The position numbers were made by a program, and so were the translations under genes. A DNA stretch of 64,000 bases, from NCBI RefSeq assembly GCF_007747995.1, contig NZ_CP036276.1:62001-126000 (forward strand), given 5' to 3'. The notes below the pieces were generated by a model. It saw nothing but the letters and a program-made list of their open reading frames with translations. It was not told where the DNA came from and ran no database searches. This DNA comes from Symmachiella dynata. GTDB lineage: Bacteria > Planctomycetota > Planctomycetia > Planctomycetales > Planctomycetaceae. Positions 1-64,000 of the stretch are shown here, piece by piece. How positions within the stretch are numbered: position 1 is the first letter of the stretch; every line of letters begins with the position of its first letter.

Positions 1-624
1 GCTGAAGTCGTCCGCGATATTTTTCTTGCGGCAAGTGGACTGCTAGAAAAGAAAGTGGGTGGCCCGAGCGTCTTTCCGCCGGCGCCGGAATTTCTCTTTC
101 GTCGTCCGGCCAGCTATGGCGATAAGACTTGGAATGTGGAAACCGGCCCGCAACGTTATCGCCGCGCGCTTTACACCTTTCGCTTTCGTTCCATTCCCTA
201 TCCCGCTTTACAAGCCTTCGACGCACCGAGCGGCGAGATCGCGACCGTGCGACGACCGCGATCCAATTCGCCACTTCAGGCACTCACAACGCTCAACGAA
301 CCGCTGTTTTTCGAATGTGCGGAAGGGTTGGCGCAACAAACGATTGCACACGGTGGCGAATCGGACCAGGACCGATTGGATTACGCGTTTCGCAGTTGCG
401 TTTCCCGCAAACCAACACCGGAGGAATCCGCCACGCTGCTTGAATTTCTCGATGAGCAAACTCAGCGACTCCAGGACGGGTCACTCGATCCGAAACAGAT
501 TCTGGGGAATCAGCAGGGGGACACTTCCGAGCTGCCGGAAATTGTTGAACAGATTCAATTGGCTGCCTGGACAGTCGTGAGTCGCGTGCTGCTCAACCTT
601 GACGAAACCATCACGAAAGAATGA
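1..624 (+). CDS. DUF1553 domain protein, C-terminal part (5' end outside window)
   Basis: The frame is open from the first base of the window, so only the last 207 residues are present. The stretch [18 protein letters not shown] near residues 83-100 is the hallmark of the DUF1553 C-terminal region of planctomycete proteins that usually begin with a signal peptide, a planctomycete-type cytochrome c domain (PSCyt1) and DUF1549. The rest after it is helical, as in the family. The stop overlaps the start of the DUF1501 gene by four bases (ATGA), so the two are translationally coupled; DUF1549/DUF1553 and DUF1501 genes are nearly always paired in planctomycetes. The biochemical role of the pair is not established; a periplasmic or exported function is inferred from the Tat signal on the partner. 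Confidence 0.93.
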
Positions 625-2054
625 ATGATCCGATGCCCTCTTCATTAAATTCTGACAATCTGAACCAACGCCTGACTTCCCGTCGCTGGTTTTTACAGGA
701 GTGTGGGATCGGACTGGGTGCCGTTGCGCTGGGGCAACTGCTGGATCAAAAGGCCGTTGCAGCCGATGCGCTCGCGCCCAAGCAGCCACATTTTCCAGGG
801 CGGGCGAAGAACGTCATTCAATTGTTCATGGGGGGTGGCCCCAGTCATTTGGAGCTGTTTGATCATAAACCGGCGCTCGCCAAGTTCGATGGGCAACTTC
901 CCCCGGCCGATCTGATTAAAGATTACCGCGCGGCCTTTATTAGCCCCAATTCCAAACTGTTAGGCCCCAAGTTTAAGTTTTCAAAACATGGGGAATGTGG
1001 GGCGGAACTCTCTGAACTGTTGCCGAATATGGCAGAGGTTGTGGATGAGATTGCCATCGTCAAATCGATGGTGACCGACGCGTTCAATCATGCGCCGGCG
1101 CAGATTATTATGAGCACCGGTTCGCAACAATTTGGCAAACCGAGCCTCGGAGCCTGGACGACGTATGGACTGGGATGTGAATCGCGCGACTTGCCGGCGT
1201 TTGTGGTTCTCAGCTCGGGAAATAAAGGTCCCAGCGGCGGGAACGCCAATTGGGGCAGCGGGTTTCTGCCGACCGTTTATCAAGGCGTATCGTTTCGCAG
1301 CACGGGTGAGCCAGTCTTGTATCTCTCCAACCCCGCCGGTGTCGATCAGCAACTGCAACGGGACTCGTTGGATGTCATCACGCAGCTCAACGAACGGAAA
1401 CAACAAGAAGTCGGTGATCCGGAAATCGCCACGCGGATCAATTCCTTCGAGATGGCCTATCGCATGCAATCCAGTGCTCCGGAGTTGATGGACATGAGCA
1501 GCGAGCCGCAGCACATTCTGGAGATGTACGGTGCGGAACCGGGCGTGCCGTCATTTGCGATGAACTGTTTACTGGCGCGGCGGATGATTGAACGGGGCGT
1601 ACGGTTTGTGGAAATGTTTCACGAATCATGGGACCAACACGGTGGATTGGTCAAAGGTCTCAAGCAAAACTGCGCCGACACCGAACAAGCCTCCGCCGCC
1701 CTGGTCAAAGATCTCAAACAACGCGGATTGTTGGATGAGACGTTGGTGATTTGGGGAGGCGAATTCGGACGCACGCCGATGGTTCAAGGCAGTACCGACG
1801 GCCGGGACCACCATCCCAATGCCTTTTCGATGTGGCTCGCCGGCGGCGGCGTCAAGGGGGGCGTGACGTTAGGGGCCAGCGACGATTTCGGCTTTAATGT
1901 GATTGAAGACCGCGTCCACGTTCACGATTTACACCGCACGATCCTGCATCTGCTGGGCTTCGATGGGAATCAGCTCACGTTTCCCTATCAGGGACTTGAT
2001 CAACGCTTGGTCGGCGTCGAACCGACGCGTATCGTTAAAGAACTGTTGGCCTAA
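621..2054 (+). CDS. DUF1501 domain protein with Tat signal
   Basis: The 477-residue product starts at the ATG that overlaps the upstream stop. Residues 20-28 (SRRWFLQEC) followed by a hydrophobic stretch form a twin-arginine signal (R21, R22). The C-terminal third carries the DUF1501 signatures GGEFGRTP and [10 protein letters not shown], then a glycine-rich run and [13 protein letters not shown]. The fold is related to the alkaline phosphatase/sulfatase superfamily, but no substrate is known. It forms an operon with the DUF1553 gene before it. The family is greatly expanded in planctomycetes, which is one of the main taxonomic hints in this window. Length and domain order are normal and nothing appears broken. 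Confidence 0.95.
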
Positions 2055-2248
2055 TTGCGTGCCTGTCGGTGATTCGAGCATTTCTCTGTTGAAGTTGGGT
2101 TTTCGCTATTGGGGGCCGACTGCATTCTGGCCCATCCGTGCGCATGCGGAATGTTCCTGTTGTGTTCGGGAATGGAATCTCTGTATATTTCGGCTCGTCT
2201 GAAATATTCCTGTGAACGATTCGTCGTCCCCTACCCTAGGAACAAAAT

Positions 2249-3307
2249 ATGCCTCGTCGTTGCCGCCGTTCCATGTTTGCTGTTATTGCCGCTTCATCAG
2301 CATTTGTTGTGATGCTGGCCGCTCCCGTTGCCGATGCGTGCACGCGTGCGCTCTATTTTGGCAAGCAAGCCCAAACCGTGACCGGTCGCACCATGGACTG
2401 GAGTGAAGATATGCATTCCAACATGTGGATCTTTCCACGTGGATTGGATCGCGAGAGCGGACTGGAGCGAGGGGGGCTGAAATGGACCAGCAAGTATGGG
2501 AGCGTCGTGACTTCGGTCTACGAAGGCGCTTCGGCCGACGGGATGAATGAGAAAGGGCTTGTGGCCAACTTGCTGTACCTTGCCGAATCGGAGTACACCG
2601 ACCCGGGTGACAAACGGCCCGCACTGGTCATTTCGTCCTGGGCTCAATATGTACTTGATAGCTTTGCCACTGTTGAGGAGGCAGTCGCTGACGCCCGCAA
2701 AGAAGCCTATCGCATGGTCACCGTCACTCTTCCCAACGGCAAAAAAGGGAATGTGCACCTCGCGATCTCCGATCGATCCGGCGACTCAGCGATTTTCGAA
2801 TACCTGGACGGCAAACTGGTGATTCATCACGGCAAGCAGTATCAAGTCATGACCAACTCACCCTCCTACGATCAGCAACTGGCGCTGAACGCCTATTGGA
2901 AAGAAATCGGCGGAACCGTGATGCTCCCCGGGACCAACCGGGCTGCCGACCGTTTTGCGCGGGCGTCCTTCTACATTAACGCCTGCAAACAGTCCGCCAA
3001 TCCTCGCGAGGCGGTAGCCAGTGTCTTTAGTGTGATGAACAATTGCAGTGTGCCGCTGGGGATTACCACGCCGAATCAACCCAACATCTCATCGACATTG
3101 TGGCGCACCGTGGCGGACCAGAAAAATCGGGTCTATTACTACCAAAGTACAATCAGCCCCAGCTTGCTGTGGGTGGATTTGGCCGATATCAACTTCGAAT
3201 ATGGGTCGGGCACCCGCAAGCTGTTGATGGATGGGAACCCGAACCTCGGCGGCAACCAAACGGCCAACTTCAAAGAGGCTGAGCCGTTTAAGTTCCTCGC
3301 ACCGTAG
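2249..3307 (+). CDS. secreted linear-amide C-N hydrolase (choloylglycine hydrolase/penicillin V acylase family)
   Basis: The 352-residue precursor has a signal peptide (residues 1-30, ending APVADA) that is followed at once by Cys31. In Ntn hydrolases of this family the nucleophile is an N-terminal Cys, so signal-peptide removal would itself create the active site. Arg47 and Asp50 (TGRTMDW) and the Asn-Ser-Pro motif (MTNSPSYDQQ) match the other conserved positions of bile-salt hydrolases and penicillin V acylases. An AGGA about 8 bases before the ATG supports the start. The physiological substrate cannot be read from sequence; N-acyl amides such as acyl-homoserine lactones are possible. It is monocistronic. 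Confidence 0.9.
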   Translation: MPRRCRRSMFAVIAASSAFVVMLAAPVADACTRALYFGKQAQTVTGRTMDWSEDMHSNMWIFPRGLDRESGLERGGLKWTSKYGSVVTSVYEGASADGMNEKGLVANLLYLAESEYTDPGDKRPALVISSWAQYVLDSFATVEEAVADARKEAYRMVTVTLPNGKKGNVHLAISDRSGDSAIFEYLDGKLVIHHGKQYQVMTNSPSYDQQLALNAYWKEIGGTVMLPGTNRAADRFARASFYINACKQSANPREAVASVFSVMNNCSVPLGITTPNQPNISSTLWRTVADQKNRVYYYQSTISPSLLWVDLADINFEYGSGTRKLLMDGNPNLGGNQTANFKEAEPFKFLAP

Positions 3308-3392
3308 GGACGTGCCCTGATTGTTGCGTTGTCGTTCGACTGGGTTTGTAGTCGTGAATTCGCTGGTTTGCTTTGAGCGATCGGTTGAAAAC

Positions 3393-3472
3393 GGGTGCCA
3401 CTGGCGGCTTGTCCGCCAGTGCAAACCGTGTGACCGGCTAATAGACTGCCGAGCAAGCCAGCTGTGGCACCC
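3393..3472. repeat. nested palindromic element in the 345-base gap 3308-3652
   Basis: The outer arms are GGGTGCCA (3393-3400) and TGGCACCC (3465-3472). Inside the left arm is a perfect 9-base-pair hairpin, CACTGGCGG / CCGCCAGTG, with loop CTTGT (3399-3421). I see nothing else in the gap apart from a strong ribosome binding site (AAGGAGA) just before the gene at 3653. The structure is transcribable on either strand and could end the hydrolase transcript, but it lacks a T-run, so I class it as an intergenic palindromic repeat. Confidence 0.55.
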
Positions 3473-3652
3473 GACCTCTTGGATGTGGTTTGGTTTTACA
3501 GCGCGCTCTGTGTCCGACCGATTGCCGGTCTGCCATACCTGGGGCCAAATCGTGAAGCCGGTTCGTTGCTCTAGCGTCCTTACCAGTTGGACGCGCACGT
3601 CGGGCGTGGTTATTCTCAGCGAGTCCCTGTGTGAACTCCAAGGAGAACAACC

Positions 3653-4717
3653 ATGCATTCTGTTTGCCTGTTGATTGCCGCTCTGAGCATCGGCTTGGAG
3701 CGGCCCGATGTTGAATATCAGGTGTTTCAGTTTCCAGCGAATCAGATTCCGCGGATTGATGGCGACGCCGACGATTGGTCGATCGTTCCCGAGTCGTACA
3801 CGATTGGTACGAAAGAACTGCGGGAGACGGTGATTGGCCTGGGCGACAAGCACGATCCGGACAATCTTGATGTGCAGGTCAATGTTGGCTGGGTGAAAGG
3901 GCTGAATCGGCTCTACTTTCTGTATGAAGCCCAGGACAATTATTGGGACTTTGCCCGAGGGGATTTGCACAACGATATATTCGAGATCGTCGTCGACGGT
4001 GATTTGTCGGGCGGACCGTTGATTCGTCAGATGCATCCCAATCCCAAGCTCCGCGACAAATTGGACACGCATTTTCAGTTTCACGGTGTGCATGCGCAAA
4101 ATTACCACATCTTCACGCCCGCCGAGGGGAAGGACTGGGCCATGGTTTGGGGCGCGCAGCCCTGGATCAAGGACTTGCCCTACGCCAACGCAGCTTGCAA
4201 GTACAACTTCAAGCATGGCGAGAGCGGGAAACTTGTGCTGGAATTTTTCGTAACGCCCTTTGACTACGCTCCCCCGAACCCCGCCCGGTCCGTGCCGTCG
4301 AAACTTGTGGAAGATAAAAAAATTGGCCTCTCTTGGGCGGTGCTGGATTACGACGACGAACAGGCCGAGCGCTATTCCGGTTTTTGGAACCTGTCGCACA
4401 AGACGACCATGTACGGGAATGCTTCGGACTTGGTCGCGTTTCGATTGATGCCGTTAGAAAAGCGATTTCGCAAGCCGGTCGAAGCGGATTGGTCATTTCA
4501 GGTGATCAACCGCGTGAATCGAGATGTGGCCTTTCGCGATCGTTCGTATGGCGACATCACATCATGGCGGTGGGAGTTTGGTGACGGGACCTCCTCGACC
4601 GAGCGCCACCCAACCCACCATTACAAAAAGCCGGGCGAATTCATCGTGACGCTGCACGTTGAGGGGCCGAAAGGCAAGGCGAAGCTCGCAAAAATCTGGG
4701 ACGTGACGCTGCCGTAG
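3653..4717 (+). CDS. CBM9-like domain plus PKD domain protein
   Basis: The 354-residue product has a short hydrophobic N-terminus (about residues 1-15) that may be a signal peptide. Residues about 25-240 resemble the CBM9-like beta-sandwich: IDGDADDWS near the start and a pattern NDIFEIVVDGDLSGG typical of carbohydrate-binding modules of family 9. Residues about 280-352 form a PKD domain (SWRWEFGDGTSS, then HHYKKPGEFIVTL). AAGGAGA precedes the ATG by 6-7 bases. A role in binding polysaccharide at the cell surface is inferred from domains alone; no catalytic domain is present. Confidence 0.85.
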   Translation: MHSVCLLIAALSIGLERPDVEYQVFQFPANQIPRIDGDADDWSIVPESYTIGTKELRETVIGLGDKHDPDNLDVQVNVGWVKGLNRLYFLYEAQDNYWDFARGDLHNDIFEIVVDGDLSGGPLIRQMHPNPKLRDKLDTHFQFHGVHAQNYHIFTPAEGKDWAMVWGAQPWIKDLPYANAACKYNFKHGESGKLVLEFFVTPFDYAPPNPARSVPSKLVEDKKIGLSWAVLDYDDEQAERYSGFWNLSHKTTMYGNASDLVAFRLMPLEKRFRKPVEADWSFQVINRVNRDVAFRDRSYGDITSWRWEFGDGTSSTERHPTHHYKKPGEFIVTLHVEGPKGKAKLAKIWDVTLP

Positions 4718-4777
4718 CAGGCGCGAATTGAGTGCGAGTCATCACAATACCGCGCTGCAATTGCCTTTCCGCGTCCC

Positions 4778-4896
4778 GGGAGGGCGAAGCTCCTGCTGAG
4801 CCGCATCGGGCAATTAGCGTGGTAAAAGGTGTAGCTTTCCATAGATGAGGCAAAGCCGAAGGGTTCAGCGCGGCTCGACAGGAGTCTCGTCCTCCC
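4778..4896. repeat. inverted-repeat element, family B (copy 1), in the gap 4718-5121
   Basis: The left arm 4778-4804 starts GGGAGGGCGAAGCTCC and ends GAGCCGC. The right arm 4870-4896 is its imperfect reverse complement (GCGGCTC...CCTCCC), with about 65 bases between. The left arm recurs identically at 43452-43478, where it again has an inverted partner downstream. No open reading frame of quality lies in the gap. The function is unknown; dispersed intergenic repeats with this composition are, from general familiarity, frequent in planctomycetes. Confidence 0.7.
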
Positions 4897-5121
4897 TGTT
4901 TTGAGATGGCACCCCGCACTGCGCTACAAAGAGTTTATGTGTTGGGAGAAGTGTAATTGAAATAATTGGTACAGGCTGAACTTTCGTCAGGATATGTCTC
5001 GAAAACCTGCGGGAATGTTTCTATTGGCCGTCGCAACGAACCACGATCCACCGACTAAGTAAACGCTACCCTGCAAATGCGTGGGCTGTTTATTTGCGAA
5101 TTCTTTGTCAAGGACGACAAA

Positions 5122-8100
5122 ATGTTGCGAGTCGTGCGACCATCTCGTTCCACAGTTGCCGTTGGTTGTGGTCTGTTCCTTCTGCTTGCGCTCACTGCGA
5201 CCCAGGAGGCATCCGCGCAAGGTTTTGGGCCGCGCATCGGTATTCATGGGCAGACGCGGCAGAATGGTGTCGATGACAATTATTCCGACCTGCGCGCCTT
5301 CATTCCATTTGGCGACGAAGAACGGTTGTTCTTCTTTGACACGCGACTCTTAGCCGACGAAAACTCCGATCTCGGCTACAATCTCGGGGGAGGTCTGCGC
5401 GGCTACCTCGAAGGCGCCGATGCTGTCTGGGGACTCAACGTCTTCACCGACCAGCGTCAGACTCCTTATGCAACTTACCGCCAGATGGGCTTTGGCTGGG
5501 AGTTGTTTTTTGATGAGCTGCAATTTCGCAACAACTTTTACATGCCCATCAGTCACGATCGTACGGTCCTCTCGACGTATTCGACCGGGATCGTTGGTGG
5601 TGGGTCACCGATGTTGCGGTTCCAGGATTACTTTTTGCTGTACGGCGGCACGTACGGGCAAGAGTCTGAGATCGAGCAATCGTTGCGTGGCTTCGACTTC
5701 GAGGTCGGGGGACCCTTAACGGACGACCGGATCAATTGGGGTGTGCTCAGCGGGTATGTCGGCGGCTACTACTACGATAACCCGAGCCTGCAAGACGCGC
5801 CCGGCATCACCGGACGGTTGAACGCCAATTTCTCCAACAGCATCGACGTGAACCTAGGGATTCAACACGACCGCTTTTTCAAAACGCAGGTCGTGTTCGG
5901 CATGACGATCTATTCCGATTTGTTCAAACGAGATCGGCCCATGTATCGCGATGTGGTTCGCGATCGTATGGATGATCCAGTTTATCGGAAATCGGTGATT
6001 ACCGTCGCGCGGGGGACGATCGACGCAGGTCCCATCGATTTAGAAGAGCGTCTGAAAAACCCCGATGGGACCGACTTGCGGATTGTGCACGTCAACAGCG
6101 CCGCGGCGGATGGCGGAGACGGTACGTATGAGGAACCGCTCAATGATGTGAGTGGCGTGGAGCCGGTTTCGAAAGTCAACGACATTGTTTACTTGTACTC
6201 CGATAGCACTTTTGACGGCCAAGGGACGTTGCGACTGCGGGATCGCCAACGTTTGTTGGGCGAAGGTGGGGGCGCGGTTTATGAAATCGATACGTTGCAA
6301 TTGGGCTTTGTGACGCTGCCGGCGGGCAATGGTTCGGGCGGAGCGATTCCGATCTTCCAGAATTCGATGGGACCCTCGGTCGCGTTGGCCAGCAACACGT
6401 GGGCGACGAACTTTACGATCAACGATCCGCAGTCTGGGGCGGCCATCATTGGAAACCATGCCGCAAACGCGTTGGTCGATAACGTAACGATCACTACAAC
6501 AGGGGACAGCGTCGAAGGGATTTATCTGACCGGTAACTCATCGGTGACGGCGGGCGAGAATACGAACATCACCTCCTTGGGAGCCAGAGCCTATGGGGCT
6601 TACGTGCAAGATTCGTCTTCGTTGATCTTCAATAGCAGCAACAATATCAAGACGGCTGGACTGGAAGCCTATGGTGTGTATGCGGTCGATTCATCGTCGG
6701 TGACGATTGGTAATAAAAGTAACATTGAAACTTTGGGCGCCGAAGTTCACGGTATTTTTGCGGATGACAATTCCTGGGTGACCCTCGACGGTGGCAGCAC
6801 GGTTTCCACCGCGGGGCTTGATGCGCACGGTATCTATGCCGAAAACTCCTCCCGGGTGTCCGTCGATGGCCAAAGTCGGATCTCAACCCTGGGAGTGTTT
6901 GCACACGGTATCGAAACGGTAGGGTCCTCGACAGCTACAGTCGACAACGCCAGCCGGATCACCACCTACGGCGGCTTTACGCACGGTGTCCGTGCAGCAG
7001 ACTCGTCTAAGGTGACCATCGACAACGGTAGCGAAATCATCACCAAAGGGGGCGAAGCCTACGGGATCCTGGCCGAGGATTCCTCCAAGGTGGTGGTCGA
7101 CCATGAGAGTACGATCGAAACAGCAGGGGCTGATTCACAGGGGGTTTATGCGGACAACTCCTCAACGGTCCGCATCGACAACGGCAGTCGCGTGACGACC
7201 GCTGGAATCTTGTCAGACGGTCTCCAGGCGATGGCTTCCTCCCAAGTAATTGTCGACAACAATAGTCGCATCAACACATTGGGAGCCGATGCTGTGGGCA
7301 TCTGGTTGGATGATTCCTCGAAGGCCACTGTTGATAACGGTAGCGAGATCAACACATTGGGTCTCGATGCCTACGGTGTTTATGCAACCGACTCGTCGGA
7401 GTTGATCGTTGATAACGACAGCCAAATCAACACGGCTGGCATCGGGGCGTATGGTGTCTTTTTGGAAGATGGCTCGTCGGCCAAAATCGATCACATGAGT
7501 GTTGTCACCACCACGGGCGTGAGTGCTTACGGCGTGATCGCGGAAGATACGTCCTCGGTGACGGTCGACAATGACAGCCGTGTCATTACCCGTGGACTGA
7601 GCGCGCACGGTATCTATGCGGACAATTCTTCGGAGATCAAGATCGATAATGGGAGTCGAGTGACCACCAATGCCGGATTGGCTGACGGTATCCATGCGGT
7701 GAGTTCCTCCACACTCCTTGTGGACAATAATAGTCGTATCAAGTCCAAGGGAGTCGATTCGCTCGGTATCTTCCTGGATGACTCGTCGGGTGCCGTGATC
7801 GACAACGATAGTGAAGTGACGACCGTGGGACTACGGGGACTCGGCATTTTTGGGGACGACACGTCTTGGGCGATTGTTGACAACGGTAGTTTGGTCACCA
7901 CCGCGGGGATTGATGCTCATGGTGTTGTGATGACGGATACCTCGGCGTTGACCGTCGACAATAGCAGTCGGGTGGAGACCGGCGGCGGGGGAGCGTTTGG
8001 CGTCTATTTGCAAGATTCCTCAACCGCCATCATCGACCGCATGAGCCGAATCAACACGTTGGGAGCCGCCGCTTATGGCGTCGTTGCTGAAAACTCTTCG

Positions 8101-9690
8101 GAATTGACGGTTGACCGCAGCAGTCGCGTGAACACGGCTGGGCTGGGTTCGCACGGCATTATTGCCGCCGACACTTCGGTGGTGACAGTTGACCGCAGCA
8201 GTCGCATTAATACGTTGGGGATTGGTTCTTATGGAATCAGCGCGATCGACAACACAACAGTCACCGTGGACAATGCCAGTGAAATTAACACGTTGGGATT
8301 AGATGCAGTGGGCATTTTTGCAGAGGATTCCTCGTGGGTCTTGGTTGATAATAACAGTATCATCACGACCTTGGGGATCGACGCGCATGGCCTCTATGGA
8401 ATTGAAGGTTCGACGTTGATCGTCGACAATGAAAGCCGCGTGAATACCTCTGGCGGCGGTGCCTTTGGTGTCTTTTTACAGAACACCTCGACCGGCACAA
8501 TTGACAATGAGAGTCGTGTCACCACTAATGGGGCGATTGCCTACGGCGTCGTCGCCGATGACACGTCCGAAGTCACAATCGACAATGGAAGTCGAATCAC
8601 AACAAACGGGTTGGATTCACATGGTGTCGTTGCTAACGATACCTCGGTGGTACTCGTCGACAACGGAAGTGAGGTTAACACTCTCGGGGGCGGTGCCTAT
8701 GGCATCGGTGCCTTCGACGACTCCACGGTCACGGTCGACCGTGCGAGCGAAATCAACACCGAAGGAGTGAGCGCCTATGGAGCCGTAGCGGCAAGCGGAT
8801 CGACGTTGACGATCGATAACCTCAGCTCTGTCACCACCGACGGGTTAACTGCACATGGCGTTTTCGGATACAACACCGCTTGGGTGACGATCGACAACGG
8901 CAGTGTGATTACGACCAACGGAATCTCCGCACGTGGTGTTTCGGCGTCGGACGGCTCTACGCTGGTTGTTGACAATGCGAGCAGCATTACGACAAATGCC
9001 GACTCGGCATTGGGTGTCTATTTGAACGGGACAGCCGCGGGGACGATCGACACATTGAGCAGCGTGACGACGCACGGTGTGTTCGCCACCGGCATCGCGG
9101 CAGGAGGTTCGTCGACGTTGACGATCGACAACGCCAGTCTTATTACGACCACCGCCGCCGACGCAGTGGGGATCTTTACCGAGGACAGCGCCTGGGTGAT
9201 GGTGGACAATGGCAGTCGTGTCACCACCAGTGGACTCCGCGCTCACGGTATTTATAGCGAGGATGACTCGACGCCCTTTGTTGATAACGGAAGTCAGATC
9301 TTGACCCATGGTGTATCCGCAACGGGCATCGAGATCGTGGATTCCTCCGAATTGACCGTTGGCAATGCAAGCACGATTACGACCAATGGGATTTCTTCGA
9401 TTGGAATTTACGCACAGGAATCCACAACGGCGACGGTGGACGGATCGACCATTACGTCTTTACTGTCCAACGAGATCTATGCGGAACGCATACTTGCCGG
9501 GGGCGGCAGCCTGACTTTGCAGGTCACCAACAACGTGCTTGATGGAGGAAGTGGAACGGTATCGCTATTCCAAGCTCTGGGTGGATCGATCATCGTGGAT
9601 GGTTTCGCCGACAAGGCCAGTTTCGCCGCATCCAACGGTATACCGACCGGCAATGTCACCGACATCGGCAACATTGTATTTGTTCCCTAA
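5122..9690 (+). CDS. giant surface protein: N-terminal beta-barrel-like region plus 38 tandem 26-residue repeats
   Basis: I place the start at 5122, not at the first in-frame ATG (5077), because AAGGA lies 8 bases upstream and a clean signal peptide follows (MLRVV... to ASAQ, residues 1-33). The product has 1522 residues. Residues about 34-270 are rich in alternating aromatic/polar strands (GFGPRIGIHGQ, GYNLGGGLRGY, FGWELFFDELQFRNNFY) and resemble an inverse-autotransporter-type barrel. Residues about 300-455 look like the start of a right-handed beta-helix (DRQRLLGEGGG). Residues 459-1445 are 38 tandem repeats with consensus TxGxxAxGIxAxDSSxVTVDNGSxIT, the last one residue short. A beta-strand cap of about 77 residues ends the protein. 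Synonymous codons vary freely between repeats, so the protein sequence is under selection. It is monocistronic. Adhesin or fibre function is inferred. Confidence 0.9.
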   Translation: MLRVVRPSRSTVAVGCGLFLLLALTATQEASAQGFGPRIGIHGQTRQNGVDDNYSDLRAFIPFGDEERLFFFDTRLLADENSDLGYNLGGGLRGYLEGADAVWGLNVFTDQRQTPYATYRQMGFGWELFFDELQFRNNFYMPISHDRTVLSTYSTGIVGGGSPMLRFQDYFLLYGGTYGQESEIEQSLRGFDFEVGGPLTDDRINWGVLSGYVGGYYYDNPSLQDAPGITGRLNANFSNSIDVNLGIQHDRFFKTQVVFGMTIYSDLFKRDRPMYRDVVRDRMDDPVYRKSVITVARGTIDAGPIDLEERLKNPDGTDLRIVHVNSAAADGGDGTYEEPLNDVSGVEPVSKVNDIVYLYSDSTFDGQGTLRLRDRQRLLGEGGGAVYEIDTLQLGFVTLPAGNGSGGAIPIFQNSMGPSVALASNTWATNFTINDPQSGAAIIGNHAANALVDNVTITTTGDSVEGIYLTGNSSVTAGENTNITSLGARAYGAYVQDSSSLIFNSSNNIKTAGLEAYGVYAVDSSSVTIGNKSNIETLGAEVHGIFADDNSWVTLDGGSTVSTAGLDAHGIYAENSSRVSVDGQSRISTLGVFAHGIETVGSSTATVDNASRITTYGGFTHGVRAADSSKVTIDNGSEIITKGGEAYGILAEDSSKVVVDHESTIETAGADSQGVYADNSSTVRIDNGSRVTTAGILSDGLQAMASSQVIVDNNSRINTLGADAVGIWLDDSSKATVDNGSEINTLGLDAYGVYATDSSELIVDNDSQINTAGIGAYGVFLEDGSSAKIDHMSVVTTTGVSAYGVIAEDTSSVTVDNDSRVITRGLSAHGIYADNSSEIKIDNGSRVTTNAGLADGIHAVSSSTLLVDNNSRIKSKGVDSLGIFLDDSSGAVIDNDSEVTTVGLRGLGIFGDDTSWAIVDNGSLVTTAGIDAHGVVMTDTSALTVDNSSRVETGGGGAFGVYLQDSSTAIIDRMSRINTLGAAAYGVVAENSSELTVDRSSRVNTAGLGSHGIIAADTSVVTVDRSSRINTLGIGSYGISAIDNTTVTVDNASEINTLGLDAVGIFAEDSSWVLVDNNSIITTLGIDAHGLYGIEGSTLIVDNESRVNTSGGGAFGVFLQNTSTGTIDNESRVTTNGAIAYGVVADDTSEVTIDNGSRITTNGLDSHGVVANDTSVVLVDNGSEVNTLGGGAYGIGAFDDSTVTVDRASEINTEGVSAYGAVAASGSTLTIDNLSSVTTDGLTAHGVFGYNTAWVTIDNGSVITTNGISARGVSASDGSTLVVDNASSITTNADSALGVYLNGTAAGTIDTLSSVTTHGVFATGIAAGGSSTLTIDNASLITTTAADAVGIFTEDSAWVMVDNGSRVTTSGLRAHGIYSEDDSTPFVDNGSQILTHGVSATGIEIVDSSELTVGNASTITTNGISSIGIYAQESTTATVDGSTITSLLSNEIYAERILAGGGSLTLQVTNNVLDGGSGTVSLFQALGGSIIVDGFADKASFAASNGIPTGNVTDIGNIVFVP
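6496..9456 (+). repeat. 38 tandem 78-bp coding repeats
   Basis: The repeats were counted by hand: 37 units of 78 bases plus a final unit of 75 bases, giving 2961 bases, which matches the coordinates exactly. Every unit encodes about 26 residues with Gly at position 8, SS or TS near 14-15, and V/I-D-N/R near 19-21. The period and composition fit one or two coils of a parallel beta-solenoid. Certain unit types recur every 6-7 units (for example GAFGVYLQ-type units 13, 20, 26 and 33), pointing to growth by block duplication. Confidence 0.93.
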
Positions 9691-9732
9691 CGGTGTCGGT
9701 ATTCAGGCCCTCCGGCGCAGTGCCGGGGGTAT

Positions 9733-12726
9733 TTACTTCTGCTGCGGCGTTCCCGGGATGTGGCGGGGGTGGGGATCGCCGGGTGGGGTGGCGCGTGTTA
9801 GGAATTCAAACAAGTCGGCCATTTCCTGTGGCTTGAGTTGAGACTCCAGGTTCTCTGGCATCATCGAGAGTTTGCTCACGATGCGTTCCTCAATCTGGTC
9901 GCGGGGGATGGTCTCCAGTTTGCCGCCTTGTACTTTGAGAACAATCCGCTGCGCGTTGTCCTCTACCACGAGACCTGTCACGACACGCCCTTTGGTCGTC
10001 ACAATGATCGTGGCCCGATAGGCGGCGCCGATCACCAAACTGGGGTCAAACACATTAGAGAGTAACTGCTCATAAGAAGCCCGACCGTTGACGGTGATGT
10101 CCGGGCCCAGGTCGGCCCCTTTGCCGTGAATCGTGTGACATTGGCCGCACAATTTGTGAAACACTTGCTGCCCGGCAGCAGCGTCGCCGGGTGTTTTGCG
10201 GAGAAATGTTCGCATTTGGGCCAGTACCTTTTCGCGATTGGGATCACGCTTGGTCCGCACCGTGCCCCAGACCGACCGCACCGATTTGACCAAATCCTTA
10301 TCTTTGCTGGCAAGCAGCTTGCGGACTTGGTTGACGTTGATTGCGTTGGCTGGGATTTTCTTTTCGTCGATAGCGGTGAGCAGCTTTTTGCTCCAGTGAC
10401 CACGGTCGGTGAGTCGTTCAATCGCATCGGGTTGCAGATCCGGTTCTAAGCCGGGATACGCTGCCAGAATCACGTCCGCCACGCCGGGATCTTGCATTTG
10501 CCCCAATGTGGCGATGATCGCAGCGCGAAACTTTTGCGCATGCTGTTCGGGATCGGTCAAGATTCCCTGTACAGTCGGCAGGATTGTCTTGTCGTTTTGC
10601 GAGGCAAGGACCTCCAACGCGCGGATACGTTCCGGCGTGGGTTGTTCGGCCGATTCAAAGAGTTGGCGGCAAATATCCAGCGATGCCTTATCACCCCAGG
10701 ACGCAGCCAAAATGACGGTATCAGCCTGCGGCGGCATTGCGTCGCCAGTGAGCAACGATTGCACCTGGGGTTCCAATATCGTGCGGAGTCGCGACAAGCG
10801 GTCGCCGGCCAATTCCCCGGTTTGAATCCGCTTGGCCAGCACAATCAAAGAATCATTGGGCGCGGCTTGGTCGCCGTCGGCAGCGATCAGGGTGCTATAG
10901 ATCTGTGCCGCCGATTCCGGGCCTCCTTGTTCGACGGCCAGCAGGCGATCCAATAGCCGCGGCAACAAGGCCATGATGTTTCGATCTTGCTGGAAATCAC
11001 GCTGCGTCAGCAACTCAATAAATTGCTGCGGATGTTCATCCAATCGGGGATGCAGGTTTTGCCAAACGATGTGTGGAATCAGTTGATCGTTGTCGCAATG
11101 CGATAGCACGTCCAACAGTACCGGCATCGTGTCGAGGTCGTCGATCTTCGGGGCGGCGATGGCCACTTGGAGTTGGACATCGGGTGAGTCGTCGCTGGCC
11201 AGTGCTGCGATCCGTTGGTCGATTTCGTCCGACACGTCGCCATAGTTTCCAGCAGCACGCACGCCCCATGCGCAGAAGGTGGCATCATCGTGATCCAACA
11301 GCCGGCGGTGGAATGGTTCTTCCAACGCCCCAGTGCCAATCAAGGCCCACAACGCGTGCAAACGGGTTTTTCGGGGTGCGTCGTTGTTGAGGCAAAGCTC
11401 CTGCAGCTTGCGGTTGGTGGTTGCGTCGTTTCGTTCCGCCAATAGTCGTTGCGCTACGCCACGAAAATAATCATTCGGTCCGCTTAACCGCTCGATCAAC
11501 TCATCTCCCGATTCGCTTGCCATGTCAAACGACTCGGCACGCGGGGTGTTGTTGTAACGAATGCGATATAATCTGCCTTTCAGGCGATCGACGCCCGGCG
11601 TGTCGCGGCGCGCGTCCTGATAGCAATGGTAGCGATCGTACCAGTCGAGGACATACAGGCAGCCGTCAGGCCCAGTTTTTTGTGCCACCGGCATGAACCA
11701 GACATCGTTGGCCGTGAGGAAATCGGGGCGCGGCGTGGCGAAATAGGTCGAGCCCTTCCGCTCCAGCACATCGACATTGAGACATCCGCCATGGATATTG
11801 CCCATGTACAAACGGTTGCGGTACTCCGGGGGATAGGCGTCGCTGTCGAAATAGTGAATCCCGCAGTAGGCCGCTTTTTGATGCTTGTGTTTGACAATCG
11901 ATTGCAGTTTCCAAGTGAAGGGCGGATAAGGGCCTCCTTGGCGATGGTAGTAACCGGTCTCGGTCAGATGCCACAGGTGGTCGATCACACACGCGCTGAT
12001 GAATGCGCTGCCTTCTTCATCCCAGGTAACGCCCCAGGGGTTGCTGGTCCCTTCGCAAAACAGTTCGAATTCGCGCGTCCGCGGATTGATGCGAAACAAC
12101 GCACAGGTGAAGTCGAATTCCTTGCCGTTTTGCCGCACATGACAGTGATTGAAGACGCCATTCAGGCCGTACAAATAACCGTCGGGGCCCCAAGTGAGTG
12201 AGTTGGGCAATTCGTGCGTGTCGTCGCGACCAAAGCCGGTGACGACGACCTCTGTCGTATCGGCTTTCAAGTCGCCGTCGGTATCGCGGAGGAATAGAAT
12301 ATCGGGCGCATTCGCCACCCAAACGCCGCCGTATCCCACCGCAATGCCCGAGGGAATGTTCAGCCCGTCGGCAAAGACCGTTGTTTTGTCGACGCGGCCG
12401 TCGCCATCGGTATCCTCTAAGACTTTGATGCGGTCGCGGCCCTTGCCGGGGGATGACCGTGGGTATTCCACGCTTTCGGTGATCCAAATCCGGCCCCGCT
12501 CGTCGAACGTCATCGCCACAGGGTTGATGATATCCGGTTCGGACGCCACCAGTTCGACCGTGAAGCCCTCGGGAACCGTCATCTTGGCAATCGCCTCTTG
12601 CGGCGAGAGCGGTGGCCCGGGGGGCTTGTCCTGGCGACGCGGAATGATCGGCGGCGCAGCCACAAGGGGAATTGCCAGTTGAGTGAGCGCGACCAAAAAC
12701 AGCAGTATCAACCTCACCGCGAGCAT
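9733..12726 (-). CDS. PVC-type haem-binding CxxCH protein (propeller, HEAT-like repeats, cytochrome c)
   Basis: The 997-residue product has a signal peptide (about residues 1-24). Residues about 45-390 match the membrane-bound dehydrogenase/beta-propeller region of planctomycete proteins (MTVPEGFTVELVASEPDI, then repeated DTDGDGRVD-like and GPDGYLYGLNG motifs). Residues about 400-830 are helical, HEAT-like. Residues about 845-985 are a cytochrome c domain with the haem motif CGQCH (C860, C863, H864) and a distal Met in SMMPENL. It acts in the periplasm, probably in electron transfer coupled to sugar or alcohol oxidation; the substrate is unknown. Large proteins of this design are characteristic of planctomycetes and verrucomicrobia. 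Confidence 0.93.
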   Translation of the reverse strand: MLAVRLILLFLVALTQLAIPLVAAPPIIPRRQDKPPGPPLSPQEAIAKMTVPEGFTVELVASEPDIINPVAMTFDERGRIWITESVEYPRSSPGKGRDRIKVLEDTDGDGRVDKTTVFADGLNIPSGIAVGYGGVWVANAPDILFLRDTDGDLKADTTEVVVTGFGRDDTHELPNSLTWGPDGYLYGLNGVFNHCHVRQNGKEFDFTCALFRINPRTREFELFCEGTSNPWGVTWDEEGSAFISACVIDHLWHLTETGYYHRQGGPYPPFTWKLQSIVKHKHQKAAYCGIHYFDSDAYPPEYRNRLYMGNIHGGCLNVDVLERKGSTYFATPRPDFLTANDVWFMPVAQKTGPDGCLYVLDWYDRYHCYQDARRDTPGVDRLKGRLYRIRYNNTPRAESFDMASESGDELIERLSGPNDYFRGVAQRLLAERNDATTNRKLQELCLNNDAPRKTRLHALWALIGTGALEEPFHRRLLDHDDATFCAWGVRAAGNYGDVSDEIDQRIAALASDDSPDVQLQVAIAAPKIDDLDTMPVLLDVLSHCDNDQLIPHIVWQNLHPRLDEHPQQFIELLTQRDFQQDRNIMALLPRLLDRLLAVEQGGPESAAQIYSTLIAADGDQAAPNDSLIVLAKRIQTGELAGDRLSRLRTILEPQVQSLLTGDAMPPQADTVILAASWGDKASLDICRQLFESAEQPTPERIRALEVLASQNDKTILPTVQGILTDPEQHAQKFRAAIIATLGQMQDPGVADVILAAYPGLEPDLQPDAIERLTDRGHWSKKLLTAIDEKKIPANAINVNQVRKLLASKDKDLVKSVRSVWGTVRTKRDPNREKVLAQMRTFLRKTPGDAAAGQQVFHKLCGQCHTIHGKGADLGPDITVNGRASYEQLLSNVFDPSLVIGAAYRATIIVTTKGRVVTGLVVEDNAQRIVLKVQGGKLETIPRDQIEERIVSKLSMMPENLESQLKPQEMADLFEFLTRATPPGDPHPRHIPGTPQQK

Positions 12727-12814
12727 ACGTTCACCTCAAAGATGTCTCATATTGTCTGTGTTGTCGTTTTTCAGTCGTCACGAATTGCTGAGGACCTCAC
12801 TTGGTCACACTCTG

Positions 12815-13588
12815 CTATTCAGCCTGTTCGCGAACCGCACTCAATCCGCCGGCCAACGCTTTTTGGTAGATCCACAGGTCGCCGCCAAACGCGATCATTT
12901 GAAAGCCTTGTTTGATCAGTGCGGTGGCGTTGTCCACACCCTCAGCCATGAAGCCGCCGATCTTGCCATGTTTGTGGGCGGCTTCGAGAACCCGGCTCAC
13001 GGCGGATTTGAATTGGGGGTGATCGAATTGCGCGGGAATTCCCAGTGAATTGGAAAGGTCGAAATGGCCGATCCACAAAACGTCGATGCCCGGTACGGCA
13101 GCGATCGCATCGGCATTCTCAACACCCGCCGCCGTTTCGATTTGCGCAATCAGTTGTTGTTGCGAATTGGCGCTGTTCATTTTTTCAACAATATCACCAC
13201 CTTGGTAGTCGTCGTGGGCGACGCCAAATGCAGCTCCGCGACGACCGGCGGGGGGATACTTCGAGCTGCGGACAATCAATTCCGCCTGTTCGGCCGTTTC
13301 CACCATCGGCACCATGACTCCCATCGCGCCCATATCAAAGATCCGTGCGATGAAGTGATATTCCGTGACCGGTACGCGGACAATCGGGACTGTTCCGTCA
13401 GGTGTCGTCGCCATCAACATGCGGATTGACTCGACGCTCCAACCGGTGTGCTCCATATCAAAGACAATAAATTCCGCCCCGGCAGCGGCAGCAATGCGAG
13501 CGATTCCGGTTGAGTTGAATTCAAAGACAAACGTGCCGAGCGAATAGTCGCCGGTGGCTAATTTCCGTTTCACAGGGTTCTCTTGCAT
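12815..13588 (-). CDS. HpcH/HpaI aldolase family protein
   Basis: The start is set at 13588 because GAAGGGAAG lies just upstream and the family normally begins there; the frame stays open 57 codons further. The 257-residue product is the usual length for 2,4-dihydroxyhept-2-ene-1,7-dioate aldolases. Family motifs seen are FVFDMEHTGW, PIVRVPV, MGVMVPMVET, PPAGRRG, and IETAAGVENADAIAAVPGID with LWIGHFDLSNSLG. These class II metal-dependent aldolases cleave 2-keto-3-deoxy acids to pyruvate and an aldehyde; the true substrate may be a keto-deoxy sugar acid. The gene diverges from the DUF1593 gene at 13853. Confidence 0.9.
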   Translation of the reverse strand: MQENPVKRKLATGDYSLGTFVFEFNSTGIARIAAAAGAEFIVFDMEHTGWSVESIRMLMATTPDGTVPIVRVPVTEYHFIARIFDMGAMGVMVPMVETAEQAELIVRSSKYPPAGRRGAAFGVAHDDYQGGDIVEKMNSANSQQQLIAQIETAAGVENADAIAAVPGIDVLWIGHFDLSNSLGIPAQFDHPQFKSAVSRVLEAAHKHGKIGGFMAEGVDNATALIKQGFQMIAFGGDLWIYQKALAGGLSAVREQAE

Positions 13589-13852
13589 GATCTTCCCTTC
13601 ATTCGGAACTCGCAGTCCCGATCTGTGTGAGTGATTGGCACGATGTGTTTTTGCCACCGGAGCGATGGCGAGGAGACGTTGCCATCGAGGAAAAAAATCT
13701 CGCTCAGAAATGTCATCTACGAATCTGGTGGCACAGGTCGCAATCCTCGATAATACCATCTAAATTATTGATCAAACACCGATGGATCACAAGCAGCAAC
13801 TGCTGTGGGTCTCTTGGACTTTCCTGCTCGGTTACTCTTAGAGGTTACAGAA

Positions 13853-15193
13853 ATGAACAAATGTGGAGCCTTGGTTCTTGCGACCATCCTAGTTTTCCTG
13901 GCTGTCACGGTGCCTGCTTCAGCGGCAGATGCCACCGGGCGTCCACGGGTGATAGTGACGACAGACGGTGAAGTGGACGATCGCTGCTCGATGAACCGCT
14001 TCTTGTTGTACGCCAATGATTGGGATATCCGCGGGTTAATTCATTCCAGTTCGAAACATCACTGGAAAGGCAATGCGCAAGACCCCGGCCACAGGTGGAA
14101 TGACGTCTCTTGGTTGGACAAGCAACTCGCCGCTTATGAAGCAGTTTATCCCCAGCTCAAACAACACGCACCGGGCTATCCCACGGCTGATGAGCTACGG
14201 AGCCAAGTGTTTGTGGGCAATATCGAACTCGAAGGGGATATGCGCGAAGCGACACCGGGATCGAATCGTATTGTCGAAGTCCTGCTGGAAAAGGACCCCT
14301 CGCCCGTATGGCTGCAGGCCTGGGGAGGTGCCAATACAATTGCCCGCGCGCTGAAGACGATTGAAGAAAAGTATCCCAACCGCGTCGAAGAGGTTTCAGC
14401 CAAGGCCAAAATCTTCTTGATCACACATCAAGACAACACGTATGACACGTACATCCGCAAACAATGGCCGAACGTGGAAGTCTTGCTCAGCAATTACCCT
14501 TCCTTCGGCGCCATTGCCTATGGCTGGGGCAAACTTCTGCCGAAGGACGAAAAAAAATATTTCGGACGCGTTTGGATGCGAGAAAACCTTTTAAAAAAAC
14601 ATGGCCCATTGTTGGATCTGTACGAACACAAGGAACTCCGCTTTCGCTCCGAAGGAGATTCCCCCGCATTTTTGCATGTGATCAACACCGGTCTGCGTAG
14701 TGATGAGCATCCCACGTATGGCGGTTGGGGCGGCCGCTTCTATCAAGCCAAGCCGCATTTGTGGAGGTCCGTGGATGGCAAGCAACCGGGACCGCATTCG
14801 ATCAGTCGTTGGGCAATCGATTTTCAAAACGATTGGGCTGCGCGGGCCGATTGGTGTGTGAAAGACTACGAACAAGCCAACCATCATCCGGTTGTCACCC
14901 TTCGGAACGAGCAGGATATCACAGCCTCACCGGGAGCGAACATCGTGCTCGAGGCAGAAGCCAGCGACCCCGATGGGAACACGCTGCAGTACCAGTGGTG
15001 GCCGTATCAGGAAGCGGGCACGTATCCGGAGTCGCTGACGATTGAAAATGCCGAGGCGCCGCGCGCGACGTTTCGCGTACCCGACGATGCCCAACCGGGG
15101 CAAACCATGCACCTGGTTTGCACGGTGAGCGACAACGGCACTCCGCCCTTGAAGAAGCATCGACGCGTGATTGTGACCTGCGGACCAGAATGA
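13853..15193 (+). CDS. DUF1593 (Sde182-like, nucleoside-hydrolase fold) secreted protein
   Basis: The start at 13853 is supported by GAGG 8 bases upstream and by a good signal peptide (residues 1-23, ending PASA). The mature protein opens with PRVIVTTDGEVDDRCSMNRF, the aspartate-rich metal-binding motif of the inosine/uridine nucleoside hydrolase fold in its DUF1593 form. The C-terminal 110 residues form a beta-sandwich (GANIVLEAEASDPDGNTLQY) like the Sde182 C-terminal or PKD-like domain. It probably hydrolyses a glycosidic bond of a plant or algal polymer fragment, consistent with the pectate lyase gene that follows convergently. The precise substrate is unknown. Confidence 0.88.
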   Translation: MNKCGALVLATILVFLAVTVPASAADATGRPRVIVTTDGEVDDRCSMNRFLLYANDWDIRGLIHSSSKHHWKGNAQDPGHRWNDVSWLDKQLAAYEAVYPQLKQHAPGYPTADELRSQVFVGNIELEGDMREATPGSNRIVEVLLEKDPSPVWLQAWGGANTIARALKTIEEKYPNRVEEVSAKAKIFLITHQDNTYDTYIRKQWPNVEVLLSNYPSFGAIAYGWGKLLPKDEKKYFGRVWMRENLLKKHGPLLDLYEHKELRFRSEGDSPAFLHVINTGLRSDEHPTYGGWGGRFYQAKPHLWRSVDGKQPGPHSISRWAIDFQNDWAARADWCVKDYEQANHHPVVTLRNEQDITASPGANIVLEAEASDPDGNTLQYQWWPYQEAGTYPESLTIENAEAPRATFRVPDDAQPGQTMHLVCTVSDNGTPPLKKHRRVIVTCGPE

Positions 15194-15218
15194 GGTGACA
15201 TCCGCGGGATGTTGCGCC

Positions 15219-16409
15219 TTATGGGCTCACCGGTGTGGAGATCCGTGCCTTCCAGGCGGGGTAAACATCCGTTTTCAAATGCACCGGCCAATTGCCGTAC
15301 CAGCCATAGCCAACGCGGCGTTCGAGTTTGACGTCGGCCAGGCGATAGACTTTGATGCCGTCGCGATTACAGAAAAAGGGCCGGTTGGTTTCGATTTCGT
15401 AGAAACGGGTCCAAATCGGTGGTGCTTGTGGGTCCTGGACTTCGATCCGATCGATCTTGGCGGTAAAGCCTTCAAAACGGACCGGCGTGATCGGAACGGT
15501 CTTGATTCGTAGCCCTTCGATTTTGGATGCTTCAAACCAAGCCATTGCACTCTCGACAGCTTCGATGACTTCCGGGGACGGGTGGGGCAATTCCATCAAA
15601 AACCGGACCACGCCTGTGCTTTCTTGGGGCGTGATCGATGGGAGTTCGTAAGTTCGTGCGCGGACGGGTGCGAATGTGACATGGTCGTGCTGCTGACACC
15701 AGGCAGTTTTACGGCCATTGACTTCAATCTGGCATTTCAAGGTCGCGTCGATTGCCTGTTCCAGCGAGCGGTCCAACCGAGCGCGCAGTGGGAGGTCTAG
15801 CCATGCAAAGTCCGCGCTGCCGTTGCGGATTTTTAGCAGCAACCTCATCACTCCCACCATCACGTCGTCATTGAAGGTGATGGCATCGACATCCTTGCCC
15901 CGCCACCCGCCGGTCGGCCGTTGTTCTCGGAGAAGATAGTCCAAACCCTTCACCGCTGCCTCGCGATAGCGCGGCAGTCCGGTGGCTTGATAGACCCGGG
16001 CTAGGTACTCGATTTGTGGGTACGTGTTGCGGTTGTCAAACGTACTGCGGCCGAGAGAGCCTTTGCGGATTTTGCGGATTTCCTCAACATCGATCTCGGC
16101 CAGCCAATCCAAGTTAGCGGGCCATCCGCCATCGGCGTTTTGATATCGCAACAGGTTTTCCGCGATATGCACGATTTGCTCGGGGCGATACCGTTGGTCA
16201 TTCCGGCCACGACCATCCTTCATTTGCCAGTGGTGAATGCTGTCTCTGAACAGGGACAAATCGATCGGCTCGTAGGTCCCCTGAAGAGCCTGTTGCAGTT
16301 TGGTGTCGGCTTCGTCAGCCCGGCAGGCGACATGGTTCATGACCGTACCGACCACGCAGACTGCGAGTACAATCGCACTCTGTCGATACCCTTTGAAATC
16401 AGGCCACAT
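15219..16409 (-). CDS. pectate lyase, PL10 family
   Basis: The 396-residue product begins with a hydrophobic segment (about residues 10-30) that is probably a signal peptide. The family-10 polysaccharide-lyase signatures are clear: LLRYQNADGGWPANLDW, RSTFDNRNTYPQIEYLARVY, GLDYLLREQRPTGGW, DAITFNDDVMVGVMRLL and WCQQHDHVTFAPVRARTYEL. These all-alpha enzymes cleave polygalacturonate by beta-elimination. The gene converges with the DUF1593 gene, separated by 25 bases. Export and polygalacturonate as substrate follow from the family; planctomycetes commonly use algal and plant polysaccharides. Confidence 0.9.
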   Translation of the reverse strand: MWPDFKGYRQSAIVLAVCVVGTVMNHVACRADEADTKLQQALQGTYEPIDLSLFRDSIHHWQMKDGRGRNDQRYRPEQIVHIAENLLRYQNADGGWPANLDWLAEIDVEEIRKIRKGSLGRSTFDNRNTYPQIEYLARVYQATGLPRYREAAVKGLDYLLREQRPTGGWRGKDVDAITFNDDVMVGVMRLLLKIRNGSADFAWLDLPLRARLDRSLEQAIDATLKCQIEVNGRKTAWCQQHDHVTFAPVRARTYELPSITPQESTGVVRFLMELPHPSPEVIEAVESAMAWFEASKIEGLRIKTVPITPVRFEGFTAKIDRIEVQDPQAPPIWTRFYEIETNRPFFCNRDGIKVYRLADVKLERRVGYGWYGNWPVHLKTDVYPAWKARISTPVSP

Positions 16410-16487
16410 GCCTCGTCTCCTTCGTTTTTTGCGTCAATCTTGTGGGCAATCGTCCGGTTTCAGAAATTTCCTGGGCGCGTTGTCCGG

Positions 16488-16600
16488 TAGGGATCGCACG
16501 CTGCGACCGCAAGCGGTCGGTTTGGGGATTTTGAGAGTCACGCCAGAATATCTGTGTTTGATCGGTGTTCAATCTGTGGCTAAAAAAATGGCCATCTTTG
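16488..16600. repeat. dispersed repeat, family C (copy 1), in the gap 16410-16800
   Basis: The element has a perfect hairpin (CGACCGC / GCGGTCG around AA) followed by a conserved tail that runs through TTTGGGGATTTTG and AATCTGTGGCTAA. The same block, reverse-complemented, occurs at 29651-29757, and its hairpin part alone at 22262-22300. The remainder of this 391-base gap shows no gene. The role is unknown. Confidence 0.65.
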
Positions 16601-16800
16601 GTTGAGGATCCGCTGTATTGCAATCTTAGTCGGTTCGTGAAAGGCTCACTATGCCTGCGGAAAAATCGTCGAGGAACCCATGACGCTCTTTCCAGGCTTT
16701 GAGGCGGGTGGTTAAGATACTGTCGGTGTCCGGGCTTGCCGGAACTGCCGAAGGAATGCGACCCGGACGTCCGATTTCCATCAAAACAGACGAGAACAAC

Positions 16801-17487
16801 ATGCGCACCAGCCATCGAATTCTCGCCGCGATTTTTATTGGCGGCGGATTACTCTTTGCCACGATTTACGCGAGACAACAACCGATGCCTGAATCAAACA
16901 AACCGGAACCGACCCCTCAAACCGATGCCGTCGAACCGGCGGGTCCCGCTGCGACGGAAGTTGCGACTTTCGGCGCCGGCTGTTTTTGGTGTACCGAAGG
17001 GGTGTTTCTGCAATTGAAGGGGGTCCAGTCGGTGGTCTCCGGCTACACGGGCGGTCAGGTGCCCAATCCGACCTACGAGCAAATCTGCACCGGCAGAACT
17101 GGACATGCGGAGGTGGTGCAGATAACGTTCGACCCGTCCGTGGTCACGTTTGCCGATTTGCTAAAAGTCTTTTGGCAAACCCACGACCCGACAACGCTGA
17201 ACCGTCAAGGCAACGATACCGGCACGCAATATCGTTCGGCAATTTTCTATCACAGCCCAGAGCAACAACAACAGGCGGAAGCGTACAAAAAACAGCTCGA
17301 TGAATCGGGGGCATTTGCAAACCCGATCGTCACCGAAATCGTGGCTGCTCAGGAGTTTTTCCCGGCCGAGGATTATCATCAAAACTACTATGATCTCAAC
17401 GAGCAACAGCCGTACTGCCAATTCGTAATCCGACCGAAGATCGAAAAACTCAAGAAAGAGTTTCAGGACAAATTGAAAACCAATTAG
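16801..17487 (+). CDS. msrA: exported peptide-methionine (S)-S-oxide reductase MsrA
   Basis: The start is placed at 16801, where a hydrophobic N-terminal segment (residues 6-23) gives a signal anchor, rather than at the first in-frame ATG 34 codons upstream. The catalytic motif GAGCFWCTEG puts the nucleophile at Cys61; further family motifs are GYTGGQVPNPTYEQ, TGHAEVVQ, FWQTHDPTTLNRQGNDTGTQYRS and YHQNYYDLN. The enzyme reduces methionine-S-sulfoxide in proteins using thioredoxin-type donors. The 228-residue length includes about 50 residues of leader and linker before the MsrA domain, implying repair of oxidised proteins outside the cytoplasm. Confidence 0.94.
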   Translation: MRTSHRILAAIFIGGGLLFATIYARQQPMPESNKPEPTPQTDAVEPAGPAATEVATFGAGCFWCTEGVFLQLKGVQSVVSGYTGGQVPNPTYEQICTGRTGHAEVVQITFDPSVVTFADLLKVFWQTHDPTTLNRQGNDTGTQYRSAIFYHSPEQQQQAEAYKKQLDESGAFANPIVTEIVAAQEFFPAEDYHQNYYDLNEQQPYCQFVIRPKIEKLKKEFQDKLKTN

Positions 17488-17630
17488 CAACAGGTTCCCT
17501 GTGGGGGATATCCAGGCTGCGGTCAATTCTGTTCCCTGTGGCCGATGCCCCCTGCACGATTCGTCCCGACATTCCCAACCTCGACCCGCTCTGATTTTTC
17601 TACCGTGCTGACTAGGAATGACTCAACGTT

Positions 17631-18896
17631 ATGCAGAACCTCCGAACGATTTTCGCCGTCGCTTCGCTTCTATGGATTCCCACTGTCGCGATGGCGGATT
17701 CGGCCATCAAACCGTCTCCGCAATTACCCGCGACGATGCCGTGGGACTTGGAAGCGCTCAGTCAGCCGCCTAGCTTTGAATGGGTTGATGAGCAGAGTCC
17801 CGTGCGGTCGTTGTTTTATGCCGGTGAACCGTACGGCGGCCAACCGACGCGGGTCTTCGCTTCTTACGCCACACCCGGCACGCTGGCGGGCGATTCGTCG
17901 CTCGACAAAAACCTGCCCGCTGTGGTGTTGCTGCACGGTGGGGGTGGAACGGCGTTCAAAGAATGGGCGGAACTGTGGGCCAAGCGGGGTTATGCCGCGA
18001 TCGCAATGGACTTAGCCGGGCATCGGCCGGTTGAAGGAAAAAATCCGCACGATGGTCGCAATCGCACACGTCTGGATGATGGCGGACCGAATCAAGGGGA
18101 TGAAGAAAAGTTCGGCAGCATCGACAAGCCGGCCAAGGAGCAATGGCCTTACCATGCGGTTGCCAACGCGATCCGCGCGCATTCGTTGATTCGCAGCTTT
18201 TCCGGCGTTGATCCCCAGCGCACAGCTGTCACGGGAATCAGTTGGGGCGGATACCTGACCTGCATTGTGTCAGGCGTCGACAACCGCTTCAAAGCTGCTG
18301 TCCCCGTCTATGGCTGCGGATTTCTACAAGAGAACAGTGCCTGGGTCCCGCGTATGGCAAAGATGGAACCGAAGCAACGCGAGCGTTGGGTGCAACTCTG
18401 GGATCCTTCAAAATACTTGCCGGCCGTCTCGATGCCGATCCTGTTCGTCAACGGCACCAATGACTTCGCCTATCCGCTGGATAGCTACATGAAGAGTTTC
18501 GACGTCGTCCCCAGCCCCAAGCAATTGCGCGTCACCGTGAACATGCCGCACGGCCATCCCCCCGGTTGGGCTCCGCAGGAAATTGGTCTGTTTGTGGATC
18601 AGCACCTGCGCGGCGCCGATCCGCTCCCGAAGCTCGACATGCTGATGGTCAAAGACGGCCAAGCATCGCTCCGCTGGCAAGGCCCCAAAAAGATTACCAA
18701 GGCAGAGCTGCATTACACGACCGACACCGTGGAAATCAACAAGCGGAAGTGGAAATCGATTCCCGCGAAGATTGAAGGGCAACAGGTCGTGGCCACAGCT
18801 CCTCCGGAAAACGCGACGGTTTGGTTTTTCACAGTGCAGGATGAGCGCGGCGCCGTCGTCAGCAGTCGCGTGACTTTTTCGGGTGAGAGCCCGTAG
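17631..18896 (+). CDS. secreted alpha/beta hydrolase (acetyl-xylan-esterase/dienelactone-hydrolase type)
   Basis: The 421-residue product has a signal peptide (residues 1-22). The nucleophile elbow GISWGG places Ser204; the acid is probably Asp278 (NGTNDF) and the base His307 or His309 (MPHGH). The oxyanion region is LLHGGGG near residue 101. A C-terminal domain of about 90 residues (beta-rich, KAELHYTTDTVEINKRKW) follows the hydrolase and is seen in planctomycete relatives. Ester hydrolysis on decorated polysaccharides is a reasonable inference. The SMI1 gene follows closely and may share its transcript. Confidence 0.88.
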   Translation: MQNLRTIFAVASLLWIPTVAMADSAIKPSPQLPATMPWDLEALSQPPSFEWVDEQSPVRSLFYAGEPYGGQPTRVFASYATPGTLAGDSSLDKNLPAVVLLHGGGGTAFKEWAELWAKRGYAAIAMDLAGHRPVEGKNPHDGRNRTRLDDGGPNQGDEEKFGSIDKPAKEQWPYHAVANAIRAHSLIRSFSGVDPQRTAVTGISWGGYLTCIVSGVDNRFKAAVPVYGCGFLQENSAWVPRMAKMEPKQRERWVQLWDPSKYLPAVSMPILFVNGTNDFAYPLDSYMKSFDVVPSPKQLRVTVNMPHGHPPGWAPQEIGLFVDQHLRGADPLPKLDMLMVKDGQASLRWQGPKKITKAELHYTTDTVEINKRKWKSIPAKIEGQQVVATAPPENATVWFFTVQDERGAVVSSRVTFSGESP

Positions 18897-18912
18897 GTTT
18901 GGTGTAATTGGC

Positions 18913-19473
18913 ATGAGCAACAAATACGACGATGCGATGAAACGGCTAGAGGCGGGTTTTCTATTGAGGTCGTCGCGTCGAAGCAAAAAACGCGGCACTT
19001 GTCAAAGATACGATAGTGCTCTTCCGTTAACAGAACACGACTTGCTGCAATTAGAAACTATCCTTCCTGATCCGATTCCAGACGGTTATCGGCATTTCCT
19101 GCAATTTTATGGCGATGCCTGTTGGCGATCGAGGCAATGGAAATGCCTGCTCATTGATGAGCCGGACATCACCTTGAACGTGTCTTATTTTTTTGGAATT
19201 CGCGAGAATAGCTGTTATCCATTACGGCCTGAATATGAAAACAATGTTGTTCAGCACGATATGCTGCCACGGCTATTGCCAATTGCCCAGGGCGACGGAG
19301 GGACGTACTGTATTTCTTTGAGCGGTGATGACCGAGGACAAGTATTTAGTTGGCATACCGACGACGTCGGTCAAGAGGTGCTGGATGGTGAAACTGTCGT
19401 GATTTCAGACGGGACGTGTTTTGTAGCGTATTCGTTTGATGAATTCCTGCACCAGATTTACCTTATAGATTGA
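18913..19473 (+). CDS. SMI1/KNR4 family protein (possible orphan immunity protein)
   Basis: The frame is open from 18883, overlapping the hydrolase stop, but the ATG at 18913 gives a better-looking N-terminus; no clear ribosome binding site settles it. The 186-residue product shows the SMI1/KNR4 pattern: EHDLLQLETILPDPIPDGYRHFLQFYGDA, later LLPIAQGDGGTYCISLSGDDRGQVFSW and a C-terminal SFDEFLHQIYL. In bacteria this superfamily is best known as immunity proteins for polymorphic contact-dependent toxins. A fragment of a YD/RHS repeat lies directly downstream (19479-19599), which supports the toxin-immunity reading. No intact toxin is present. Confidence 0.85.
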   Translation: MSNKYDDAMKRLEAGFLLRSSRRSKKRGTCQRYDSALPLTEHDLLQLETILPDPIPDGYRHFLQFYGDACWRSRQWKCLLIDEPDITLNVSYFFGIRENSCYPLRPEYENNVVQHDMLPRLLPIAQGDGGTYCISLSGDDRGQVFSWHTDDVGQEVLDGETVVISDGTCFVAYSFDEFLHQIYLID

Positions 19474-19478
19474 CGCTA

Positions 19479-19599
19479 CAACCCGTGCGGCTCGGATATG
19501 AGTATGAGTACGACGCCCAGGGTAATCGCACCGTCATTCATGAGAACGTCATGCAGATCGGCTCGCCCGTTTACTACGATCACGCTCAATGCGACTGAA
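19479..19599 (+). pseudogene. YD-repeat (RHS) protein remnant
   Basis: The frame from 19479 reads QPVRLGYEYEYDAQGNRT and ends at TGA 19597-19599. YEYDAQGNRT is a textbook YD-repeat motif of RHS proteins, but the open stretch is only about 40 codons, has no start of its own and is closed by a stop soon after. It is therefore a broken fragment of a once larger gene. From here to 19873 I see no further coding signal. Together with the SMI1 gene just upstream it may be the debris of a polymorphic toxin locus. Confidence 0.5.
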
Positions 19600-19873
19600 G
19601 TTGCCAATTCTCCCGCAAAATCAGCAAAATCGCATCGGAAGAATGTGGCGGATTCGCCTTTATGGCTCGATCATTTCCCGGCAGGTTCGTATCATTGGAG
19701 TGTGGCTTTGGTCCCGAAGGGTAGTCGGGGTCTGCCCAGCAAATTCGGGTGCTGCCGGGATGACAGCCTGCTCCCGCAACCGGCAGCAGCAGTGATTAGC
19801 GATTCAAAAAGAGCGAAACACGTTCACGGGATACTCAATAGACCTTGATGGCCAGTAGGCAAGGGGAATGACG

Positions 19874-21142
19874 ATGGGGACGGCTAAGTTGGTTCTGGAC
19901 GGTCAGGAATACGAGCTTCCAGTGATTACGGGATCCGAGGGGGAGCGCGCGGTCGACATCACCAGTCTCAGGTCCGAAGCCGATATCATCACGCTGGATT
20001 CCGGGTATGGAAACACCGGTTCCTGTGAAAGCGCGATCACGTTCATTAACGGCGAAGAGGGAATTTTACGGTATCGCGGCTATCCCATCGAGCAGCTTGC
20101 CGAATCCGCCACCTTCCCCGAAATCAGCTACCTGCTGATCTACGGCGAGCTTCCCAACCAAGAACAATTGTCGAATTTCCGTCAACAATTGACCTTTCAC
20201 AGCATGATCCACGAAGACATGAAAAAGTTCTTCGAGGGTTTTCGGCCGTCTGCGCACCCGATGGCGATTCTCTCAGCCATGGTCGCATCGATGTCGACCT
20301 ATTACCCGGAACTTGACGAAGATGACGACATGAATGTCATTCGTCTGCTCGCCAAAGCCAAAACCATTGCCGCCTACGCCTATAAAAAATCGATCGGCCA
20401 ACCGTTTATCTATCCCCGGGATGATTTGTCTTACTGCGCCAACTTTCTGCACATGATGTTTGCCATGCCGACGACGACCTACGATGTCCCGCCGGAATTG
20501 GCCAACGCCCTGAACATGCTGTTGATTCTGCATGCGGATCACGAACAGAATTGCAGTACCTCGACGGTGCGGATGGTCGCCAGCAGCCAGGCCAACTTTT
20601 TCGCCTCGATTTCCGCCGGCATCGGCGCCTTATCGGGACCGCTACATGGCGGGGCGAATCAAAAGGTGTTGGAAATGTTGGAGATGATTCAGCAAGATGG
20701 CGGCGACTATATGAAGTATGTCAATCTCGCCAAGGACAAGGACGATGAGTTTCGTCTGATGGGCTTTGGCCATCGTGTTTATAAGAACTTTGATCCCCGC
20801 GCGACGTTCCTCCGCAAGGCGGCCGACGATGTGATCAAAACGATGGGTATCAACGATCCGCTGCTGAATATTGCCAAGGGCCTGGAAGAGGTCGCTCTCA
20901 GTGACGAATATTTCATTGAGCGTAAGTTGTATCCCAACGTCGATTTCTACAGTGGCATTTTGTACCGCGCCATGGGAATCCCCCCGGCAATGTTCACAGT
21001 GATGTTTGCCCTGGGGCGTTTGCCGGGTTGGATTGCGCATTGGAAAGAACTGCGGCAAGATCCCGGCAGCCGCATCAATCGGCCGCGGCAAGTCTACACG
21101 GGACCCAACGAGCGCACCTACGTGCCGATGGACCAACGCTAA
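19874..21142 (+). CDS. gltA: citrate synthase
   Basis: Two ATGs lie at 19868 and 19874; AGGGG (19862-19866) is only one base from the first but 7 from the second, so 19874 is preferred. The 422-residue product has the type II citrate synthase landmarks: substrate His in LHADHEQNCSTSTVR, SGPLHGGANQKVL, the second active-site region GFGHRVYKNFDPRA, and the catalytic Asp near YPNVDFYSG. It condenses acetyl-CoA and oxaloacetate to citrate in the TCA cycle. The C-terminal end PRQVYTGPNERTYVPM is family-typical. It is followed 110 bases later by corA on the same strand. Confidence 0.97.
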   Translation: MGTAKLVLDGQEYELPVITGSEGERAVDITSLRSEADIITLDSGYGNTGSCESAITFINGEEGILRYRGYPIEQLAESATFPEISYLLIYGELPNQEQLSNFRQQLTFHSMIHEDMKKFFEGFRPSAHPMAILSAMVASMSTYYPELDEDDDMNVIRLLAKAKTIAAYAYKKSIGQPFIYPRDDLSYCANFLHMMFAMPTTTYDVPPELANALNMLLILHADHEQNCSTSTVRMVASSQANFFASISAGIGALSGPLHGGANQKVLEMLEMIQQDGGDYMKYVNLAKDKDDEFRLMGFGHRVYKNFDPRATFLRKAADDVIKTMGINDPLLNIAKGLEEVALSDEYFIERKLYPNVDFYSGILYRAMGIPPAMFTVMFALGRLPGWIAHWKELRQDPGSRINRPRQVYTGPNERTYVPMDQR

Positions 21143-21252
21143 CGGTCTGTGATCAAACCCATGGGACAGCCTTTTTGTCTGCAGCAAACTGGACTGGGGA
21201 GTTTCACCAAGCGATCGATCCTGCGCGAATTTTCCGGCAATAAAGGACAGAC

Positions 21253-22218
21253 ATGAAACTGAGAATCTTCGGCATCAATGAACGATCGATGTTGGAGTCG
21301 CTACCGAAAACCAAACTGTCGGCTGAATGGGTCGACGATGAGACACATCGTTGGATCGATATCGAAGATGCCACGGCCGACGAACTGAAAGAAGTCTTCG
21401 CGCCTTACAAGCTACCCGCATCCATTCTCACAGCTTGCCTCGCCTCGGAACGGACGGCGCGGTTTATTTCGCGGCGCGATGCATTTTATCTTGAAGTGCC
21501 GACACATCTCGGCTGGGACGTGTACCCCAAACCGTACGTTTCCATCCTGTACTTGCCGACAACCGTGATCAGTATCCATCGCGACGTCGTGCATTCCATC
21601 GAGGACGTGATCGATGACTTAAACGAGGAGGTGCAGTTGTTCGAACGAAGTGCATCGGCATTGCTGTATCATTTATTGACCTCCATCGGCAAGAAAAACT
21701 TGGATGCCGCTCTCGATGTCCGTTCAGAGGCCGAAGAACTGGCGATGGAACTCGACCGCGACCCTGAGCGGATCGATCCTCAGCAGATTGCCGAGATGCG
21801 GAGAAAGATCAGCCACCATGCGACAGTGCACGACGACCATACGTATTGCGCCGGCGTCTTGCGAACCGTGGAGTCGAAATCGTTACAATTCACCGGGACA
21901 TCGAGACTATTCAGCGAACAATTGCATCTAGCAGAAATGTCCGGCCAAATGATCGCGGGCGCTCAATCTCGCGTCGCAGACTTGCAGGGCACCTACGACG
22001 CGACCGTTCAGCAAAAAGTAGAAAACCGCTTGCGGATGTTGACGCTGCTTTCGGCAATCTTCCTGCCATTGACGCTCATTTCGGGCATTTACGGCATGAA
22101 TTTTACCGACTTGCCCGGCATGGGGATCCCGACCGGATATCTGATTGTCATCGGCATCATGCTGGCCACCGTGTTCGGAATGGGACTGTATCTGAAGCGC
22201 AATGGTTGGTTTGATTAA
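21253..22218 (+). CDS. corA: CorA-family magnesium/divalent cation transporter
   Basis: The 321-residue product has a soluble N-terminal domain (to about residue 260) with the long helix typical of CorA, then two transmembrane segments at the C-terminus. The signature YGMNFTDLPGM follows the first membrane helix and is the GMN selectivity motif. The C-terminal tail ends in a Lys/Arg-containing short stretch (KRNGWFD), as usual. It forms a homopentameric Mg2+ channel in the inner membrane. An AAAGGA-type site precedes the ATG. No Mg-sensing riboswitch is visible in the 110 bases before it. Confidence 0.95.
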   Translation: MKLRIFGINERSMLESLPKTKLSAEWVDDETHRWIDIEDATADELKEVFAPYKLPASILTACLASERTARFISRRDAFYLEVPTHLGWDVYPKPYVSILYLPTTVISIHRDVVHSIEDVIDDLNEEVQLFERSASALLYHLLTSIGKKNLDAALDVRSEAEELAMELDRDPERIDPQQIAEMRRKISHHATVHDDHTYCAGVLRTVESKSLQFTGTSRLFSEQLHLAEMSGQMIAGAQSRVADLQGTYDATVQQKVENRLRMLTLLSAIFLPLTLISGIYGMNFTDLPGMGIPTGYLIVIGIMLATVFGMGLYLKRNGWFD

Positions 22219-22261
22219 CGGTCGCGCACAGAGGTAACACAGAGTTCCAGCGTAACTTTCA

Positions 22262-22300
22262 AAAATCCCAAACCGACCGCTTGCGGTCGCATTGTGCGCC
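22262..22300. repeat. dispersed repeat, family C (partial copy)
   Basis: This is the hairpin end of family C in reverse orientation: AAAATCCCAAACCGACC followed by GCTTGCGGTCGCATTGTGCG. The long tail seen in the copies at 16488-16600 and 29651-29757 is missing here. It lies between corA and the end of leuB, which converge. Confidence 0.55.
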
Positions 22301-22393
22301 CCCCACCGGACAACTTGTCGATGTAAATTCGGATAGGAAACAAATGGTTCCTAGTTGGAGGATGATCTGCCAATGCTAGTCAATCCGCAATGA

Positions 22394-23470
22394 TCACCCC
22401 AAAACCTCCAGCACAGCAGCGCCCATTTGTTCCGTCGACAGACTATTGCCGCCAGCGGCGATGTCGGCCGTGCGGTGGCCGGCGTCTAGGACTGCTTCGA
22501 CGGCTGCGTCGATTACGGCGGCTTCTTCCGTCAAACCCAGCGAATGGTGTAGTGCCATCGCGGCAGCCAAAATTGTGGCGAGCGGATTGGCGATGCCTTT
22601 GCCGGCGATGTCCGGTGCGGAGCCGTGAATCGGTTCGTACAACCCCGGTCCTGATTCGCCCAACGACGCCGATGGCAACATGCCCAACGAACCGGGCAGC
22701 ATACTTCCTTCGTCGGTGAGAATGTCGCCAAACATATTGCCGGTGACGACCACATCAAAATCACGCGGCCGCGAAATGAGGTGCATGGCCATCGCATCGA
22801 CCAACACGACGTCGTATTCGATGTCGGGAAATTCGTCAGCCATCACCTGCGCCGCCACGCGGCGCCACAGTCGTGAGACTTCCAGCACGTTGGCTTTGTC
22901 GACCGACGTCACGCGGCCGCTGCGCAGTTGGGCCGCTTTGGCGGCGAGCCGCACGATGCGGGCGACCTCTTCGGTGTTGTAGACCATCATGCTATAAGCT
23001 TCTTCGCCGCTGGCATGCGGCTTGACTCCCGAGTCGCCGAAATAAATGCCGCCGGTCAATTCGCGCAGGAAGAGAATATCGGTCCCTTCAATGATCTCGC
23101 GCTTCAGCGGCGAAGCATCGATGAGTTGTTTGTATGGTTTGATCGGTCGCAGATTGGCGAACAGTTTGAGTTCTTTGCGGAGCGACAACAGCCCCGCTTC
23201 GGGACGGGTTTTGGCGTTGGGGTCGTCCCACTTTGGACCGCCGACGGCCCCCAAAAGAATCGCATCGGCGTTGCGGCAAGCGGCGAGTGTTTCGTCGGGC
23301 AGCGGCGTGCCGTGGCTGTCGATGGCGTTTCCGCCCATGGGGCAACTGGTGAATTGAAACGAGTGCCCAAACCGTTTGGCGACGGCTTCTAAAACCAGTT
23401 GTCCTTGTTCGATGATCTCCGGTCCAATTCCATCGCCCGGCAACAACACAATATTTGCATCCACAGCCAT
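22394..23470 (-). CDS. leuB: 3-isopropylmalate dehydrogenase
   Basis: The 358-residue product is the length of bacterial LeuB. Motifs seen are [12 protein letters not shown] at the N-terminus, [11 protein letters not shown], the substrate loop [24 protein letters not shown], and the cofactor/metal region [20 protein letters not shown] with [14 protein letters not shown]. It oxidises and decarboxylates (2R,3S)-3-isopropylmalate with NAD+ in leucine synthesis in the cytoplasm. AAAGG lies just before the ATG. The other leu genes are not in the window. Confidence 0.97.
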
Positions 23471-23591
23471 TCAACCTTTCGCAAGCAATAATTTACATCA
23501 CAACGTCTCATGAATCCCCCAATGTAACGCTGAGGAGGACGAAACGCCAGAATGCGGGCGTTGGGGTTGAAAGCGGGACCCACAGGTCCGG

Positions 23592-24977
23592 CTACGCGGA
23601 TCGTTTTTGGGACGTTCTGTTGGCAGCGGGTTTCAACCAATGCGGGCCGGTGAGTTCGGCGGCGGTTTGGGCTTGGTCCAGGCGCAGGCTGTGTGGGAAG
23701 GTGTCGGCGCGGTCTTCAACCCGTTCGATATTCGCGCCGAGTTGCCGCAACTTCAGTTCCAGCCGCTCATAGCCACGATCCAAATGATAAATGCGGCGGA
23801 TGGCTGAATCTCCCTGGGCGGACAGACCGGCGATGACCAGTGCCGCACTGGCGCGTAGGTCAGAGGCCATGACGGCGGCGCCGCTGAGTTGACCGGCGCC
23901 GCTAATGATGGCCGACGGACCTTCGCGGCGAATCACCGCGCCCATGCGGGCCAATTCGGCGGCATGCATGAAACGATCGGGAAAGACCTTGTCTGTGATC
24001 ACGCTGATGCCCGGTGCGCAGGCGAGCAGCGACATCAGTTGCGCTTGCACATCGGTCGGGATGCCAGGGTAGGGCAGGGCGATGCAATCCGCAGCGTGCA
24101 GCTCTCCATCGGTTGTGATACGGAGACGGTTTTCGCCCACGTTGGCAATCTGCACACCGATTTCTGAAAGCTTTTCGAGCACCGCCGTTAAATGTTCGGA
24201 GCGTACGTTTCTCAGCTCGACATCACCGTTAGTTACGGCGGCGGCAATCATCAACGTGGCGGCTTCGATCCGGTCGGGAACGATGCGGTGTGTTGTGCCG
24301 GTCAGTTCCTCGACGCCATCGATTTCTAAAAACGGCGTTCCCAGCCCGGAGATACGGGCGCCCATATTGTTGAGATAATTCCCTAAGTCGACGACCTCCG
24401 GTTCGCACGCGGCTGATTCGATTGTTGTTTTTCCGCGGGCTAAGGCAGCGGCGACCATGATGTTGCAGGTACCGGTGACGGTGCTTCCAAATGGTCCGCC
24501 CAGATAAATCCGTGCGCCGCGCAGTCGATCGGCTTCAGCGATGACGTAACCCCGCTCAACTCGAATATCGGCGCCCAAAGCGGCAAGGCCTTTGAGATGC
24601 AGATCGATGGGACGGTCGCCGATGTTGCACCCCCCGGGCAGCGAGATGCATGCGCGGCCGCGGCGAGCCAACAAAGGTCCCAAAACGCAGACACTGGCCC
24701 GCATGGTGCGGACGAGTTCATAGTCGGCGGCATGGGGCTGGGCATCGACGACTTCGAGTCGCAAGTCACCACTCGCATCGCGATCGACCTGCATACCCAG
24801 CTCGGTGAGCAATTTGCACAGCGTGCGAACGTCGACCAGATCGGGGACATCTTGGAGCACCGACGGCCCGTTAGCGGCCAATGCAGCCGCCATGATCGGC
24901 AAGGCTGCGTTCTTAGCGCCGTTGACCGTGACGGTTCCCGCCAGCGGCGTTCCACCGCGTATCACAAACATGTCCAT
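23592..24977 (-). CDS. murA: UDP-N-acetylglucosamine 1-carboxyvinyltransferase
   Basis: The start is set at 24977, preceded by GGAGG at 7 bases; the frame stays open 21 codons further and would overlap prmC. The 461-residue product has Lys22 in NGAKNAALP and the catalytic Cys117 in [14 protein letters not shown], the residue attacked by fosfomycin. Because the active site has Cys rather than Asp, sensitivity to fosfomycin would be expected from the family. The enzyme performs the first committed step of peptidoglycan synthesis. It is the last gene of the rpmE-prfA-prmC-murA cluster. The product has about 30 extra C-terminal residues ([18 protein letters not shown]...) compared with typical MurA. 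Confidence 0.97.
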
Positions 24978-25023
24978 CCCTGGACCTCCTCGACCTATCT
25001 GGTCAAGACTTGTATTTGTATCT

Positions 25024-25917
25024 TCAAAGCCGCTCTGCAACCGCGACGCGCGGGCGATGGGCTAAATCGTTGACGATCCGTGCCTCACGATAATCGCCGC
25101 TGGCGGCAATCAATTCAGGCAGAACGTTACCTTGTTCGGCGCCGATTTCCAACAGCAAAAACCCGCCTGATTTAAGACGTTGGCCGGCTTCGGCAAGAAT
25201 CCGGCGGATCACATCCAATCCATCCGCTCCTCCTGCTAGCGCCAAATGGGGTTCGTGATCACGGACATCGGCATCGAGCTGGGCCAATTCGGCATCCGCA
25301 ATATAGGGCGGATTACTGATCACAAAATCGAATTGTGCCGCCGAATCCAGCGGTGCGAAGAGATCCCCTTCGCGAAAATCGATGCGTTCAGCAACATTGT
25401 GCGCGGTTGCGTTCTTGACGGCGATGTTCAACGCGGCGGGGCTAATATCGACGGCCACAATTTTGGCGGCGGGTAAATTCGCCGCAGTGGCGACGGCAAT
25501 GCAGCCCGAGCCGGTTCCCAGTTCGAGGATCTGCGTCTCTGGCCGGCCGGCCGCTAATGTCAGCAATTCCAGCACCAACGTCTCGGTATCGGGCCGCGGA
25601 ATCAACACGTCGGACGAAACATGAAAATCGAGTCCGTAGAATTCGCGGTGTCCGACCAAATAGGCGACCGGTTCCGCCTGAGCGCGGCGGGTGACAAGTG
25701 CCCGCATGCTGGCGCGGACTTCGTCGTCAAGAACCTCGTCGTAATGCGTGTACAGCTGGATTCGTGGACAGCCGCGGGCGTGGGCTAACAGGATTTCGGC
25801 GTCCAGCCGCGGCGTGTCGCTGCCATGTTTCTTCAGATGCCCGGTGGTCCAGTCGATCACGCGACCGACGGTCCACGGCTGGTCGGTCCCGGTCGTCGTT
25901 CGTGCGTCTGAACTCAC
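25024..25917 (-). CDS. prmC: peptide chain release factor N5-glutamine methyltransferase
   Basis: The 297-residue product has the N-terminal helical substrate domain ([20 protein letters not shown]), then a Rossmann methyltransferase domain with [14 protein letters not shown] (SAM site) and the catalytic NPPYI in [15 protein letters not shown]. It methylates the Gln of the GGQ motif in release factors. Its target gene prfA lies immediately upstream in the same cluster, 69 bases away, which is the conserved bacterial order. The ALEPF-like stretch is replaced here by [10 protein letters not shown]-type context, with the core motif intact. Confidence 0.96.
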
Positions 25918-25986
25918 AGGTTAGTCATCCGATTATCACGGCCGGAAAGCGAAGCCGAAATGTGGGGCGGGTTGCCTGGGGGGCGA

Positions 25987-27081
25987 TTACTTGCCGTTCT
26001 CTTCGCTGCCGAGGCTTTGCAAACGTTCTTGGCGGTCGAAGGCCATCAAATTCTCAATCAATTCATCCATGTTGCCGAGCATGATTTGATCCAGCTTGTA
26101 CAACGTCAGATTGATGCGGTGATCCGAGAGGCGGTTTTGCGGAAAGTTGTACGTCCGAATCCGTTGGCTGCGATCGCCGGAGCCAATCAGCGTGCGGCGC
26201 TGTTCGGCCCGTTCCGTTTGCGCCTGTTGTTGTTTCATTTCCAACAACCGACTTCGCAAAACCCGCATCGCTTTGGAACGGTTTTTATGTTGGCTTTTTT
26301 CGTCCTGGCAACTGACGACCGTATTGGTGGGCAGGTGAGTGATGCGTACGGCGCTGGCGGTCTTGTTGACCTTTTGCCCGCCCGGACCGCTGGCAAAATA
26401 AGTATCGACCCGCAATTCGTCGTTGCTGATCTCTAGCTCGACTTCATCGGCTTCAGGCAGCACCGCGACGGTGGCGGCGCTGGTATGAATGCGGCCTTGT
26501 GTTTCCGTATCGGGAACCCGCTGCACGCGATGCCCGCCGCTTTCGAATTGCAGTTGCATGAAGGCGCCTTCGCCTGTCACCGAAAAGGTGATGGCTTTGA
26601 TGCCCCCGACTTCCGATTCACTGCGGTCGAGCTCTTCCACCTTCCAGCGGCGATTTTCGGCCAAGCGTAGATACATCACGAACAGGTCACGCGCAAAGAG
26701 CGAGGCTTCGTCACCACCGGTGCCGGCGCGGATTTCCATGATCAAACTGCCCCGCGTGGCAGCGTCACCGGCTGTCACCAGGTCTTCCAGGTCCACCTGA
26801 ATCGCCTCTTGGCGAGCGAGCAGTTCCTGCAGTTCGGCTTCCGCGTATTCACGAGACTCGTCGTCTTCTTCCTCGTCAACCATTTGACGGGCGGCGAGGA
26901 CGTTTTCTTCGAGTTCCTTGTACTCGCGGACCATCAGCGCGGTTTTGGCTAAGCCGCCATGTTCGCGCTGGATCTTGAGCAGTTGAGTCGTATCGGAGAG
27001 GATTTCTGGATCGATGAGAAGTTTTTCCAACTCCTCGAATCGTTCCAGTTTTTGCTCCAAGCTGGGATACATGATTTTCAC
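25987..27081 (-). CDS. prfA: peptide chain release factor 1
   Basis: The 364-residue product is full length. The GGQ tripeptide that triggers peptidyl-tRNA hydrolysis is in [19 protein letters not shown]. Other landmarks are [19 protein letters not shown] and [18 protein letters not shown]. It reads UAA and UAG stop codons. One stop codon in this window (UAG of the sulfatase gene) and several others would depend on it. The initiating Met may be residue 1 or 4 ([15 protein letters not shown]). It lies between rpmE and prmC on the minus strand. Confidence 0.97.
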
Positions 27082-27228
27082 TTATCGCGACCAAGAGAGA
27101 CTGGCGGAAGATCATCGCACATGGCGAGTCCCTTCGTTGCCGCCAAGTCTCTGGACCTGAAGGAAACGGCGCAGGCGTTTTCGGGCAATTCGCACACAAC
27201 GGCGCGGACCCCGGCATGGCCGTGGGCG

Positions 27229-27549
27229 CTAACCTTCAGCCGCCGCTTCTTCGGTCTTGCTATCTGCCGCTGCGTCGTCTTTTCCTTTAGACGCTTTGCG
27301 GCGTTCGTCCCAACCATATTTTTGTTGGAATTTCTCGACGCGACCCGCACTGTCGACGTACTTGGCTTTGCCCGTGTAGAACGGATGCGAGGCCGCACTG
27401 ACCGGAACGGTGATCAATGGGTAGGTCTTGCCGTCTTCCCATTCGATCGTTTTGTCTGACTTGAGCGTCGACCGCGTGAGGAATTTTTCGCCGCACGAAG
27501 CATCCAAAAAGACGACTTCGTGATAATCGGGATGAACGTCTGCTTTCAT
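27229..27549 (-). CDS. rpmE: 50S ribosomal protein L31, type B-like
   Basis: The 106-residue product starts [21 protein letters not shown] and has the longer type-B-like layout ([19 protein letters not shown], then [14 protein letters not shown]). It keeps only one Cys, so the four-Cys zinc site of type A L31 is absent. About 25 residues of a charged, alanine-rich tail extend beyond the usual end ([17 protein letters not shown]...). It opens the cluster that continues with prfA, prmC and murA. No ribosomal-protein leader element is evident before it. Confidence 0.93.
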
Positions 27550-27678
27550 CGTAGTGCCACCATCTGTTGTTCAAGTACCGGGAAACCGCCGCATGGGTGT
27601 TTCGACCGGTGTCTAAATCGCCATTGAAGCGGACCGGCTAACCAAATAGCCGCCGACTTCAAAAAATTTGCGGAATAT

Positions 27679-27699
27679 CCGGGCGCAGCTTCCGCCCGG
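27679..27699 (-). terminator. candidate intrinsic terminator after the aldehyde dehydrogenase gene
   Basis: A perfect 7-base-pair stem CCGGGCG / CGCCCGG with a 7-base loop is followed on the minus strand, 12 bases later, by a run of six T. It lies in the 337-base gap 27550-27886 between the aldehyde dehydrogenase stop and rpmE, both on the minus strand. The spacing to the T-run is longer than ideal. Nothing else recognisable is in the gap. Confidence 0.35.
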
Positions 27700-27886
27700 G
27701 CAAGTCGTAGTGTACGCATGCCGACGCCCGACGACAAGCGACAATCGTCGCCCAGCGCCTTCCGCGACCAGTTTCCCACGGATCCCCTAACCAACCTGAG
27801 ACGATTGGGAAGCGAAAACATGGGATGTGTTTGCTGTAAGTCTAATTAAAGCAAAGGCTTAAGCCTGATTGAGTCTCGCCCGAGAA

Positions 27887-29464
27887 TTAAACGTCCGCTT
27901 GCGACCAGGTGCCATCGACTAACCGCCACATCCCCCCGCCGGGGTGTTGATCCTGCAGAGCGAGTGGTAGACGATGCGGGCGGATGTTGTCGTAGCACTG
28001 CAGCATTGAAAAACGGTGGATGCTCGCGGGAATTCCCACAGCGGTGAAGACCGGGTGTCCCGTCGCCGGGAAGGGGCCGCCGTGGTTCATCGCCGAAGAG
28101 ACCGCCACGCCGGTCGGCATTTTGTCGTTGAGCAATCGTCCCACGTGCGGACGGACGGCTGCTGCTAGTTGGTCGTAGACGTCGTCGTCGCAACCGCCGG
28201 TGTCGCTATAAATCGCGCCGGTCAGGTTGCCTTCCAGGCTGTCCGCGATCGCGGTCATTTCGTCGATGTCTTCGGCAATGACCAACAGCGAACAATTGCC
28301 GAACGCCTCGGTTTGCAAGCCTTCCGGATCGGCCAGGAATTTGGCACCGTCGACTTTCAGCAGCGTATTCTGATGCGAGTAGCCGCTGCCCCCTCCCGAT
28401 TCACCGCCGGCAATCACATGTGCCCCTGCGGATTGCAGAGCGAAGATGCCCGATGCCATGCTGTGCTGCACTCCCTCGCCAAGCAACGTCCCCACCGGGG
28501 CGGAGTTGAATTTTTCGGTGACCGCGGCGATGAATTCTTCAGCAGCTTCACCGGCCGGCAGCACCACAACTCCTGGATTGGTACAGAACTGACCGGTTCC
28601 CATCAGGCAACTGCCGGCGAACTCTTCGGCCAAGTCTTGGCAGCGTTCCTCCAAAGCGCCCGGTAGGACGAAGATGGGGTTGATGCTGGATAACTCCAGA
28701 TAAATCGGCTTGCCGACTTTGTCGGCGGCTTCCTTGAGATACAAACCGGCCGAACGCGCGCCGGTATAACCGGTGGCTCCCATCATTGGGTGCGAGACCA
28801 GTTTTGCACCGTCGGCGTGATCGCAGCGATAGATCAATTGCACCAACGCCGGGGGCATGTCGGTTTCCAGCGCCGCTTGCAAGGCTTCTTCGGCAAAGAT
28901 GCGCGTTGTGTTGGGGTGCGACGAATGCCCTTTGGCGATCACCGGATTTCCCGCTGCAATCGCTGCTGCGAAGTCCCCTCCCGAGATCCCGTTAAAAGCG
29001 AAGGGAAAGTTATTTGGCCCAAAGACCACCACCGGCCCGATCGGTCCGTACATCGCACGGATGTTGGTCGCCGTATCGATCGTCGCGGTCGTCCAGGTCC
29101 CTTCGCGGGCAGCGGCGGCGGCGAGACGGAGTTGATTGGTTGTGCGGGGCAATTCGATACCCGCCAACCGGCCATCCTTGGGAAGGGCGGTTTCGAGATT
29201 CGCAGTCGTCGCCAATTCTTCGGAACGCGCATCAATACGGTCGGCGTATTTCTCCAGGAATGCGGCAAACCGCGCCCCCGGCCAACCCCGCATTAGTTTG
29301 GCAGCCTCCGCGGCGGCATGAATCGCTTGTTCGATTTCCCCCCAAGGACTAACCGGGAAGAGATCCGGCAACGGTTCGGCCGTCGTGGGGTTCGATGCTT
29401 GAAAGGTCTCGGTGCCGGTCGAAGCCGTCCATTCGCCGCCGATGAGTACGGGGTGCGTGGTCAT
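27887..29464 (-). CDS. NADP+-dependent aldehyde dehydrogenase (alpha-ketoglutaric semialdehyde dehydrogenase type)
   Basis: The frame opens at 29479; the second Met (29464) starts MTTHPVLIGGEW as relatives do. The 525-residue product has VVVFGPNNFPFAF, the NADP-binding region, ELSSINPIFVLPGAL and the catalytic Cys in GTGQFCTNPG. The phrase KGHSSHPNTT and GATGYTGARSAG match 2,5-dioxovalerate (alpha-ketoglutaric semialdehyde) dehydrogenases, which end the oxidative pathways for glucarate, galacturonate, arabinose and hydroxyproline. This fits the pectate lyase gene in the window, but there is no operon link. It is monocistronic. Confidence 0.93.
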   Translation of the reverse strand: MTTHPVLIGGEWTASTGTETFQASNPTTAEPLPDLFPVSPWGEIEQAIHAAAEAAKLMRGWPGARFAAFLEKYADRIDARSEELATTANLETALPKDGRLAGIELPRTTNQLRLAAAAAREGTWTTATIDTATNIRAMYGPIGPVVVFGPNNFPFAFNGISGGDFAAAIAAGNPVIAKGHSSHPNTTRIFAEEALQAALETDMPPALVQLIYRCDHADGAKLVSHPMMGATGYTGARSAGLYLKEAADKVGKPIYLELSSINPIFVLPGALEERCQDLAEEFAGSCLMGTGQFCTNPGVVVLPAGEAAEEFIAAVTEKFNSAPVGTLLGEGVQHSMASGIFALQSAGAHVIAGGESGGGSGYSHQNTLLKVDGAKFLADPEGLQTEAFGNCSLLVIAEDIDEMTAIADSLEGNLTGAIYSDTGGCDDDVYDQLAAAVRPHVGRLLNDKMPTGVAVSSAMNHGGPFPATGHPVFTAVGIPASIHRFSMLQCYDNIRPHRLPLALQDQHPGGGMWRLVDGTWSQADV

Positions 29465-29650
29465 GGTCGTGGGTCCCATTTATTAATGACGATTGATCGT
29501 GGAATTTTCTGGTGGATCTGAACCGACAGCATACCGGGAGATGTTGGTGGGGCGAAAGGTATCGCTGAAAAATCGGTGAGTTTCGTGAAGCGAAAAGAAC
29601 CACGAAAGAAACGAAACACCTAGCGCTGCAGAGCTGCAACCAAACAGGGT

Positions 29651-29757
29651 CGCTATTTTCTTAGCCACAGATTGAACACGGATCAAACACAGATTTCCGG
29701 CCGTGACTCCCCAAAATCCCAAACCGACGGCTTGCCGTCGCATTGTGCGTTCCGTGA
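29651..29757. repeat. dispersed repeat, family C (copy 2, reverse)
   Basis: Reading the complement of this stretch gives the same order as the copy at 16488-16600: hairpin, TTTGGGGA, then the AATCTGTGGCTAA tail. It lies in the 861-base gap 29465-30325, which has no convincing gene. The rest of that gap is the hairpin array annotated at 29926-30190 and unassigned sequence. Confidence 0.6.
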
Positions 29758-29925
29758 CAGACCACGCGCCGGCTTAATCTGTGATACGAAACAAAGGGGG
29801 TTTGAGTTAGTGGATGATTTAAAACGCGTGTGAATCCGCGAGGACCTACGGAAGCCGCCGCATAAAATACGCGTGTGGCGCGCAAATTATGACTGTTTGC
29901 AGTACGAAACAATGAACGAACCACG

Positions 29926-30190
29926 CCGGTTCACCGGTGTTTCCGCGCGGCGGTATTAGGCCCGCCGTTTACGGCGGGTGGGAGGAGCGGGTTGTTGGCC
30001 GCCGTTGAGCCTCGTTCACGAGGCTCCTCGCTGCCTGGGGTTTGGGGTCTGCGGTGAGGGCTGAAGCCGTTGCGTCGAGAATCCCCGTGAACGGGGATCG
30101 ACATACGTAGGGAGCGGCGGATTGCAAAACCCACCGTAAACGGTGGGCCTATGACCCGCTTTCAGCGGGGCAAGTCCCGTAAACGGGACT
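29926..30190. repeat. array of seven short hairpins with near-constant loop
   Basis: Hairpins lie at 29926-29937 (CCGG, loop TTCA), 29961-29978 (CCCGCCG, TTTA), 30007-30026 (GAGCCTCG, TTCA), 30081-30098 (ATCCCCG, TGAA), 30130-30147 (CCCACCG, TAAA), 30155-30169 (CCCGC, TTTCA) and 30173-30190 (AGTCCCG, TAAA). In five of the seven the core is CG-TTYA-CG or its complement CG-TRAA-CG, while the outer stem differs each time yet stays fully paired. This is constant loop with variable, compensated stem. No reading frame runs through it. The function is unknown. Confidence 0.7.
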
Positions 30191-30325
30191 GGAGTGCGGT
30201 CGGTCGAACAGTCTGAGCAGGGCGATGTTTGCGGCGACTTGTCGGGATAGGCAGAGTCGGCTGGATCTCCTAGAGTATGACTCTCGCTAAACCTGCCAGA
30301 CTCCCTCTCAGCAGAAAAAAGACCA

Positions 30326-31108
30326 TTGAATCCACTTCACACAATCGAACAACGAATCGCTCCGTTGAAGGACGCTTTGCTCAATCATCGCATCTACGCC
30401 GAAATTGATCGCATGGATGCGTTACGGCTGTTTATGGAACATCACGTCTTTGCTGTGTGGGACTTCATGTCTTTGCTCAAGGTGCTGCAGCGGCAACTTT
30501 GCTGCGTCGAAGTCCCGTGGATACCAGCCGCCGACCCACAGGGCTGTCGCCTCGTGAACGAGATTGTGCTTGCCGAAGAGTCCGACGAGGATGGTCGAGG
30601 CGGAATTGCCAGCCATTTCGAGCTTTATCATCACTCGATGAAACAGTGCGGGGCCAACACCGCTGGGATTGACGGTTTTCTGAACGAATTGCGACAAGGC
30701 TCCCAGAGTCTGGCTGCTTTGGAATCGCCAGAAGTTCCCCCAGCGGCTCGGCGGTTTGTGCAGCAGACCTTCAAACTCATTGAGACGGGCAACCTATGTG
30801 CCGTTGCTTCGGCGTTCACGTTTGGTCGAGAGGATTTGCTGCCGGAAGTTTTTCAACGCATCGTGGATGAGTTGAATACACAGGGAGGCGGCACCTTGGA
30901 AGATTTCAAGTATTATCTGGATCGACACATCAGCCTGGACGGTGACGAGCATGGTCCAATGGCGACCCGCCTACTGCAGTCTCTTTGCGGTACCGACGAT
31001 TCACTTTGGAAAGCGGCTGAACAAGCCGCGGTTGATTGTTTGGTGGCGCGGCAAGAACTGTGGGATGGAATCTGTGATGCGATCAGCCAGAATGAGTCGT
31101 CGCGGTGA
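30326..31108 (+). CDS. DUF3050 domain protein
   Basis: The 260-residue product starts with TTG (30326); the first ATG is 29 codons inside the conserved N-terminal region ([10 protein letters not shown]), so the TTG start is preferred even though the ribosome binding site is poor. The string [20 protein letters not shown] is the core of DUF3050, an all-helical family distantly related to haem-oxygenase-like and TENA folds. Later motifs are [18 protein letters not shown] and, near the end, RQELWDGI, as in the family. The biochemical role is unknown. It follows the long repeat-rich gap and is monocistronic. Confidence 0.9.
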
Positions 31109-31123
31109 AGCCACCCAGTTGCA

Positions 31124-31228
31124 GTAGGCCCGGCTGTGCCGGACGATTGCGGGAGCGATTTGAATGAACTCTCGACCATGCTCCGAGAGCATCCGCCGGC
31201 CAACAGCGGCCAATAAAACCGGCCCTAC
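31124..31228. repeat. GTAG-headed palindromic pair (REPIN-like), variant CCCGGC
   Basis: The left unit has head GTAGG, then CCCGGC, loop TGT, GCCGGA and CGAT. The right end runs in inverted sense to CCGGCCCTAC. It shares head, loop and the following CGAT with the copy at 38277, while the stem bases differ and still pair. It lies between the DUF3050 gene and the end of the unknown gene at 31257. GTAG followed by an imperfect palindrome is the known architecture of REP elements. Confidence 0.6.
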
Positions 31229-31256
31229 ACGAATGCGGTTTTAACCAGCCTGCACG

Positions 31257-31769
31257 CTACGAGACACCAGAAATTGGCGGAATCATCAGTGAGAATTCGT
31301 CGTACAGCGAAAAGAATGCATCAATCGCGTCGTTAACTGGTGTAAAGTTTTTCGGGTCTCGCACGCCTCCTACCGATGAGGCTTCCACATCTTCTAAGGT
31401 GACCTCCGGAACGATTGCTGGGATGTCATGCTCCGGACGAATTTCGTCCCGAATGTTCCAAAGCAGGCGGCATATCTCGTCTCGTTGAATTGCTCCTGAC
31501 AACCATAGCTTGCGCAGGTATGAGGCGAAGATTGATGCCCCAAGGTAGTTCGTCGTCATGCCGGGGACATGGCATAGACCGCGCAGCATGTCTTCCGTAG
31601 ATTGTGCGAACGATATGTCGATCATCCATTCGTAGGCGATGTCAGACGACGCGATCAATCCATCGACCCAGGCAGTGACATCCGTTAGCTGGACCAGACG
31701 ACGATTCGAGTCAGAGTACTGAAGCGCTAGTCGATAAAACTCAGCAATATCTCGATTCGTGGGCGTCAT
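31257..31769 (-). CDS. uncharacterised protein, 170 residues
   Basis: The frame is open much further upstream, but that part overlaps the SDR gene; the ATG at 31769 gives a product that starts MTPTNRDIAEFYRLALQ and avoids the overlap. I do not recognise the family. The protein is acidic and mostly helical by appearance (LASDIAYEWMIDISFAQ, FASYLRKLWLSGAIQ), with a C-terminal VNDAIDAFFSLYDEFSL. It has no signal peptide or membrane segment. Position between an SDR and a REPIN-like repeat gives no functional hint. Some small immunity-like proteins have this look, but there is no toxin beside it. Confidence 0.6.
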   Translation of the reverse strand: MTPTNRDIAEFYRLALQYSDSNRRLVQLTDVTAWVDGLIASSDIAYEWMIDISFAQSTEDMLRGLCHVPGMTTNYLGASIFASYLRKLWLSGAIQRDEICRLLWNIRDEIRPEHDIPAIVPEVTLEDVEASSVGGVRDPKNFTPVNDAIDAFFSLYDEFSLMIPPISGVS

Positions 31770-31801
31770 GGTTCGTCTTTCTGTTGAACAGGCACTCCCC
31801 C

Positions 31802-32611
31802 TCACCAGTGCATCACAAACCCGCCGTCGACGTTGATCGTTTGACCGGTCACATGGGCGGCGCGATTGGAGGAGAGGAACACGACCATGTCGGCGATGTC
31901 CTCTGGCGTTTGCCATTGGCCGAGCGGGACCACGGCTTTGATTTTTTCTTCGGCCCAGTCTTCGTAACTGCGCTGTTGATCGGGCGGTTGCTGTTCGTTC
32001 CAGGCTTGCCAGACGCCGCGGTTGAGCGGGGTTTGCACCATGCCAGGGCAGACGCTGTTCACGCGGATGCCGTGCGGCGCCAAATCTTTGGCGGTGCATT
32101 GGGCAAAGTTGATCACAGCTGCCTTGGAAGCACTGTAGGGCGGATCGGTTTGCGAGCCAATTTGTCCGGCGACCGACGAGATAAAAACGATCGTGCCCGA
32201 TTTGCGTTGCTTCATCGGTTCGGCGACGGCGTGGGCGACGTGGACGGTGCCCATGATGTTCACCTCGAGCGTCGCCCGCCAGTCAGACGGCTGTAAGTTC
32301 GTAAATGGAAATCCGAACTTTCCAGACCCGATGGCGGCGCAATGCACCACATGATCGATTGGCCCCAATTCCCGGGCGGTGGCAGCCGCCGCGTCCAGGA
32401 CCTGGGCTTCATCGCAGATGTCGGTCGCAATACCACAGGTGGCGACACCGCATTCGCTCGCGAGATCCGCAGCAGCGGTGGTGACGTTTTTCGCCAGATC
32501 CCAAATGGCCACGCGGGCTCCTTCGGCGGCGAATCCGCGGGCGACGGCCAAACCGATGCCGCTCGCGCCGCCGGTAACGACGGCGACATGATCTTTGATA
32601 TTCAGTTGCAT
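31802..32611 (-). CDS. SDR-family oxidoreductase
   Basis: The 269-residue classical short-chain dehydrogenase has the dinucleotide motif TGGASGIGLAVARG (residues about 13-26), acidic Asp after the second strand (AIWDLAKN, suggesting NAD preference), the NNAG-equivalent region (HCAAIGSG), the catalytic Ser in VFISSVAGQIG and Tyr-x3-Lys in YSASKAA. The C-terminal end GQTINVDGGFVMHW is typical. It reduces or oxidises an alcohol/ketone; substrate unknown, with a 3-oxoacyl reductase or sugar-alcohol role possible. It diverges from the pentahaem gene at 32692. Confidence 0.92.
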   Translation of the reverse strand: MQLNIKDHVAVVTGGASGIGLAVARGFAAEGARVAIWDLAKNVTTAAADLASECGVATCGIATDICDEAQVLDAAAATARELGPIDHVVHCAAIGSGKFGFPFTNLQPSDWRATLEVNIMGTVHVAHAVAEPMKQRKSGTIVFISSVAGQIGSQTDPPYSASKAAVINFAQCTAKDLAPHGIRVNSVCPGMVQTPLNRGVWQAWNEQQPPDQQRSYEDWAEEKIKAVVPLGQWQTPEDIADMVVFLSSNRAAHVTGQTINVDGGFVMHW

Positions 32612-32691
32612 CGAGGATTCTCTTGAATCGGGACGAAAAAATTAACTACGGCTGGGCCAAAGCGGTTGGCTGAGTATAAAATGCTAGAAGC

Positions 32692-35466
32692 ATGACAAGC
32701 AATCGCTCACAATCCGATGACGGCGCACAGGTCGCAAAAAGCCCGCCTTTGACGGCGCTCTGGTGCGCGGTAGCAGTGGTCGTAGCGGCGCTAGGCATTT
32801 ACCTCGCCGGCGTCGCTGCAATGAGCGCCTTTACGGGGATTGCGACGGACAATTTTTTTTGGCTTTGGTCGTTTCTAGCGCATATCGTGCTCGGCGCGGT
32901 CTTCACCGTAGGGGTATTGGTGATTGCGGTGCGGCGCTGTTTGCGTGGGTACCGTGAGCGTGACTGGCGGATGAAGTCCGTCTGGGCGGTGGTGGGCGTG
33001 CTGATTTTGTTTGTATTTGTTTCCGGCGCCGCATTATTTCGCGACGGCCGGGAGCTGCAAATCGCGAAATCGGTGTGGCGTCCTATTTTGTATGCGACGC
33101 ACGTTGTCGTGCCGGTGCTGTTGTTGGGACTTGTGCTGGGGTTTCGCCGTTTAATATTTGGCCAGCGGCGCTGGGGGGTGATTCCATTCGTGGGGGCGAC
33201 AACGCTCGGCGTGGCGGGCTTGGCATTTCTGCACGGGCAGGCACCCACGACGGAAGTCTCCGTGGCGCCCGAAAACGATAAGCTGTCCTATTACCCCGCG
33301 CTCGCTCGTACGGCCTCGGGTGATCCGATCCCGGCAACCGCGTTGATGCGCGATGCGGAATGCAAAACCTGCCATGCGGATGTGCATGCTGATTGGCAGC
33401 AGAGCGCGCATCACTTTAGCTCGTTCAATAATCCGGTCTACTTAGCGGCGGCACTGGAAACGCGGGCCGATGCGATCAAAAAGTATGGCAACGATCAATC
33501 GTTCAACTTTTGTGCCGGCTGCCACGACCCGGTCCCGTTGTTCAGCAATTCGCTCGATGCCGCTTTTGACGATCCACAAAACCCAGTCGCTCAGGCAGGG
33601 CTGACCTGCACGGCGTGCCATGCAATTACGGAAGTCGCACACGGAGCAACAACCACAACCCGAGGGAACGCCGATTACACGATCGCCCAGCCACGGCAAT
33701 ATCCACTCGCCGGCAGCGACAACGAAGTGCTAAGTTGGTTGCATCGGCAATTATTGCTGACCAAACCGGCAATGCACAAACAAACATTCCTCAAACCGGT
33801 GCACAAGACACCGGAGTTCTGCGGGACCTGTCACAAAGTGCACTTGCCCGAGAAACTCAACGACTACAAATTCGTGCGGGGACAGAACCATTACGATTCG
33901 TTTGTGCAAAGCGGCGTTTCAGGGTACGGGGCGCGGAGCTTTTATTACCCGTCGCACGCTGCCGAGAATTGTGCCACCTGCCATATGCCGTCACGGGAAT
34001 CAGACGACCTAGGTGCCACCGATTCCCGTATCCGCAATCACCTCTTCCCCGCCGCTAATACCGGTTTGCCGGCGCTGCGCGGCGCGGAGGACGTTGTCGA
34101 ATTGCATCGCAACGTTCTCGAAGGGGCATTGCGCGTTGATCTGTTTGGAATTCGCGAAGCAGGCCGTATCGACGGGCCGTTGCATGCACCGCTGCGACCG
34201 GAACTTCCTGAATTGAAACCAGGTGCGACGTATTTGTTGGAAGCGGTGATCCGAAATTTGTTGGTGGGACATCACTTCACTCAAGGGACAGCCGACTCGA
34301 ATCAAATCTGGTTGGACATCCGTGTCACCGACGGCGCGGGAAAAGTGATCGGCCGGAGCGGCGCTCTCGACGAGGACCGGCGTGTCGATCCTTGGGCGCA
34401 TTTTATCAATGCCTTTGTCGTCGACCGACAAGGAAATCGCATCAGCCGCCGCAATGCTCAAGACATCTTTGTGCCGCTCTACAACCACCAAATCCCACCA
34501 GGAGCCGCCCAAACGGTGCACTACCGTTTCACACTGCCTGAAGACGTCACAGGGCCGGTGACGGTGGATGTGCGGTTGCGGTACCGGAAGTTTGACCGCG
34601 AGTTAATGGATTTTGTCAGCCGTGATTTGCAGCGGCCTGAATTGGCGCAGTTCGATTTGCCGATTGTCGACATTGCTGAAGACCAAGTCGAATTTGCCAT
34701 TGAGGATTCACCGGCAGAAATCGTCAATCTTCCGGTGGATATCCCCGTCTGGCAACGTTGGAACAATTTTGGAATTGGACTGTTGCTCAACGGACAAGCG
34801 GAATTACGGCAGGCGGAATCGGCATTTCGTGCGGTTCAGCCGCTCGATTTTGGGCAGGGTTCGGTCAATCTGGTCCGCGTGTTACTCAAGGAAGGACGTT
34901 TGGCCGAAGCGGCTGAACTGCTGGCGGGGCTGGATTCGCGCGACGATGCGTCTGTGAATTGGTGGACGCTCGCGTGGCTGAATGGCGTGCTGCAACATCG
35001 GTTGGGAAATTTAGAAGCAGCTGAGGCGCATTTGCGGCGGATTCTCGAAACCAAAGATGCCGAATTGGCGGAGCGTGGGTTTGATTTCAGTCGCGATTAT
35101 GTCGTGCTGAACCAGTTGGGCGAAGTCCTCTTTGATCGCGCCCGGCTTTGCCGAGCCCCGTCGGAGGCCAAAGAACGTGAGAGATTCCTGCGCGCAGCGG
35201 CAGACATTTTCCAGCGCACATTGCAACTCGATACTGAAAACGTTGTCGCACACCACAACCTGTCTCAATTGTACAAGGAGCTGGGGGACGACGAATCGGC
35301 GCTGGCCTATTGGCACAATCACTTAAGATACAAACCGGATGACAGTGCCCGCGGCGAGGCGATTCGAGCCGCGCGCGAAAAATACCCCGCTGCCAACCAT
35401 GCTGCCGGGGATGTGGTGATTTATGATTTACAGCGTCCCGGCGGACCGGGGCGCGATGCGGAGTAA
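32692..35466 (+). CDS. membrane-anchored pentahaem cytochrome c with C-terminal TPR-like repeats
   Basis: The 924-residue product has about five membrane segments in residues 20-185. The next part carries five CxxCH haem sites at C224, C274, C306, C377 and C427 (CKTCH, CAGCH, CTACH, CGTCH, CATCH), spaced as in the cytochrome c554/NrfA-like superfamily. A beta-rich domain covers about residues 490-660. From about 690 to 910 there are helical TPR-like repeats (RQAESAFRAVQPLDFGQGS, EAAELLAGLDS, RTLQLDTENVVAHHNLSQLY). It sits just before a CRTAC1 gene. A periplasmic electron-transfer function is inferred; the acceptor and donor are unknown. Confidence 0.88.
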   Translation: MTSNRSQSDDGAQVAKSPPLTALWCAVAVVVAALGIYLAGVAAMSAFTGIATDNFFWLWSFLAHIVLGAVFTVGVLVIAVRRCLRGYRERDWRMKSVWAVVGVLILFVFVSGAALFRDGRELQIAKSVWRPILYATHVVVPVLLLGLVLGFRRLIFGQRRWGVIPFVGATTLGVAGLAFLHGQAPTTEVSVAPENDKLSYYPALARTASGDPIPATALMRDAECKTCHADVHADWQQSAHHFSSFNNPVYLAAALETRADAIKKYGNDQSFNFCAGCHDPVPLFSNSLDAAFDDPQNPVAQAGLTCTACHAITEVAHGATTTTRGNADYTIAQPRQYPLAGSDNEVLSWLHRQLLLTKPAMHKQTFLKPVHKTPEFCGTCHKVHLPEKLNDYKFVRGQNHYDSFVQSGVSGYGARSFYYPSHAAENCATCHMPSRESDDLGATDSRIRNHLFPAANTGLPALRGAEDVVELHRNVLEGALRVDLFGIREAGRIDGPLHAPLRPELPELKPGATYLLEAVIRNLLVGHHFTQGTADSNQIWLDIRVTDGAGKVIGRSGALDEDRRVDPWAHFINAFVVDRQGNRISRRNAQDIFVPLYNHQIPPGAAQTVHYRFTLPEDVTGPVTVDVRLRYRKFDRELMDFVSRDLQRPELAQFDLPIVDIAEDQVEFAIEDSPAEIVNLPVDIPVWQRWNNFGIGLLLNGQAELRQAESAFRAVQPLDFGQGSVNLVRVLLKEGRLAEAAELLAGLDSRDDASVNWWTLAWLNGVLQHRLGNLEAAEAHLRRILETKDAELAERGFDFSRDYVVLNQLGEVLFDRARLCRAPSEAKERERFLRAAADIFQRTLQLDTENVVAHHNLSQLYKELGDDESALAYWHNHLRYKPDDSARGEAIRAAREKYPAANHAAGDVVIYDLQRPGGPGRDAE

Positions 35467-35497
35467 GGACTCTCAATTCACGGAGACCCTTGATGCC

Positions 35498-37321
35498 ATG
35501 AAAAATGTAAAACTTCAACACTGGCTGATCATGCTGCTGGCGGTCGTGATCGGGCTGGTGATGTTTTTCTGCCTAGCGCCGGTACCGAATTCCAATGACG
35601 TCGACGAAGCTCCACCGCCGCCCCCGCCTGTGGTTCCTGCGGAACCAGCAGCAACGTCGGACCAAACCCGCGCGCCGCCTCCAACGGCGCCGGTCCTGCC
35701 GGAGATTCCCTTCACCGACATCACGGAGGAAGCGGGTATTGACTTTGTGCACCAAAACGGTGCCGCTGGCGAAATGTTGTTGCCCGAAACCATGGGCAGC
35801 GGCGCGGCGTTTTTCGACTATGACAACGACGGCGATCAAGACTTGTTGTTGGTGAACGCCACCGCATGGCCGCACGCGCCCTCGCAATCCTCCACGGCGA
35901 CTTCCGTTCTCTATCAAAACGACGGCCACGGGCATTTTGAAGATGTGTCCGCTGCCGTTGGGTTGAACCTGAACTGTTATGGAACGGGCGTCGCCGTTGG
36001 GGATTTCGATAACGATGGTTGGCGGGACCTGTTTATCGCCGCCGTCGGTCGCGATCATCTGTTTCGCAACAACGGTGGAGAGTTTGAGGAAGTCACGACC
36101 AAAGCAGGTGTCGCCGGCGAGGAAACCGCCTACAGCAGCAGTTGCGGTTGGTGGGACTACGACAATGACGGCGACCTCGATTTGTTTGTCTGCCATTACA
36201 TTGATTGGTCGCGCGCGTCCGATTTAGCGCAGAATTTCTCGCGAACCGGCGGCATGCGGGACTATGGGCCGCCGCTCGATTTTGGAGGGACCTTTTCGAA
36301 GTTATTTCGTAACGATGGAGCGGGGCAATTTTCCGACGTCACCGCTGCCGCCGGAATCGAAGTCCGATCTTCCACGGGACGTCCGTTGGGAAAGTCGCTG
36401 GGGCTGATTCCCGTGGATGTGGACAGCGATGGTTGGTTGGATCTGATCGTGGCCAACGATACGGTGCGCAACTTTTTGTTTCACAATCAACAAGACGGTA
36501 CGTTTTTGGAGATCGGGGTGCGGGCGGGGATTGCCTTTGACAATTCCGGCAATGCGCGGGGCGGCATGGGGATCGATGCCGGTTTCTTGCGAAATGACAC
36601 GTCGCTGGCGGTCACGATTGGGGACTTTGCCAACGAAGCGTCGGCGCTGTTTGTGGCGCGGCGACCGCTGTTGTTTGCGGACGAAGCCACGATTAGCGGA
36701 CTCGGCGCAGCAACGCTGCTGGATTTGACGTTCGGCACGTTTTATTTTGATGCCGACCTCGACGGACGGCTCGACATCCTGGCTGCCAACGGGCATATCA
36801 GTTCGCAAATCGAACGCGTGCAAACCAGCCAAACACACGCCCAAGCTCCGCAGTTGTTTTGGAATGCCGGTCCAGGCGCGCCGCTGGAGTTCGTACCGCT
36901 CACAGCCAAGCAGTGCAGCGAAAATTTTGTCAAACCAATCGTCGGCCGTGGCGCCGCTTATGCCGACATCGATGGCGACGGCGATCAGGACGTACTCATG
37001 ACCGCTACCGGTGCACGCCCACGCTTGTTACGCAACGATCAACAGACCGGTCATCATTGGCTGCGGTTGAAGCTAGTCGGCACGAGAACCAATCGTGATG
37101 CGATTGGCGCCCGGGTGGATGTGCATGTGGGGGATACGACATTTACTAAGCAGGTGATGCCGACGCGGAGTTATCTATCGCAGATGGAATTGCCGGTCAC
37201 GTTTGGACTCGGCGCGCGGGCCACCATCGATAAAGTCAACGTGCATTGGCCGGGCGGCGTCGAACAGGTCGTTGACGATCCGCAAGTCGATGCACTGAAT
37301 GTCGTGACACAACCGCGGTGA
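35498..37321 (+). CDS. CRTAC1/ASPIC-UnbV family protein with VCBS/FG-GAP repeats
   Basis: The frame is open from 35423, inside the previous gene; the ATG at 35498 starts MKNVKLQHWLIMLLAVVIGL, a good N-terminal membrane anchor, with GGAG 12 bases upstream. The 607-residue product has a proline-rich linker (residues about 30-70), then repeated calcium-type FG-GAP/VCBS units (DYDNDGDQDLLL, DFDNDGWRDLFIA, DYDNDGDLDLFV, DVDSDGWLDLIVAND, DADLDGRLDILAANG, DIDGDGDQDVLMTA) that fold as a beta-propeller. The C-terminal domain is ASPIC/UnbV (LKLVGTRTNRDAIGARV). It is transcribed with the pentahaem gene, 31 bases apart, so the two probably work together outside the cytoplasm. Confidence 0.92.
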   Translation: MKNVKLQHWLIMLLAVVIGLVMFFCLAPVPNSNDVDEAPPPPPPVVPAEPAATSDQTRAPPPTAPVLPEIPFTDITEEAGIDFVHQNGAAGEMLLPETMGSGAAFFDYDNDGDQDLLLVNATAWPHAPSQSSTATSVLYQNDGHGHFEDVSAAVGLNLNCYGTGVAVGDFDNDGWRDLFIAAVGRDHLFRNNGGEFEEVTTKAGVAGEETAYSSSCGWWDYDNDGDLDLFVCHYIDWSRASDLAQNFSRTGGMRDYGPPLDFGGTFSKLFRNDGAGQFSDVTAAAGIEVRSSTGRPLGKSLGLIPVDVDSDGWLDLIVANDTVRNFLFHNQQDGTFLEIGVRAGIAFDNSGNARGGMGIDAGFLRNDTSLAVTIGDFANEASALFVARRPLLFADEATISGLGAATLLDLTFGTFYFDADLDGRLDILAANGHISSQIERVQTSQTHAQAPQLFWNAGPGAPLEFVPLTAKQCSENFVKPIVGRGAAYADIDGDGDQDVLMTATGARPRLLRNDQQTGHHWLRLKLVGTRTNRDAIGARVDVHVGDTTFTKQVMPTRSYLSQMELPVTFGLGARATIDKVNVHWPGGVEQVVDDPQVDALNVVTQPR

Positions 37322-37391
37322 TGTGAGGACCCCAAAGGGGGAGTCCACCCTGGGTAAATCTGGGAGCATTCTCCGTGGTGGGCGGATTGAA

Positions 37392-37490
37392 ATACCCCTT
37401 CAGGGTATGATCCTGATGGTCCCGTCGTGAACCTGGGGTGCGCTCACTCCGTTCACGACCCCAGGCTATGGTGAAAAACGCCTTCGGCGT
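37392..37490. repeat. hairpin cluster in the convergent gap 37322-37610
   Basis: Perfect stems are ATACCC/GGGTAT (37392-37408), TCGTGAAC/GTTCACGA (37425-37432 with 37451-37458), ACCTGGGG/CCCCAGG (37431-37438 with 37459-37465) and ACGCC/GGCGT (37478-37490). The second and third share bases, so they cannot form at the same time. The first and last would serve as bidirectional ends for the convergent genes, but no T-run follows. Confidence 0.5.
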
Positions 37491-37546
37491 AACAAGCTGG
37501 GTCCGTATAATCATTGTTACATTTCAGTTGATAGGAATCGCAGCGA

Positions 37547-37603
37547 CCAACGGGAGCGACCTATACAAGTCGAGCGGTAGCTCGCACGAAGCGGCTGTGC
37601 CGC
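37547..37603. repeat. family B outer element (copy 3)
   Basis: This stretch, from AGCGACCAACGGGAGCG to GCGGCTGTGCCGC, is a near copy of 43588-43650 beside egtD, including CGAGCGGTAGCTCGCAC. It lies just before the stop of the gene at 37611. It shows the element can exist without its inverted partner. Confidence 0.55.
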
Positions 37604-37610
37604 GTGGAGG

Positions 37611-38237
37611 TTATTCGTTTTCGCGTCGCCATTCGACTTGTAGCCGCTCGTAGTCTTCCAGCGTGTCTAGGTCGAGCAGAATGTGGTCGGAGGGGACGGG
37701 GAATTCTTGGACGTGGGATTCATGGTCGTGGACCAGCCGATTCAGCCCTTGGTGCGGGGGAATGCGTGGGACTTCGTCGGACAATTCCCAGCGAAACAGT
37801 GTCGGGTGGCCGCGACGGCCTTCGTGCGTGGGAATTAAAATTGGGGCCGCACCGGCTCGCCAGCTTGCTAAAAGAGACTCAACGATTTTCGCATCGACCA
37901 GCGGATGATCGGCGGGTATCAACATCCAACCATCATCGGCGTTGGGATGTCGTTCCGTGGCGAGATAGTCCAATGCGTATTGCACGCTCTGCCGCATGTC
38001 GGCGGGATCGTTTTCTGGGCAGACAACCTGTGCACCGGCCGCTTCGGCCGCTTCCTGCAGGGTGGTGTCGTCCGGGCGGACCACAACGATCACGTCGTCC
38101 ACGCCCCCTGCGCGCAGGGCGCCGACCAATCGCGCAATCACTGTTGAACCGCCTAGCGGCAATAGCAGCTTAGGCCGGCCCATGCGCCGACTCCGCCCCG
38201 CCGCTGGTAGCACGGCATAAATCCGCCTGTGACTCAC
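37611..38237 (-). CDS. MobA-like NTP transferase (molybdenum-cofactor cytidylyltransferase type)
   Basis: I choose the GTG at 38237 because AAGGAGAG lies 9 bases upstream and because the in-frame stretch before it is the REPIN-like repeat. The 208-residue product starts VSHRRIYAVLPAAGRSRRMGRPKLLLP, the nucleotide-binding signature of the MobA-like NTP-transferase family. ADHPLVD carries the metal-binding Asp, and GRRGHPTLFRW is a further family motif. This layout fits MocA/CoxL-associated enzymes that attach CMP or GMP to molybdopterin; a role for xanthine-dehydrogenase-type enzymes is inferred. No other molybdenum gene is close. Confidence 0.85.
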   Translation of the reverse strand: MSHRRIYAVLPAAGRSRRMGRPKLLLPLGGSTVIARLVGALRAGGVDDVIVVVRPDDTTLQEAAEAAGAQVVCPENDPADMRQSVQYALDYLATERHPNADDGWMLIPADHPLVDAKIVESLLASWRAGAAPILIPTHEGRRGHPTLFRWELSDEVPRIPPHQGLNRLVHDHESHVQEFPVPSDHILLDLDTLEDYERLQVEWRRENE

Positions 38238-38276
38238 CGTGAAACTCTCCTTGTGACTAAAACGTACACCGATTCC

Positions 38277-38351
38277 GTAGGTCATGCTGTGCATGACGAT
38301 GCTTGGAGAAGCGTTGCTCTGTCGCGATTCGTCATGCACAGCATGACCTAC
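38277..38351. repeat. GTAG-headed palindromic pair (REPIN-like), copy A1
   Basis: The left unit is head GTAGG then TCATGC, loop TGT, GCATGA, CGA; the right unit is the inverted form ending CATGACCTAC. Each half is itself a hairpin and the halves are inverted repeats of each other. The element lies between the GTG start of the MobA-like gene and the stop of the WYL gene, both on the minus strand. Confidence 0.75.
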
Positions 38352-38372
38352 GAGCTGAAATCGACGCCAAGC

Positions 38373-39380
38373 TTACGACTTGGGCTTGTTCACCGTTGCT
38401 AACTCCTTGGCATAGGTTTCTGTCATACCGCGCAGCCGCTCGGCAATCAACATTCGCAGTTTTCCCGGCCGCAGCACCTCAGCTTGATCGCCGTAGCCCA
38501 GGATCCACCAAGATATTTCATTCAGTCCGTCGACGGTGACGGAAAAATCCATGGTTTCGTCGTCGTTCCAGGTCACTTTTTGTGTTTTGTGCCAGCGAAC
38601 TTCAGCCACATTTTGTGCCACCATTTTCTGAAATCGAACCACGACCTGTTGGCTTTTTCCCGGCTCGCGAATCAAATGCCAAGCGTTGCCTAAATAGCGC
38701 TCTAGGGAAAACCGTGGAGGGATTGTGTAGGTCCGGTCCAGCAAATCGGCGGCCAATACCCGGCCTAAGTTAAACGTACGGACTTCCCGGTGCATCGTCG
38801 AACGGCCGATCACGTACCAACTGCGGCGAATGAATAACAGGCGATACGGATGCACGACGGTGGAAATGTTCTCCCATTCGGTCAAGCTTTGATACTGAAT
38901 CCGGACACAGCGCCGCCGCGAAACGGCCTTTACAAACAGATCGTAATACGACCGGTCGGCGGAGAGGGGGTTGTGTGAATCGAGTCGGACCGCCAATGTT
39001 TGCGAAACGCCGTTGAGTTGGTCGCGGAGGTGTTGTGGCAGATTGCTGGCGAGTTTTAAAGCGGCGTTACGTGCACCGTTTTGAAACGGCACGCCGCCGT
39101 CTCCATCGGCCAGTTCGTAGCACAATGTCAGCAGCGCGAGTGCCTCGTCTAGGGTGAATTCCGTGGGAGGCAGATAGGTGTTGGACGGCAGCGAGTATCC
39201 TTGCTGCTGCTCATCGTATTGTATGTGAATGCCCCCTTCTTGGAGCGTATTGATATAGCGAAAGATCGTCCGCCGACTGACGCCGCACATTTCGGCCAAT
39301 TGGTTCGCATTGTGATTTCTTCCAGATTGCAAAAGTTGCACCAAACGCAGCACGCGGTGGAGACGCTCATCGGCGGACAT
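38373..39380 (-). CDS. HTH/WYL-domain transcriptional regulator (YafY type)
   Basis: The ATG at 39380 gives MSADERLHRVLRLVQLLQSG, the normal start of the family; the open frame runs 39 codons further without support. The 335-residue product has an HTH_11-like winged helix (LAEMCGVSRRTIFRYINTLQ, residues about 25-55), then the WYL region (SLTEWENISTVVHPYRLLFIRRSWYVIGRS) and a C-terminal WCX-type extension. WYL domains bind nucleic acid or nucleotides and often control DNA-damage, stress and defence genes. No defence gene is adjacent. It may act on the MobA-like gene downstream. Confidence 0.92.
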   Translation of the reverse strand: MSADERLHRVLRLVQLLQSGRNHNANQLAEMCGVSRRTIFRYINTLQEGGIHIQYDEQQQGYSLPSNTYLPPTEFTLDEALALLTLCYELADGDGGVPFQNGARNAALKLASNLPQHLRDQLNGVSQTLAVRLDSHNPLSADRSYYDLFVKAVSRRRCVRIQYQSLTEWENISTVVHPYRLLFIRRSWYVIGRSTMHREVRTFNLGRVLAADLLDRTYTIPPRFSLERYLGNAWHLIREPGKSQQVVVRFQKMVAQNVAEVRWHKTQKVTWNDDETMDFSVTVDGLNEISWWILGYGDQAEVLRPGKLRMLIAERLRGMTETYAKELATVNKPKS

Positions 39381-39713
39381 AGGCAAAGTCTTTTTGAAAA
39401 TTCGAGCAAAATTTCCGCGGTCTCCCGCTAACGTAGACGGGAGGGTGTTTGAAGAGATCGATCCATAGTCATGGCCCGCCCTCAATTCATAACCCATTTT
39501 CGATCGCTTGTGTTATAGTAAACCCCAGCAACCGCAATGGGTGTGCGAGATTGAGGACTTGCTGGGTGCGACTACAAAAAATAATAACGAGTCCTACCCA
39601 GAATGCCGCTCCTTGATGAGACAAGGCGTTTTGTTCGCCGCAGGCGTTACACATCGCACCCCAAGGGGAGGCTGTTTGACAAGTTGTGGCGCCAATAACA
39701 CGGGGGACGATCA

Positions 39714-39896
39714 TTGAAAAGCGTCAGTGCGGCAATCGTGATTCTTTCGGGGGCAATAATCTTCAGCGCTGGTGTATTCGGGGATGCAGTTAGAGGGGCA
39801 ATCCCTCAGTACCCAATAGGTTTTTTGGTCATGTTCATGGGGGTTGTGGGTTGGCTGAAAGCTTTTCGGTCTGAGGAGAGTGACAATTCCAATTAA
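39714..39896 (+). CDS. small two-helix membrane protein (tentative)
   Basis: A 60-residue frame starts with TTG (39714), preceded by GGGGGA about 9 bases upstream. The product has two hydrophobic segments (residues about 4-22 and 32-49) separated by GDAVRGAIPQYP, and a charged tail RSEESDNSN. The sequence pattern, not just the length, argues for a real gene. I do not recognise a family. The 333-base gap before it (39381-39713) has one hairpin (CTCCCG/CGGGAG near 39421) and no gene that I can support. Confidence 0.45.
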   Translation: MKSVSAAIVILSGAIIFSAGVFGDAVRGAIPQYPIGFLVMFMGVVGWLKAFRSEESDNSN

Positions 39897-40109
39897 GCGA
39901 CGGCCCAACCGACGTTGGTATTGGACAACGGGTTCGCTGTACGATAATGGTAGATCCTGTCCAGCAGAGACCACTTGGTGGATGTTTCGCTTTGGTGGTT
40001 AGCGTAAAGCTGCCTGCAGTGAAACCGTCGTCCGATTAGACAACGGATCAGTATCGCACAAACAGAATAGAAGAACACAGTCACACGGCGGGTACGGGGA
40101 GCCTAGGCC

Positions 40110-41417
40110 ATGTTGGAGAGTGGGGAGTCGACATTTCTTGCAGGTAAGCTGTCGATGCGCGCCATCCCGGCCGAAGTCACCGCTTTGATCGAACCGTTTA
40201 TGCATCGACGGAGGTTTGCTACCGGGCAATTCCTGATGCAGCAAGGGGACACCGCCAAGTCGATCATGGTTCTCGATGAGGGTGTGGTGGAGATCTTTAC
40301 GACGGACGAATCGGGGACGCGGCAGCATATTAACAAAGGCAGTCGCGGCGACGTGTTGGGCGAAATGGCGCTGCTCTCGGGCGAACCGCGCTCCGCTAGC
40401 GTGTTGGCTCTGAGCGATGTCAAAGCGCTGGTGCTACCCGCTGAACGTTTTCATGAATTGGCCCACGACCATCCTGCATTGAGCGTGGTCCTCACCAAAC
40501 TGGTCGCCGACCGGTTGGCTGGCAGCGGTCCGGATGTGTTGCATGGCAAGACGTTCCACGACTACCGCATCGTGCGGCGCTTGGGTCGAGGCGGGATGTC
40601 GATCGTGTATGAGGCGATCGATCCCAATGGGCAACATGTCGCGCTGAAAATGATGAGCCACAGTTTGGTGTACGATGATTTTGGCCGCGAGCAATTCGAA
40701 CGGGAAGTCCGGGCGATCGAATCGCTCAATCACGAAAACATCGTCCGTGTGTTTGGACGGTTCGCTGCATTTCATTCGTTCTTCATGATCATGGAACATT
40801 GCCGGGGAGCCAATCTCTCCGAAGTGATTAAATACAACGGTCCGTTGCCCGAAGAGGAAATTCGGAAAATCGTCGGTCAGTTGGCCGCCGCCGTACTCGC
40901 CGCCCATGATTCCGGCCTGGTACACCGCGACATCAAGCCGGCCAATATCATGCTCATCCCGGAGGGGACGGTCAAACTGATGGATTTTGGATTGGCCGCT
41001 CCGGTGATCGATGAATCTTTGTCTCAGTACGCCAAACACGTTGTGGGCACCCCCCGCTATATGGCGCCGGAACAACTCGACGGTAAACCGGCCGGGTTTC
41101 CAGCCGATTATTTTTCGTTTGGCGCCGTTGTCTATGAACTGCTCACCGGCAAGCCGCTCTTTGCCGAGCGAAAACTGTCCCAGTTACGCAAGCGCCATGC
41201 TCAATGGAATTTTCCCGACTACGATGTGCTGCGGCCGACAAAAAATGAATGGTCTCGCCAACTGCTGGCTGAGTGCCTGATTCGCGATCCACAAAAGCGG
41301 CGACCCGATCTCAGTGCAATCGCAAAATGGGCCGCTCCCGTCGATGCCGGCATGCTCCCCGGTGGCAACGCCGACACCGGAAAAACAGGTTGGGAGGACG
41401 AAACCATCATGGAATAA
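40110..41417 (+). CDS. Ser/Thr protein kinase with N-terminal cyclic-nucleotide-binding domain
   Basis: The 435-residue product has a cNMP-binding (CAP_ED) domain in residues about 20-135, with the phosphate-binding cassette GEMALLSGEPRSASV that keeps the Glu and Arg needed to bind cAMP or cGMP. The kinase domain follows (about 150-415): glycine loop GRGGMSIVY (159-167), Lys180 in ALKMM, catalytic HRDIKPAN (272-279), DFG (292-294) and APE (319-321). No membrane segment is present, unlike most planctomycete kinases of this type, so it should be cytoplasmic. The order is that of eukaryotic PKG. The ligand is inferred, not shown. Confidence 0.93.
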   Translation: MLESGESTFLAGKLSMRAIPAEVTALIEPFMHRRRFATGQFLMQQGDTAKSIMVLDEGVVEIFTTDESGTRQHINKGSRGDVLGEMALLSGEPRSASVLALSDVKALVLPAERFHELAHDHPALSVVLTKLVADRLAGSGPDVLHGKTFHDYRIVRRLGRGGMSIVYEAIDPNGQHVALKMMSHSLVYDDFGREQFEREVRAIESLNHENIVRVFGRFAAFHSFFMIMEHCRGANLSEVIKYNGPLPEEEIRKIVGQLAAAVLAAHDSGLVHRDIKPANIMLIPEGTVKLMDFGLAAPVIDESLSQYAKHVVGTPRYMAPEQLDGKPAGFPADYFSFGAVVYELLTGKPLFAERKLSQLRKRHAQWNFPDYDVLRPTKNEWSRQLLAECLIRDPQKRRPDLSAIAKWAAPVDAGMLPGGNADTGKTGWEDETIME

Positions 41418-41609
41418 CCGCAGCCAGAGCATTGGGAAGGCCAAATCCTGCCTCAAGCCTGTCCCCTCAAGCCTCAGGCCTTTCATCTGGCAATTTCCCG
41501 AACCTTGCGACTGGTTTGGCAATCCTCTATCTTGGGGCTTCGGTGAAATTTTGCTTCGATCGGCGGCGTCCGGTCGGTTTTTGGGCGTTTTGTCAAAGGA
41601 CACGTTCCC

Positions 41610-43366
<1,757 letters not shown>

Positions 43367-43367
<1 letters not shown>

Positions 43368-43650
43368 CGGCTCAGCCGCTTGGTGCGAGCTTCCGCTCGA
43401 GGGGGTTGGGGCGCTCCCGGTGGTCGCTGCGCTTTGTTCAGGTAGCGGCCCGGGAGGGCGAAGCTCCTGCTGAGCCGCATCGGTAGACTAGGCGTGGTTT
43501 GCAAAATCATTGGACGAATGAGACATTCCTATAGCGCGTGGTTCGGACGGAGCCTCGCCCTCCCAGAGACCATATTCGCCAAAGCATAGCGACCACCGGG
43601 AGCGGCCCAGACAAAACCGAGCGGAAGCTCGCACCAAGCGGCTGAGCCGC
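43367..43650. repeat. nested inverted repeat filling the aspS-egtD gap
   Basis: Outer arms are 43367-43400 (GCGGCTCAGCCGCTTGGTGC, GAGCTTCCGCTCG) and 43618-43650 (its complement). Next pair: 43413-43436 (GCTCCCGGTGGTCGCTGCG) with 43581-43604. Inner pair: 43452-43478 (GGGAGGGCGAAGCTCC... GAGCCGC) with 43544-43564. The structure starts on the last base of the aspS stop and ends four bases before the egtD stop, so it occupies the whole gap. It could end transcription in both directions or be a composite mobile repeat. Confidence 0.75.
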
Positions 43651-43653
43651 CCA

Positions 43654-44616
43654 CTAGGTGGTGACGGTTAGGTATTGGACGCTGAAATATTGGCGGTCGT
43701 CGGTCCAGACGGTTTTTACTTGCCAACCGGCGCGGGCGGCGATGTTGGCGAAGCTCTCGAGCGTATGTTTGTGCGAGTTTTCGGTGTGGATGGTTTCGCC
43801 GGCGGCGAAATTGATTTTTTGGCCGGCGACTGTCACTTGTTGGTCACAGCTGCTCTCGAGGTGCATTTCGATCCGCGCGTGTTGAGGATTGTAGATCGCC
43901 CGGTGTTGAAATTGCTCGACGTCGAAGTCGGCGTCCAACTCCGCATTGGCGCGGTGCAATAGATTTTGATTGAACTGCCGCGTGACCCCTTCGGAATCAT
44001 CGTAGGCTGCTTCTAAAACCGCCGGATCTTTTTGTAGGTCGACACCGATCAACAGGCATCCATCGCGGCCGCACAGGCGTGCCATGCCTTGCAGGATTTC
44101 GATCGATTCGTCGACCTCAAAATTTCCGATCGTCGAACCAGAGAAATACGCCGCTCTGCGGGAACCATTCACCAGCGAGTCGGGCAGTTCAAAGTCTCGC
44201 GTGAAGTCGGCACAGACCGGCACGATATCGATATCGGGACACTTTTCCTCAAGTGCTGCCGCCGACGAGCACAGGTGTTCCCGTGAAATATCGACAGGGA
44301 AGTAGACATTCGGTGCGTGGAGGTGCTCGAGCAGAATTTCGGTCTTCAGTCCACTCCCGCTGCCGTACTCAATCACGGCACAGTCAGAACCGAGTGCCTC
44401 GGCGATTTCAGCGCCATAGTTTTGCAGGATGCTGATTTCCGCGCGGGTAGGGTAATACTCCTCTAATTCACAAATCAGCTCAAACAATTGCGAGCCGCGT
44501 TCGTCGTAGAGGTATTTGCACGGTAATGTCTTAGGAGATTGGGAAAGACCCGCCAAAAGATCGTGTCGAAAGTCGCTGCTCCGTGGCGCGCAATCCATCA
44601 GGGCGATTTGACTCAT
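43654..44616 (-). CDS. egtD: L-histidine N-alpha-methyltransferase
   Basis: The 320-residue product matches EgtD: N-terminal ALMDCAPRSSDFRHDLLAGLS, CKYLYDERGSQLFELICELEEYYPTRAEISIL, the SAM site IEYGSGSGLKTEILL, and AYFSGSTIGNFE. It trimethylates histidine to hercynine in the first step of ergothioneine synthesis. It diverges from egtB (149 bases between starts), so the two genes probably share a control region. The C-terminal end (FSVQYLTVT) is family-typical. Confidence 0.95.
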   Translation of the reverse strand: MSQIALMDCAPRSSDFRHDLLAGLSQSPKTLPCKYLYDERGSQLFELICELEEYYPTRAEISILQNYGAEIAEALGSDCAVIEYGSGSGLKTEILLEHLHAPNVYFPVDISREHLCSSAAALEEKCPDIDIVPVCADFTRDFELPDSLVNGSRRAAYFSGSTIGNFEVDESIEILQGMARLCGRDGCLLIGVDLQKDPAVLEAAYDDSEGVTRQFNQNLLHRANAELDADFDVEQFQHRAIYNPQHARIEMHLESSCDQQVTVAGQKINFAAGETIHTENSHKHTLESFANIAARAGWQVKTVWTDDRQYFSVQYLTVTT

Positions 44617-44834
44617 TGAGGGGTCGCTTTCCGTAGAAAGTTCATAAAGATGTGGGTTGTTCCGCTTGCTACAGACATAATCACCCTACCGGATTCGTCG
44701 GGAAATGAAAACCGGCAGCGAATTATAGACATTTTTTCTCGACAAACACCCCGAGGGTCGTCAGGATGAGCAATTTTTTACCGACTCGCTTTGAACCTAC
44801 TCAGATTAGCAAAAATGAGGGAGAGGCGAACAAG

Positions 44835-46097
44835 ATGGACTACGCAAGCTTAAGGGACGCCTACCTTGCCGTTCGCCGCCAAAGTGAGGCGATCGTCGCG
44901 CAGCTCGAACCGGAAGATTGCGTGGTGCAATCCATGCCTGATGTCAGCCCGACACGTTGGCATTTGGCACATGTCACCTGGTTTTTCGAAACATTTGTCC
45001 TCAAACCGTTTTTGCCCAACTACGAATCAACGCATCCGGCGTTCGAGTATCTGTTCAATTCTTACTACAACACAGTAGGCCGACAATTCCCCCGCGCACA
45101 GCGCGGGTTGCTGTCACGCCCGACGGTTGCGGAAGTTCTGGACTACCGCCGGCACGTGGATCAGCACATGCAGCGACTGCTGGAGGATCCGCCGCACGAT
45201 TTTGTCGAGCCGGCGCGGGTGATTGAAATTGGGCTCAATCACGAACAACAACATCAGGAATTGATGCTGACTGATATCAAGCATGTCTTTTCCTGCAATC
45301 CGCTCTATCCTGCCTTTCAAAATCGCGCTAGCGTCGAGGCTCAGACCACGCGGCAATTGGGCTGGCAACGGTTTGATGAAGGGCTTTACGAAATCGGCAA
45401 GACGGGAGACGGATTTGCCTTCGATAACGAATCGCCGCGACATCGCGTGTTTGTCGAGTCGTTTGAATTGGCGGATCGACTGGTGACATGCGGCGAGTTT
45501 CGTCAGTTCATCGAAGATGGCGGATACCAGCGGCCGGAGTTTTGGCTGTCCGCCGGATGGGCGACGGTACAGGAAAACCATGCGCTTGGTCCCGGGCCTG
45601 ATTCCTGGCCGTCTGCCATGTATTGGCAAAAACGCGATGAGGATTGGTATCACTTCACACTCGACGGGATGCGGCCGATTGATCCGGCGGAACCGATGTG
45701 CCATGTCAGTTATTTCGAGGCGGACGCGTACGCCCGCTGGGCCGGAGCTCGTTTGCCGACCGAAGCGGAATGGGAAATCGCCGCTGCGGACCAGCCGCTT
45801 ACCGGGAATTTTATTGAAAGTGGTGCGCTACACCCCCTGCCGGTCGCCCAGGACAGTCATTCCCGGCAAACCTTCGGCGATGTTTGGGAATGGACGGCGA
45901 GCCAGTACACCGCTTATCCGGGCTACGCCGCCGCCGACGGTGCGTTGGGTGAATACAACGGCAAGTTTATGTGCAATCAGTTTGTCTTGCGCGGTGGTTC
46001 GTGCGTAACACCCGCATCCCACATCCGCCTAACCTACCGCAACTTCTTCCCCCCCTCCGCCCGCTGGCAGTTTTCAGGTATCCGTTTAGCGAAGTAA
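44835..46097 (+). CDS. egtB: hercynine oxygenase (ergothioneine sulfoxide synthase)
   Basis: Two starts are possible: 44766 and 44835. I prefer 44835 because GAGAGG lies about 8 bases before it and the DinB-like domain begins there (MDYASLRDAYLAVRRQ); the longer form would have 443 residues instead of 420. The iron-binding motifs are HLAHVTWFFE and HEQQHQE (HxxxHxE); the C-terminal FGE-sulfatase-type domain follows (RLPTEAEWEIAAA, DVWEWTASQYTAYPGY, NQFVLRGGSCVTP). It joins hercynine to a sulfur donor with O2. No egtA or egtC is visible, which is usual where the enzyme uses cysteine directly. Confidence 0.94.
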   Translation: MDYASLRDAYLAVRRQSEAIVAQLEPEDCVVQSMPDVSPTRWHLAHVTWFFETFVLKPFLPNYESTHPAFEYLFNSYYNTVGRQFPRAQRGLLSRPTVAEVLDYRRHVDQHMQRLLEDPPHDFVEPARVIEIGLNHEQQHQELMLTDIKHVFSCNPLYPAFQNRASVEAQTTRQLGWQRFDEGLYEIGKTGDGFAFDNESPRHRVFVESFELADRLVTCGEFRQFIEDGGYQRPEFWLSAGWATVQENHALGPGPDSWPSAMYWQKRDEDWYHFTLDGMRPIDPAEPMCHVSYFEADAYARWAGARLPTEAEWEIAAADQPLTGNFIESGALHPLPVAQDSHSRQTFGDVWEWTASQYTAYPGYAAADGALGEYNGKFMCNQFVLRGGSCVTPASHIRLTYRNFFPPSARWQFSGIRLAK

Positions 46098-46134
46098 AAT
46101 TCGCAAACCGAATGCATTGTGGCTTCCACCCCAT

Positions 46135-46210
46135 GTAGGGCAGGCTCCTGCCTGCCGCATTTACCAAGGCACGTCCAACGTATCATCCGGCAGGCGGGAG
46201 CCTGCCCTAC
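46135..46210. repeat. GTAG-headed palindromic pair (REPIN-like), variant GCAGG
   Basis: The left unit is GTAGG then GCAGGCTCCTGCCTGC; the right unit is the inverse and ends GCCTGCCCTAC. It lies 32 bases before copy A2 in the 306-base gap 46098-46403, so two such pairs stand in tandem. Confidence 0.65.
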
Positions 46211-46242
46211 GCTCTCTCGTTTGGTTGTGGCGCGACAAATTC

Positions 46243-46317
46243 GTAGGTCATGCTGTGCATGACGAATCGCAACGGATTTCCATTTACTCAAGCATCGTCG
46301 TGCACAGCATGACCTAC
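46243..46317. repeat. GTAG-headed palindromic pair (REPIN-like), copy A2, hit by IS630
   Basis: The left unit matches copy A1 (GTAGG, TCATGC, TGT, GCATGA). The right unit runs to CATGACCTA at 46316, where the IS630 element starts; the base after the other TA, at 47573, restores the expected C. One base of the right stem differs from copy A1 (GTCGTGC). Confidence 0.7.
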
Positions 46318-46403
46318 TGGTCCGTCTATTCTAAAATGTCCATTATCTGCTATAAGTGTCATTCGTTGACTTTGAATTTCATACTGAACTCTAGGAGGCA
46401 AGG

Positions 46404-46982
46404 ATGCCAGCTTCGAATCGGAAACGGGAAGTTTGTTTAAGTGAGACCGAACGTCGCGAAATGGAGCGTTTAGTTCGTAGTGGATCTGTACCCGCTGCCC
46501 AATTGCGGCGTGCGCGGATCTTGTTGATGGCTGATGAAGATCGACGCGGAGAAGACCGGAATCCAGATTGGTATATCGCCCAGACGGTCGGCTTGTCCGA
46601 AAAACAAGTAGGACGTGTACGGCAGAAATTTGTCGAAGATGGTTTGCTGCCAACCTTGAAACGCAAGCAGCGGACCACACCGCCGGTGTCCCCGAAGCTG
46701 GACGGCGCCGCAGAAGCCAAATTGATCACGCTGTGTTGCAGCGATCCGCCGGAAGGACACCAGCGTTGGACTTTGAAATTGCTGGCAGACGAATTGGGGC
46801 GGTTGCAGGTTGTCACTTCCGTCTGCCCAGAGACCGTGCGCCGTTGTCTGAAAAAAATCGCCTCAAGCCCTGGCAAAGTAAACGCTTTTGTATCCCAGAA
46901 CGGGACCGCCCGCGATTCGTGGCCCATCTGGAAAAAGTTCTTGACGTCTACTGCGAAACGTACAACGAAACGCATCCGTTGA
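46404..46982 (+). CDS. IS630 transposase, first frame (orfA, HTH part)
   Basis: The 192-residue frame starts at an ATG with AGGAGG 8 bases upstream. It holds the IS630-type helix-turn-helix (AQLRRARILLMADE, then IAQTVGLSEKQVGRVRQKFVEDG) and the linker to the catalytic part. The match to the family ends at CLKK; the rest of the frame is out of register with the catalytic domain. A run of seven A at 46851-46857 lies at that point, and a shift of -1 there joins this frame to orfB. Confidence 0.8.
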   Translation: MPASNRKREVCLSETERREMERLVRSGSVPAAQLRRARILLMADEDRRGEDRNPDWYIAQTVGLSEKQVGRVRQKFVEDGLLPTLKRKQRTTPPVSPKLDGAAEAKLITLCCSDPPEGHQRWTLKLLADELGRLQVVTSVCPETVRRCLKKIASSPGKVNAFVSQNGTARDSWPIWKKFLTSTAKRTTKRIR

Positions 46983-47548
46983 TTTGCATGGATGAAGCAT
47001 CCAAGCAAATCGTCAGCGATGTCAATCCGGCTTTGCCGATGAGCCCCGGCTGCGTGCGACGGGAAGATCATCATTACCAGCGTCAAGGGGTGCGCGCCTT
47101 GTTTATGTTTTACAATCCTCTGGCCGGTTGGCGACGCGTCAGCAGCCGTGCGAGCCGGACACGCATCGACTGGGGCGAAGAAATCGCGCAGCTGTTGGAA
47201 GAGGATTATCCCCATGCCCAGCGCGTCACGCTGGTGTGCGACAATCTGAACACGCACGACATTGCAAGTCTGTACTGTGCCTTCGATGCAGAGCGAGCGC
47301 ATCGCCTGGCGCGTCGTTTGCGAATCGTGCACACGCCGGTCAATGGCAGTTGGCTGAACATGGCCGAGATGGAGCTGAGCGTCTTGACGCGTCAATGCAT
47401 CGGCCGTCGCTTCGACAGCGCAAAACAGATGACGGCAGAGATCGACGCTTGGCAGCGAAGACGCAACCGAATCGCCACACCAGCACGCTGGCGTTTCAAA
47501 ACACGAGCAGCAAGAATTAAACTGCAACACCTTTACCCACATACCTGA
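46856..47548 (+). CDS. IS630 transposase, second frame (orfB, DDE domain)
   Basis: Read in the -1 frame from the A7 run, this part continues the transposase: KNRLKPWQSKRFCIPE. The catalytic triad is Asp in ICMDEASKQ, Asp in VCDNLNTHD, and Glu in WLNMAEMELS. The frame is open to 47548 and ends just inside the right terminal repeat. There is no own start with a ribosome binding site near the join, so a fused product by frameshift or transcriptional slippage is the likely active form. Confidence 0.8.
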   Translation, partial: NRLKPWQSKRFCIPERDRPRFVAHLEKVLDVYCETYNETHPLICMDEASKQIVSDVNPALPMSPGCVRREDHHYQRQGVRALFMFYNPLAGWRRVSSRASRTRIDWGEEIAQLLEEDYPHAQRVTLVCDNLNTHDIASLYCAFDAERAHRLARRLRIVHTPVNGSWLNMAEMELSVLTRQCIGRRFDSAKQMTAEIDAWQRRRNRIATPARWRFKTRAARIKLQHLYPHT

Positions 47549-47584
47549 CATTTTAGGATAGACGGACCACTACGTCCGTTGCGT

Positions 47585-50500
47585 TTAAGGTGACGTTGGT
47601 GTGCGCTGGCGTTTGGTTTTGGCGAGTTCGCGGAAATAGCGGCGAATGATTTTGGCGTAATCGCCGCCCGGTCGATTCAGCGCCGACTCAAGGATTTCGG
47701 TTCGCAATTTTCCGGGGAGTTCTCCCCAATGCCGACCGGAGAGTTTTTCGAAATCCTCACGAAGTTCCGCCAACTCATCGGCCGGAGCATTACTGCCGCT
47801 ACCGCCTGCCGTGTTTCCTGGAGAACCGGCTTGGCCGGTCTGTTGCGACTGTTGGCCTTGGCTGCGGCGCGATTGTTGTTGGCCTTGTCCCGGTTGCAGA
47901 CTTTCGGTCGCCTGTGACAGCGAATCGGCCGCCTGTTGCATTTTTTCCGAAGCACCTTGCTGTGCTGACTCTCCATTGGCTGGTTGGTCTTGAGAGGATT
48001 GTTGTTTCTGATCTTGCTGCATCTGCTGTTGTGCCTGTTGCATTTGCTGCATGGCTTGGGTGATGTCCTCAGCAGGCTGCGCGGGCATTTCGCTTGGGTC
48101 GGCTCGTTGTTCGCCGGCAAGTTGTTGAATCGCTTGCGCGACATCGTTCAACAGACTCGCAGCCTGATGTCCTTGTTGGCCAGCTTCTTTGGATTGATTT
48201 TCCTGAAGCGACTCTGTTGCCTGCTGCATCTGTTTGTGAGCCTGGGCGGTCTCCTGCTCCGCTTGGCGAGTCTGTTCCCCTTGCGGTTTGAGGTTGAGCG
48301 GCTCTGCTGCTAAATCTTGGGCGGACTCCTGCAACTGACGTTGCAACTCTTCTGTCTGTGCGGCCAAGTTCTTCTGCCCGAACTTTTGGGCTGCCTGTCG
48401 TCGCTGAGGGTCGTCGGCCATCTCGGCAAATTGCTGCGACAATTCTTGTTGCCGTTGCCGCAAAGCTTTGGCCTGGGCATTCAATGACTCCTGATCAGTT
48501 GTCATCTCTTGGGCCATGTCGGCTGCTTGTTGAGCGGCTTTGGCGGCTTGTGGTGTTTGGCCGTTTGCCGCTGCTGTGGCGGCGCGATGCGCTTGTTGTG
48601 CCATGTTGAGCGCCTGTTGAGCTAGCTTCGATTGTGGTCCGAGTTGGCTGGCTGCTTGCCGCGCGAAATCGACAACTTCACGTGCCAATTCTCGCTGCGC
48701 GGTGATCAGTTTGAGGTTCTGCTCCGCGGCTTCGTCGGTCGCATCGGTTTCCGCAACAGGGTCTTGTTCGATTGTGGTTGCTAATTCCTCTTGCGCATCG
48801 GCAATGCCTTGTGCTGCGCGGCCTAAGCGACCGAGTTCCCTCAACCGCGCTTTGCGGGCGGCTTCGAGGATTTCGGGATGTTGTTCAACAAGGTCCTTCA
48901 ATTGTGCGGACAGTTCAGCGGCTTGTTTTTCCGCTTGTCGTTGTTGCTCGGCCAAGGTTTGCAATTCTTGCTGTTGCTGGGCCGATTCAGGTTGGGCGGC
49001 CAGTTCCGCTTGCCGTCGCTGCATTGCGGCGAGTTGTTGCGATAACTCTTGTGCCTGCGCTGCCATGCGGTTCAGATCCAACAGATCACGCTCAAGCGCT
49101 GCTAAACGTTCAAACCGCCGTCGCAATTCCGCCAACGCATCGTCGGCTTCATCCAATTGGGTGACCGATGATTGCAGGGCTTCTGTTCGTTGCTCGCCGG
49201 TTGAGGAGTTCGCCCGCGTGATATCGTGGCCCGAGGATTGCAGGTATTCTTGAGCGATCTTGCGTGCGGTCGGCGCCAGGCTCGAGAGGACCGGCCGCTT
49301 GTCGAATGTGTCGGCCACATGCTCTAAGCGTTGGGCGAGTTGCCGTTGTTGTGTGGCGAGCGTTCGCAAGACCTCTGGGGTGTCCGTCTCTTTCAGTAAG
49401 GCGACGCGCGCTTGTTGTTGCCGCGTTTCGTTGTGGATCACAGCCAATTCCTCCGCCAACCGTTGGTGTTCGCGAGCAAGTGATTGCTCTTTGGCCGAAG
49501 GGGCGTCGGGTTGGATCATCACGGTATGCGGTTCGGAGGTCACCCACTGCGGTCCGGGCTCCGGTCGGTTATCAGCGGCGCGGAGTCGGTAGGTGAATTG
49601 TGTGCCCGGCGATTGAAGCTCAGCGGGGAGTTCGACCTCGAATGTAGAGGAGACTTCTGTAGCCCCCAAATTCGCAGCGGGGGCATTGATAAGTTGCGAT
49701 CCTCCTTGCGGGAATTCGATTTCCAGTTGCAGCCGGCTGACCGCGAAATCGTCGCGCACAGTTGCCGTGACTCTCAGTGGAGCACCGGGAGCGATCGAGA
49801 TCGGCAGATCATCGTGCAATCCGATGAACTCAGGAGGGTGGTCGCGACGGATGCGCAAGCTGCGTGCGACGGTCGGCATGTTGTGGAATCCATGAGGATC
49901 GACGAGCAAAAAGTCAAACGGACCTCCCTGGTCGACGGTGAACTCCAAGCTCGCCGACCGGCCATCGGCGACCATTGTGAATGTGTGACGGACGATGTCT
50001 GGGGGTATCTTCTCGATGTCGTTGGCGGCAAAGACTTTCGCCAAATCGTGACGATTGCCTTGTAACCATTCCGCGGTGACCACTTTGTTGGGGAAGGTCA
50101 ATTCCCCGCGCAGGCGGCTGTGTTCAAAGACCGTGATCTCGCCGACCGCGCCGTCGTGCGATTCTGCCGGCAGTTTTGTGTATTCCGGTGGTTGGACATG
50201 CAATATGCAGGTGCCCATTTGCGGAGGATCGACCACGCGGACGATGTAGTTTCGTGAGCGTGCCTTGCCAGCGGCGAATGCGAATCGGAAGTCGTCTTGT
50301 ACGTGGGGAATCGTCACCAGAAACGCCTCAGCGGTGGGACTCCACTTGACCGGCCGCACAACGCCGGCTTGCGGTCCTGCGGTGAATTCCAGTTGCGCCT
50401 CGCGTGGCAACGGATCAATTCCCTGCCGGGAATGCGGAACGGCAAGCAGCGTCAGGTCCTGTCCTCGTGCAGCGACGCGGTTTCCACCAGGGACATCGAA

Positions 50501-51127
50501 ATAGATATCGCCCGCACGCTCATGATTTCCCCACGGAACCAAAAACCGCGTGAGCATCAGCCGATAACTGTCCGGGGCAAACAGTGCCGGTGCGGCCAAA
50601 AGCACCACTGCAGCCAGGCCGAGCAGTCCAAGACGCACGCTCTGCTTTGCGGGGGCGGCGGAATCGAAGTCGATCGGTTCGGTGGCCTGCAACGTCTCGC
50701 GGGTGAGGTGATTGAGCATCAACGCTGAACCGCGCCAACTCGTGGGGGTTTCAGGATGCGTGAGTTCCACCAGCGAGGAAAGCCGTTCGCCCAGGGCGGG
50801 GTGGGCTGCTTCGACAACTGCCGCCAAATTCACACCGGCATAACGCTTCAGCAATGGGCGAATCACGAACCAGCTCGCCACGGCAATCGCCACAATTCCG
50901 GTGGCGCCCAGCCAGATAATGCGTAGGGCTGTGGGCACGTCGAACAATAAATCGGCGGCCAGTCCGACAGCGACCATCGCGCCGGTGACAGCCAGCAACA
51001 GTCCGATCCCGCGCAGCAATGCCAACCGCCGCAACCGCCGAGCCAATCCGCGCAGCTTCGCCGCTACGCCGTCGGGAAGCGACGTCAACGTTGCCGGAGG
51101 TTTAGGGGATTGAATGACAGTGGACAT
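47585..51127 (-). CDS. DUF4175-like membrane coiled-coil protein
   Basis: The ATG at 51127 is chosen because the longer frame (to 51253) runs into the PQQ gene; no strong ribosome binding site is seen. The 1180-residue product has three hydrophobic segments in the first 220 residues (RGIGLLLAVTGAMVAVGL, LGATGIVAIAVASWFVI, LGLLGLAAVVLLAAPALF), then beta-rich domains (about 230-540), and a long Gln/Ala/Glu-rich coiled coil (about 560-1100, with QMQQAQQQMQQDQKQQ). The layout resembles DUF4175 proteins of unknown function. It lies 28 bases after the PQQ lipoprotein gene, so they form an operon. A scaffold or envelope role is a guess. Confidence 0.85.
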   Translation of the reverse strand: MSTVIQSPKPPATLTSLPDGVAAKLRGLARRLRRLALLRGIGLLLAVTGAMVAVGLAADLLFDVPTALRIIWLGATGIVAIAVASWFVIRPLLKRYAGVNLAAVVEAAHPALGERLSSLVELTHPETPTSWRGSALMLNHLTRETLQATEPIDFDSAAPAKQSVRLGLLGLAAVVLLAAPALFAPDSYRLMLTRFLVPWGNHERAGDIYFDVPGGNRVAARGQDLTLLAVPHSRQGIDPLPREAQLEFTAGPQAGVVRPVKWSPTAEAFLVTIPHVQDDFRFAFAAGKARSRNYIVRVVDPPQMGTCILHVQPPEYTKLPAESHDGAVGEITVFEHSRLRGELTFPNKVVTAEWLQGNRHDLAKVFAANDIEKIPPDIVRHTFTMVADGRSASLEFTVDQGGPFDFLLVDPHGFHNMPTVARSLRIRRDHPPEFIGLHDDLPISIAPGAPLRVTATVRDDFAVSRLQLEIEFPQGGSQLINAPAANLGATEVSSTFEVELPAELQSPGTQFTYRLRAADNRPEPGPQWVTSEPHTVMIQPDAPSAKEQSLAREHQRLAEELAVIHNETRQQQARVALLKETDTPEVLRTLATQQRQLAQRLEHVADTFDKRPVLSSLAPTARKIAQEYLQSSGHDITRANSSTGEQRTEALQSSVTQLDEADDALAELRRRFERLAALERDLLDLNRMAAQAQELSQQLAAMQRRQAELAAQPESAQQQQELQTLAEQQRQAEKQAAELSAQLKDLVEQHPEILEAARKARLRELGRLGRAAQGIADAQEELATTIEQDPVAETDATDEAAEQNLKLITAQRELAREVVDFARQAASQLGPQSKLAQQALNMAQQAHRAATAAANGQTPQAAKAAQQAADMAQEMTTDQESLNAQAKALRQRQQELSQQFAEMADDPQRRQAAQKFGQKNLAAQTEELQRQLQESAQDLAAEPLNLKPQGEQTRQAEQETAQAHKQMQQATESLQENQSKEAGQQGHQAASLLNDVAQAIQQLAGEQRADPSEMPAQPAEDITQAMQQMQQAQQQMQQDQKQQSSQDQPANGESAQQGASEKMQQAADSLSQATESLQPGQGQQQSRRSQGQQSQQTGQAGSPGNTAGGSGSNAPADELAELREDFEKLSGRHWGELPGKLRTEILESALNRPGGDYAKIIRRYFRELAKTKRQRTPTSP

Positions 51128-51155
51128 GGTGAGGACAATCGTCGGGGGACCTATG

Positions 51156-52445
51156 CTATTCGCCGAGGCAATACAACATCTCTCGCCGCTCGCCATCCAC
51201 GGTTTCGACGACACGCATGTAAATACGGTTGCCGCAGATGGCCGGTGTGGCATAGGTTTCGTCGCCGAGTTGGTTTTTGGAGACGTTTTCTAGTCCCTCG
51301 GGGCTGACCGTCACGACGTAGGTCGTTGCGTCTTCGGTCGTGGCATACAATCGGCCGCCCGCCAACACGGGGGTCGAAGTGAACGGTCCGCCGATACGTT
51401 TTTTCCAGAGTTCTTCGCCACTGTCGCTCTTCCAGCAATAGACAATTCCTTTATCGGATACTGCATACAGATGGCCATCGATGACTAGCATCGAAGGGAC
51501 ATAGACGCGGGTCTTGTTTTCCCAAGCGATCTCACCCGAACCGTCGCCGCGGATGGCAGAAACATGGTTTTTGGGGTAGCCGCCGCTGGAAAAGACGAGG
51601 TTTCCATCGGTGGGAGTCGACGTCACACATTCGGTCGTCGCCCCTTCGACTTCCCAATTCTGCTTGCCGGTCAGCGGGTCATAGCTTGAGACAAGGTCGC
51701 AGCCGGTGAAGATCACTTGGTCTTTGCCGGCGACGTTGAGAATGATTGGCGACGCATAATTCGGCTCACTCGGCCGTTTGTGTTTCCAGGTAAGCTCACC
51801 GGACTCGCGATCGAAAGCGGCAATCGCCCCGCCCCCTTTGTTGTCGGCCGAGACGATCACTACCGAACCGTAAATCGCCGGCGACGACCCATAACCCTGA
51901 TGCACGACATAATCAGTGACCTTTTTTTGCCACAACTTTTTCCCGTCGATGGTCAGTGCCGTGGTATAGACGGCGTCGTTGTTGAGAAAATTGATGAACA
52001 ACCGCTCACCGTCGCAAGCAACAGTCGAGGATGCTTGCGTCGATTTCTTGTTGCCCTTATCGGTCAGGCCGCCGGTGTGGACGTCGGTTTTCCAAAGCTG
52101 ATTGCCCGTCTCGCGATCGAAACAGATCACCGACTGGGTTTGTTGTTCTTCATCAGCAGTCGTGATAAAGACGCGGTCACCCACCACGGTCGGCGAACTG
52201 TGTCCACGGCCCGGAATGGGCGCTTTCCAGATCACGTTTTCGTCTTTGCTCCAGGTGGTCGGCGGCGATTGGCCGTCTGGGGCGATGCCGTTACGCTGAA
52301 ATCCTCGCCACCAAGGCCAATCCGCTTCGGAAACAGAAATCTTGGCCGGCGTGGCGACAGCTGTGCCCGATTCCTGCTCCGCGCAACCGGTCGACTCGAC
52401 AACGAACAACAACGCCACAGCCAAAACCATATAAACGCGGGGCAT
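51156..52445 (-). CDS. PQQ-binding-like beta-propeller lipoprotein
   Basis: The 429-residue product has a lipoprotein signal (residues 1-20, ending ESTGC, with Cys21 as the lipidated residue). The propeller blades carry the PQQ-like repeat pattern: IWKAPIPGRGHSSPTVVGDRVF, SVICFDRETGNQLWKTD, AIAAFDRESGELTWKHKR, YDPLTGKQNWEVEG, YCWKSDSGEELWKKR. Such proteins include BamB-like scaffolds and quinoprotein look-alikes; no catalytic residues can be assigned. It is followed by the DUF4175-like gene on the same strand. Confidence 0.92.
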   Translation of the reverse strand: MPRVYMVLAVALLFVVESTGCAEQESGTAVATPAKISVSEADWPWWRGFQRNGIAPDGQSPPTTWSKDENVIWKAPIPGRGHSSPTVVGDRVFITTADEEQQTQSVICFDRETGNQLWKTDVHTGGLTDKGNKKSTQASSTVACDGERLFINFLNNDAVYTTALTIDGKKLWQKKVTDYVVHQGYGSSPAIYGSVVIVSADNKGGGAIAAFDRESGELTWKHKRPSEPNYASPIILNVAGKDQVIFTGCDLVSSYDPLTGKQNWEVEGATTECVTSTPTDGNLVFSSGGYPKNHVSAIRGDGSGEIAWENKTRVYVPSMLVIDGHLYAVSDKGIVYCWKSDSGEELWKKRIGGPFTSTPVLAGGRLYATTEDATTYVVTVSPEGLENVSKNQLGDETYATPAICGNRIYMRVVETVDGERREMLYCLGE

Positions 52446-52468
52446 ATCGACTCAGCTTTCTGTATTCT

Positions 52469-52543
52469 GTAGGCCATGCGGTGCATGACGGTTCTGTATT
52501 TGGTGAATCATGTTGGAGCTTCGTCATGCACAGCATGACCTAC
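52469..52543. repeat. GTAG-headed palindromic pair (REPIN-like), copy A3
   Basis: The left unit is GTAGG, CCATGC, then GGT, GCATGA; the right unit is CATGACCTAC at the end. The last four bases overlap the sulfatase stop codon: the TAG of that gene (52540-52542) is part of the GTAG head on the complementary strand. It lies between the PQQ lipoprotein start and the sulfatase end. Confidence 0.7.
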
Positions 52544-54879
52544 TTTTCCGTAGCGGCGGTTGCCTGTTTTATGGCGAAGTCGATCAATTCTTGGCAGTGA
52601 AAAAACCCGTCCCAGTAATTGTGGCCTTGCCCGTCGGCAATGACAAGCTGCGCGAGCGATTCGGCACCGGCGGCTTTGTAGCGTCGCACGAATTCGGCGG
52701 AGTTTGTCTCCAAGGGAACGACCTTGTCGCTGTCTCCATGAATGAAAAAGGCCGGGACACCGGCGCGGGCGAGTGCTTCTACATTTTCGATGGGATTATG
52801 CTTTGCGAGCCGGTTTTGCAGTTGCTCGGCGGTCAAACGGTATGCCCCTGCTGCCTTGTCCACACCGGGATAGGCGGTCAGGTCCAAGACGGGATAGATC
52901 CCGGCGATGCCGGCGACTTTCTCGGGGTGAGCGGCGGCCCAACTGGTGATCATCAAGCCTCCCCGACTGCGGCCCAACAGGCATGGTTTCTGGGCAAAGC
53001 CTTGTTTGGTGGTCAATTCACGATACAAGGCGTTGTACAACTTTTGTCCGCGCGGACTGCCGAACGACTCGCCGATATCAATCCCCGCCACGGCGACCCC
53101 GGCGGCGAGAAATTGTTCATGCATCCATTTTTCGTGGCGGTCAGGCAGCCCCGGTAACGTCGGTGCGTAGAGAATCCAAGGTTGCGGCTTGCGACGTTTT
53201 TCTCGCGGCGGATAGAAAATAAATGCCGGTCGATCGGCGACAAAGAACGATTTTCCAGGCAGGATTAACTCTTTGCGGGGCAGCAGGGACGATTGCGGCA
53301 AATCGCGCGTTGCCAACTGGCGGAATTCGTCCTCAAGCTGTTCCCATTTGCGCCGCATGTCATCGACCTTGTCAGGATGTTGGGCGGCCAGGTTGTGTTG
53401 TTCGGTGCGATCCCCATGCAGGTCATAGAGTTCCCAATCGTCGTCGCGGGCGGAAACCAGTTTCCAATTGCCAACGCGCAGCGCGCGATTGCCTTCGTGC
53501 GACCACCATAGTGCGTCCCGTTTGACGCTATCGTCCTTCGCGAACGCCGGGACGAGGCTTTTGCCCGGTGCGGGGGGGACCGGTTGGTCGTTCCAGGTTT
53601 TCAGCGGCGCGCCGCCGGCGATATCGAGAATCGTGGGGACGATGTCGATGACGTGTCCCACATCCTGCCGCAATTCTCCCTTGGCTGAAATGCCGGCCGG
53701 CCAATGCGCGATCAATGGTGTGGAGATACCCCCTTCATGCACCCAGGTTTTGTGACGGCGGAAGGGAGTGTTGGAGGTCGTCGACCAACCTGGTCCTAGG
53801 CAGAGATACGTCGCAGCGGATCCGGGAGCGGCGGTCGGGTCGTGACCGTCATCGCGGACCATAATCTCAGCGCTGCCGCCATTGTCAGAAAGAAACAAAA
53901 TCAACGTGTTGTCCAGCGCTCCCATGGCACGCAACTGCGCAAGCACGCGGCCAATGTCGCGGTCGACACGATCGATCATCGCCGCATGAATCGCCATTTT
54001 GGTGGCTTGGAATTCCTGTTGTGCAGCTGTCAGTGTCTCCCAGGGCAGGGGACGATTGACCTCCCCTGGGCCGAGGATTTCCAATGCTTTGGGGAAATGG
54101 TAGGGCGGGCCGACGTCGGGTTCCACGGCGGACAATACGCCGTCGACCAATCCCATCTCTTGAATGCGTTGCCACCGTGCATCACGCACTTTTTCCCAGC
54201 CGGCGCGATATTGGTTGCGATACTTGGCGATATCTTCGGGCAGGCCGTGCAGCGGAAAGTGCGGAGCGGTGAAGGCGAGGTAATGAAAAAAGGGTGTCTC
54301 GCCATGTTTCTCCGCATGCTCTTTCAAGGTGCGGACCGCATGGTCGGCGATGGCATTGGTGGCGTAATAGTCGCCGCCCGGTTCAACGGGCGGGAGTTTC
54401 TGATCGTCTTCGTAATGGACTTTGGGATTAAAAAACCGGCCTTGGTCTTGCACGTAATACGAGTGGTCGAATCCGCACTGAAGCGGCAGTCCGTCGACGT
54501 GCCATTTGCCGGAGTGGTAGCTGCGATAGCCGAGCGGCTTGAGCATGTCGGGCAACAGCCGCGCCCACTGCGGCCGTTTGCCCCGCCCACCGCTGGGAAT
54601 TCCGGGTAGGTTATCGCGGCGAATTTGTTGCGCGTAATACCCGGTCAGCAGCGCCCCCCGCGTCGGCCAACAGCGGGCGGTGTTATAGAACTGCGTAAAC
54701 CGCAAACCGTTTTTGGCGAGGGCGTCTAGATTCGGCGTTTCAATCTCGCCGCCATAGCAACCGATGTCGGAGTAGCCCAGGTCGTCGGCGAGGATCACCA
54801 GCACGTTGGGGCGTTCGGCGGCGCTGGCGACGACGGGCAGGAGTGCCAGGAGACCCAGCGTGGCGAGTATGTATTTCAT
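52540..54879 (-). CDS. sulfatase fused to a C-terminal alpha/beta-hydrolase
   Basis: The ATG at 54879 has AGAGG 9 bases upstream and a signal peptide (residues 1-20, ASA). The 779-residue product has a sulfatase domain (about 22-500) with metal Asp32 and Asp33 (ILADDLGYSD) and the formylglycine site Cys70 in CWPTR. The linker (about 500-560) is followed by an alpha/beta-hydrolase domain (about 560-775) with the elbow GRSRGG (Ser638), Asp718 (HGDSDK) and His753 (GQGHNY). It would remove sulfate and acyl groups from the same polysaccharide in the periplasm; the fusion is inferred to be functional because all key residues are present. Confidence 0.92.
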   Translation of the reverse strand: MKYILATLGLLALLPVVASAAERPNVLVILADDLGYSDIGCYGGEIETPNLDALAKNGLRFTQFYNTARCWPTRGALLTGYYAQQIRRDNLPGIPSGGRGKRPQWARLLPDMLKPLGYRSYHSGKWHVDGLPLQCGFDHSYYVQDQGRFFNPKVHYEDDQKLPPVEPGGDYYATNAIADHAVRTLKEHAEKHGETPFFHYLAFTAPHFPLHGLPEDIAKYRNQYRAGWEKVRDARWQRIQEMGLVDGVLSAVEPDVGPPYHFPKALEILGPGEVNRPLPWETLTAAQQEFQATKMAIHAAMIDRVDRDIGRVLAQLRAMGALDNTLILFLSDNGGSAEIMVRDDGHDPTAAPGSAATYLCLGPGWSTTSNTPFRRHKTWVHEGGISTPLIAHWPAGISAKGELRQDVGHVIDIVPTILDIAGGAPLKTWNDQPVPPAPGKSLVPAFAKDDSVKRDALWWSHEGNRALRVGNWKLVSARDDDWELYDLHGDRTEQHNLAAQHPDKVDDMRRKWEQLEDEFRQLATRDLPQSSLLPRKELILPGKSFFVADRPAFIFYPPREKRRKPQPWILYAPTLPGLPDRHEKWMHEQFLAAGVAVAGIDIGESFGSPRGQKLYNALYRELTTKQGFAQKPCLLGRSRGGLMITSWAAAHPEKVAGIAGIYPVLDLTAYPGVDKAAGAYRLTAEQLQNRLAKHNPIENVEALARAGVPAFFIHGDSDKVVPLETNSAEFVRRYKAAGAESLAQLVIADGQGHNYWDGFFHCQELIDFAIKQATAATEK

Positions 54880-55126
54880 TGTGACCAACCTCTATCCAAA
54901 AAACGCGCATGTGGTGGCCGCCGCAGAATGAATTTGTGGACGTCACAACTCGTCGCCGGTATGCTCGACTGTTCCTGACGCGGCAGGTAGCGTTATTTTA
55001 AGGGTACAGTGTCGTTCGTTGGTTTTCCATACAATCGATTCTGAAGTCGTCGTGTCTAATGCTCAGGTTCGGTCGATGGCCGGTCAAATGAAACACAGTC
55101 CTAAAGAACAAGGAGAGAAAATTCCG

Positions 55127-56242
55127 ATGCTCGATTTTCTCCTCACCGGCACCGATCCGAGTGGAAAACGCGATACGCATCGCGTGAAAGCAGCCAATTC
55201 TCAGGAGGCGTACCGGCACTTTGAGTCGCAGGGTTTTACTGAAATTGTGCTGCACACCGACGATGCGGCAGCATCAGCGTCAATCACCGTACTTGAGGAT
55301 GGAACGATTACGCCGCGTGAGGCGGTAAACTTACGCGGAAAATCTCATTTCAAGGTCACCTGGTTTCTACTCAACAAGCTTTTGTGGAAACATTGGTGGA
55401 AGTTTGGGCTGTTCCTCGCTGTTCTTTGCTTGATAGTGCCGAATGAAAAACGCATCACCGTGATCGTTCTCGGAGTTGTCGTAGCCGTATGCAACTATGC
55501 GTTCCTACTGTTCAAGAGCTTGCTGTTTCCCCAATCCGAACTCACCGGTCGTTATAATGAACTGATCGATTCGTTCTACTGGGCGAAGTGGGACAACGTC
55601 CTAAACGGAGCGGATGCTCTGCGTGGAAAAGTAGAAGACTTTGAGCTTGACTCATATAAGGCGGGTGCGCTGGCAGGACTCGGGAGATTAGAAGAAGGCC
55701 TCGCAATTCTAAAACATTGGGAAGATTCCGACGACGTTCCGCAATGGTTATTGCTTACTCGGCTGTCCAATTTCTATAACGCCGCTTGTATGCCTGACGA
55801 AGCATTAAAATGCTTGGTGCAGGCCTATGAGGCAGAACCGGAAAACCCGACAGGAATCATTAACTATTCGATTGCGCTCTCCCGTGCTGGACAACAGACG
55901 CAATTAGCGGGTCAGCTGATTCAGTCTGCGGAACGAATGCACCTCAGCGAATCGGTGGCGATGCTTCTGCCGATGGCCAAAGGGCTTTGGCTGACAAACA
56001 CCGGAAGCGCTGATCTGGCCGTCCATGAATTTGTGCGGTTTCGCGAAACCATGCAACCGCTGGCTAAATCAAATCCTTTACTTTCACTATTGGTCGATTT
56101 GAACCAAGCACATTTGGCCGTGGCTCTCTTACAGCTCGGCGACCGGGAACGCGCCGCCCGCGAAGCCAAGCTGGCGTTGCCGCGGCTCCGCGCGTTGAAT
56201 CGGACGCGGCTACTAGAAAAACTGGCCGATGTCGCCGATTGA
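55127..56242 (+). CDS. membrane protein with TPR-like helical repeats
   Basis: AAGGAGAG lies 9 bases before the ATG at 55127, which decides the start over the open frame from 55019. The 371-residue product begins with a small alpha-beta domain (MLDFLLTGTDPSGKRDTHRV), has two membrane segments (about residues 75-125, with KFGLFLAVLCLIV and ITVIVLGVVVAVCNYAF), and a helical C-terminal part of about 220 residues with TPR-like pairs (YNAACMPDEALKCLVQAYEAEPEN). I do not know its function. It diverges from the sulfatase gene. Confidence 0.85.
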   Translation: MLDFLLTGTDPSGKRDTHRVKAANSQEAYRHFESQGFTEIVLHTDDAAASASITVLEDGTITPREAVNLRGKSHFKVTWFLLNKLLWKHWWKFGLFLAVLCLIVPNEKRITVIVLGVVVAVCNYAFLLFKSLLFPQSELTGRYNELIDSFYWAKWDNVLNGADALRGKVEDFELDSYKAGALAGLGRLEEGLAILKHWEDSDDVPQWLLLTRLSNFYNAACMPDEALKCLVQAYEAEPENPTGIINYSIALSRAGQQTQLAGQLIQSAERMHLSESVAMLLPMAKGLWLTNTGSADLAVHEFVRFRETMQPLAKSNPLLSLLVDLNQAHLAVALLQLGDRERAAREAKLALPRLRALNRTRLLEKLADVAD

Positions 56243-56433
56243 TTCGACCGCAATGAATCATTTGGTCGTCGCAGTGAACATGTGTCCCAGAATCATGCCT
56301 AGAACACTGTGCAAGCACCCCTGAAAACAACGCAAACTGTAACGACTATGCACCGTTGTGTTAGACTATTCAGACGTCGCGCTGCTTGCGACCGAAGAAA
56401 AGCATAGGTCTCTAATTCTCGACGGTGAATGCT

Positions 56434-57126
56434 ATGATGACGCGCTGGATGTTGCCCTTGATGGTCGTAACGATTTTGGCGGTTGCGCCGCGCGCTGCCG
56501 AAGCCCAATTGTTTGGTAAACGGGTTTTGGGCGGCAGTTCGTTATCGAGGCAAGCGAGACCGGGCGCTGCTGCTGCTGATGCCGGGTCGATAACCGGGAA
56601 TGAGCGATTCATTCGCGGCAATCGCAGTCGTCGTGCGTTTGTCGGTTCAGATTCCCAGGATGTCACCAGTTTTGTTGGCTCGGAACAAGCCACCACGACT
56701 GGTAACGTGACTTCGACGACCACTGGCTTGCGGCCGCCGCCCGATCGGAGTGCCGCGATCAATACGCCGCTGCAACCGCGCAATCCGACGTCGCTGTATT
56801 ATCCCAAGCTGGTCGTTCGCTTTGATGTTCCGCATCCGCAAAGAATCCAACCGACTGTTATTGCGCATCGACTTGAGGAATCAGATTCATTTCGCCAACT
56901 GGGGGAGATTGAGGTGGTGGTCTCAGGTCCGACGGCCACGTTGCGGGGTGAGGTTGCCTCCGAATCGGATCGTCGGCTAGCTGCTCTGCTTGCCACTTTC
57001 GAACCCGGAATCGATCGCGTACAAAACGACCTGACCGTGAATACCGAGTTGAAGTTGCCGCCGCTGCCTCCTGAACCTGGGACTGAGGCGGATGCGCCTC
57101 CGCTGGCGCCGCCTGCTGGGAATTAG
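56434..57126 (+). CDS. BON-domain protein, exported
   Basis: A GTG at 56425 and ATGs at 56434 and 56437 are possible starts, none with a clear ribosome binding site; 56434 is used. The product has a signal peptide (to about residue 25, AAEA) and a low-complexity region, and a BON domain in residues about 140-208 (VVVSGPTATLRGEVASESDRRLAALLATFEPGIDRVQNDL). BON domains bind phospholipid or sit in secretin-associated proteins; a large secretin gene lies just downstream. The last 269 bases overlap the convergent lipoprotein gene. Confidence 0.85.
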   Translation: MMTRWMLPLMVVTILAVAPRAAEAQLFGKRVLGGSSLSRQARPGAAAADAGSITGNERFIRGNRSRRAFVGSDSQDVTSFVGSEQATTTGNVTSTTTGLRPPPDRSAAINTPLQPRNPTSLYYPKLVVRFDVPHPQRIQPTVIAHRLEESDSFRQLGEIEVVVSGPTATLRGEVASESDRRLAALLATFEPGIDRVQNDLTVNTELKLPPLPPEPGTEADAPPLAPPAGN

Positions 57127-58117
57127 TTGCGTTCTTTAACTCGGACTGCTGGATAGTATCGAGAAAAACGGCTTGCTGAGTGGGTGTCTGTTCCACCTTC
57201 TGCACGTTCACCGGTATGCCCGAGTGTTCGACAAACGCCGCTGGAACATCGATTGTGACGGTCGACATCGCTTCTTTGTTCGGTTCTTTCACGGTGGCTG
57301 GTGTTTCGTGGCCGACCGGTTGGATGTTGTATAAGTGCTCTCGTTGGTGGTCAATAAACTTCTGCAACCGCGTTCCGGCCGATTCGATCGGGCCGCCCGC
57401 TTGAACAACGCCGAGTGACGCATCGCGCTGTGCGGCGACTTGCTGGATCGGCGATGCTTGGGAAGTGGGTTCTTCAGTGGTCGTTGTCGCCACCTCTTCT
57501 TCAGGCGGCGCGCCGGGTAGAATTTTCGGAGCGGCGTCGGACATCACCGCGCCGCCTTGAGTCGGTTCGAATCGGACGAAAAGCGAAATACGCCGTTGCG
57601 GCCCGCCCACTTCGTCCCATGGCAACCAGACACTATAGGAATGTCCGATGTCCGACTTGCTGCGGTGTTTGGCCAGTTGCTCGGGCAAAAAGACATAGCG
57701 TTTCTCTGGTTTGGTCGCCATGCCTTTCCCGTTGTCATCACCAAAGGCATAGACGGTTAAGGTTCCATCCACAATCAACGGCTCAGCCGGTTTGTCGTCT
57801 CCGAGGCCTTGGTCGGCATAGAACATAATCCGTCCGCCGAATCCACGTATGGAGGGTTTGTTACGTTGATTGAGGACCGTATCGGTCCAAACCACCGAAA
57901 GGCGATTGGGAACCGAGACCGGGGGCAGCGGTTCTTCGTCGGCAACATCCGTCACCTGGTCCTCGGCAAACTTTGCGTCGGCGGGCTTCGCCTCCGGCGG
58001 AACCTTCGACCAGGGCATGGTGGCCGGCATCTTGAATTCGACGCAGCCGCTGAACCCCAGCACGCAGGTTAAGAGAACCCAATGGGACAAACGATTGTCA
58101 ACGATTTTGATAAACAT
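56858..58117 (-). CDS. lipoprotein of unknown function with arginine/proline-rich C-terminus
   Basis: The frame opens with GTG at 58135; ATG at 58117 is chosen because AAGG precedes it. The product (419 residues) has a lipoprotein signal with Cys in GFSGC. The core (about residues 55-215) contains SVPNRLSVVWTDTVLN, GGRIMFYADQ, VDGTLTVYAFGDD and YSVWLPWDEVGGPQRRISLFVRFEP, a pattern I associate with conserved planctomycete hypothetical proteins. The last 89 codons lie antisense to the BON gene; PHPATWPSDLRPPP near the end looks like the real C-terminus of such proteins rather than chance. Function unknown. Confidence 0.75.
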   Translation of the reverse strand: MFIKIVDNRLSHWVLLTCVLGFSGCVEFKMPATMPWSKVPPEAKPADAKFAEDQVTDVADEEPLPPVSVPNRLSVVWTDTVLNQRNKPSIRGFGGRIMFYADQGLGDDKPAEPLIVDGTLTVYAFGDDNGKGMATKPEKRYVFLPEQLAKHRSKSDIGHSYSVWLPWDEVGGPQRRISLFVRFEPTQGGAVMSDAAPKILPGAPPEEEVATTTTEEPTSQASPIQQVAAQRDASLGVVQAGGPIESAGTRLQKFIDHQREHLYNIQPVGHETPATVKEPNKEAMSTVTIDVPAAFVEHSGIPVNVQKVEQTPTQQAVFLDTIQQSELKNATNSQQAAPAEAHPPQSQVQEAAAATSTRYSRSGRFVRDRFRVRKWQAEQLADDPIRRQPHPATWPSDLRPPPQSPPVGEMNLIPQVDAQ

Positions 58118-58185
58118 CGTGGACGAAACCTTCACTCAAATCGAATAGGAAGTCGACGGAACAAATTCAATCAGGGGCGACGCAA

Positions 58186-61100
58186 TTACCGCGTCATTTG
58201 ATCGGGCACAATCGGCCCGTTGGAGTCTTCAGGACTGTAGAGCACCTTGGGGATTCCCGTGCGCGAATCGGACGGTTGTGCTTTTCGTATCCGCCGTAAC
58301 CGAACATTCAAATTCGGGTTCAGCGTCCCTTGGGGATTGTCGTCAGGAAACAAAGGTTCGACATCGTCCCAGGAGGACTGAACCGCCGAGCGGCGATCGA
58401 TACGACTTTGCGGGTTGGTGTCGGGATAGATCACATCTTCTTGCGGTTGGGGAATCAAAGCCGGCTGGGCGGGAGTTGTGCCTTCGCCGCGCGGATCGCT
58501 GTCGGGATAAATCACGGGAATGGCGTCGTTGTACATCGGGCAGCCCGATTCGCCACACAGCAGAGGATCGTGATTTTGCAATTCGCATACGTCAGTCGCG
58601 CACCAACTCATGCGGGCGTACTCTTCCATCTTGATCCGTTCCATATCTTTTTGGTCGCGGATAACGTGCGGGGTGAGAATGATCAATAACTCGGTCCGCC
58701 GATCAGAATTAAAATCGTAGCTGAAGAGTTGGCCCAGCAGTGGTAGCTCTGAAAGATAAGGAACGCGGCGACGAATTTCTTCGGTCCGTTTAGTGATCAA
58801 TCCGCCCAGAATGATGGTTTCTCCATCAGCAGCACTCACGGTTGTCTGTGCAGTGATGACGTTAATACGGGGTGACTTGACGATTGTTCCATCGGTGGAA
58901 ACCAAGACGGGAATCCCATCGGCGTCGCTGCCCACGTCGGATTTTTCAGAATCGATTTCCATCACCACCATGCCTTCGGGACTGATGCGTGGCGTGACAC
59001 CAAGAATCAGGCCGACATTTTCCAATGCGACACTATTGACCGTACCGGTTAACCCGACCGTAGAACCGGTGATACGAGGTACGCGTTGACCAACTTGGAT
59101 ATAGGCCGGTTGATTATCCAACGTCGTGACTTGCGGACGGCTAAGAACTTCCAAACGCCGATTCTCGTGCAGAGCTCGCAACAGGATATTCACGCTGTCG
59201 CTGCCGGCGGAAAGGACGAGACCGCCGTAACCAAGTTGCGTGTTCGTGCGGCCCACGGCGAAGTTCGACAATGCTTGACCGGCCACAGTCGCTGCGGTCG
59301 CCAACGAAGTGGCGCTGCCGCTGTTGCCCAAATCTGCTTGATTGAAGTCAAAGCCCGGTTCCAACGTGGCACCGATGACTTGTTGTTCCGTCTGGGTGGT
59401 GATCCCTTGGGAAGTCGATTGTTGTGAGGTTCGCGTTAATGTTTGTGAATCCGCGAGATTGCTCAACAGGCTGCGATCGAAAAGCAGCGAATCTTGCAGT
59501 CCCAACTCTACGCCGAATTCGTCGGTATCATTCAAGCCGACTTCGGCGATCAGTACTTGGATCATCACCTTGGGCGGTTGTTCGTCGAGTTTTTCGACAA
59601 TGGTTTTAATCTCTTCGAAAAACCGCGGCGTGGCACTGACGATCAGGTTGTTCCCCACCGGTTCGGGCACAACAACCACTTCGCGTTCGATCTGTTGAAA
59701 AGCACTCAAACCACCCGGCGACGCCAATTGGATCTGTCGCTCACTTCGCAAAAAGTCGCCAATCGCGCGGGCAACGTCGGTCGCAGAAACGTTCTTCAAA
59801 CGATACACGATATTCTGCCGCAGTTTGACTTCGCGTTCATCCAAACGCAGCAACAACGCTTCGATGATTCGCAAATGTCCCGCCGAGCCGGTGGCGATGA
59901 TACTATTGGTACGTGTGTCGATGGCGAATCGCAACGGAGCGAGTGAGGTTTCCCCTTCAGCTCCAGGGAGTTGTGGGCCGGTGCCAGCGCCGGTTTGTGT
60001 CGGCAGCAATGACCGCAGCATCTGCACCAAGTCGGCCGCGTCGCTGTTGATGATCCGAAACACCTTGATTTGCGCGGTGTCCACCGGCGTTTCATCGAGT
60101 TGGCGAATCAATTCGCCCAATAGCTCCATGCTTTCCGGTGGTGCGGAGATGACGAGTGTATTTTTACGCGGGTCGGGTGTGATTTGAACGTTGTTCAACA
60201 ACCCCGATTTGAGGACTTTTTGTCCGGCCGTATCGATCGCCAGCAGTTCCAACACCGAAGAGGCTTGTCCGCCACTCCCGTTGGCACCGGAAATGGCTTG
60301 TGTCAAAACCTGGGCGACATCGGCTGCTAAGGAGTTCTTCAGCGAGAAGATGCGTGCCTGATGAACCGAGGAACTTTCTGCGACATCAATCCGGCTGATC
60401 AACAGTTCCACATCCTGCATGTCCCGTGGTGCTGCCTGGATGAGCAATGCATTGGTGCGCGGGTCGGCTGTGACACGCACCGACGCAGCCAGTCCCGGCC
60501 GGTTCGTGAAATATTGTTGTACGGTTTGCTGCGCCTGTGCCGCCGGCGCATGTTTCAGCTGAAAGACGCGTAGTTGCGAGTTGGGATCGACGGGGCTATC
60601 CAGCGAGGCGATCAACTCTTTTAGCACCTCCATCGCTTCGCCCCAGCCAATCAATAACAGCGCATTGGGTGTGATCAGCGGGGTTTGTTCCACGCGGCCT
60701 TGTCGACCACCGATTAAATCGGGGAGCACACCGGTGATTAATGTCGATAATTGTTGGCTATCGACATGTTTGAGACGCACGACCTCAATTTCCGGTTCCG
60801 CTTCGGCGCTGAGCCGTTCGATTTCATTGATGATGCGGGTCATTTCTTCAACGTCACGATCGCGCCCCCGCAGGATGATGACGTCCAGATCGGGCAGCGT
60901 CTCGACTTCGACATCAGTTCCCAACTCCCGCAACCGTTCGCGTTGGCGGTCTAACTCGGCGTCCAGGGCGTCCGTTGGTCCGTCCGGATCCAGGGCTGGG
61001 GCGGAATCGCTGTCGGCGTCTGTTTCTTGGAAGGCAAAGTTGGCCGGGCGGATTTGCGAATCCGTGATGAGGTGCGTCCCCTTATCACCGGTTTTTTTGT

Positions 61101-62052
61101 GGTTGGTTTTTGGTGATTTCAGTTTGTTTTTTTCACCGCGATAGGCGCGAACGGCCTCCTCGACTTTATTGGGACTACTGCGTCGAAGTGCGAGGATACG
61201 AATCCGGCGGCCTTCGGTGGTCTCGCGGCTATCGAGTGCCCGCACGAGTCGCGCGACCTGTGCGACGGCTTGCTCTTGTCCATACACCAAAAACTGATTG
61301 CGACGGCGGTCGATGGTAATTTCGACATCGTGTCCCGCAATTTTCGAGAGGACATAACTCTGCTCGGGACTTTCGTTGACGCGGATCGGTTGCATGCGCT
61401 TTCCGAACAATTGCCGCAACATCGGTAGGATGTCGGCTGCTTGGGAATTGATCAATGAGACAAACAATTCACGCGGCGGGTCGGTCGACGGTGGCTCGAC
61501 GGGCTGACCTGGTTGAGCACCTGCTTTGAGCGTGATCGTCCGTTCCACCTCTTGGATTTCTAGCGGCGGTGTCGGTTCGTCCAATCGCGACGAGATCCAG
61601 TCATGAATCTGTTGGGGCGCCACAACCAGTAACCGTGAAGCATCGACATCAATCGCGACACGGACCTTGCGGTTCTCTTGAAATCGTTTGCGGAGGCTGT
61701 CGGCTGCTTCTTGCAGTCCGGCAGGCTCGATCGGATAGGATTGGACGACCGGTTTTGTCTCGGCCGGAGCTGTAGTCGTCTTCGACTTGCGATCTACCGA
61801 TTTGATCAGCTGCTGCGCAATCTGTTGAGCGTTTTTCGGCCCGCGGAGCAAGATTTGATTGTTTTGACGATCGGCAACCAGGTGCGTGTTGTCGTCGAGA
61901 TTATCCAGCAGTTCCACCAGCATTTTTTCGACTTCAGTCGCCGATTTATGCCGCAGCGGATAGACCTGGTATTCGGCTGCCGAACTCGACTGAGCTGCGG
62001 CAATGCCCGAGAGGTAAAGTGTCAACAGAACGGCAGCAAATGTGCATTTCAT
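58186..62052 (-). CDS. GspD-like secretin with many N1 modules
   Basis: The ATG at 62052 starts MKCTFAAVLLTLYLSG, a signal peptide; the frame is open 27 codons further. The 1288-residue product has an N0-like domain, then at least five N1/NolW-type secretin_N repeats (RIFSLKNSLAADVAQVL, KVFRIINSDAADLVQML, YRLKNVSATDVARAI and others), and the secretin barrel domain (about 850-1150: VQVLIAEVGLNDTDEFGVEL, VNVITAQTTVSAADGETIILGGL, PYLSELPLLGQLFSYD). The C-terminal tail has three short repeats of Y/F-P-D-x-D/N-P. It would form an outer-membrane channel; at about twice the length of GspD it is unusual, and no other secretion gene is near. Confidence 0.9.
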   Translation of the reverse strand: MKCTFAAVLLTLYLSGIAAAQSSSAAEYQVYPLRHKSATEVEKMLVELLDNLDDNTHLVADRQNNQILLRGPKNAQQIAQQLIKSVDRKSKTTTAPAETKPVVQSYPIEPAGLQEAADSLRKRFQENRKVRVAIDVDASRLLVVAPQQIHDWISSRLDEPTPPLEIQEVERTITLKAGAQPGQPVEPPSTDPPRELFVSLINSQAADILPMLRQLFGKRMQPIRVNESPEQSYVLSKIAGHDVEITIDRRRNQFLVYGQEQAVAQVARLVRALDSRETTEGRRIRILALRRSSPNKVEEAVRAYRGEKNKLKSPKTNHKKTGDKGTHLITDSQIRPANFAFQETDADSDSAPALDPDGPTDALDAELDRQRERLRELGTDVEVETLPDLDVIILRGRDRDVEEMTRIINEIERLSAEAEPEIEVVRLKHVDSQQLSTLITGVLPDLIGGRQGRVEQTPLITPNALLLIGWGEAMEVLKELIASLDSPVDPNSQLRVFQLKHAPAAQAQQTVQQYFTNRPGLAASVRVTADPRTNALLIQAAPRDMQDVELLISRIDVAESSSVHQARIFSLKNSLAADVAQVLTQAISGANGSGGQASSVLELLAIDTAGQKVLKSGLLNNVQITPDPRKNTLVISAPPESMELLGELIRQLDETPVDTAQIKVFRIINSDAADLVQMLRSLLPTQTGAGTGPQLPGAEGETSLAPLRFAIDTRTNSIIATGSAGHLRIIEALLLRLDEREVKLRQNIVYRLKNVSATDVARAIGDFLRSERQIQLASPGGLSAFQQIEREVVVVPEPVGNNLIVSATPRFFEEIKTIVEKLDEQPPKVMIQVLIAEVGLNDTDEFGVELGLQDSLLFDRSLLSNLADSQTLTRTSQQSTSQGITTQTEQQVIGATLEPGFDFNQADLGNSGSATSLATAATVAGQALSNFAVGRTNTQLGYGGLVLSAGSDSVNILLRALHENRRLEVLSRPQVTTLDNQPAYIQVGQRVPRITGSTVGLTGTVNSVALENVGLILGVTPRISPEGMVVMEIDSEKSDVGSDADGIPVLVSTDGTIVKSPRINVITAQTTVSAADGETIILGGLITKRTEEIRRRVPYLSELPLLGQLFSYDFNSDRRTELLIILTPHVIRDQKDMERIKMEEYARMSWCATDVCELQNHDPLLCGESGCPMYNDAIPVIYPDSDPRGEGTTPAQPALIPQPQEDVIYPDTNPQSRIDRRSAVQSSWDDVEPLFPDDNPQGTLNPNLNVRLRRIRKAQPSDSRTGIPKVLYSPEDSNGPIVPDQMTR

Positions 62053-62328
62053 GGGTAGCTGTTTCCACAAAACGTCTCGTCGTTGGGGTACGATCACGAG
62101 AAATTCCTCGTATGAAATTCGGTAGGCGAGCAACGTGCGCCACGCGAACTTGTCGGTGTTACAGAAATTGATGAGTTGTCGAAAATGTGAGTGAGAGAGG
62201 GGGCGGGATACTACGCAATTCCAGGGAGCCCATCAAGGGCAATTGATCCGTTCGTTATGAGAAATCTATCTGTTCTGAGAGAGGGTTCGGACGCGGCTGT
62301 ATAATAACGATTCACAGCGCAAGCCATC

Positions 62329-62358
62329 TTGACAGAATCGAACGGTTGCGGGTATTAC
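62329..62358 (+). promoter_or_regulatory. candidate promoter for the TPR gene
   Basis: A consensus -35 box TTGACA (62329-62334) is followed after 18 bases by TATTAC (62353-62358). It lies in the 588-base gap 62053-62640, between the divergent secretin and TPR genes. The -10 match is 4 of 6, and the leader would be about 280 bases. Downstream of it are a 13-base palindrome GACGCATTGCGTC (62416-62428) and two copies of CGTTGCGCGAA (62444-62454, 62461-62471), possibly regulator sites. Confidence 0.3.
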
Positions 62359-62640
62359 ACGCTCCCTCTTCACAGACACTCTCTCATAAATACTCATTGA
62401 CGAACCTGTGGCCATGACGCATTGCGTCTCGCCGCTGCCTATCCGTTGCGCGAACTTATTCGTTGCGCGAAGTCATTCCTTCCCCGCGAATGCGGGCAGG
62501 TCTGCATTCACGCGTTTCGACGGCATTTAGACACCTCTCCACAGCGACCACACTTCACCAACAATTGCGACTCGTTCCTCTTGGATGTTCATTCGAGATG
62601 AGTCACGCGTTCCATTCCTAACTTAGCGGACGTCCCTCCA

Positions 62641-64000
62641 TGGCGACCGAACCCCAACAATCCGAATCCGGACTACCGGAATCTGATACGGCGCTGGCCG
62701 ATGCGCCGAGCGTAGAGGGTTTGGAAAACGTCGATGATTTTCAGCCGCCGTTGGGTCTTGTGGCCAGATTGATGGACAAGTTTCGGGGCGTGGCCAGCAG
62801 CGCACAGGATTGGGTCACGCCGGCGAATTTGAAATTGGCCGGTTTTACGACGGTCGGTTTTTTGTTGTTGTTCGCCGGGATCTACGTCGCCACACGCGAG
62901 GAAGGGCCAACGAACTCCGAGAAATTAATAGAGGCTCTCGAATTTTTAAAAACCGGCGATGATGGACCCGCGGCACGCATCGCTCAAGAAATCCAGCAAG
63001 AAGGTTTCCAAGATCCTGATTTTCCGGGCGGCGACCAGTTTATCTTGGGCATTGTTGCATTTCGGCAAGCTGAGAAACTGACCGAGGACGAAGGCCGCGA
63101 ACAAAAGTATCTAGTGGCCAAAAGTTTCTTGGAAGAGGCTCAGGAACGGGCCTTGACTGAAGAATATGAAGCGCAATGGGCCTATGCTCTGGGCTTGAGC
63201 ATGTATCGCATTGGCCGGGCCAAGGCGGCGCAACCGTTGTTGGAAAAAGCGGTGGAATCCTACGCCCCCGGCAAGATCGAATCGGGATTGTTGCTGGCGG
63301 ACACGTATGTTTATTCAAAAACGGCCGAAGATCTGGCGAAGGCGCACGAGCTGAACATCGCCATCGCTGCCTCACCCGAATTGAACGATCAACAGCGCGA
63401 CCGTCTCTTTTTGCAGCGTGCACAAATTTTGTATGCGATGGACAAGCCGACCGAAGCCGAAGAGGCCTTGGCCAATGTCCATGCGGAAACCGACGGAATT
63501 ACTATTCTGCGGGCTGAGGTGCTCATGAAAGCCGGCAAGTACGGTGAGGCCTTGGAAAAATTACGTCCCGTAGAAGCGGGCAAGGGTCTGCAACAAAAGT
63601 TTCCACGACAAGCACGGTACCTGATGGGATTGTGCGAACAACGGTTGGCCCAACGGGATCGCAGGAATCAAACCGTCCATTACGACGCAGCTCGCAATTA
63701 TTACGAACGCACCTACAAACAATATCGTGGATCACACGAAGCTGTCGCGGCGCAGTTGTGGGCGGCGGACATTTTGAGACGGCAGGATTTTCACGAAAAG
63801 GCGCTGGAGACCTACCACGATGTCCTGCGGCAGGTACACAACCCGAGCGACTTCAGTAACAAATGGATCGACGTCAAGGTATTTCGCGGTGTGATTTTGG
63901 ATGCCTGGAATTCCTGGAACGAGATGCAGTTGTATCAACACTCGATCGCGCTTTCCGAACACATGGCTCCACTGTTTCCTGCGGCTTTGGCCCGGGAATA
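62641..64000 (+). CDS. membrane-anchored TPR protein (3' end outside window)
   Basis: The frame opens at ATG 62641 and stays open to the end of the window, so at least 453 residues are coded. The first 65 residues are polar (MATEPQQSESGLPESDTALA), then a single membrane helix (about 66-84, LAGFTTVGFLLLFAGIYVA). The rest is helical TPR-like: KTGDDGPAARIAQEIQQEGF, SFLEEAQERALTEEYEAQWA, LLEKAVESYAPGKIESG, RAEVLMKAGKYGEALEKLR, YYERTYKQYRGSHEAVAAQL. It diverges from the secretin gene. A role in assembling the secretin or another envelope complex is plausible but not shown. Confidence 0.9.

What the first reader, a model, noticed from the sequence alone, without database searches (positions are those of the whole stretch)
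31124..52543. A GTAG-headed palindrome family (REPIN-like) at five intergenic sites with covarying stems
Sites 31124-31228, 38277-38351, 46135-46210, 46243-46317 and 52469-52543 share the plan GTAGG + imperfect hairpin ... inverted hairpin + CCTAC. Two variants keep the same loop region (GCTGTGC) and following ACGA while stem bases change in pairs (TCAT/ATGA versus CCCG/CGGG-like), which is covariation. A GTAG tetranucleotide before an imperfect palindrome is the established signature of REP elements moved by RAYT (Y1/HUH) transposases, and inverted doublets are called REPINs. No RAYT gene is in the window, so these would be non-autonomous copies. REP/RAYT systems are best described in proteobacteria.
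Basis: partly seen in the sequence, partly recalled or inferred. Interest (0 to 1): 0.7.

Follow-up and report, generated by a model that had tools for sequence, protein, structure and literature searches.

The report
REPIN repeats with their own transposase
Short hairpin repeats scattered between the genes of this bacterium are REPINs, tiny mobile DNA passengers, and the enzyme that probably moves them was found elsewhere in the genome with the same repeats at both its ends, so this is a sound but largely expected case.

Summary
The five sites exist as stated and are REP/REPIN elements, but of three families. The main one (GTAG-GTCATGC-TGT-GCATGAC; window 38277, 46243, 52469) has 73 half-sites in the 7.77 Mb genome, reversed-pattern control 0; 27 of 29 inverted doublets in the DNA held are 74-76 bp. 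Site 46135 belongs to a GGCAGGC family with its own RAYT. Site 31124 is a decayed heterodimer whose RAYT was found in two sister genomes, not here. On a tree of selected RAYTs, REP stems follow the protein (23 changes, shuffled minimum 33). By-products: three identical IS630-type elements all sit in the CTAC end of TCATGC REPINs, and REPs coincide with indel boundaries against a sister genome. Several REP families with RAYTs were already reported from R. baltica. New member of a known kind.

The parts
38277..38351 (.). TCATGC-family REPIN, 75 bp, two intact GTAG-headed 7-bp hairpins in inverted orientation
   Evidence: absent from the syntenic place in sister genome G001
46243..46317 (.). TCATGC-family REPIN, 75 bp, left half intact, right half with one stem mismatch; an IS630-type element sits in its right CTAC end
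52469..52543 (.). TCATGC-family REPIN, 75 bp, left half decayed, right half intact; also present (decayed) in G001
46135..46210 (.). GGCAGGC-family REPIN, 76 bp, 4-nt loop (TCCY); cognate RAYT at genome 4660140-4660715; shared with G001
31124..31228 (.). decayed heterodimer REPIN of the GTCCGG/GGCCGG family, an orphan here; RAYTs flanked by this type are in G001 and G002; shared with G001
46318..47569 (+). IS630-type insertion sequence, 1252 bp, one of three identical copies, each abutting a TCATGC REPIN; CTAC at both ends
46404..46982 (+). first ORF of the IS630-type transposase (HTH_32)
   Evidence: domain scan done on the identical copy in L270
46568..47548 (+). second, overlapping ORF of the IS630-type transposase; the DDE_3 match was made on its downstream part (window 46988-47548) in the identical copy in L270

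Best explanation
The elements are REPINs: non-autonomous pairs of inverted REP hairpins. The TCATGC REPINs are most likely recognised through the GTAG foot plus the 7-bp hairpin by the RAYT encoded at genome 167445-168029, an HUH/tyrosine single-strand endonuclease, and were dispersed by it through single-stranded DNA, as modelled for TnpA-REP proteins. The GGCAGGC REPINs have their own RAYT in the same way; the 31124 site is a remnant of a third family. Shown here: repeat number, doublet architecture, RAYT identity, RAYT flanking by its own REP, coinheritance of stem and RAYT. Inferred: recognition, cleavage and dispersal.
For: 73 TCATGC half-sites at up to 3 of 23 mismatches, reversed-pattern control 0. 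In the DNA held, 29 inverted doublets at up to 4 of 21 mismatches: 23 are 75 bp, 2 are 74, 2 are 76, 1 is 70, 1 is 25, with varied spacers. RAYT ORF between REPINs 167366-167440 and 168032-168106, the second starting 2 bp after the stop codon. The protein scores 177 bits against a cut-off of 80 for NF047646 REP_Tyr_transpos; it keeps H60, H62, W112-Q113 and Y133 of the alignment; the profile of 13 RAYTs matches solved TnpA-REP 4er8 at 1.3e-52. Second RAYT (53% identical) flanked by GGCAGGC REPs. 15 of 16 RAYT loci from 9 genomes have GTAG hairpins within about 1.5 kb, 10 of them on both sides. 55 of 80 loci from a scan of named genomes have at least one GTAG or GTGG hairpin, a few of them far from the gene and probably chance; GTAG heads 185 of 3969 hairpins where 10.6 are expected. 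A Roseiconus nitratireducens RAYT is also flanked by TCATGC REPs. Stem labels on the RAYT tree: 23 changes for 55 rows, minimum of 500 shuffles 33; in the 20-row clade 9, minimum 12.
Against: No movement was seen directly. 2 of the 5 window sites are absent from sister G001, but none leaves a clean empty site. REPs occur without a detected matching RAYT: G018 has 37 half-sites of the pattern and no NF047646 match (88% complete); G031 (74 half-sites) and G010 (19) have RAYTs, but of the loci held (9 of 11 and 8 of 9) none carried the matching hairpin; G001 has 35 half-sites and two NF047646 RAYTs, neither of TCATGC type. In this genome a GTCAGGC-TCCC family of 21 half-sites has no detected RAYT. 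25 of 80 scanned RAYT loci had no hairpin by this scan. The tree rows were hand-picked (58 of 96 loci). PF01797 scores the TCATGC RAYT below its cut-off (20.7 against 23 bits). No clustering of REPINs around their RAYT was shown.
Confidence: 0.95

Rival explanations
1. The hairpins are transcription terminators or mRNA-stabilising hairpins kept by selection at gene ends; the resemblance to REPs is secondary.
For: Sites lie at or near gene edges; REPs elsewhere have been given such side roles (start of the abstract of PMC3733652).
Against: GTAG head, 74-76 bp doublets with variable spacers, near-identical copies at dozens of loci, and the same repeat around a RAYT gene are not explained.
Confidence: 0.03
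2. They are MITEs of the IS630-type element found next to one of them (IS630-derived MITEs are known, passage of PMC2817692).
For: Three IS630-type copies abut TCATGC REPINs and REPIN ends contain TA.
Against: The IS ends (TGGTCCGTCTAT...) do not resemble REP ends; the three REPINs have different spacers, so the IS entered pre-existing REPINs; REPINs occur in G001 and G002, where no such IS end was found.
Confidence: 0.01
3. The REPs are cassette boundaries of an integron-like or composite system in which the mobile unit is REP plus gene rather than the REPIN.
For: At 1350689-1351309 a REP-gene-REP direct repeat faces a single REP without the gene in G001; 13 of 15 REP elements in a 349 kb syntenic stretch touch an indel of 60 bp or more, random intergenic placement mean 5.8, max 12 of 1000.
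Against: 29 elements are inverted doublets; recombination or slippage between the 27-bp direct repeats explains the one clean case as well; a REPIN insertion is itself an indel, so the count is partly circular.
Confidence: 0.05

Closest known systems
GTAG REP families and REPtrons surveyed by Di Nocera et al. 2013 (PMC3733652; passages and section 16 read, figures not held)
   Same: GTAG repeats as head-head dimers, family-specific REPtrons, presence in the PVC superphylum; the text names R. baltica as a host of several REP families and of many tyrosine transposase genes with flanking repeats
   Different: whether the TCATGC family is among its families could not be checked: the strings CATGC and GTCATG do not occur in the text held, but the families are drawn in a figure that is not held
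REPINs and RAYTs of Pseudomonas fluorescens (Bertels and Rainey 2011, PMC3116915, passages read)
   Same: inverted REP doublets as the repeated unit, several families in one genome, each next to its own RAYT
   Different: other host; far fewer copies (47 TCATGC elements after merging, against 1,422 16-mers in SBW25)
TnpA-REP of Stenotrophomonas and Marinomonas, group 3, with perfect-palindrome REPs (PMC8266576, passages read)
   Same: GTAG foot, short perfect stem, short loop, HUH plus Tyr protein
   Different: stem sequences differ; biochemistry not done here; no group-labelled reference proteins were aligned, so the group assignment is by resemblance
TnpA-Y1 phylogenomics (Quentin et al. 2018, PMC6006769, passages read)
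   Same: each tnpA-REP is associated with its own REP family; one genome may carry several
   Different: in the passages read Planctomycetes are named for class 3 proteins with atypical CnGA-footed structures
Insertion sequences that target REPs (Tobes and Pareja 2006, PMC1525189, passages read)
   Same: every copy of one IS inserted at the same point of a REP
   Different: families listed there are IS3, IS110, IS4, IS256, IS5; the element here is IS630-type

Membership tests
REP/REPIN (GTAG type) | GTAG foot immediately 5' of a palindrome | tested here: met
REP/REPIN (GTAG type) | many dispersed, mostly extragenic copies, above chance | tested here: met
   73 and 102 half-sites, controls 0; extragenic position tested only for the five window sites: 3 clear, 2 overlap ORF edges by 18 and 4 nt
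REP/REPIN (GTAG type) | inverted doublets of conserved length able to form one long hairpin | tested here: met
   27 of 29 doublets are 74-76 bp; folding z -5.5 to -9.6 for 4 of 5 window sites, -1.9 for 31124
REP/REPIN (GTAG type) | a RAYT gene in the genome flanked by the same REP | tested here: met
   TCATGC; GGCAGGC; for the 31124 family met only in sister genomes G001, G002
RAYT (TnpA-REP) | Y1 HUH protein with RAYT-specific profile score, HUH and catalytic Tyr motifs | tested here: met
   NF047646 177 bits, cut-off 80; H60, H62, Y133; PDB 4er8 1.3e-52. PF01797 alone is below cut-off
RAYT (TnpA-REP) | coinheritance of RAYT and REP sequence | tested here: met
   rows hand-picked (58 of 96 loci, 55 labelled)
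RAYT group 3 / subclass 2.5 | placement with group-labelled reference proteins | not tested
   no labelled references were aligned; resemblance rests on the short perfect stems
Mobile REPIN | insertion polymorphism with clean empty sites | tested here: inconclusive
   2 of 5 window sites absent from G001 but no exact empty site
Mobile REPIN | single-strand cleavage and transfer by the RAYT | not testable with these tools
   needs biochemistry

The most novel reading that the evidence does not exclude
REPs in this lineage are not only passengers: two same-orientation REPs can act as the ends of a composite unit, so that a whole gene between them is gained or lost, by the RAYT or by recombination at the REPs. 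The clean case is REP-gene-REP at genome 1350689-1351309, where sister G001 has one REP joining the two outer flanks, and REPs touch indels against G001 more often than random intergenic placement.
Probability: 0.12. Interest if true: 0.65.

Novelty: new member of a known kind. Interest (0 to 1): 0.3.

Why it matters
It gives a tidy, testable set of cognate RAYT-REP pairs, many from planctomycetes: a frame GTAGG-NNNN-GCTNTGC-NNNN-C recurs in many of them, with variable paired positions that follow the protein tree, which is what is needed to work out how RAYTs read their stems. It also shows one genuine RAYT that the general Pfam model for Y1 transposases scores below its cut-off, so a search with that model alone would have called these REPs orphans.

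Tried and rejected
Orphan hypothesis: the PF01797 search gave 8 hits, none flanked by TCATGC within a few hundred bases; the nearest was about 1 kb from a REPIN with another gene between. The RAYT appeared on reading the DNA between two neighbouring REPINs and was confirmed by a search with that protein.

Local hopping: TCATGC elements look denser in the first 40% of the genome, but mean distance to the RAYT is not significant after merging clusters (uniform P 0.06, rotation P 0.27), and the GGCAGGC family shows nothing. Rejected.

Covariation within the family: 10 of 73 TCATGC half-sites vary in the stem, 0 of 10 on both sides of a pair. The clear paired change is between families: of the 100 rows listed (102 in all), 21 have T at position 6 and all 21 have the matching A at position 21; this may be one inherited event.

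Conservation of IS630 targeting: 9 related IS ends in three other genomes, seen on one side each, do not abut TCATGC REPs, so REP targeting is not general for that IS group.

Clean empty sites: looked for at 13 places in the first syntenic stretch and with 64 loci against 400 kb more of G001 (6 loci had hits, at 4 places). L022 aligned over its full length, so its REPIN is probably shared; the one clean difference was the REP-gene-REP case.

Rows dropped: the tree has 58 of 96 RAYT loci: 13 of 16 (three short or partial matches left out) and 45 of 80. Of the 55 of those 80 with any hairpin, ten were left out: five with only distant or unlike hairpins (L207, L219, L220, L239, L255), two whose match length is not a multiple of three (L196, L217), and three (L232, L244, L258) by hand without a fixed rule. 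In one search two of 17 elements outside the alignment chain were dropped.

Full report
What was checked. A relaxed pattern finds 8 matches in the window, seven of them in these sites, with a shuffled mean of 0.75. In the window 38 places have a perfect 7-bp stem with a 3-4 nt loop; 6 are headed by GTAG and no other head occurs more than twice. GTAG makes up 213 of 127,950 positions, so about 0.06 would be expected.

Three families, not one. The sites at 38277, 46243 and 52469 belong to one family, GTAG-GTCATGC-TGT-GCATGAC. The site at 46135 belongs to another, GTAG-GGCAGGC-TCCY-GCCTGCC. The site at 31124 is a damaged pair whose left half resembles GTAG-GTCCGGC-TGT-GCCGGAC and whose right half resembles GTAG-GGCCGGT...; the same heterodimer surrounds RAYTs in the two sister genomes G001 and G002. 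That pattern has 14 half-sites in this genome, 16 in G001 and 38 in G002 at up to 3 of 21 mismatches, against reversed controls of 1, 0 and 1.

Whole genome. The window is bases 62001-126000 of one 7,767,809-base contig. TCATGC has 73 half-sites at up to 3 of 23 mismatches, control 0; merged within 200 bp these are 47 elements. In the DNA held there are 29 inverted doublets, 27 of them 74-76 bp long with varied spacers, plus 23 single half-sites, of which two are really of the CCGG family. GGCAGGC has 102 half-sites, control 0; of the 100 rows listed 21 are a GTCAGGC variant with both stem sides changed, a separate family for which no RAYT was detected here.

The transposase. PF01797 gave eight Y1 genes in this genome, none cleanly tied to TCATGC. 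Reading the DNA between neighbouring REPINs showed an ORF at genome 167445-168029 (L014 914-1498), between REPINs 167366-167440 and 168032-168106. REPIN DNA starts two bases after its stop codon. It scores 20.7 bits with PF01797 (cut-off 23) but 177 bits with NCBIfam REP_Tyr_transpos (cut-off 80). The RAYT profile matches the solved TnpA-REP 4er8 at 1.3e-52. HUH and tyrosine positions are kept. A second RAYT, 53% identical, is flanked by GGCAGGC REPs. Two further RAYTs (L004, L005) are flanked by a GGTGG-headed family with 28 matches, at least two of which are the same palindrome read on the other strand.

Relatives. In 59 genomes (own included), 18 have the TCATGC pattern at up to 2 mismatches, most rows shown being the doubly changed TCAGGC/GCCTGA form (the list is cut). 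A RAYT search of 18 genomes gave 16 matches in 9 of them at E 1e-15 or better; 15 of 16 loci carry GTAG hairpins, 10 of them on both sides, with stems that differ between RAYTs. A scan of named genomes returned 80 RAYT loci, the best of a larger capped set; 55 of 80 have a GTAG or GTGG hairpin, and GTAG is the commonest head (185 against 10.6 expected; TAGG, 176, is largely the same GTAGG read one base on). One, from Roseiconus nitratireducens (Pirellulaceae), is flanked by TCATGC REPs. A tree of 58 hand-picked RAYTs groups rows by REP stem; 55 labelled rows with 17 stems need 23 changes, while 500 shuffles need at least 33; the 20-row clade needs 9 against at least 12. In the tree the TCATGC RAYTs of this genome and of Roseiconus lie in that clade but are not resolved as sisters.

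Comparison with a sister genome. G001 is 91-92% identical over the aligned parts of the window. 46135, 52469 and 31124 are shared; 38277 and 46243 are absent there, with untidy surrounding changes. In about 380 kb of synteny the TCATGC pattern is found 19 times in G000 and 2 times in G001. The RAYT segment is also missing from the matching place in G001. G001 nevertheless has 35 half-sites of the pattern, with only two NF047646 RAYTs, neither of TCATGC type, so REPs may outlive their RAYT. This cannot show direction, and no exact empty site was found.

By-product 1, an IS in REPIN ends. Right of the REPIN at 46243 lies a 1252-bp element with HTH_32 and DDE_3 domains, which I call IS630-type from those domains (recalled). 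The genome has six matching ends, that is three copies, identical over 1252 of 1252 bases; each has the same end against the CTAC of a different TCATGC REPIN, with CTAC also at the far end. By rough estimate TCATGC heads are about 0.3% of GTAG sites in the genome, so three of three is unlikely by chance. Related IS ends in three other genomes do not abut TCATGC REPs. Tobes and Pareja list IS3, IS110, IS4, IS256 and IS5 as REP-targeting families (PMC1525189, passages); searches listed no IS630 case (listings and abstract openings seen).

By-product 2, REPs at indel boundaries. At 1350689-1351309 a 195-aa gene without a Pfam match lies between two same-orientation REPs; G001 has one REP joining the outer flanks. 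In a syntenic 349 kb, 13 of 15 REP elements touch an indel of 60 bp or more (random intergenic placement mean 5.8, max 12 of 1000), and 9 of 45 indels have a REP at a breakpoint (random mean 2.7, max 8). Part of this is circular, since a REPIN insertion is itself such an indel, and homologous recombination between repeats would do the same.

Literature. GTAG REPs in the PVC superphylum and repeat-specific REPtrons are in print, with R. baltica named as host of several families and many transposase genes with flanking repeats (PMC3733652, passages and section 16). RAYT-REP coevolution was proposed in 2010 (PMC2817692, passages), and group 3 RAYTs read perfect-palindrome REPs (PMC8266576, passages). 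Searches listed no paper on this TCATGC family, but only listings were seen for most, figures are not held, and most subscription papers are missing. Verdict: a solid new member of a known kind.

Noticed in passing
window 46318-47569; genome 1771629-1772880 and 2177097-2178348: Three identical 1252-bp IS630-type elements, each inserted at the CTAC end of a TCATGC REPIN.
   Followed up: partly
L021 883-1523 (genome 1350689-1351329): REP-gene-REP direct repeat with a 195-aa gene without a Pfam match; sister G001 has a single REP and no gene.
   Followed up: partly
L004 and L005 flanks; 28 matches in the genome: A GGTGG-headed palindrome family (CCCCGAAAGATTCTTTCGGGG) flanks two other RAYTs and includes doubly compensated variants.
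   Followed up: partly
L006 about 1300-1340 and 1945-1985: A further RAYT is flanked by GTGG/GTAG-headed CGATTGC...GCAATCG hairpins; copies were not counted.
   Followed up: no
L264-L267 (genome 468979-469841, 899559-900974, 5677652-5678638, 4409462-4410444): Orphan GTCAGGC-TCCC REPs lie 0.5-1 kb apart with small genes between them, one with a DUF7336 domain.
   Followed up: partly
window 43452-43564 and L005 about 1276-1300: A GGGAGGGCGAAGCTCCTGCTGAGCC inverted repeat recurs and may be another REP family.
   Followed up: no
window 3392-3473 and L007 1149-1190: A GGTGCCACTG...CAGTG hairpin in the window resembles one beside the RAYT of L007.
   Followed up: no
L114 (G017) RAYT: The catalytic tyrosine position reads E (FDEVHFNP), so this copy may be inactive although still flanked by REPs.
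   Followed up: no
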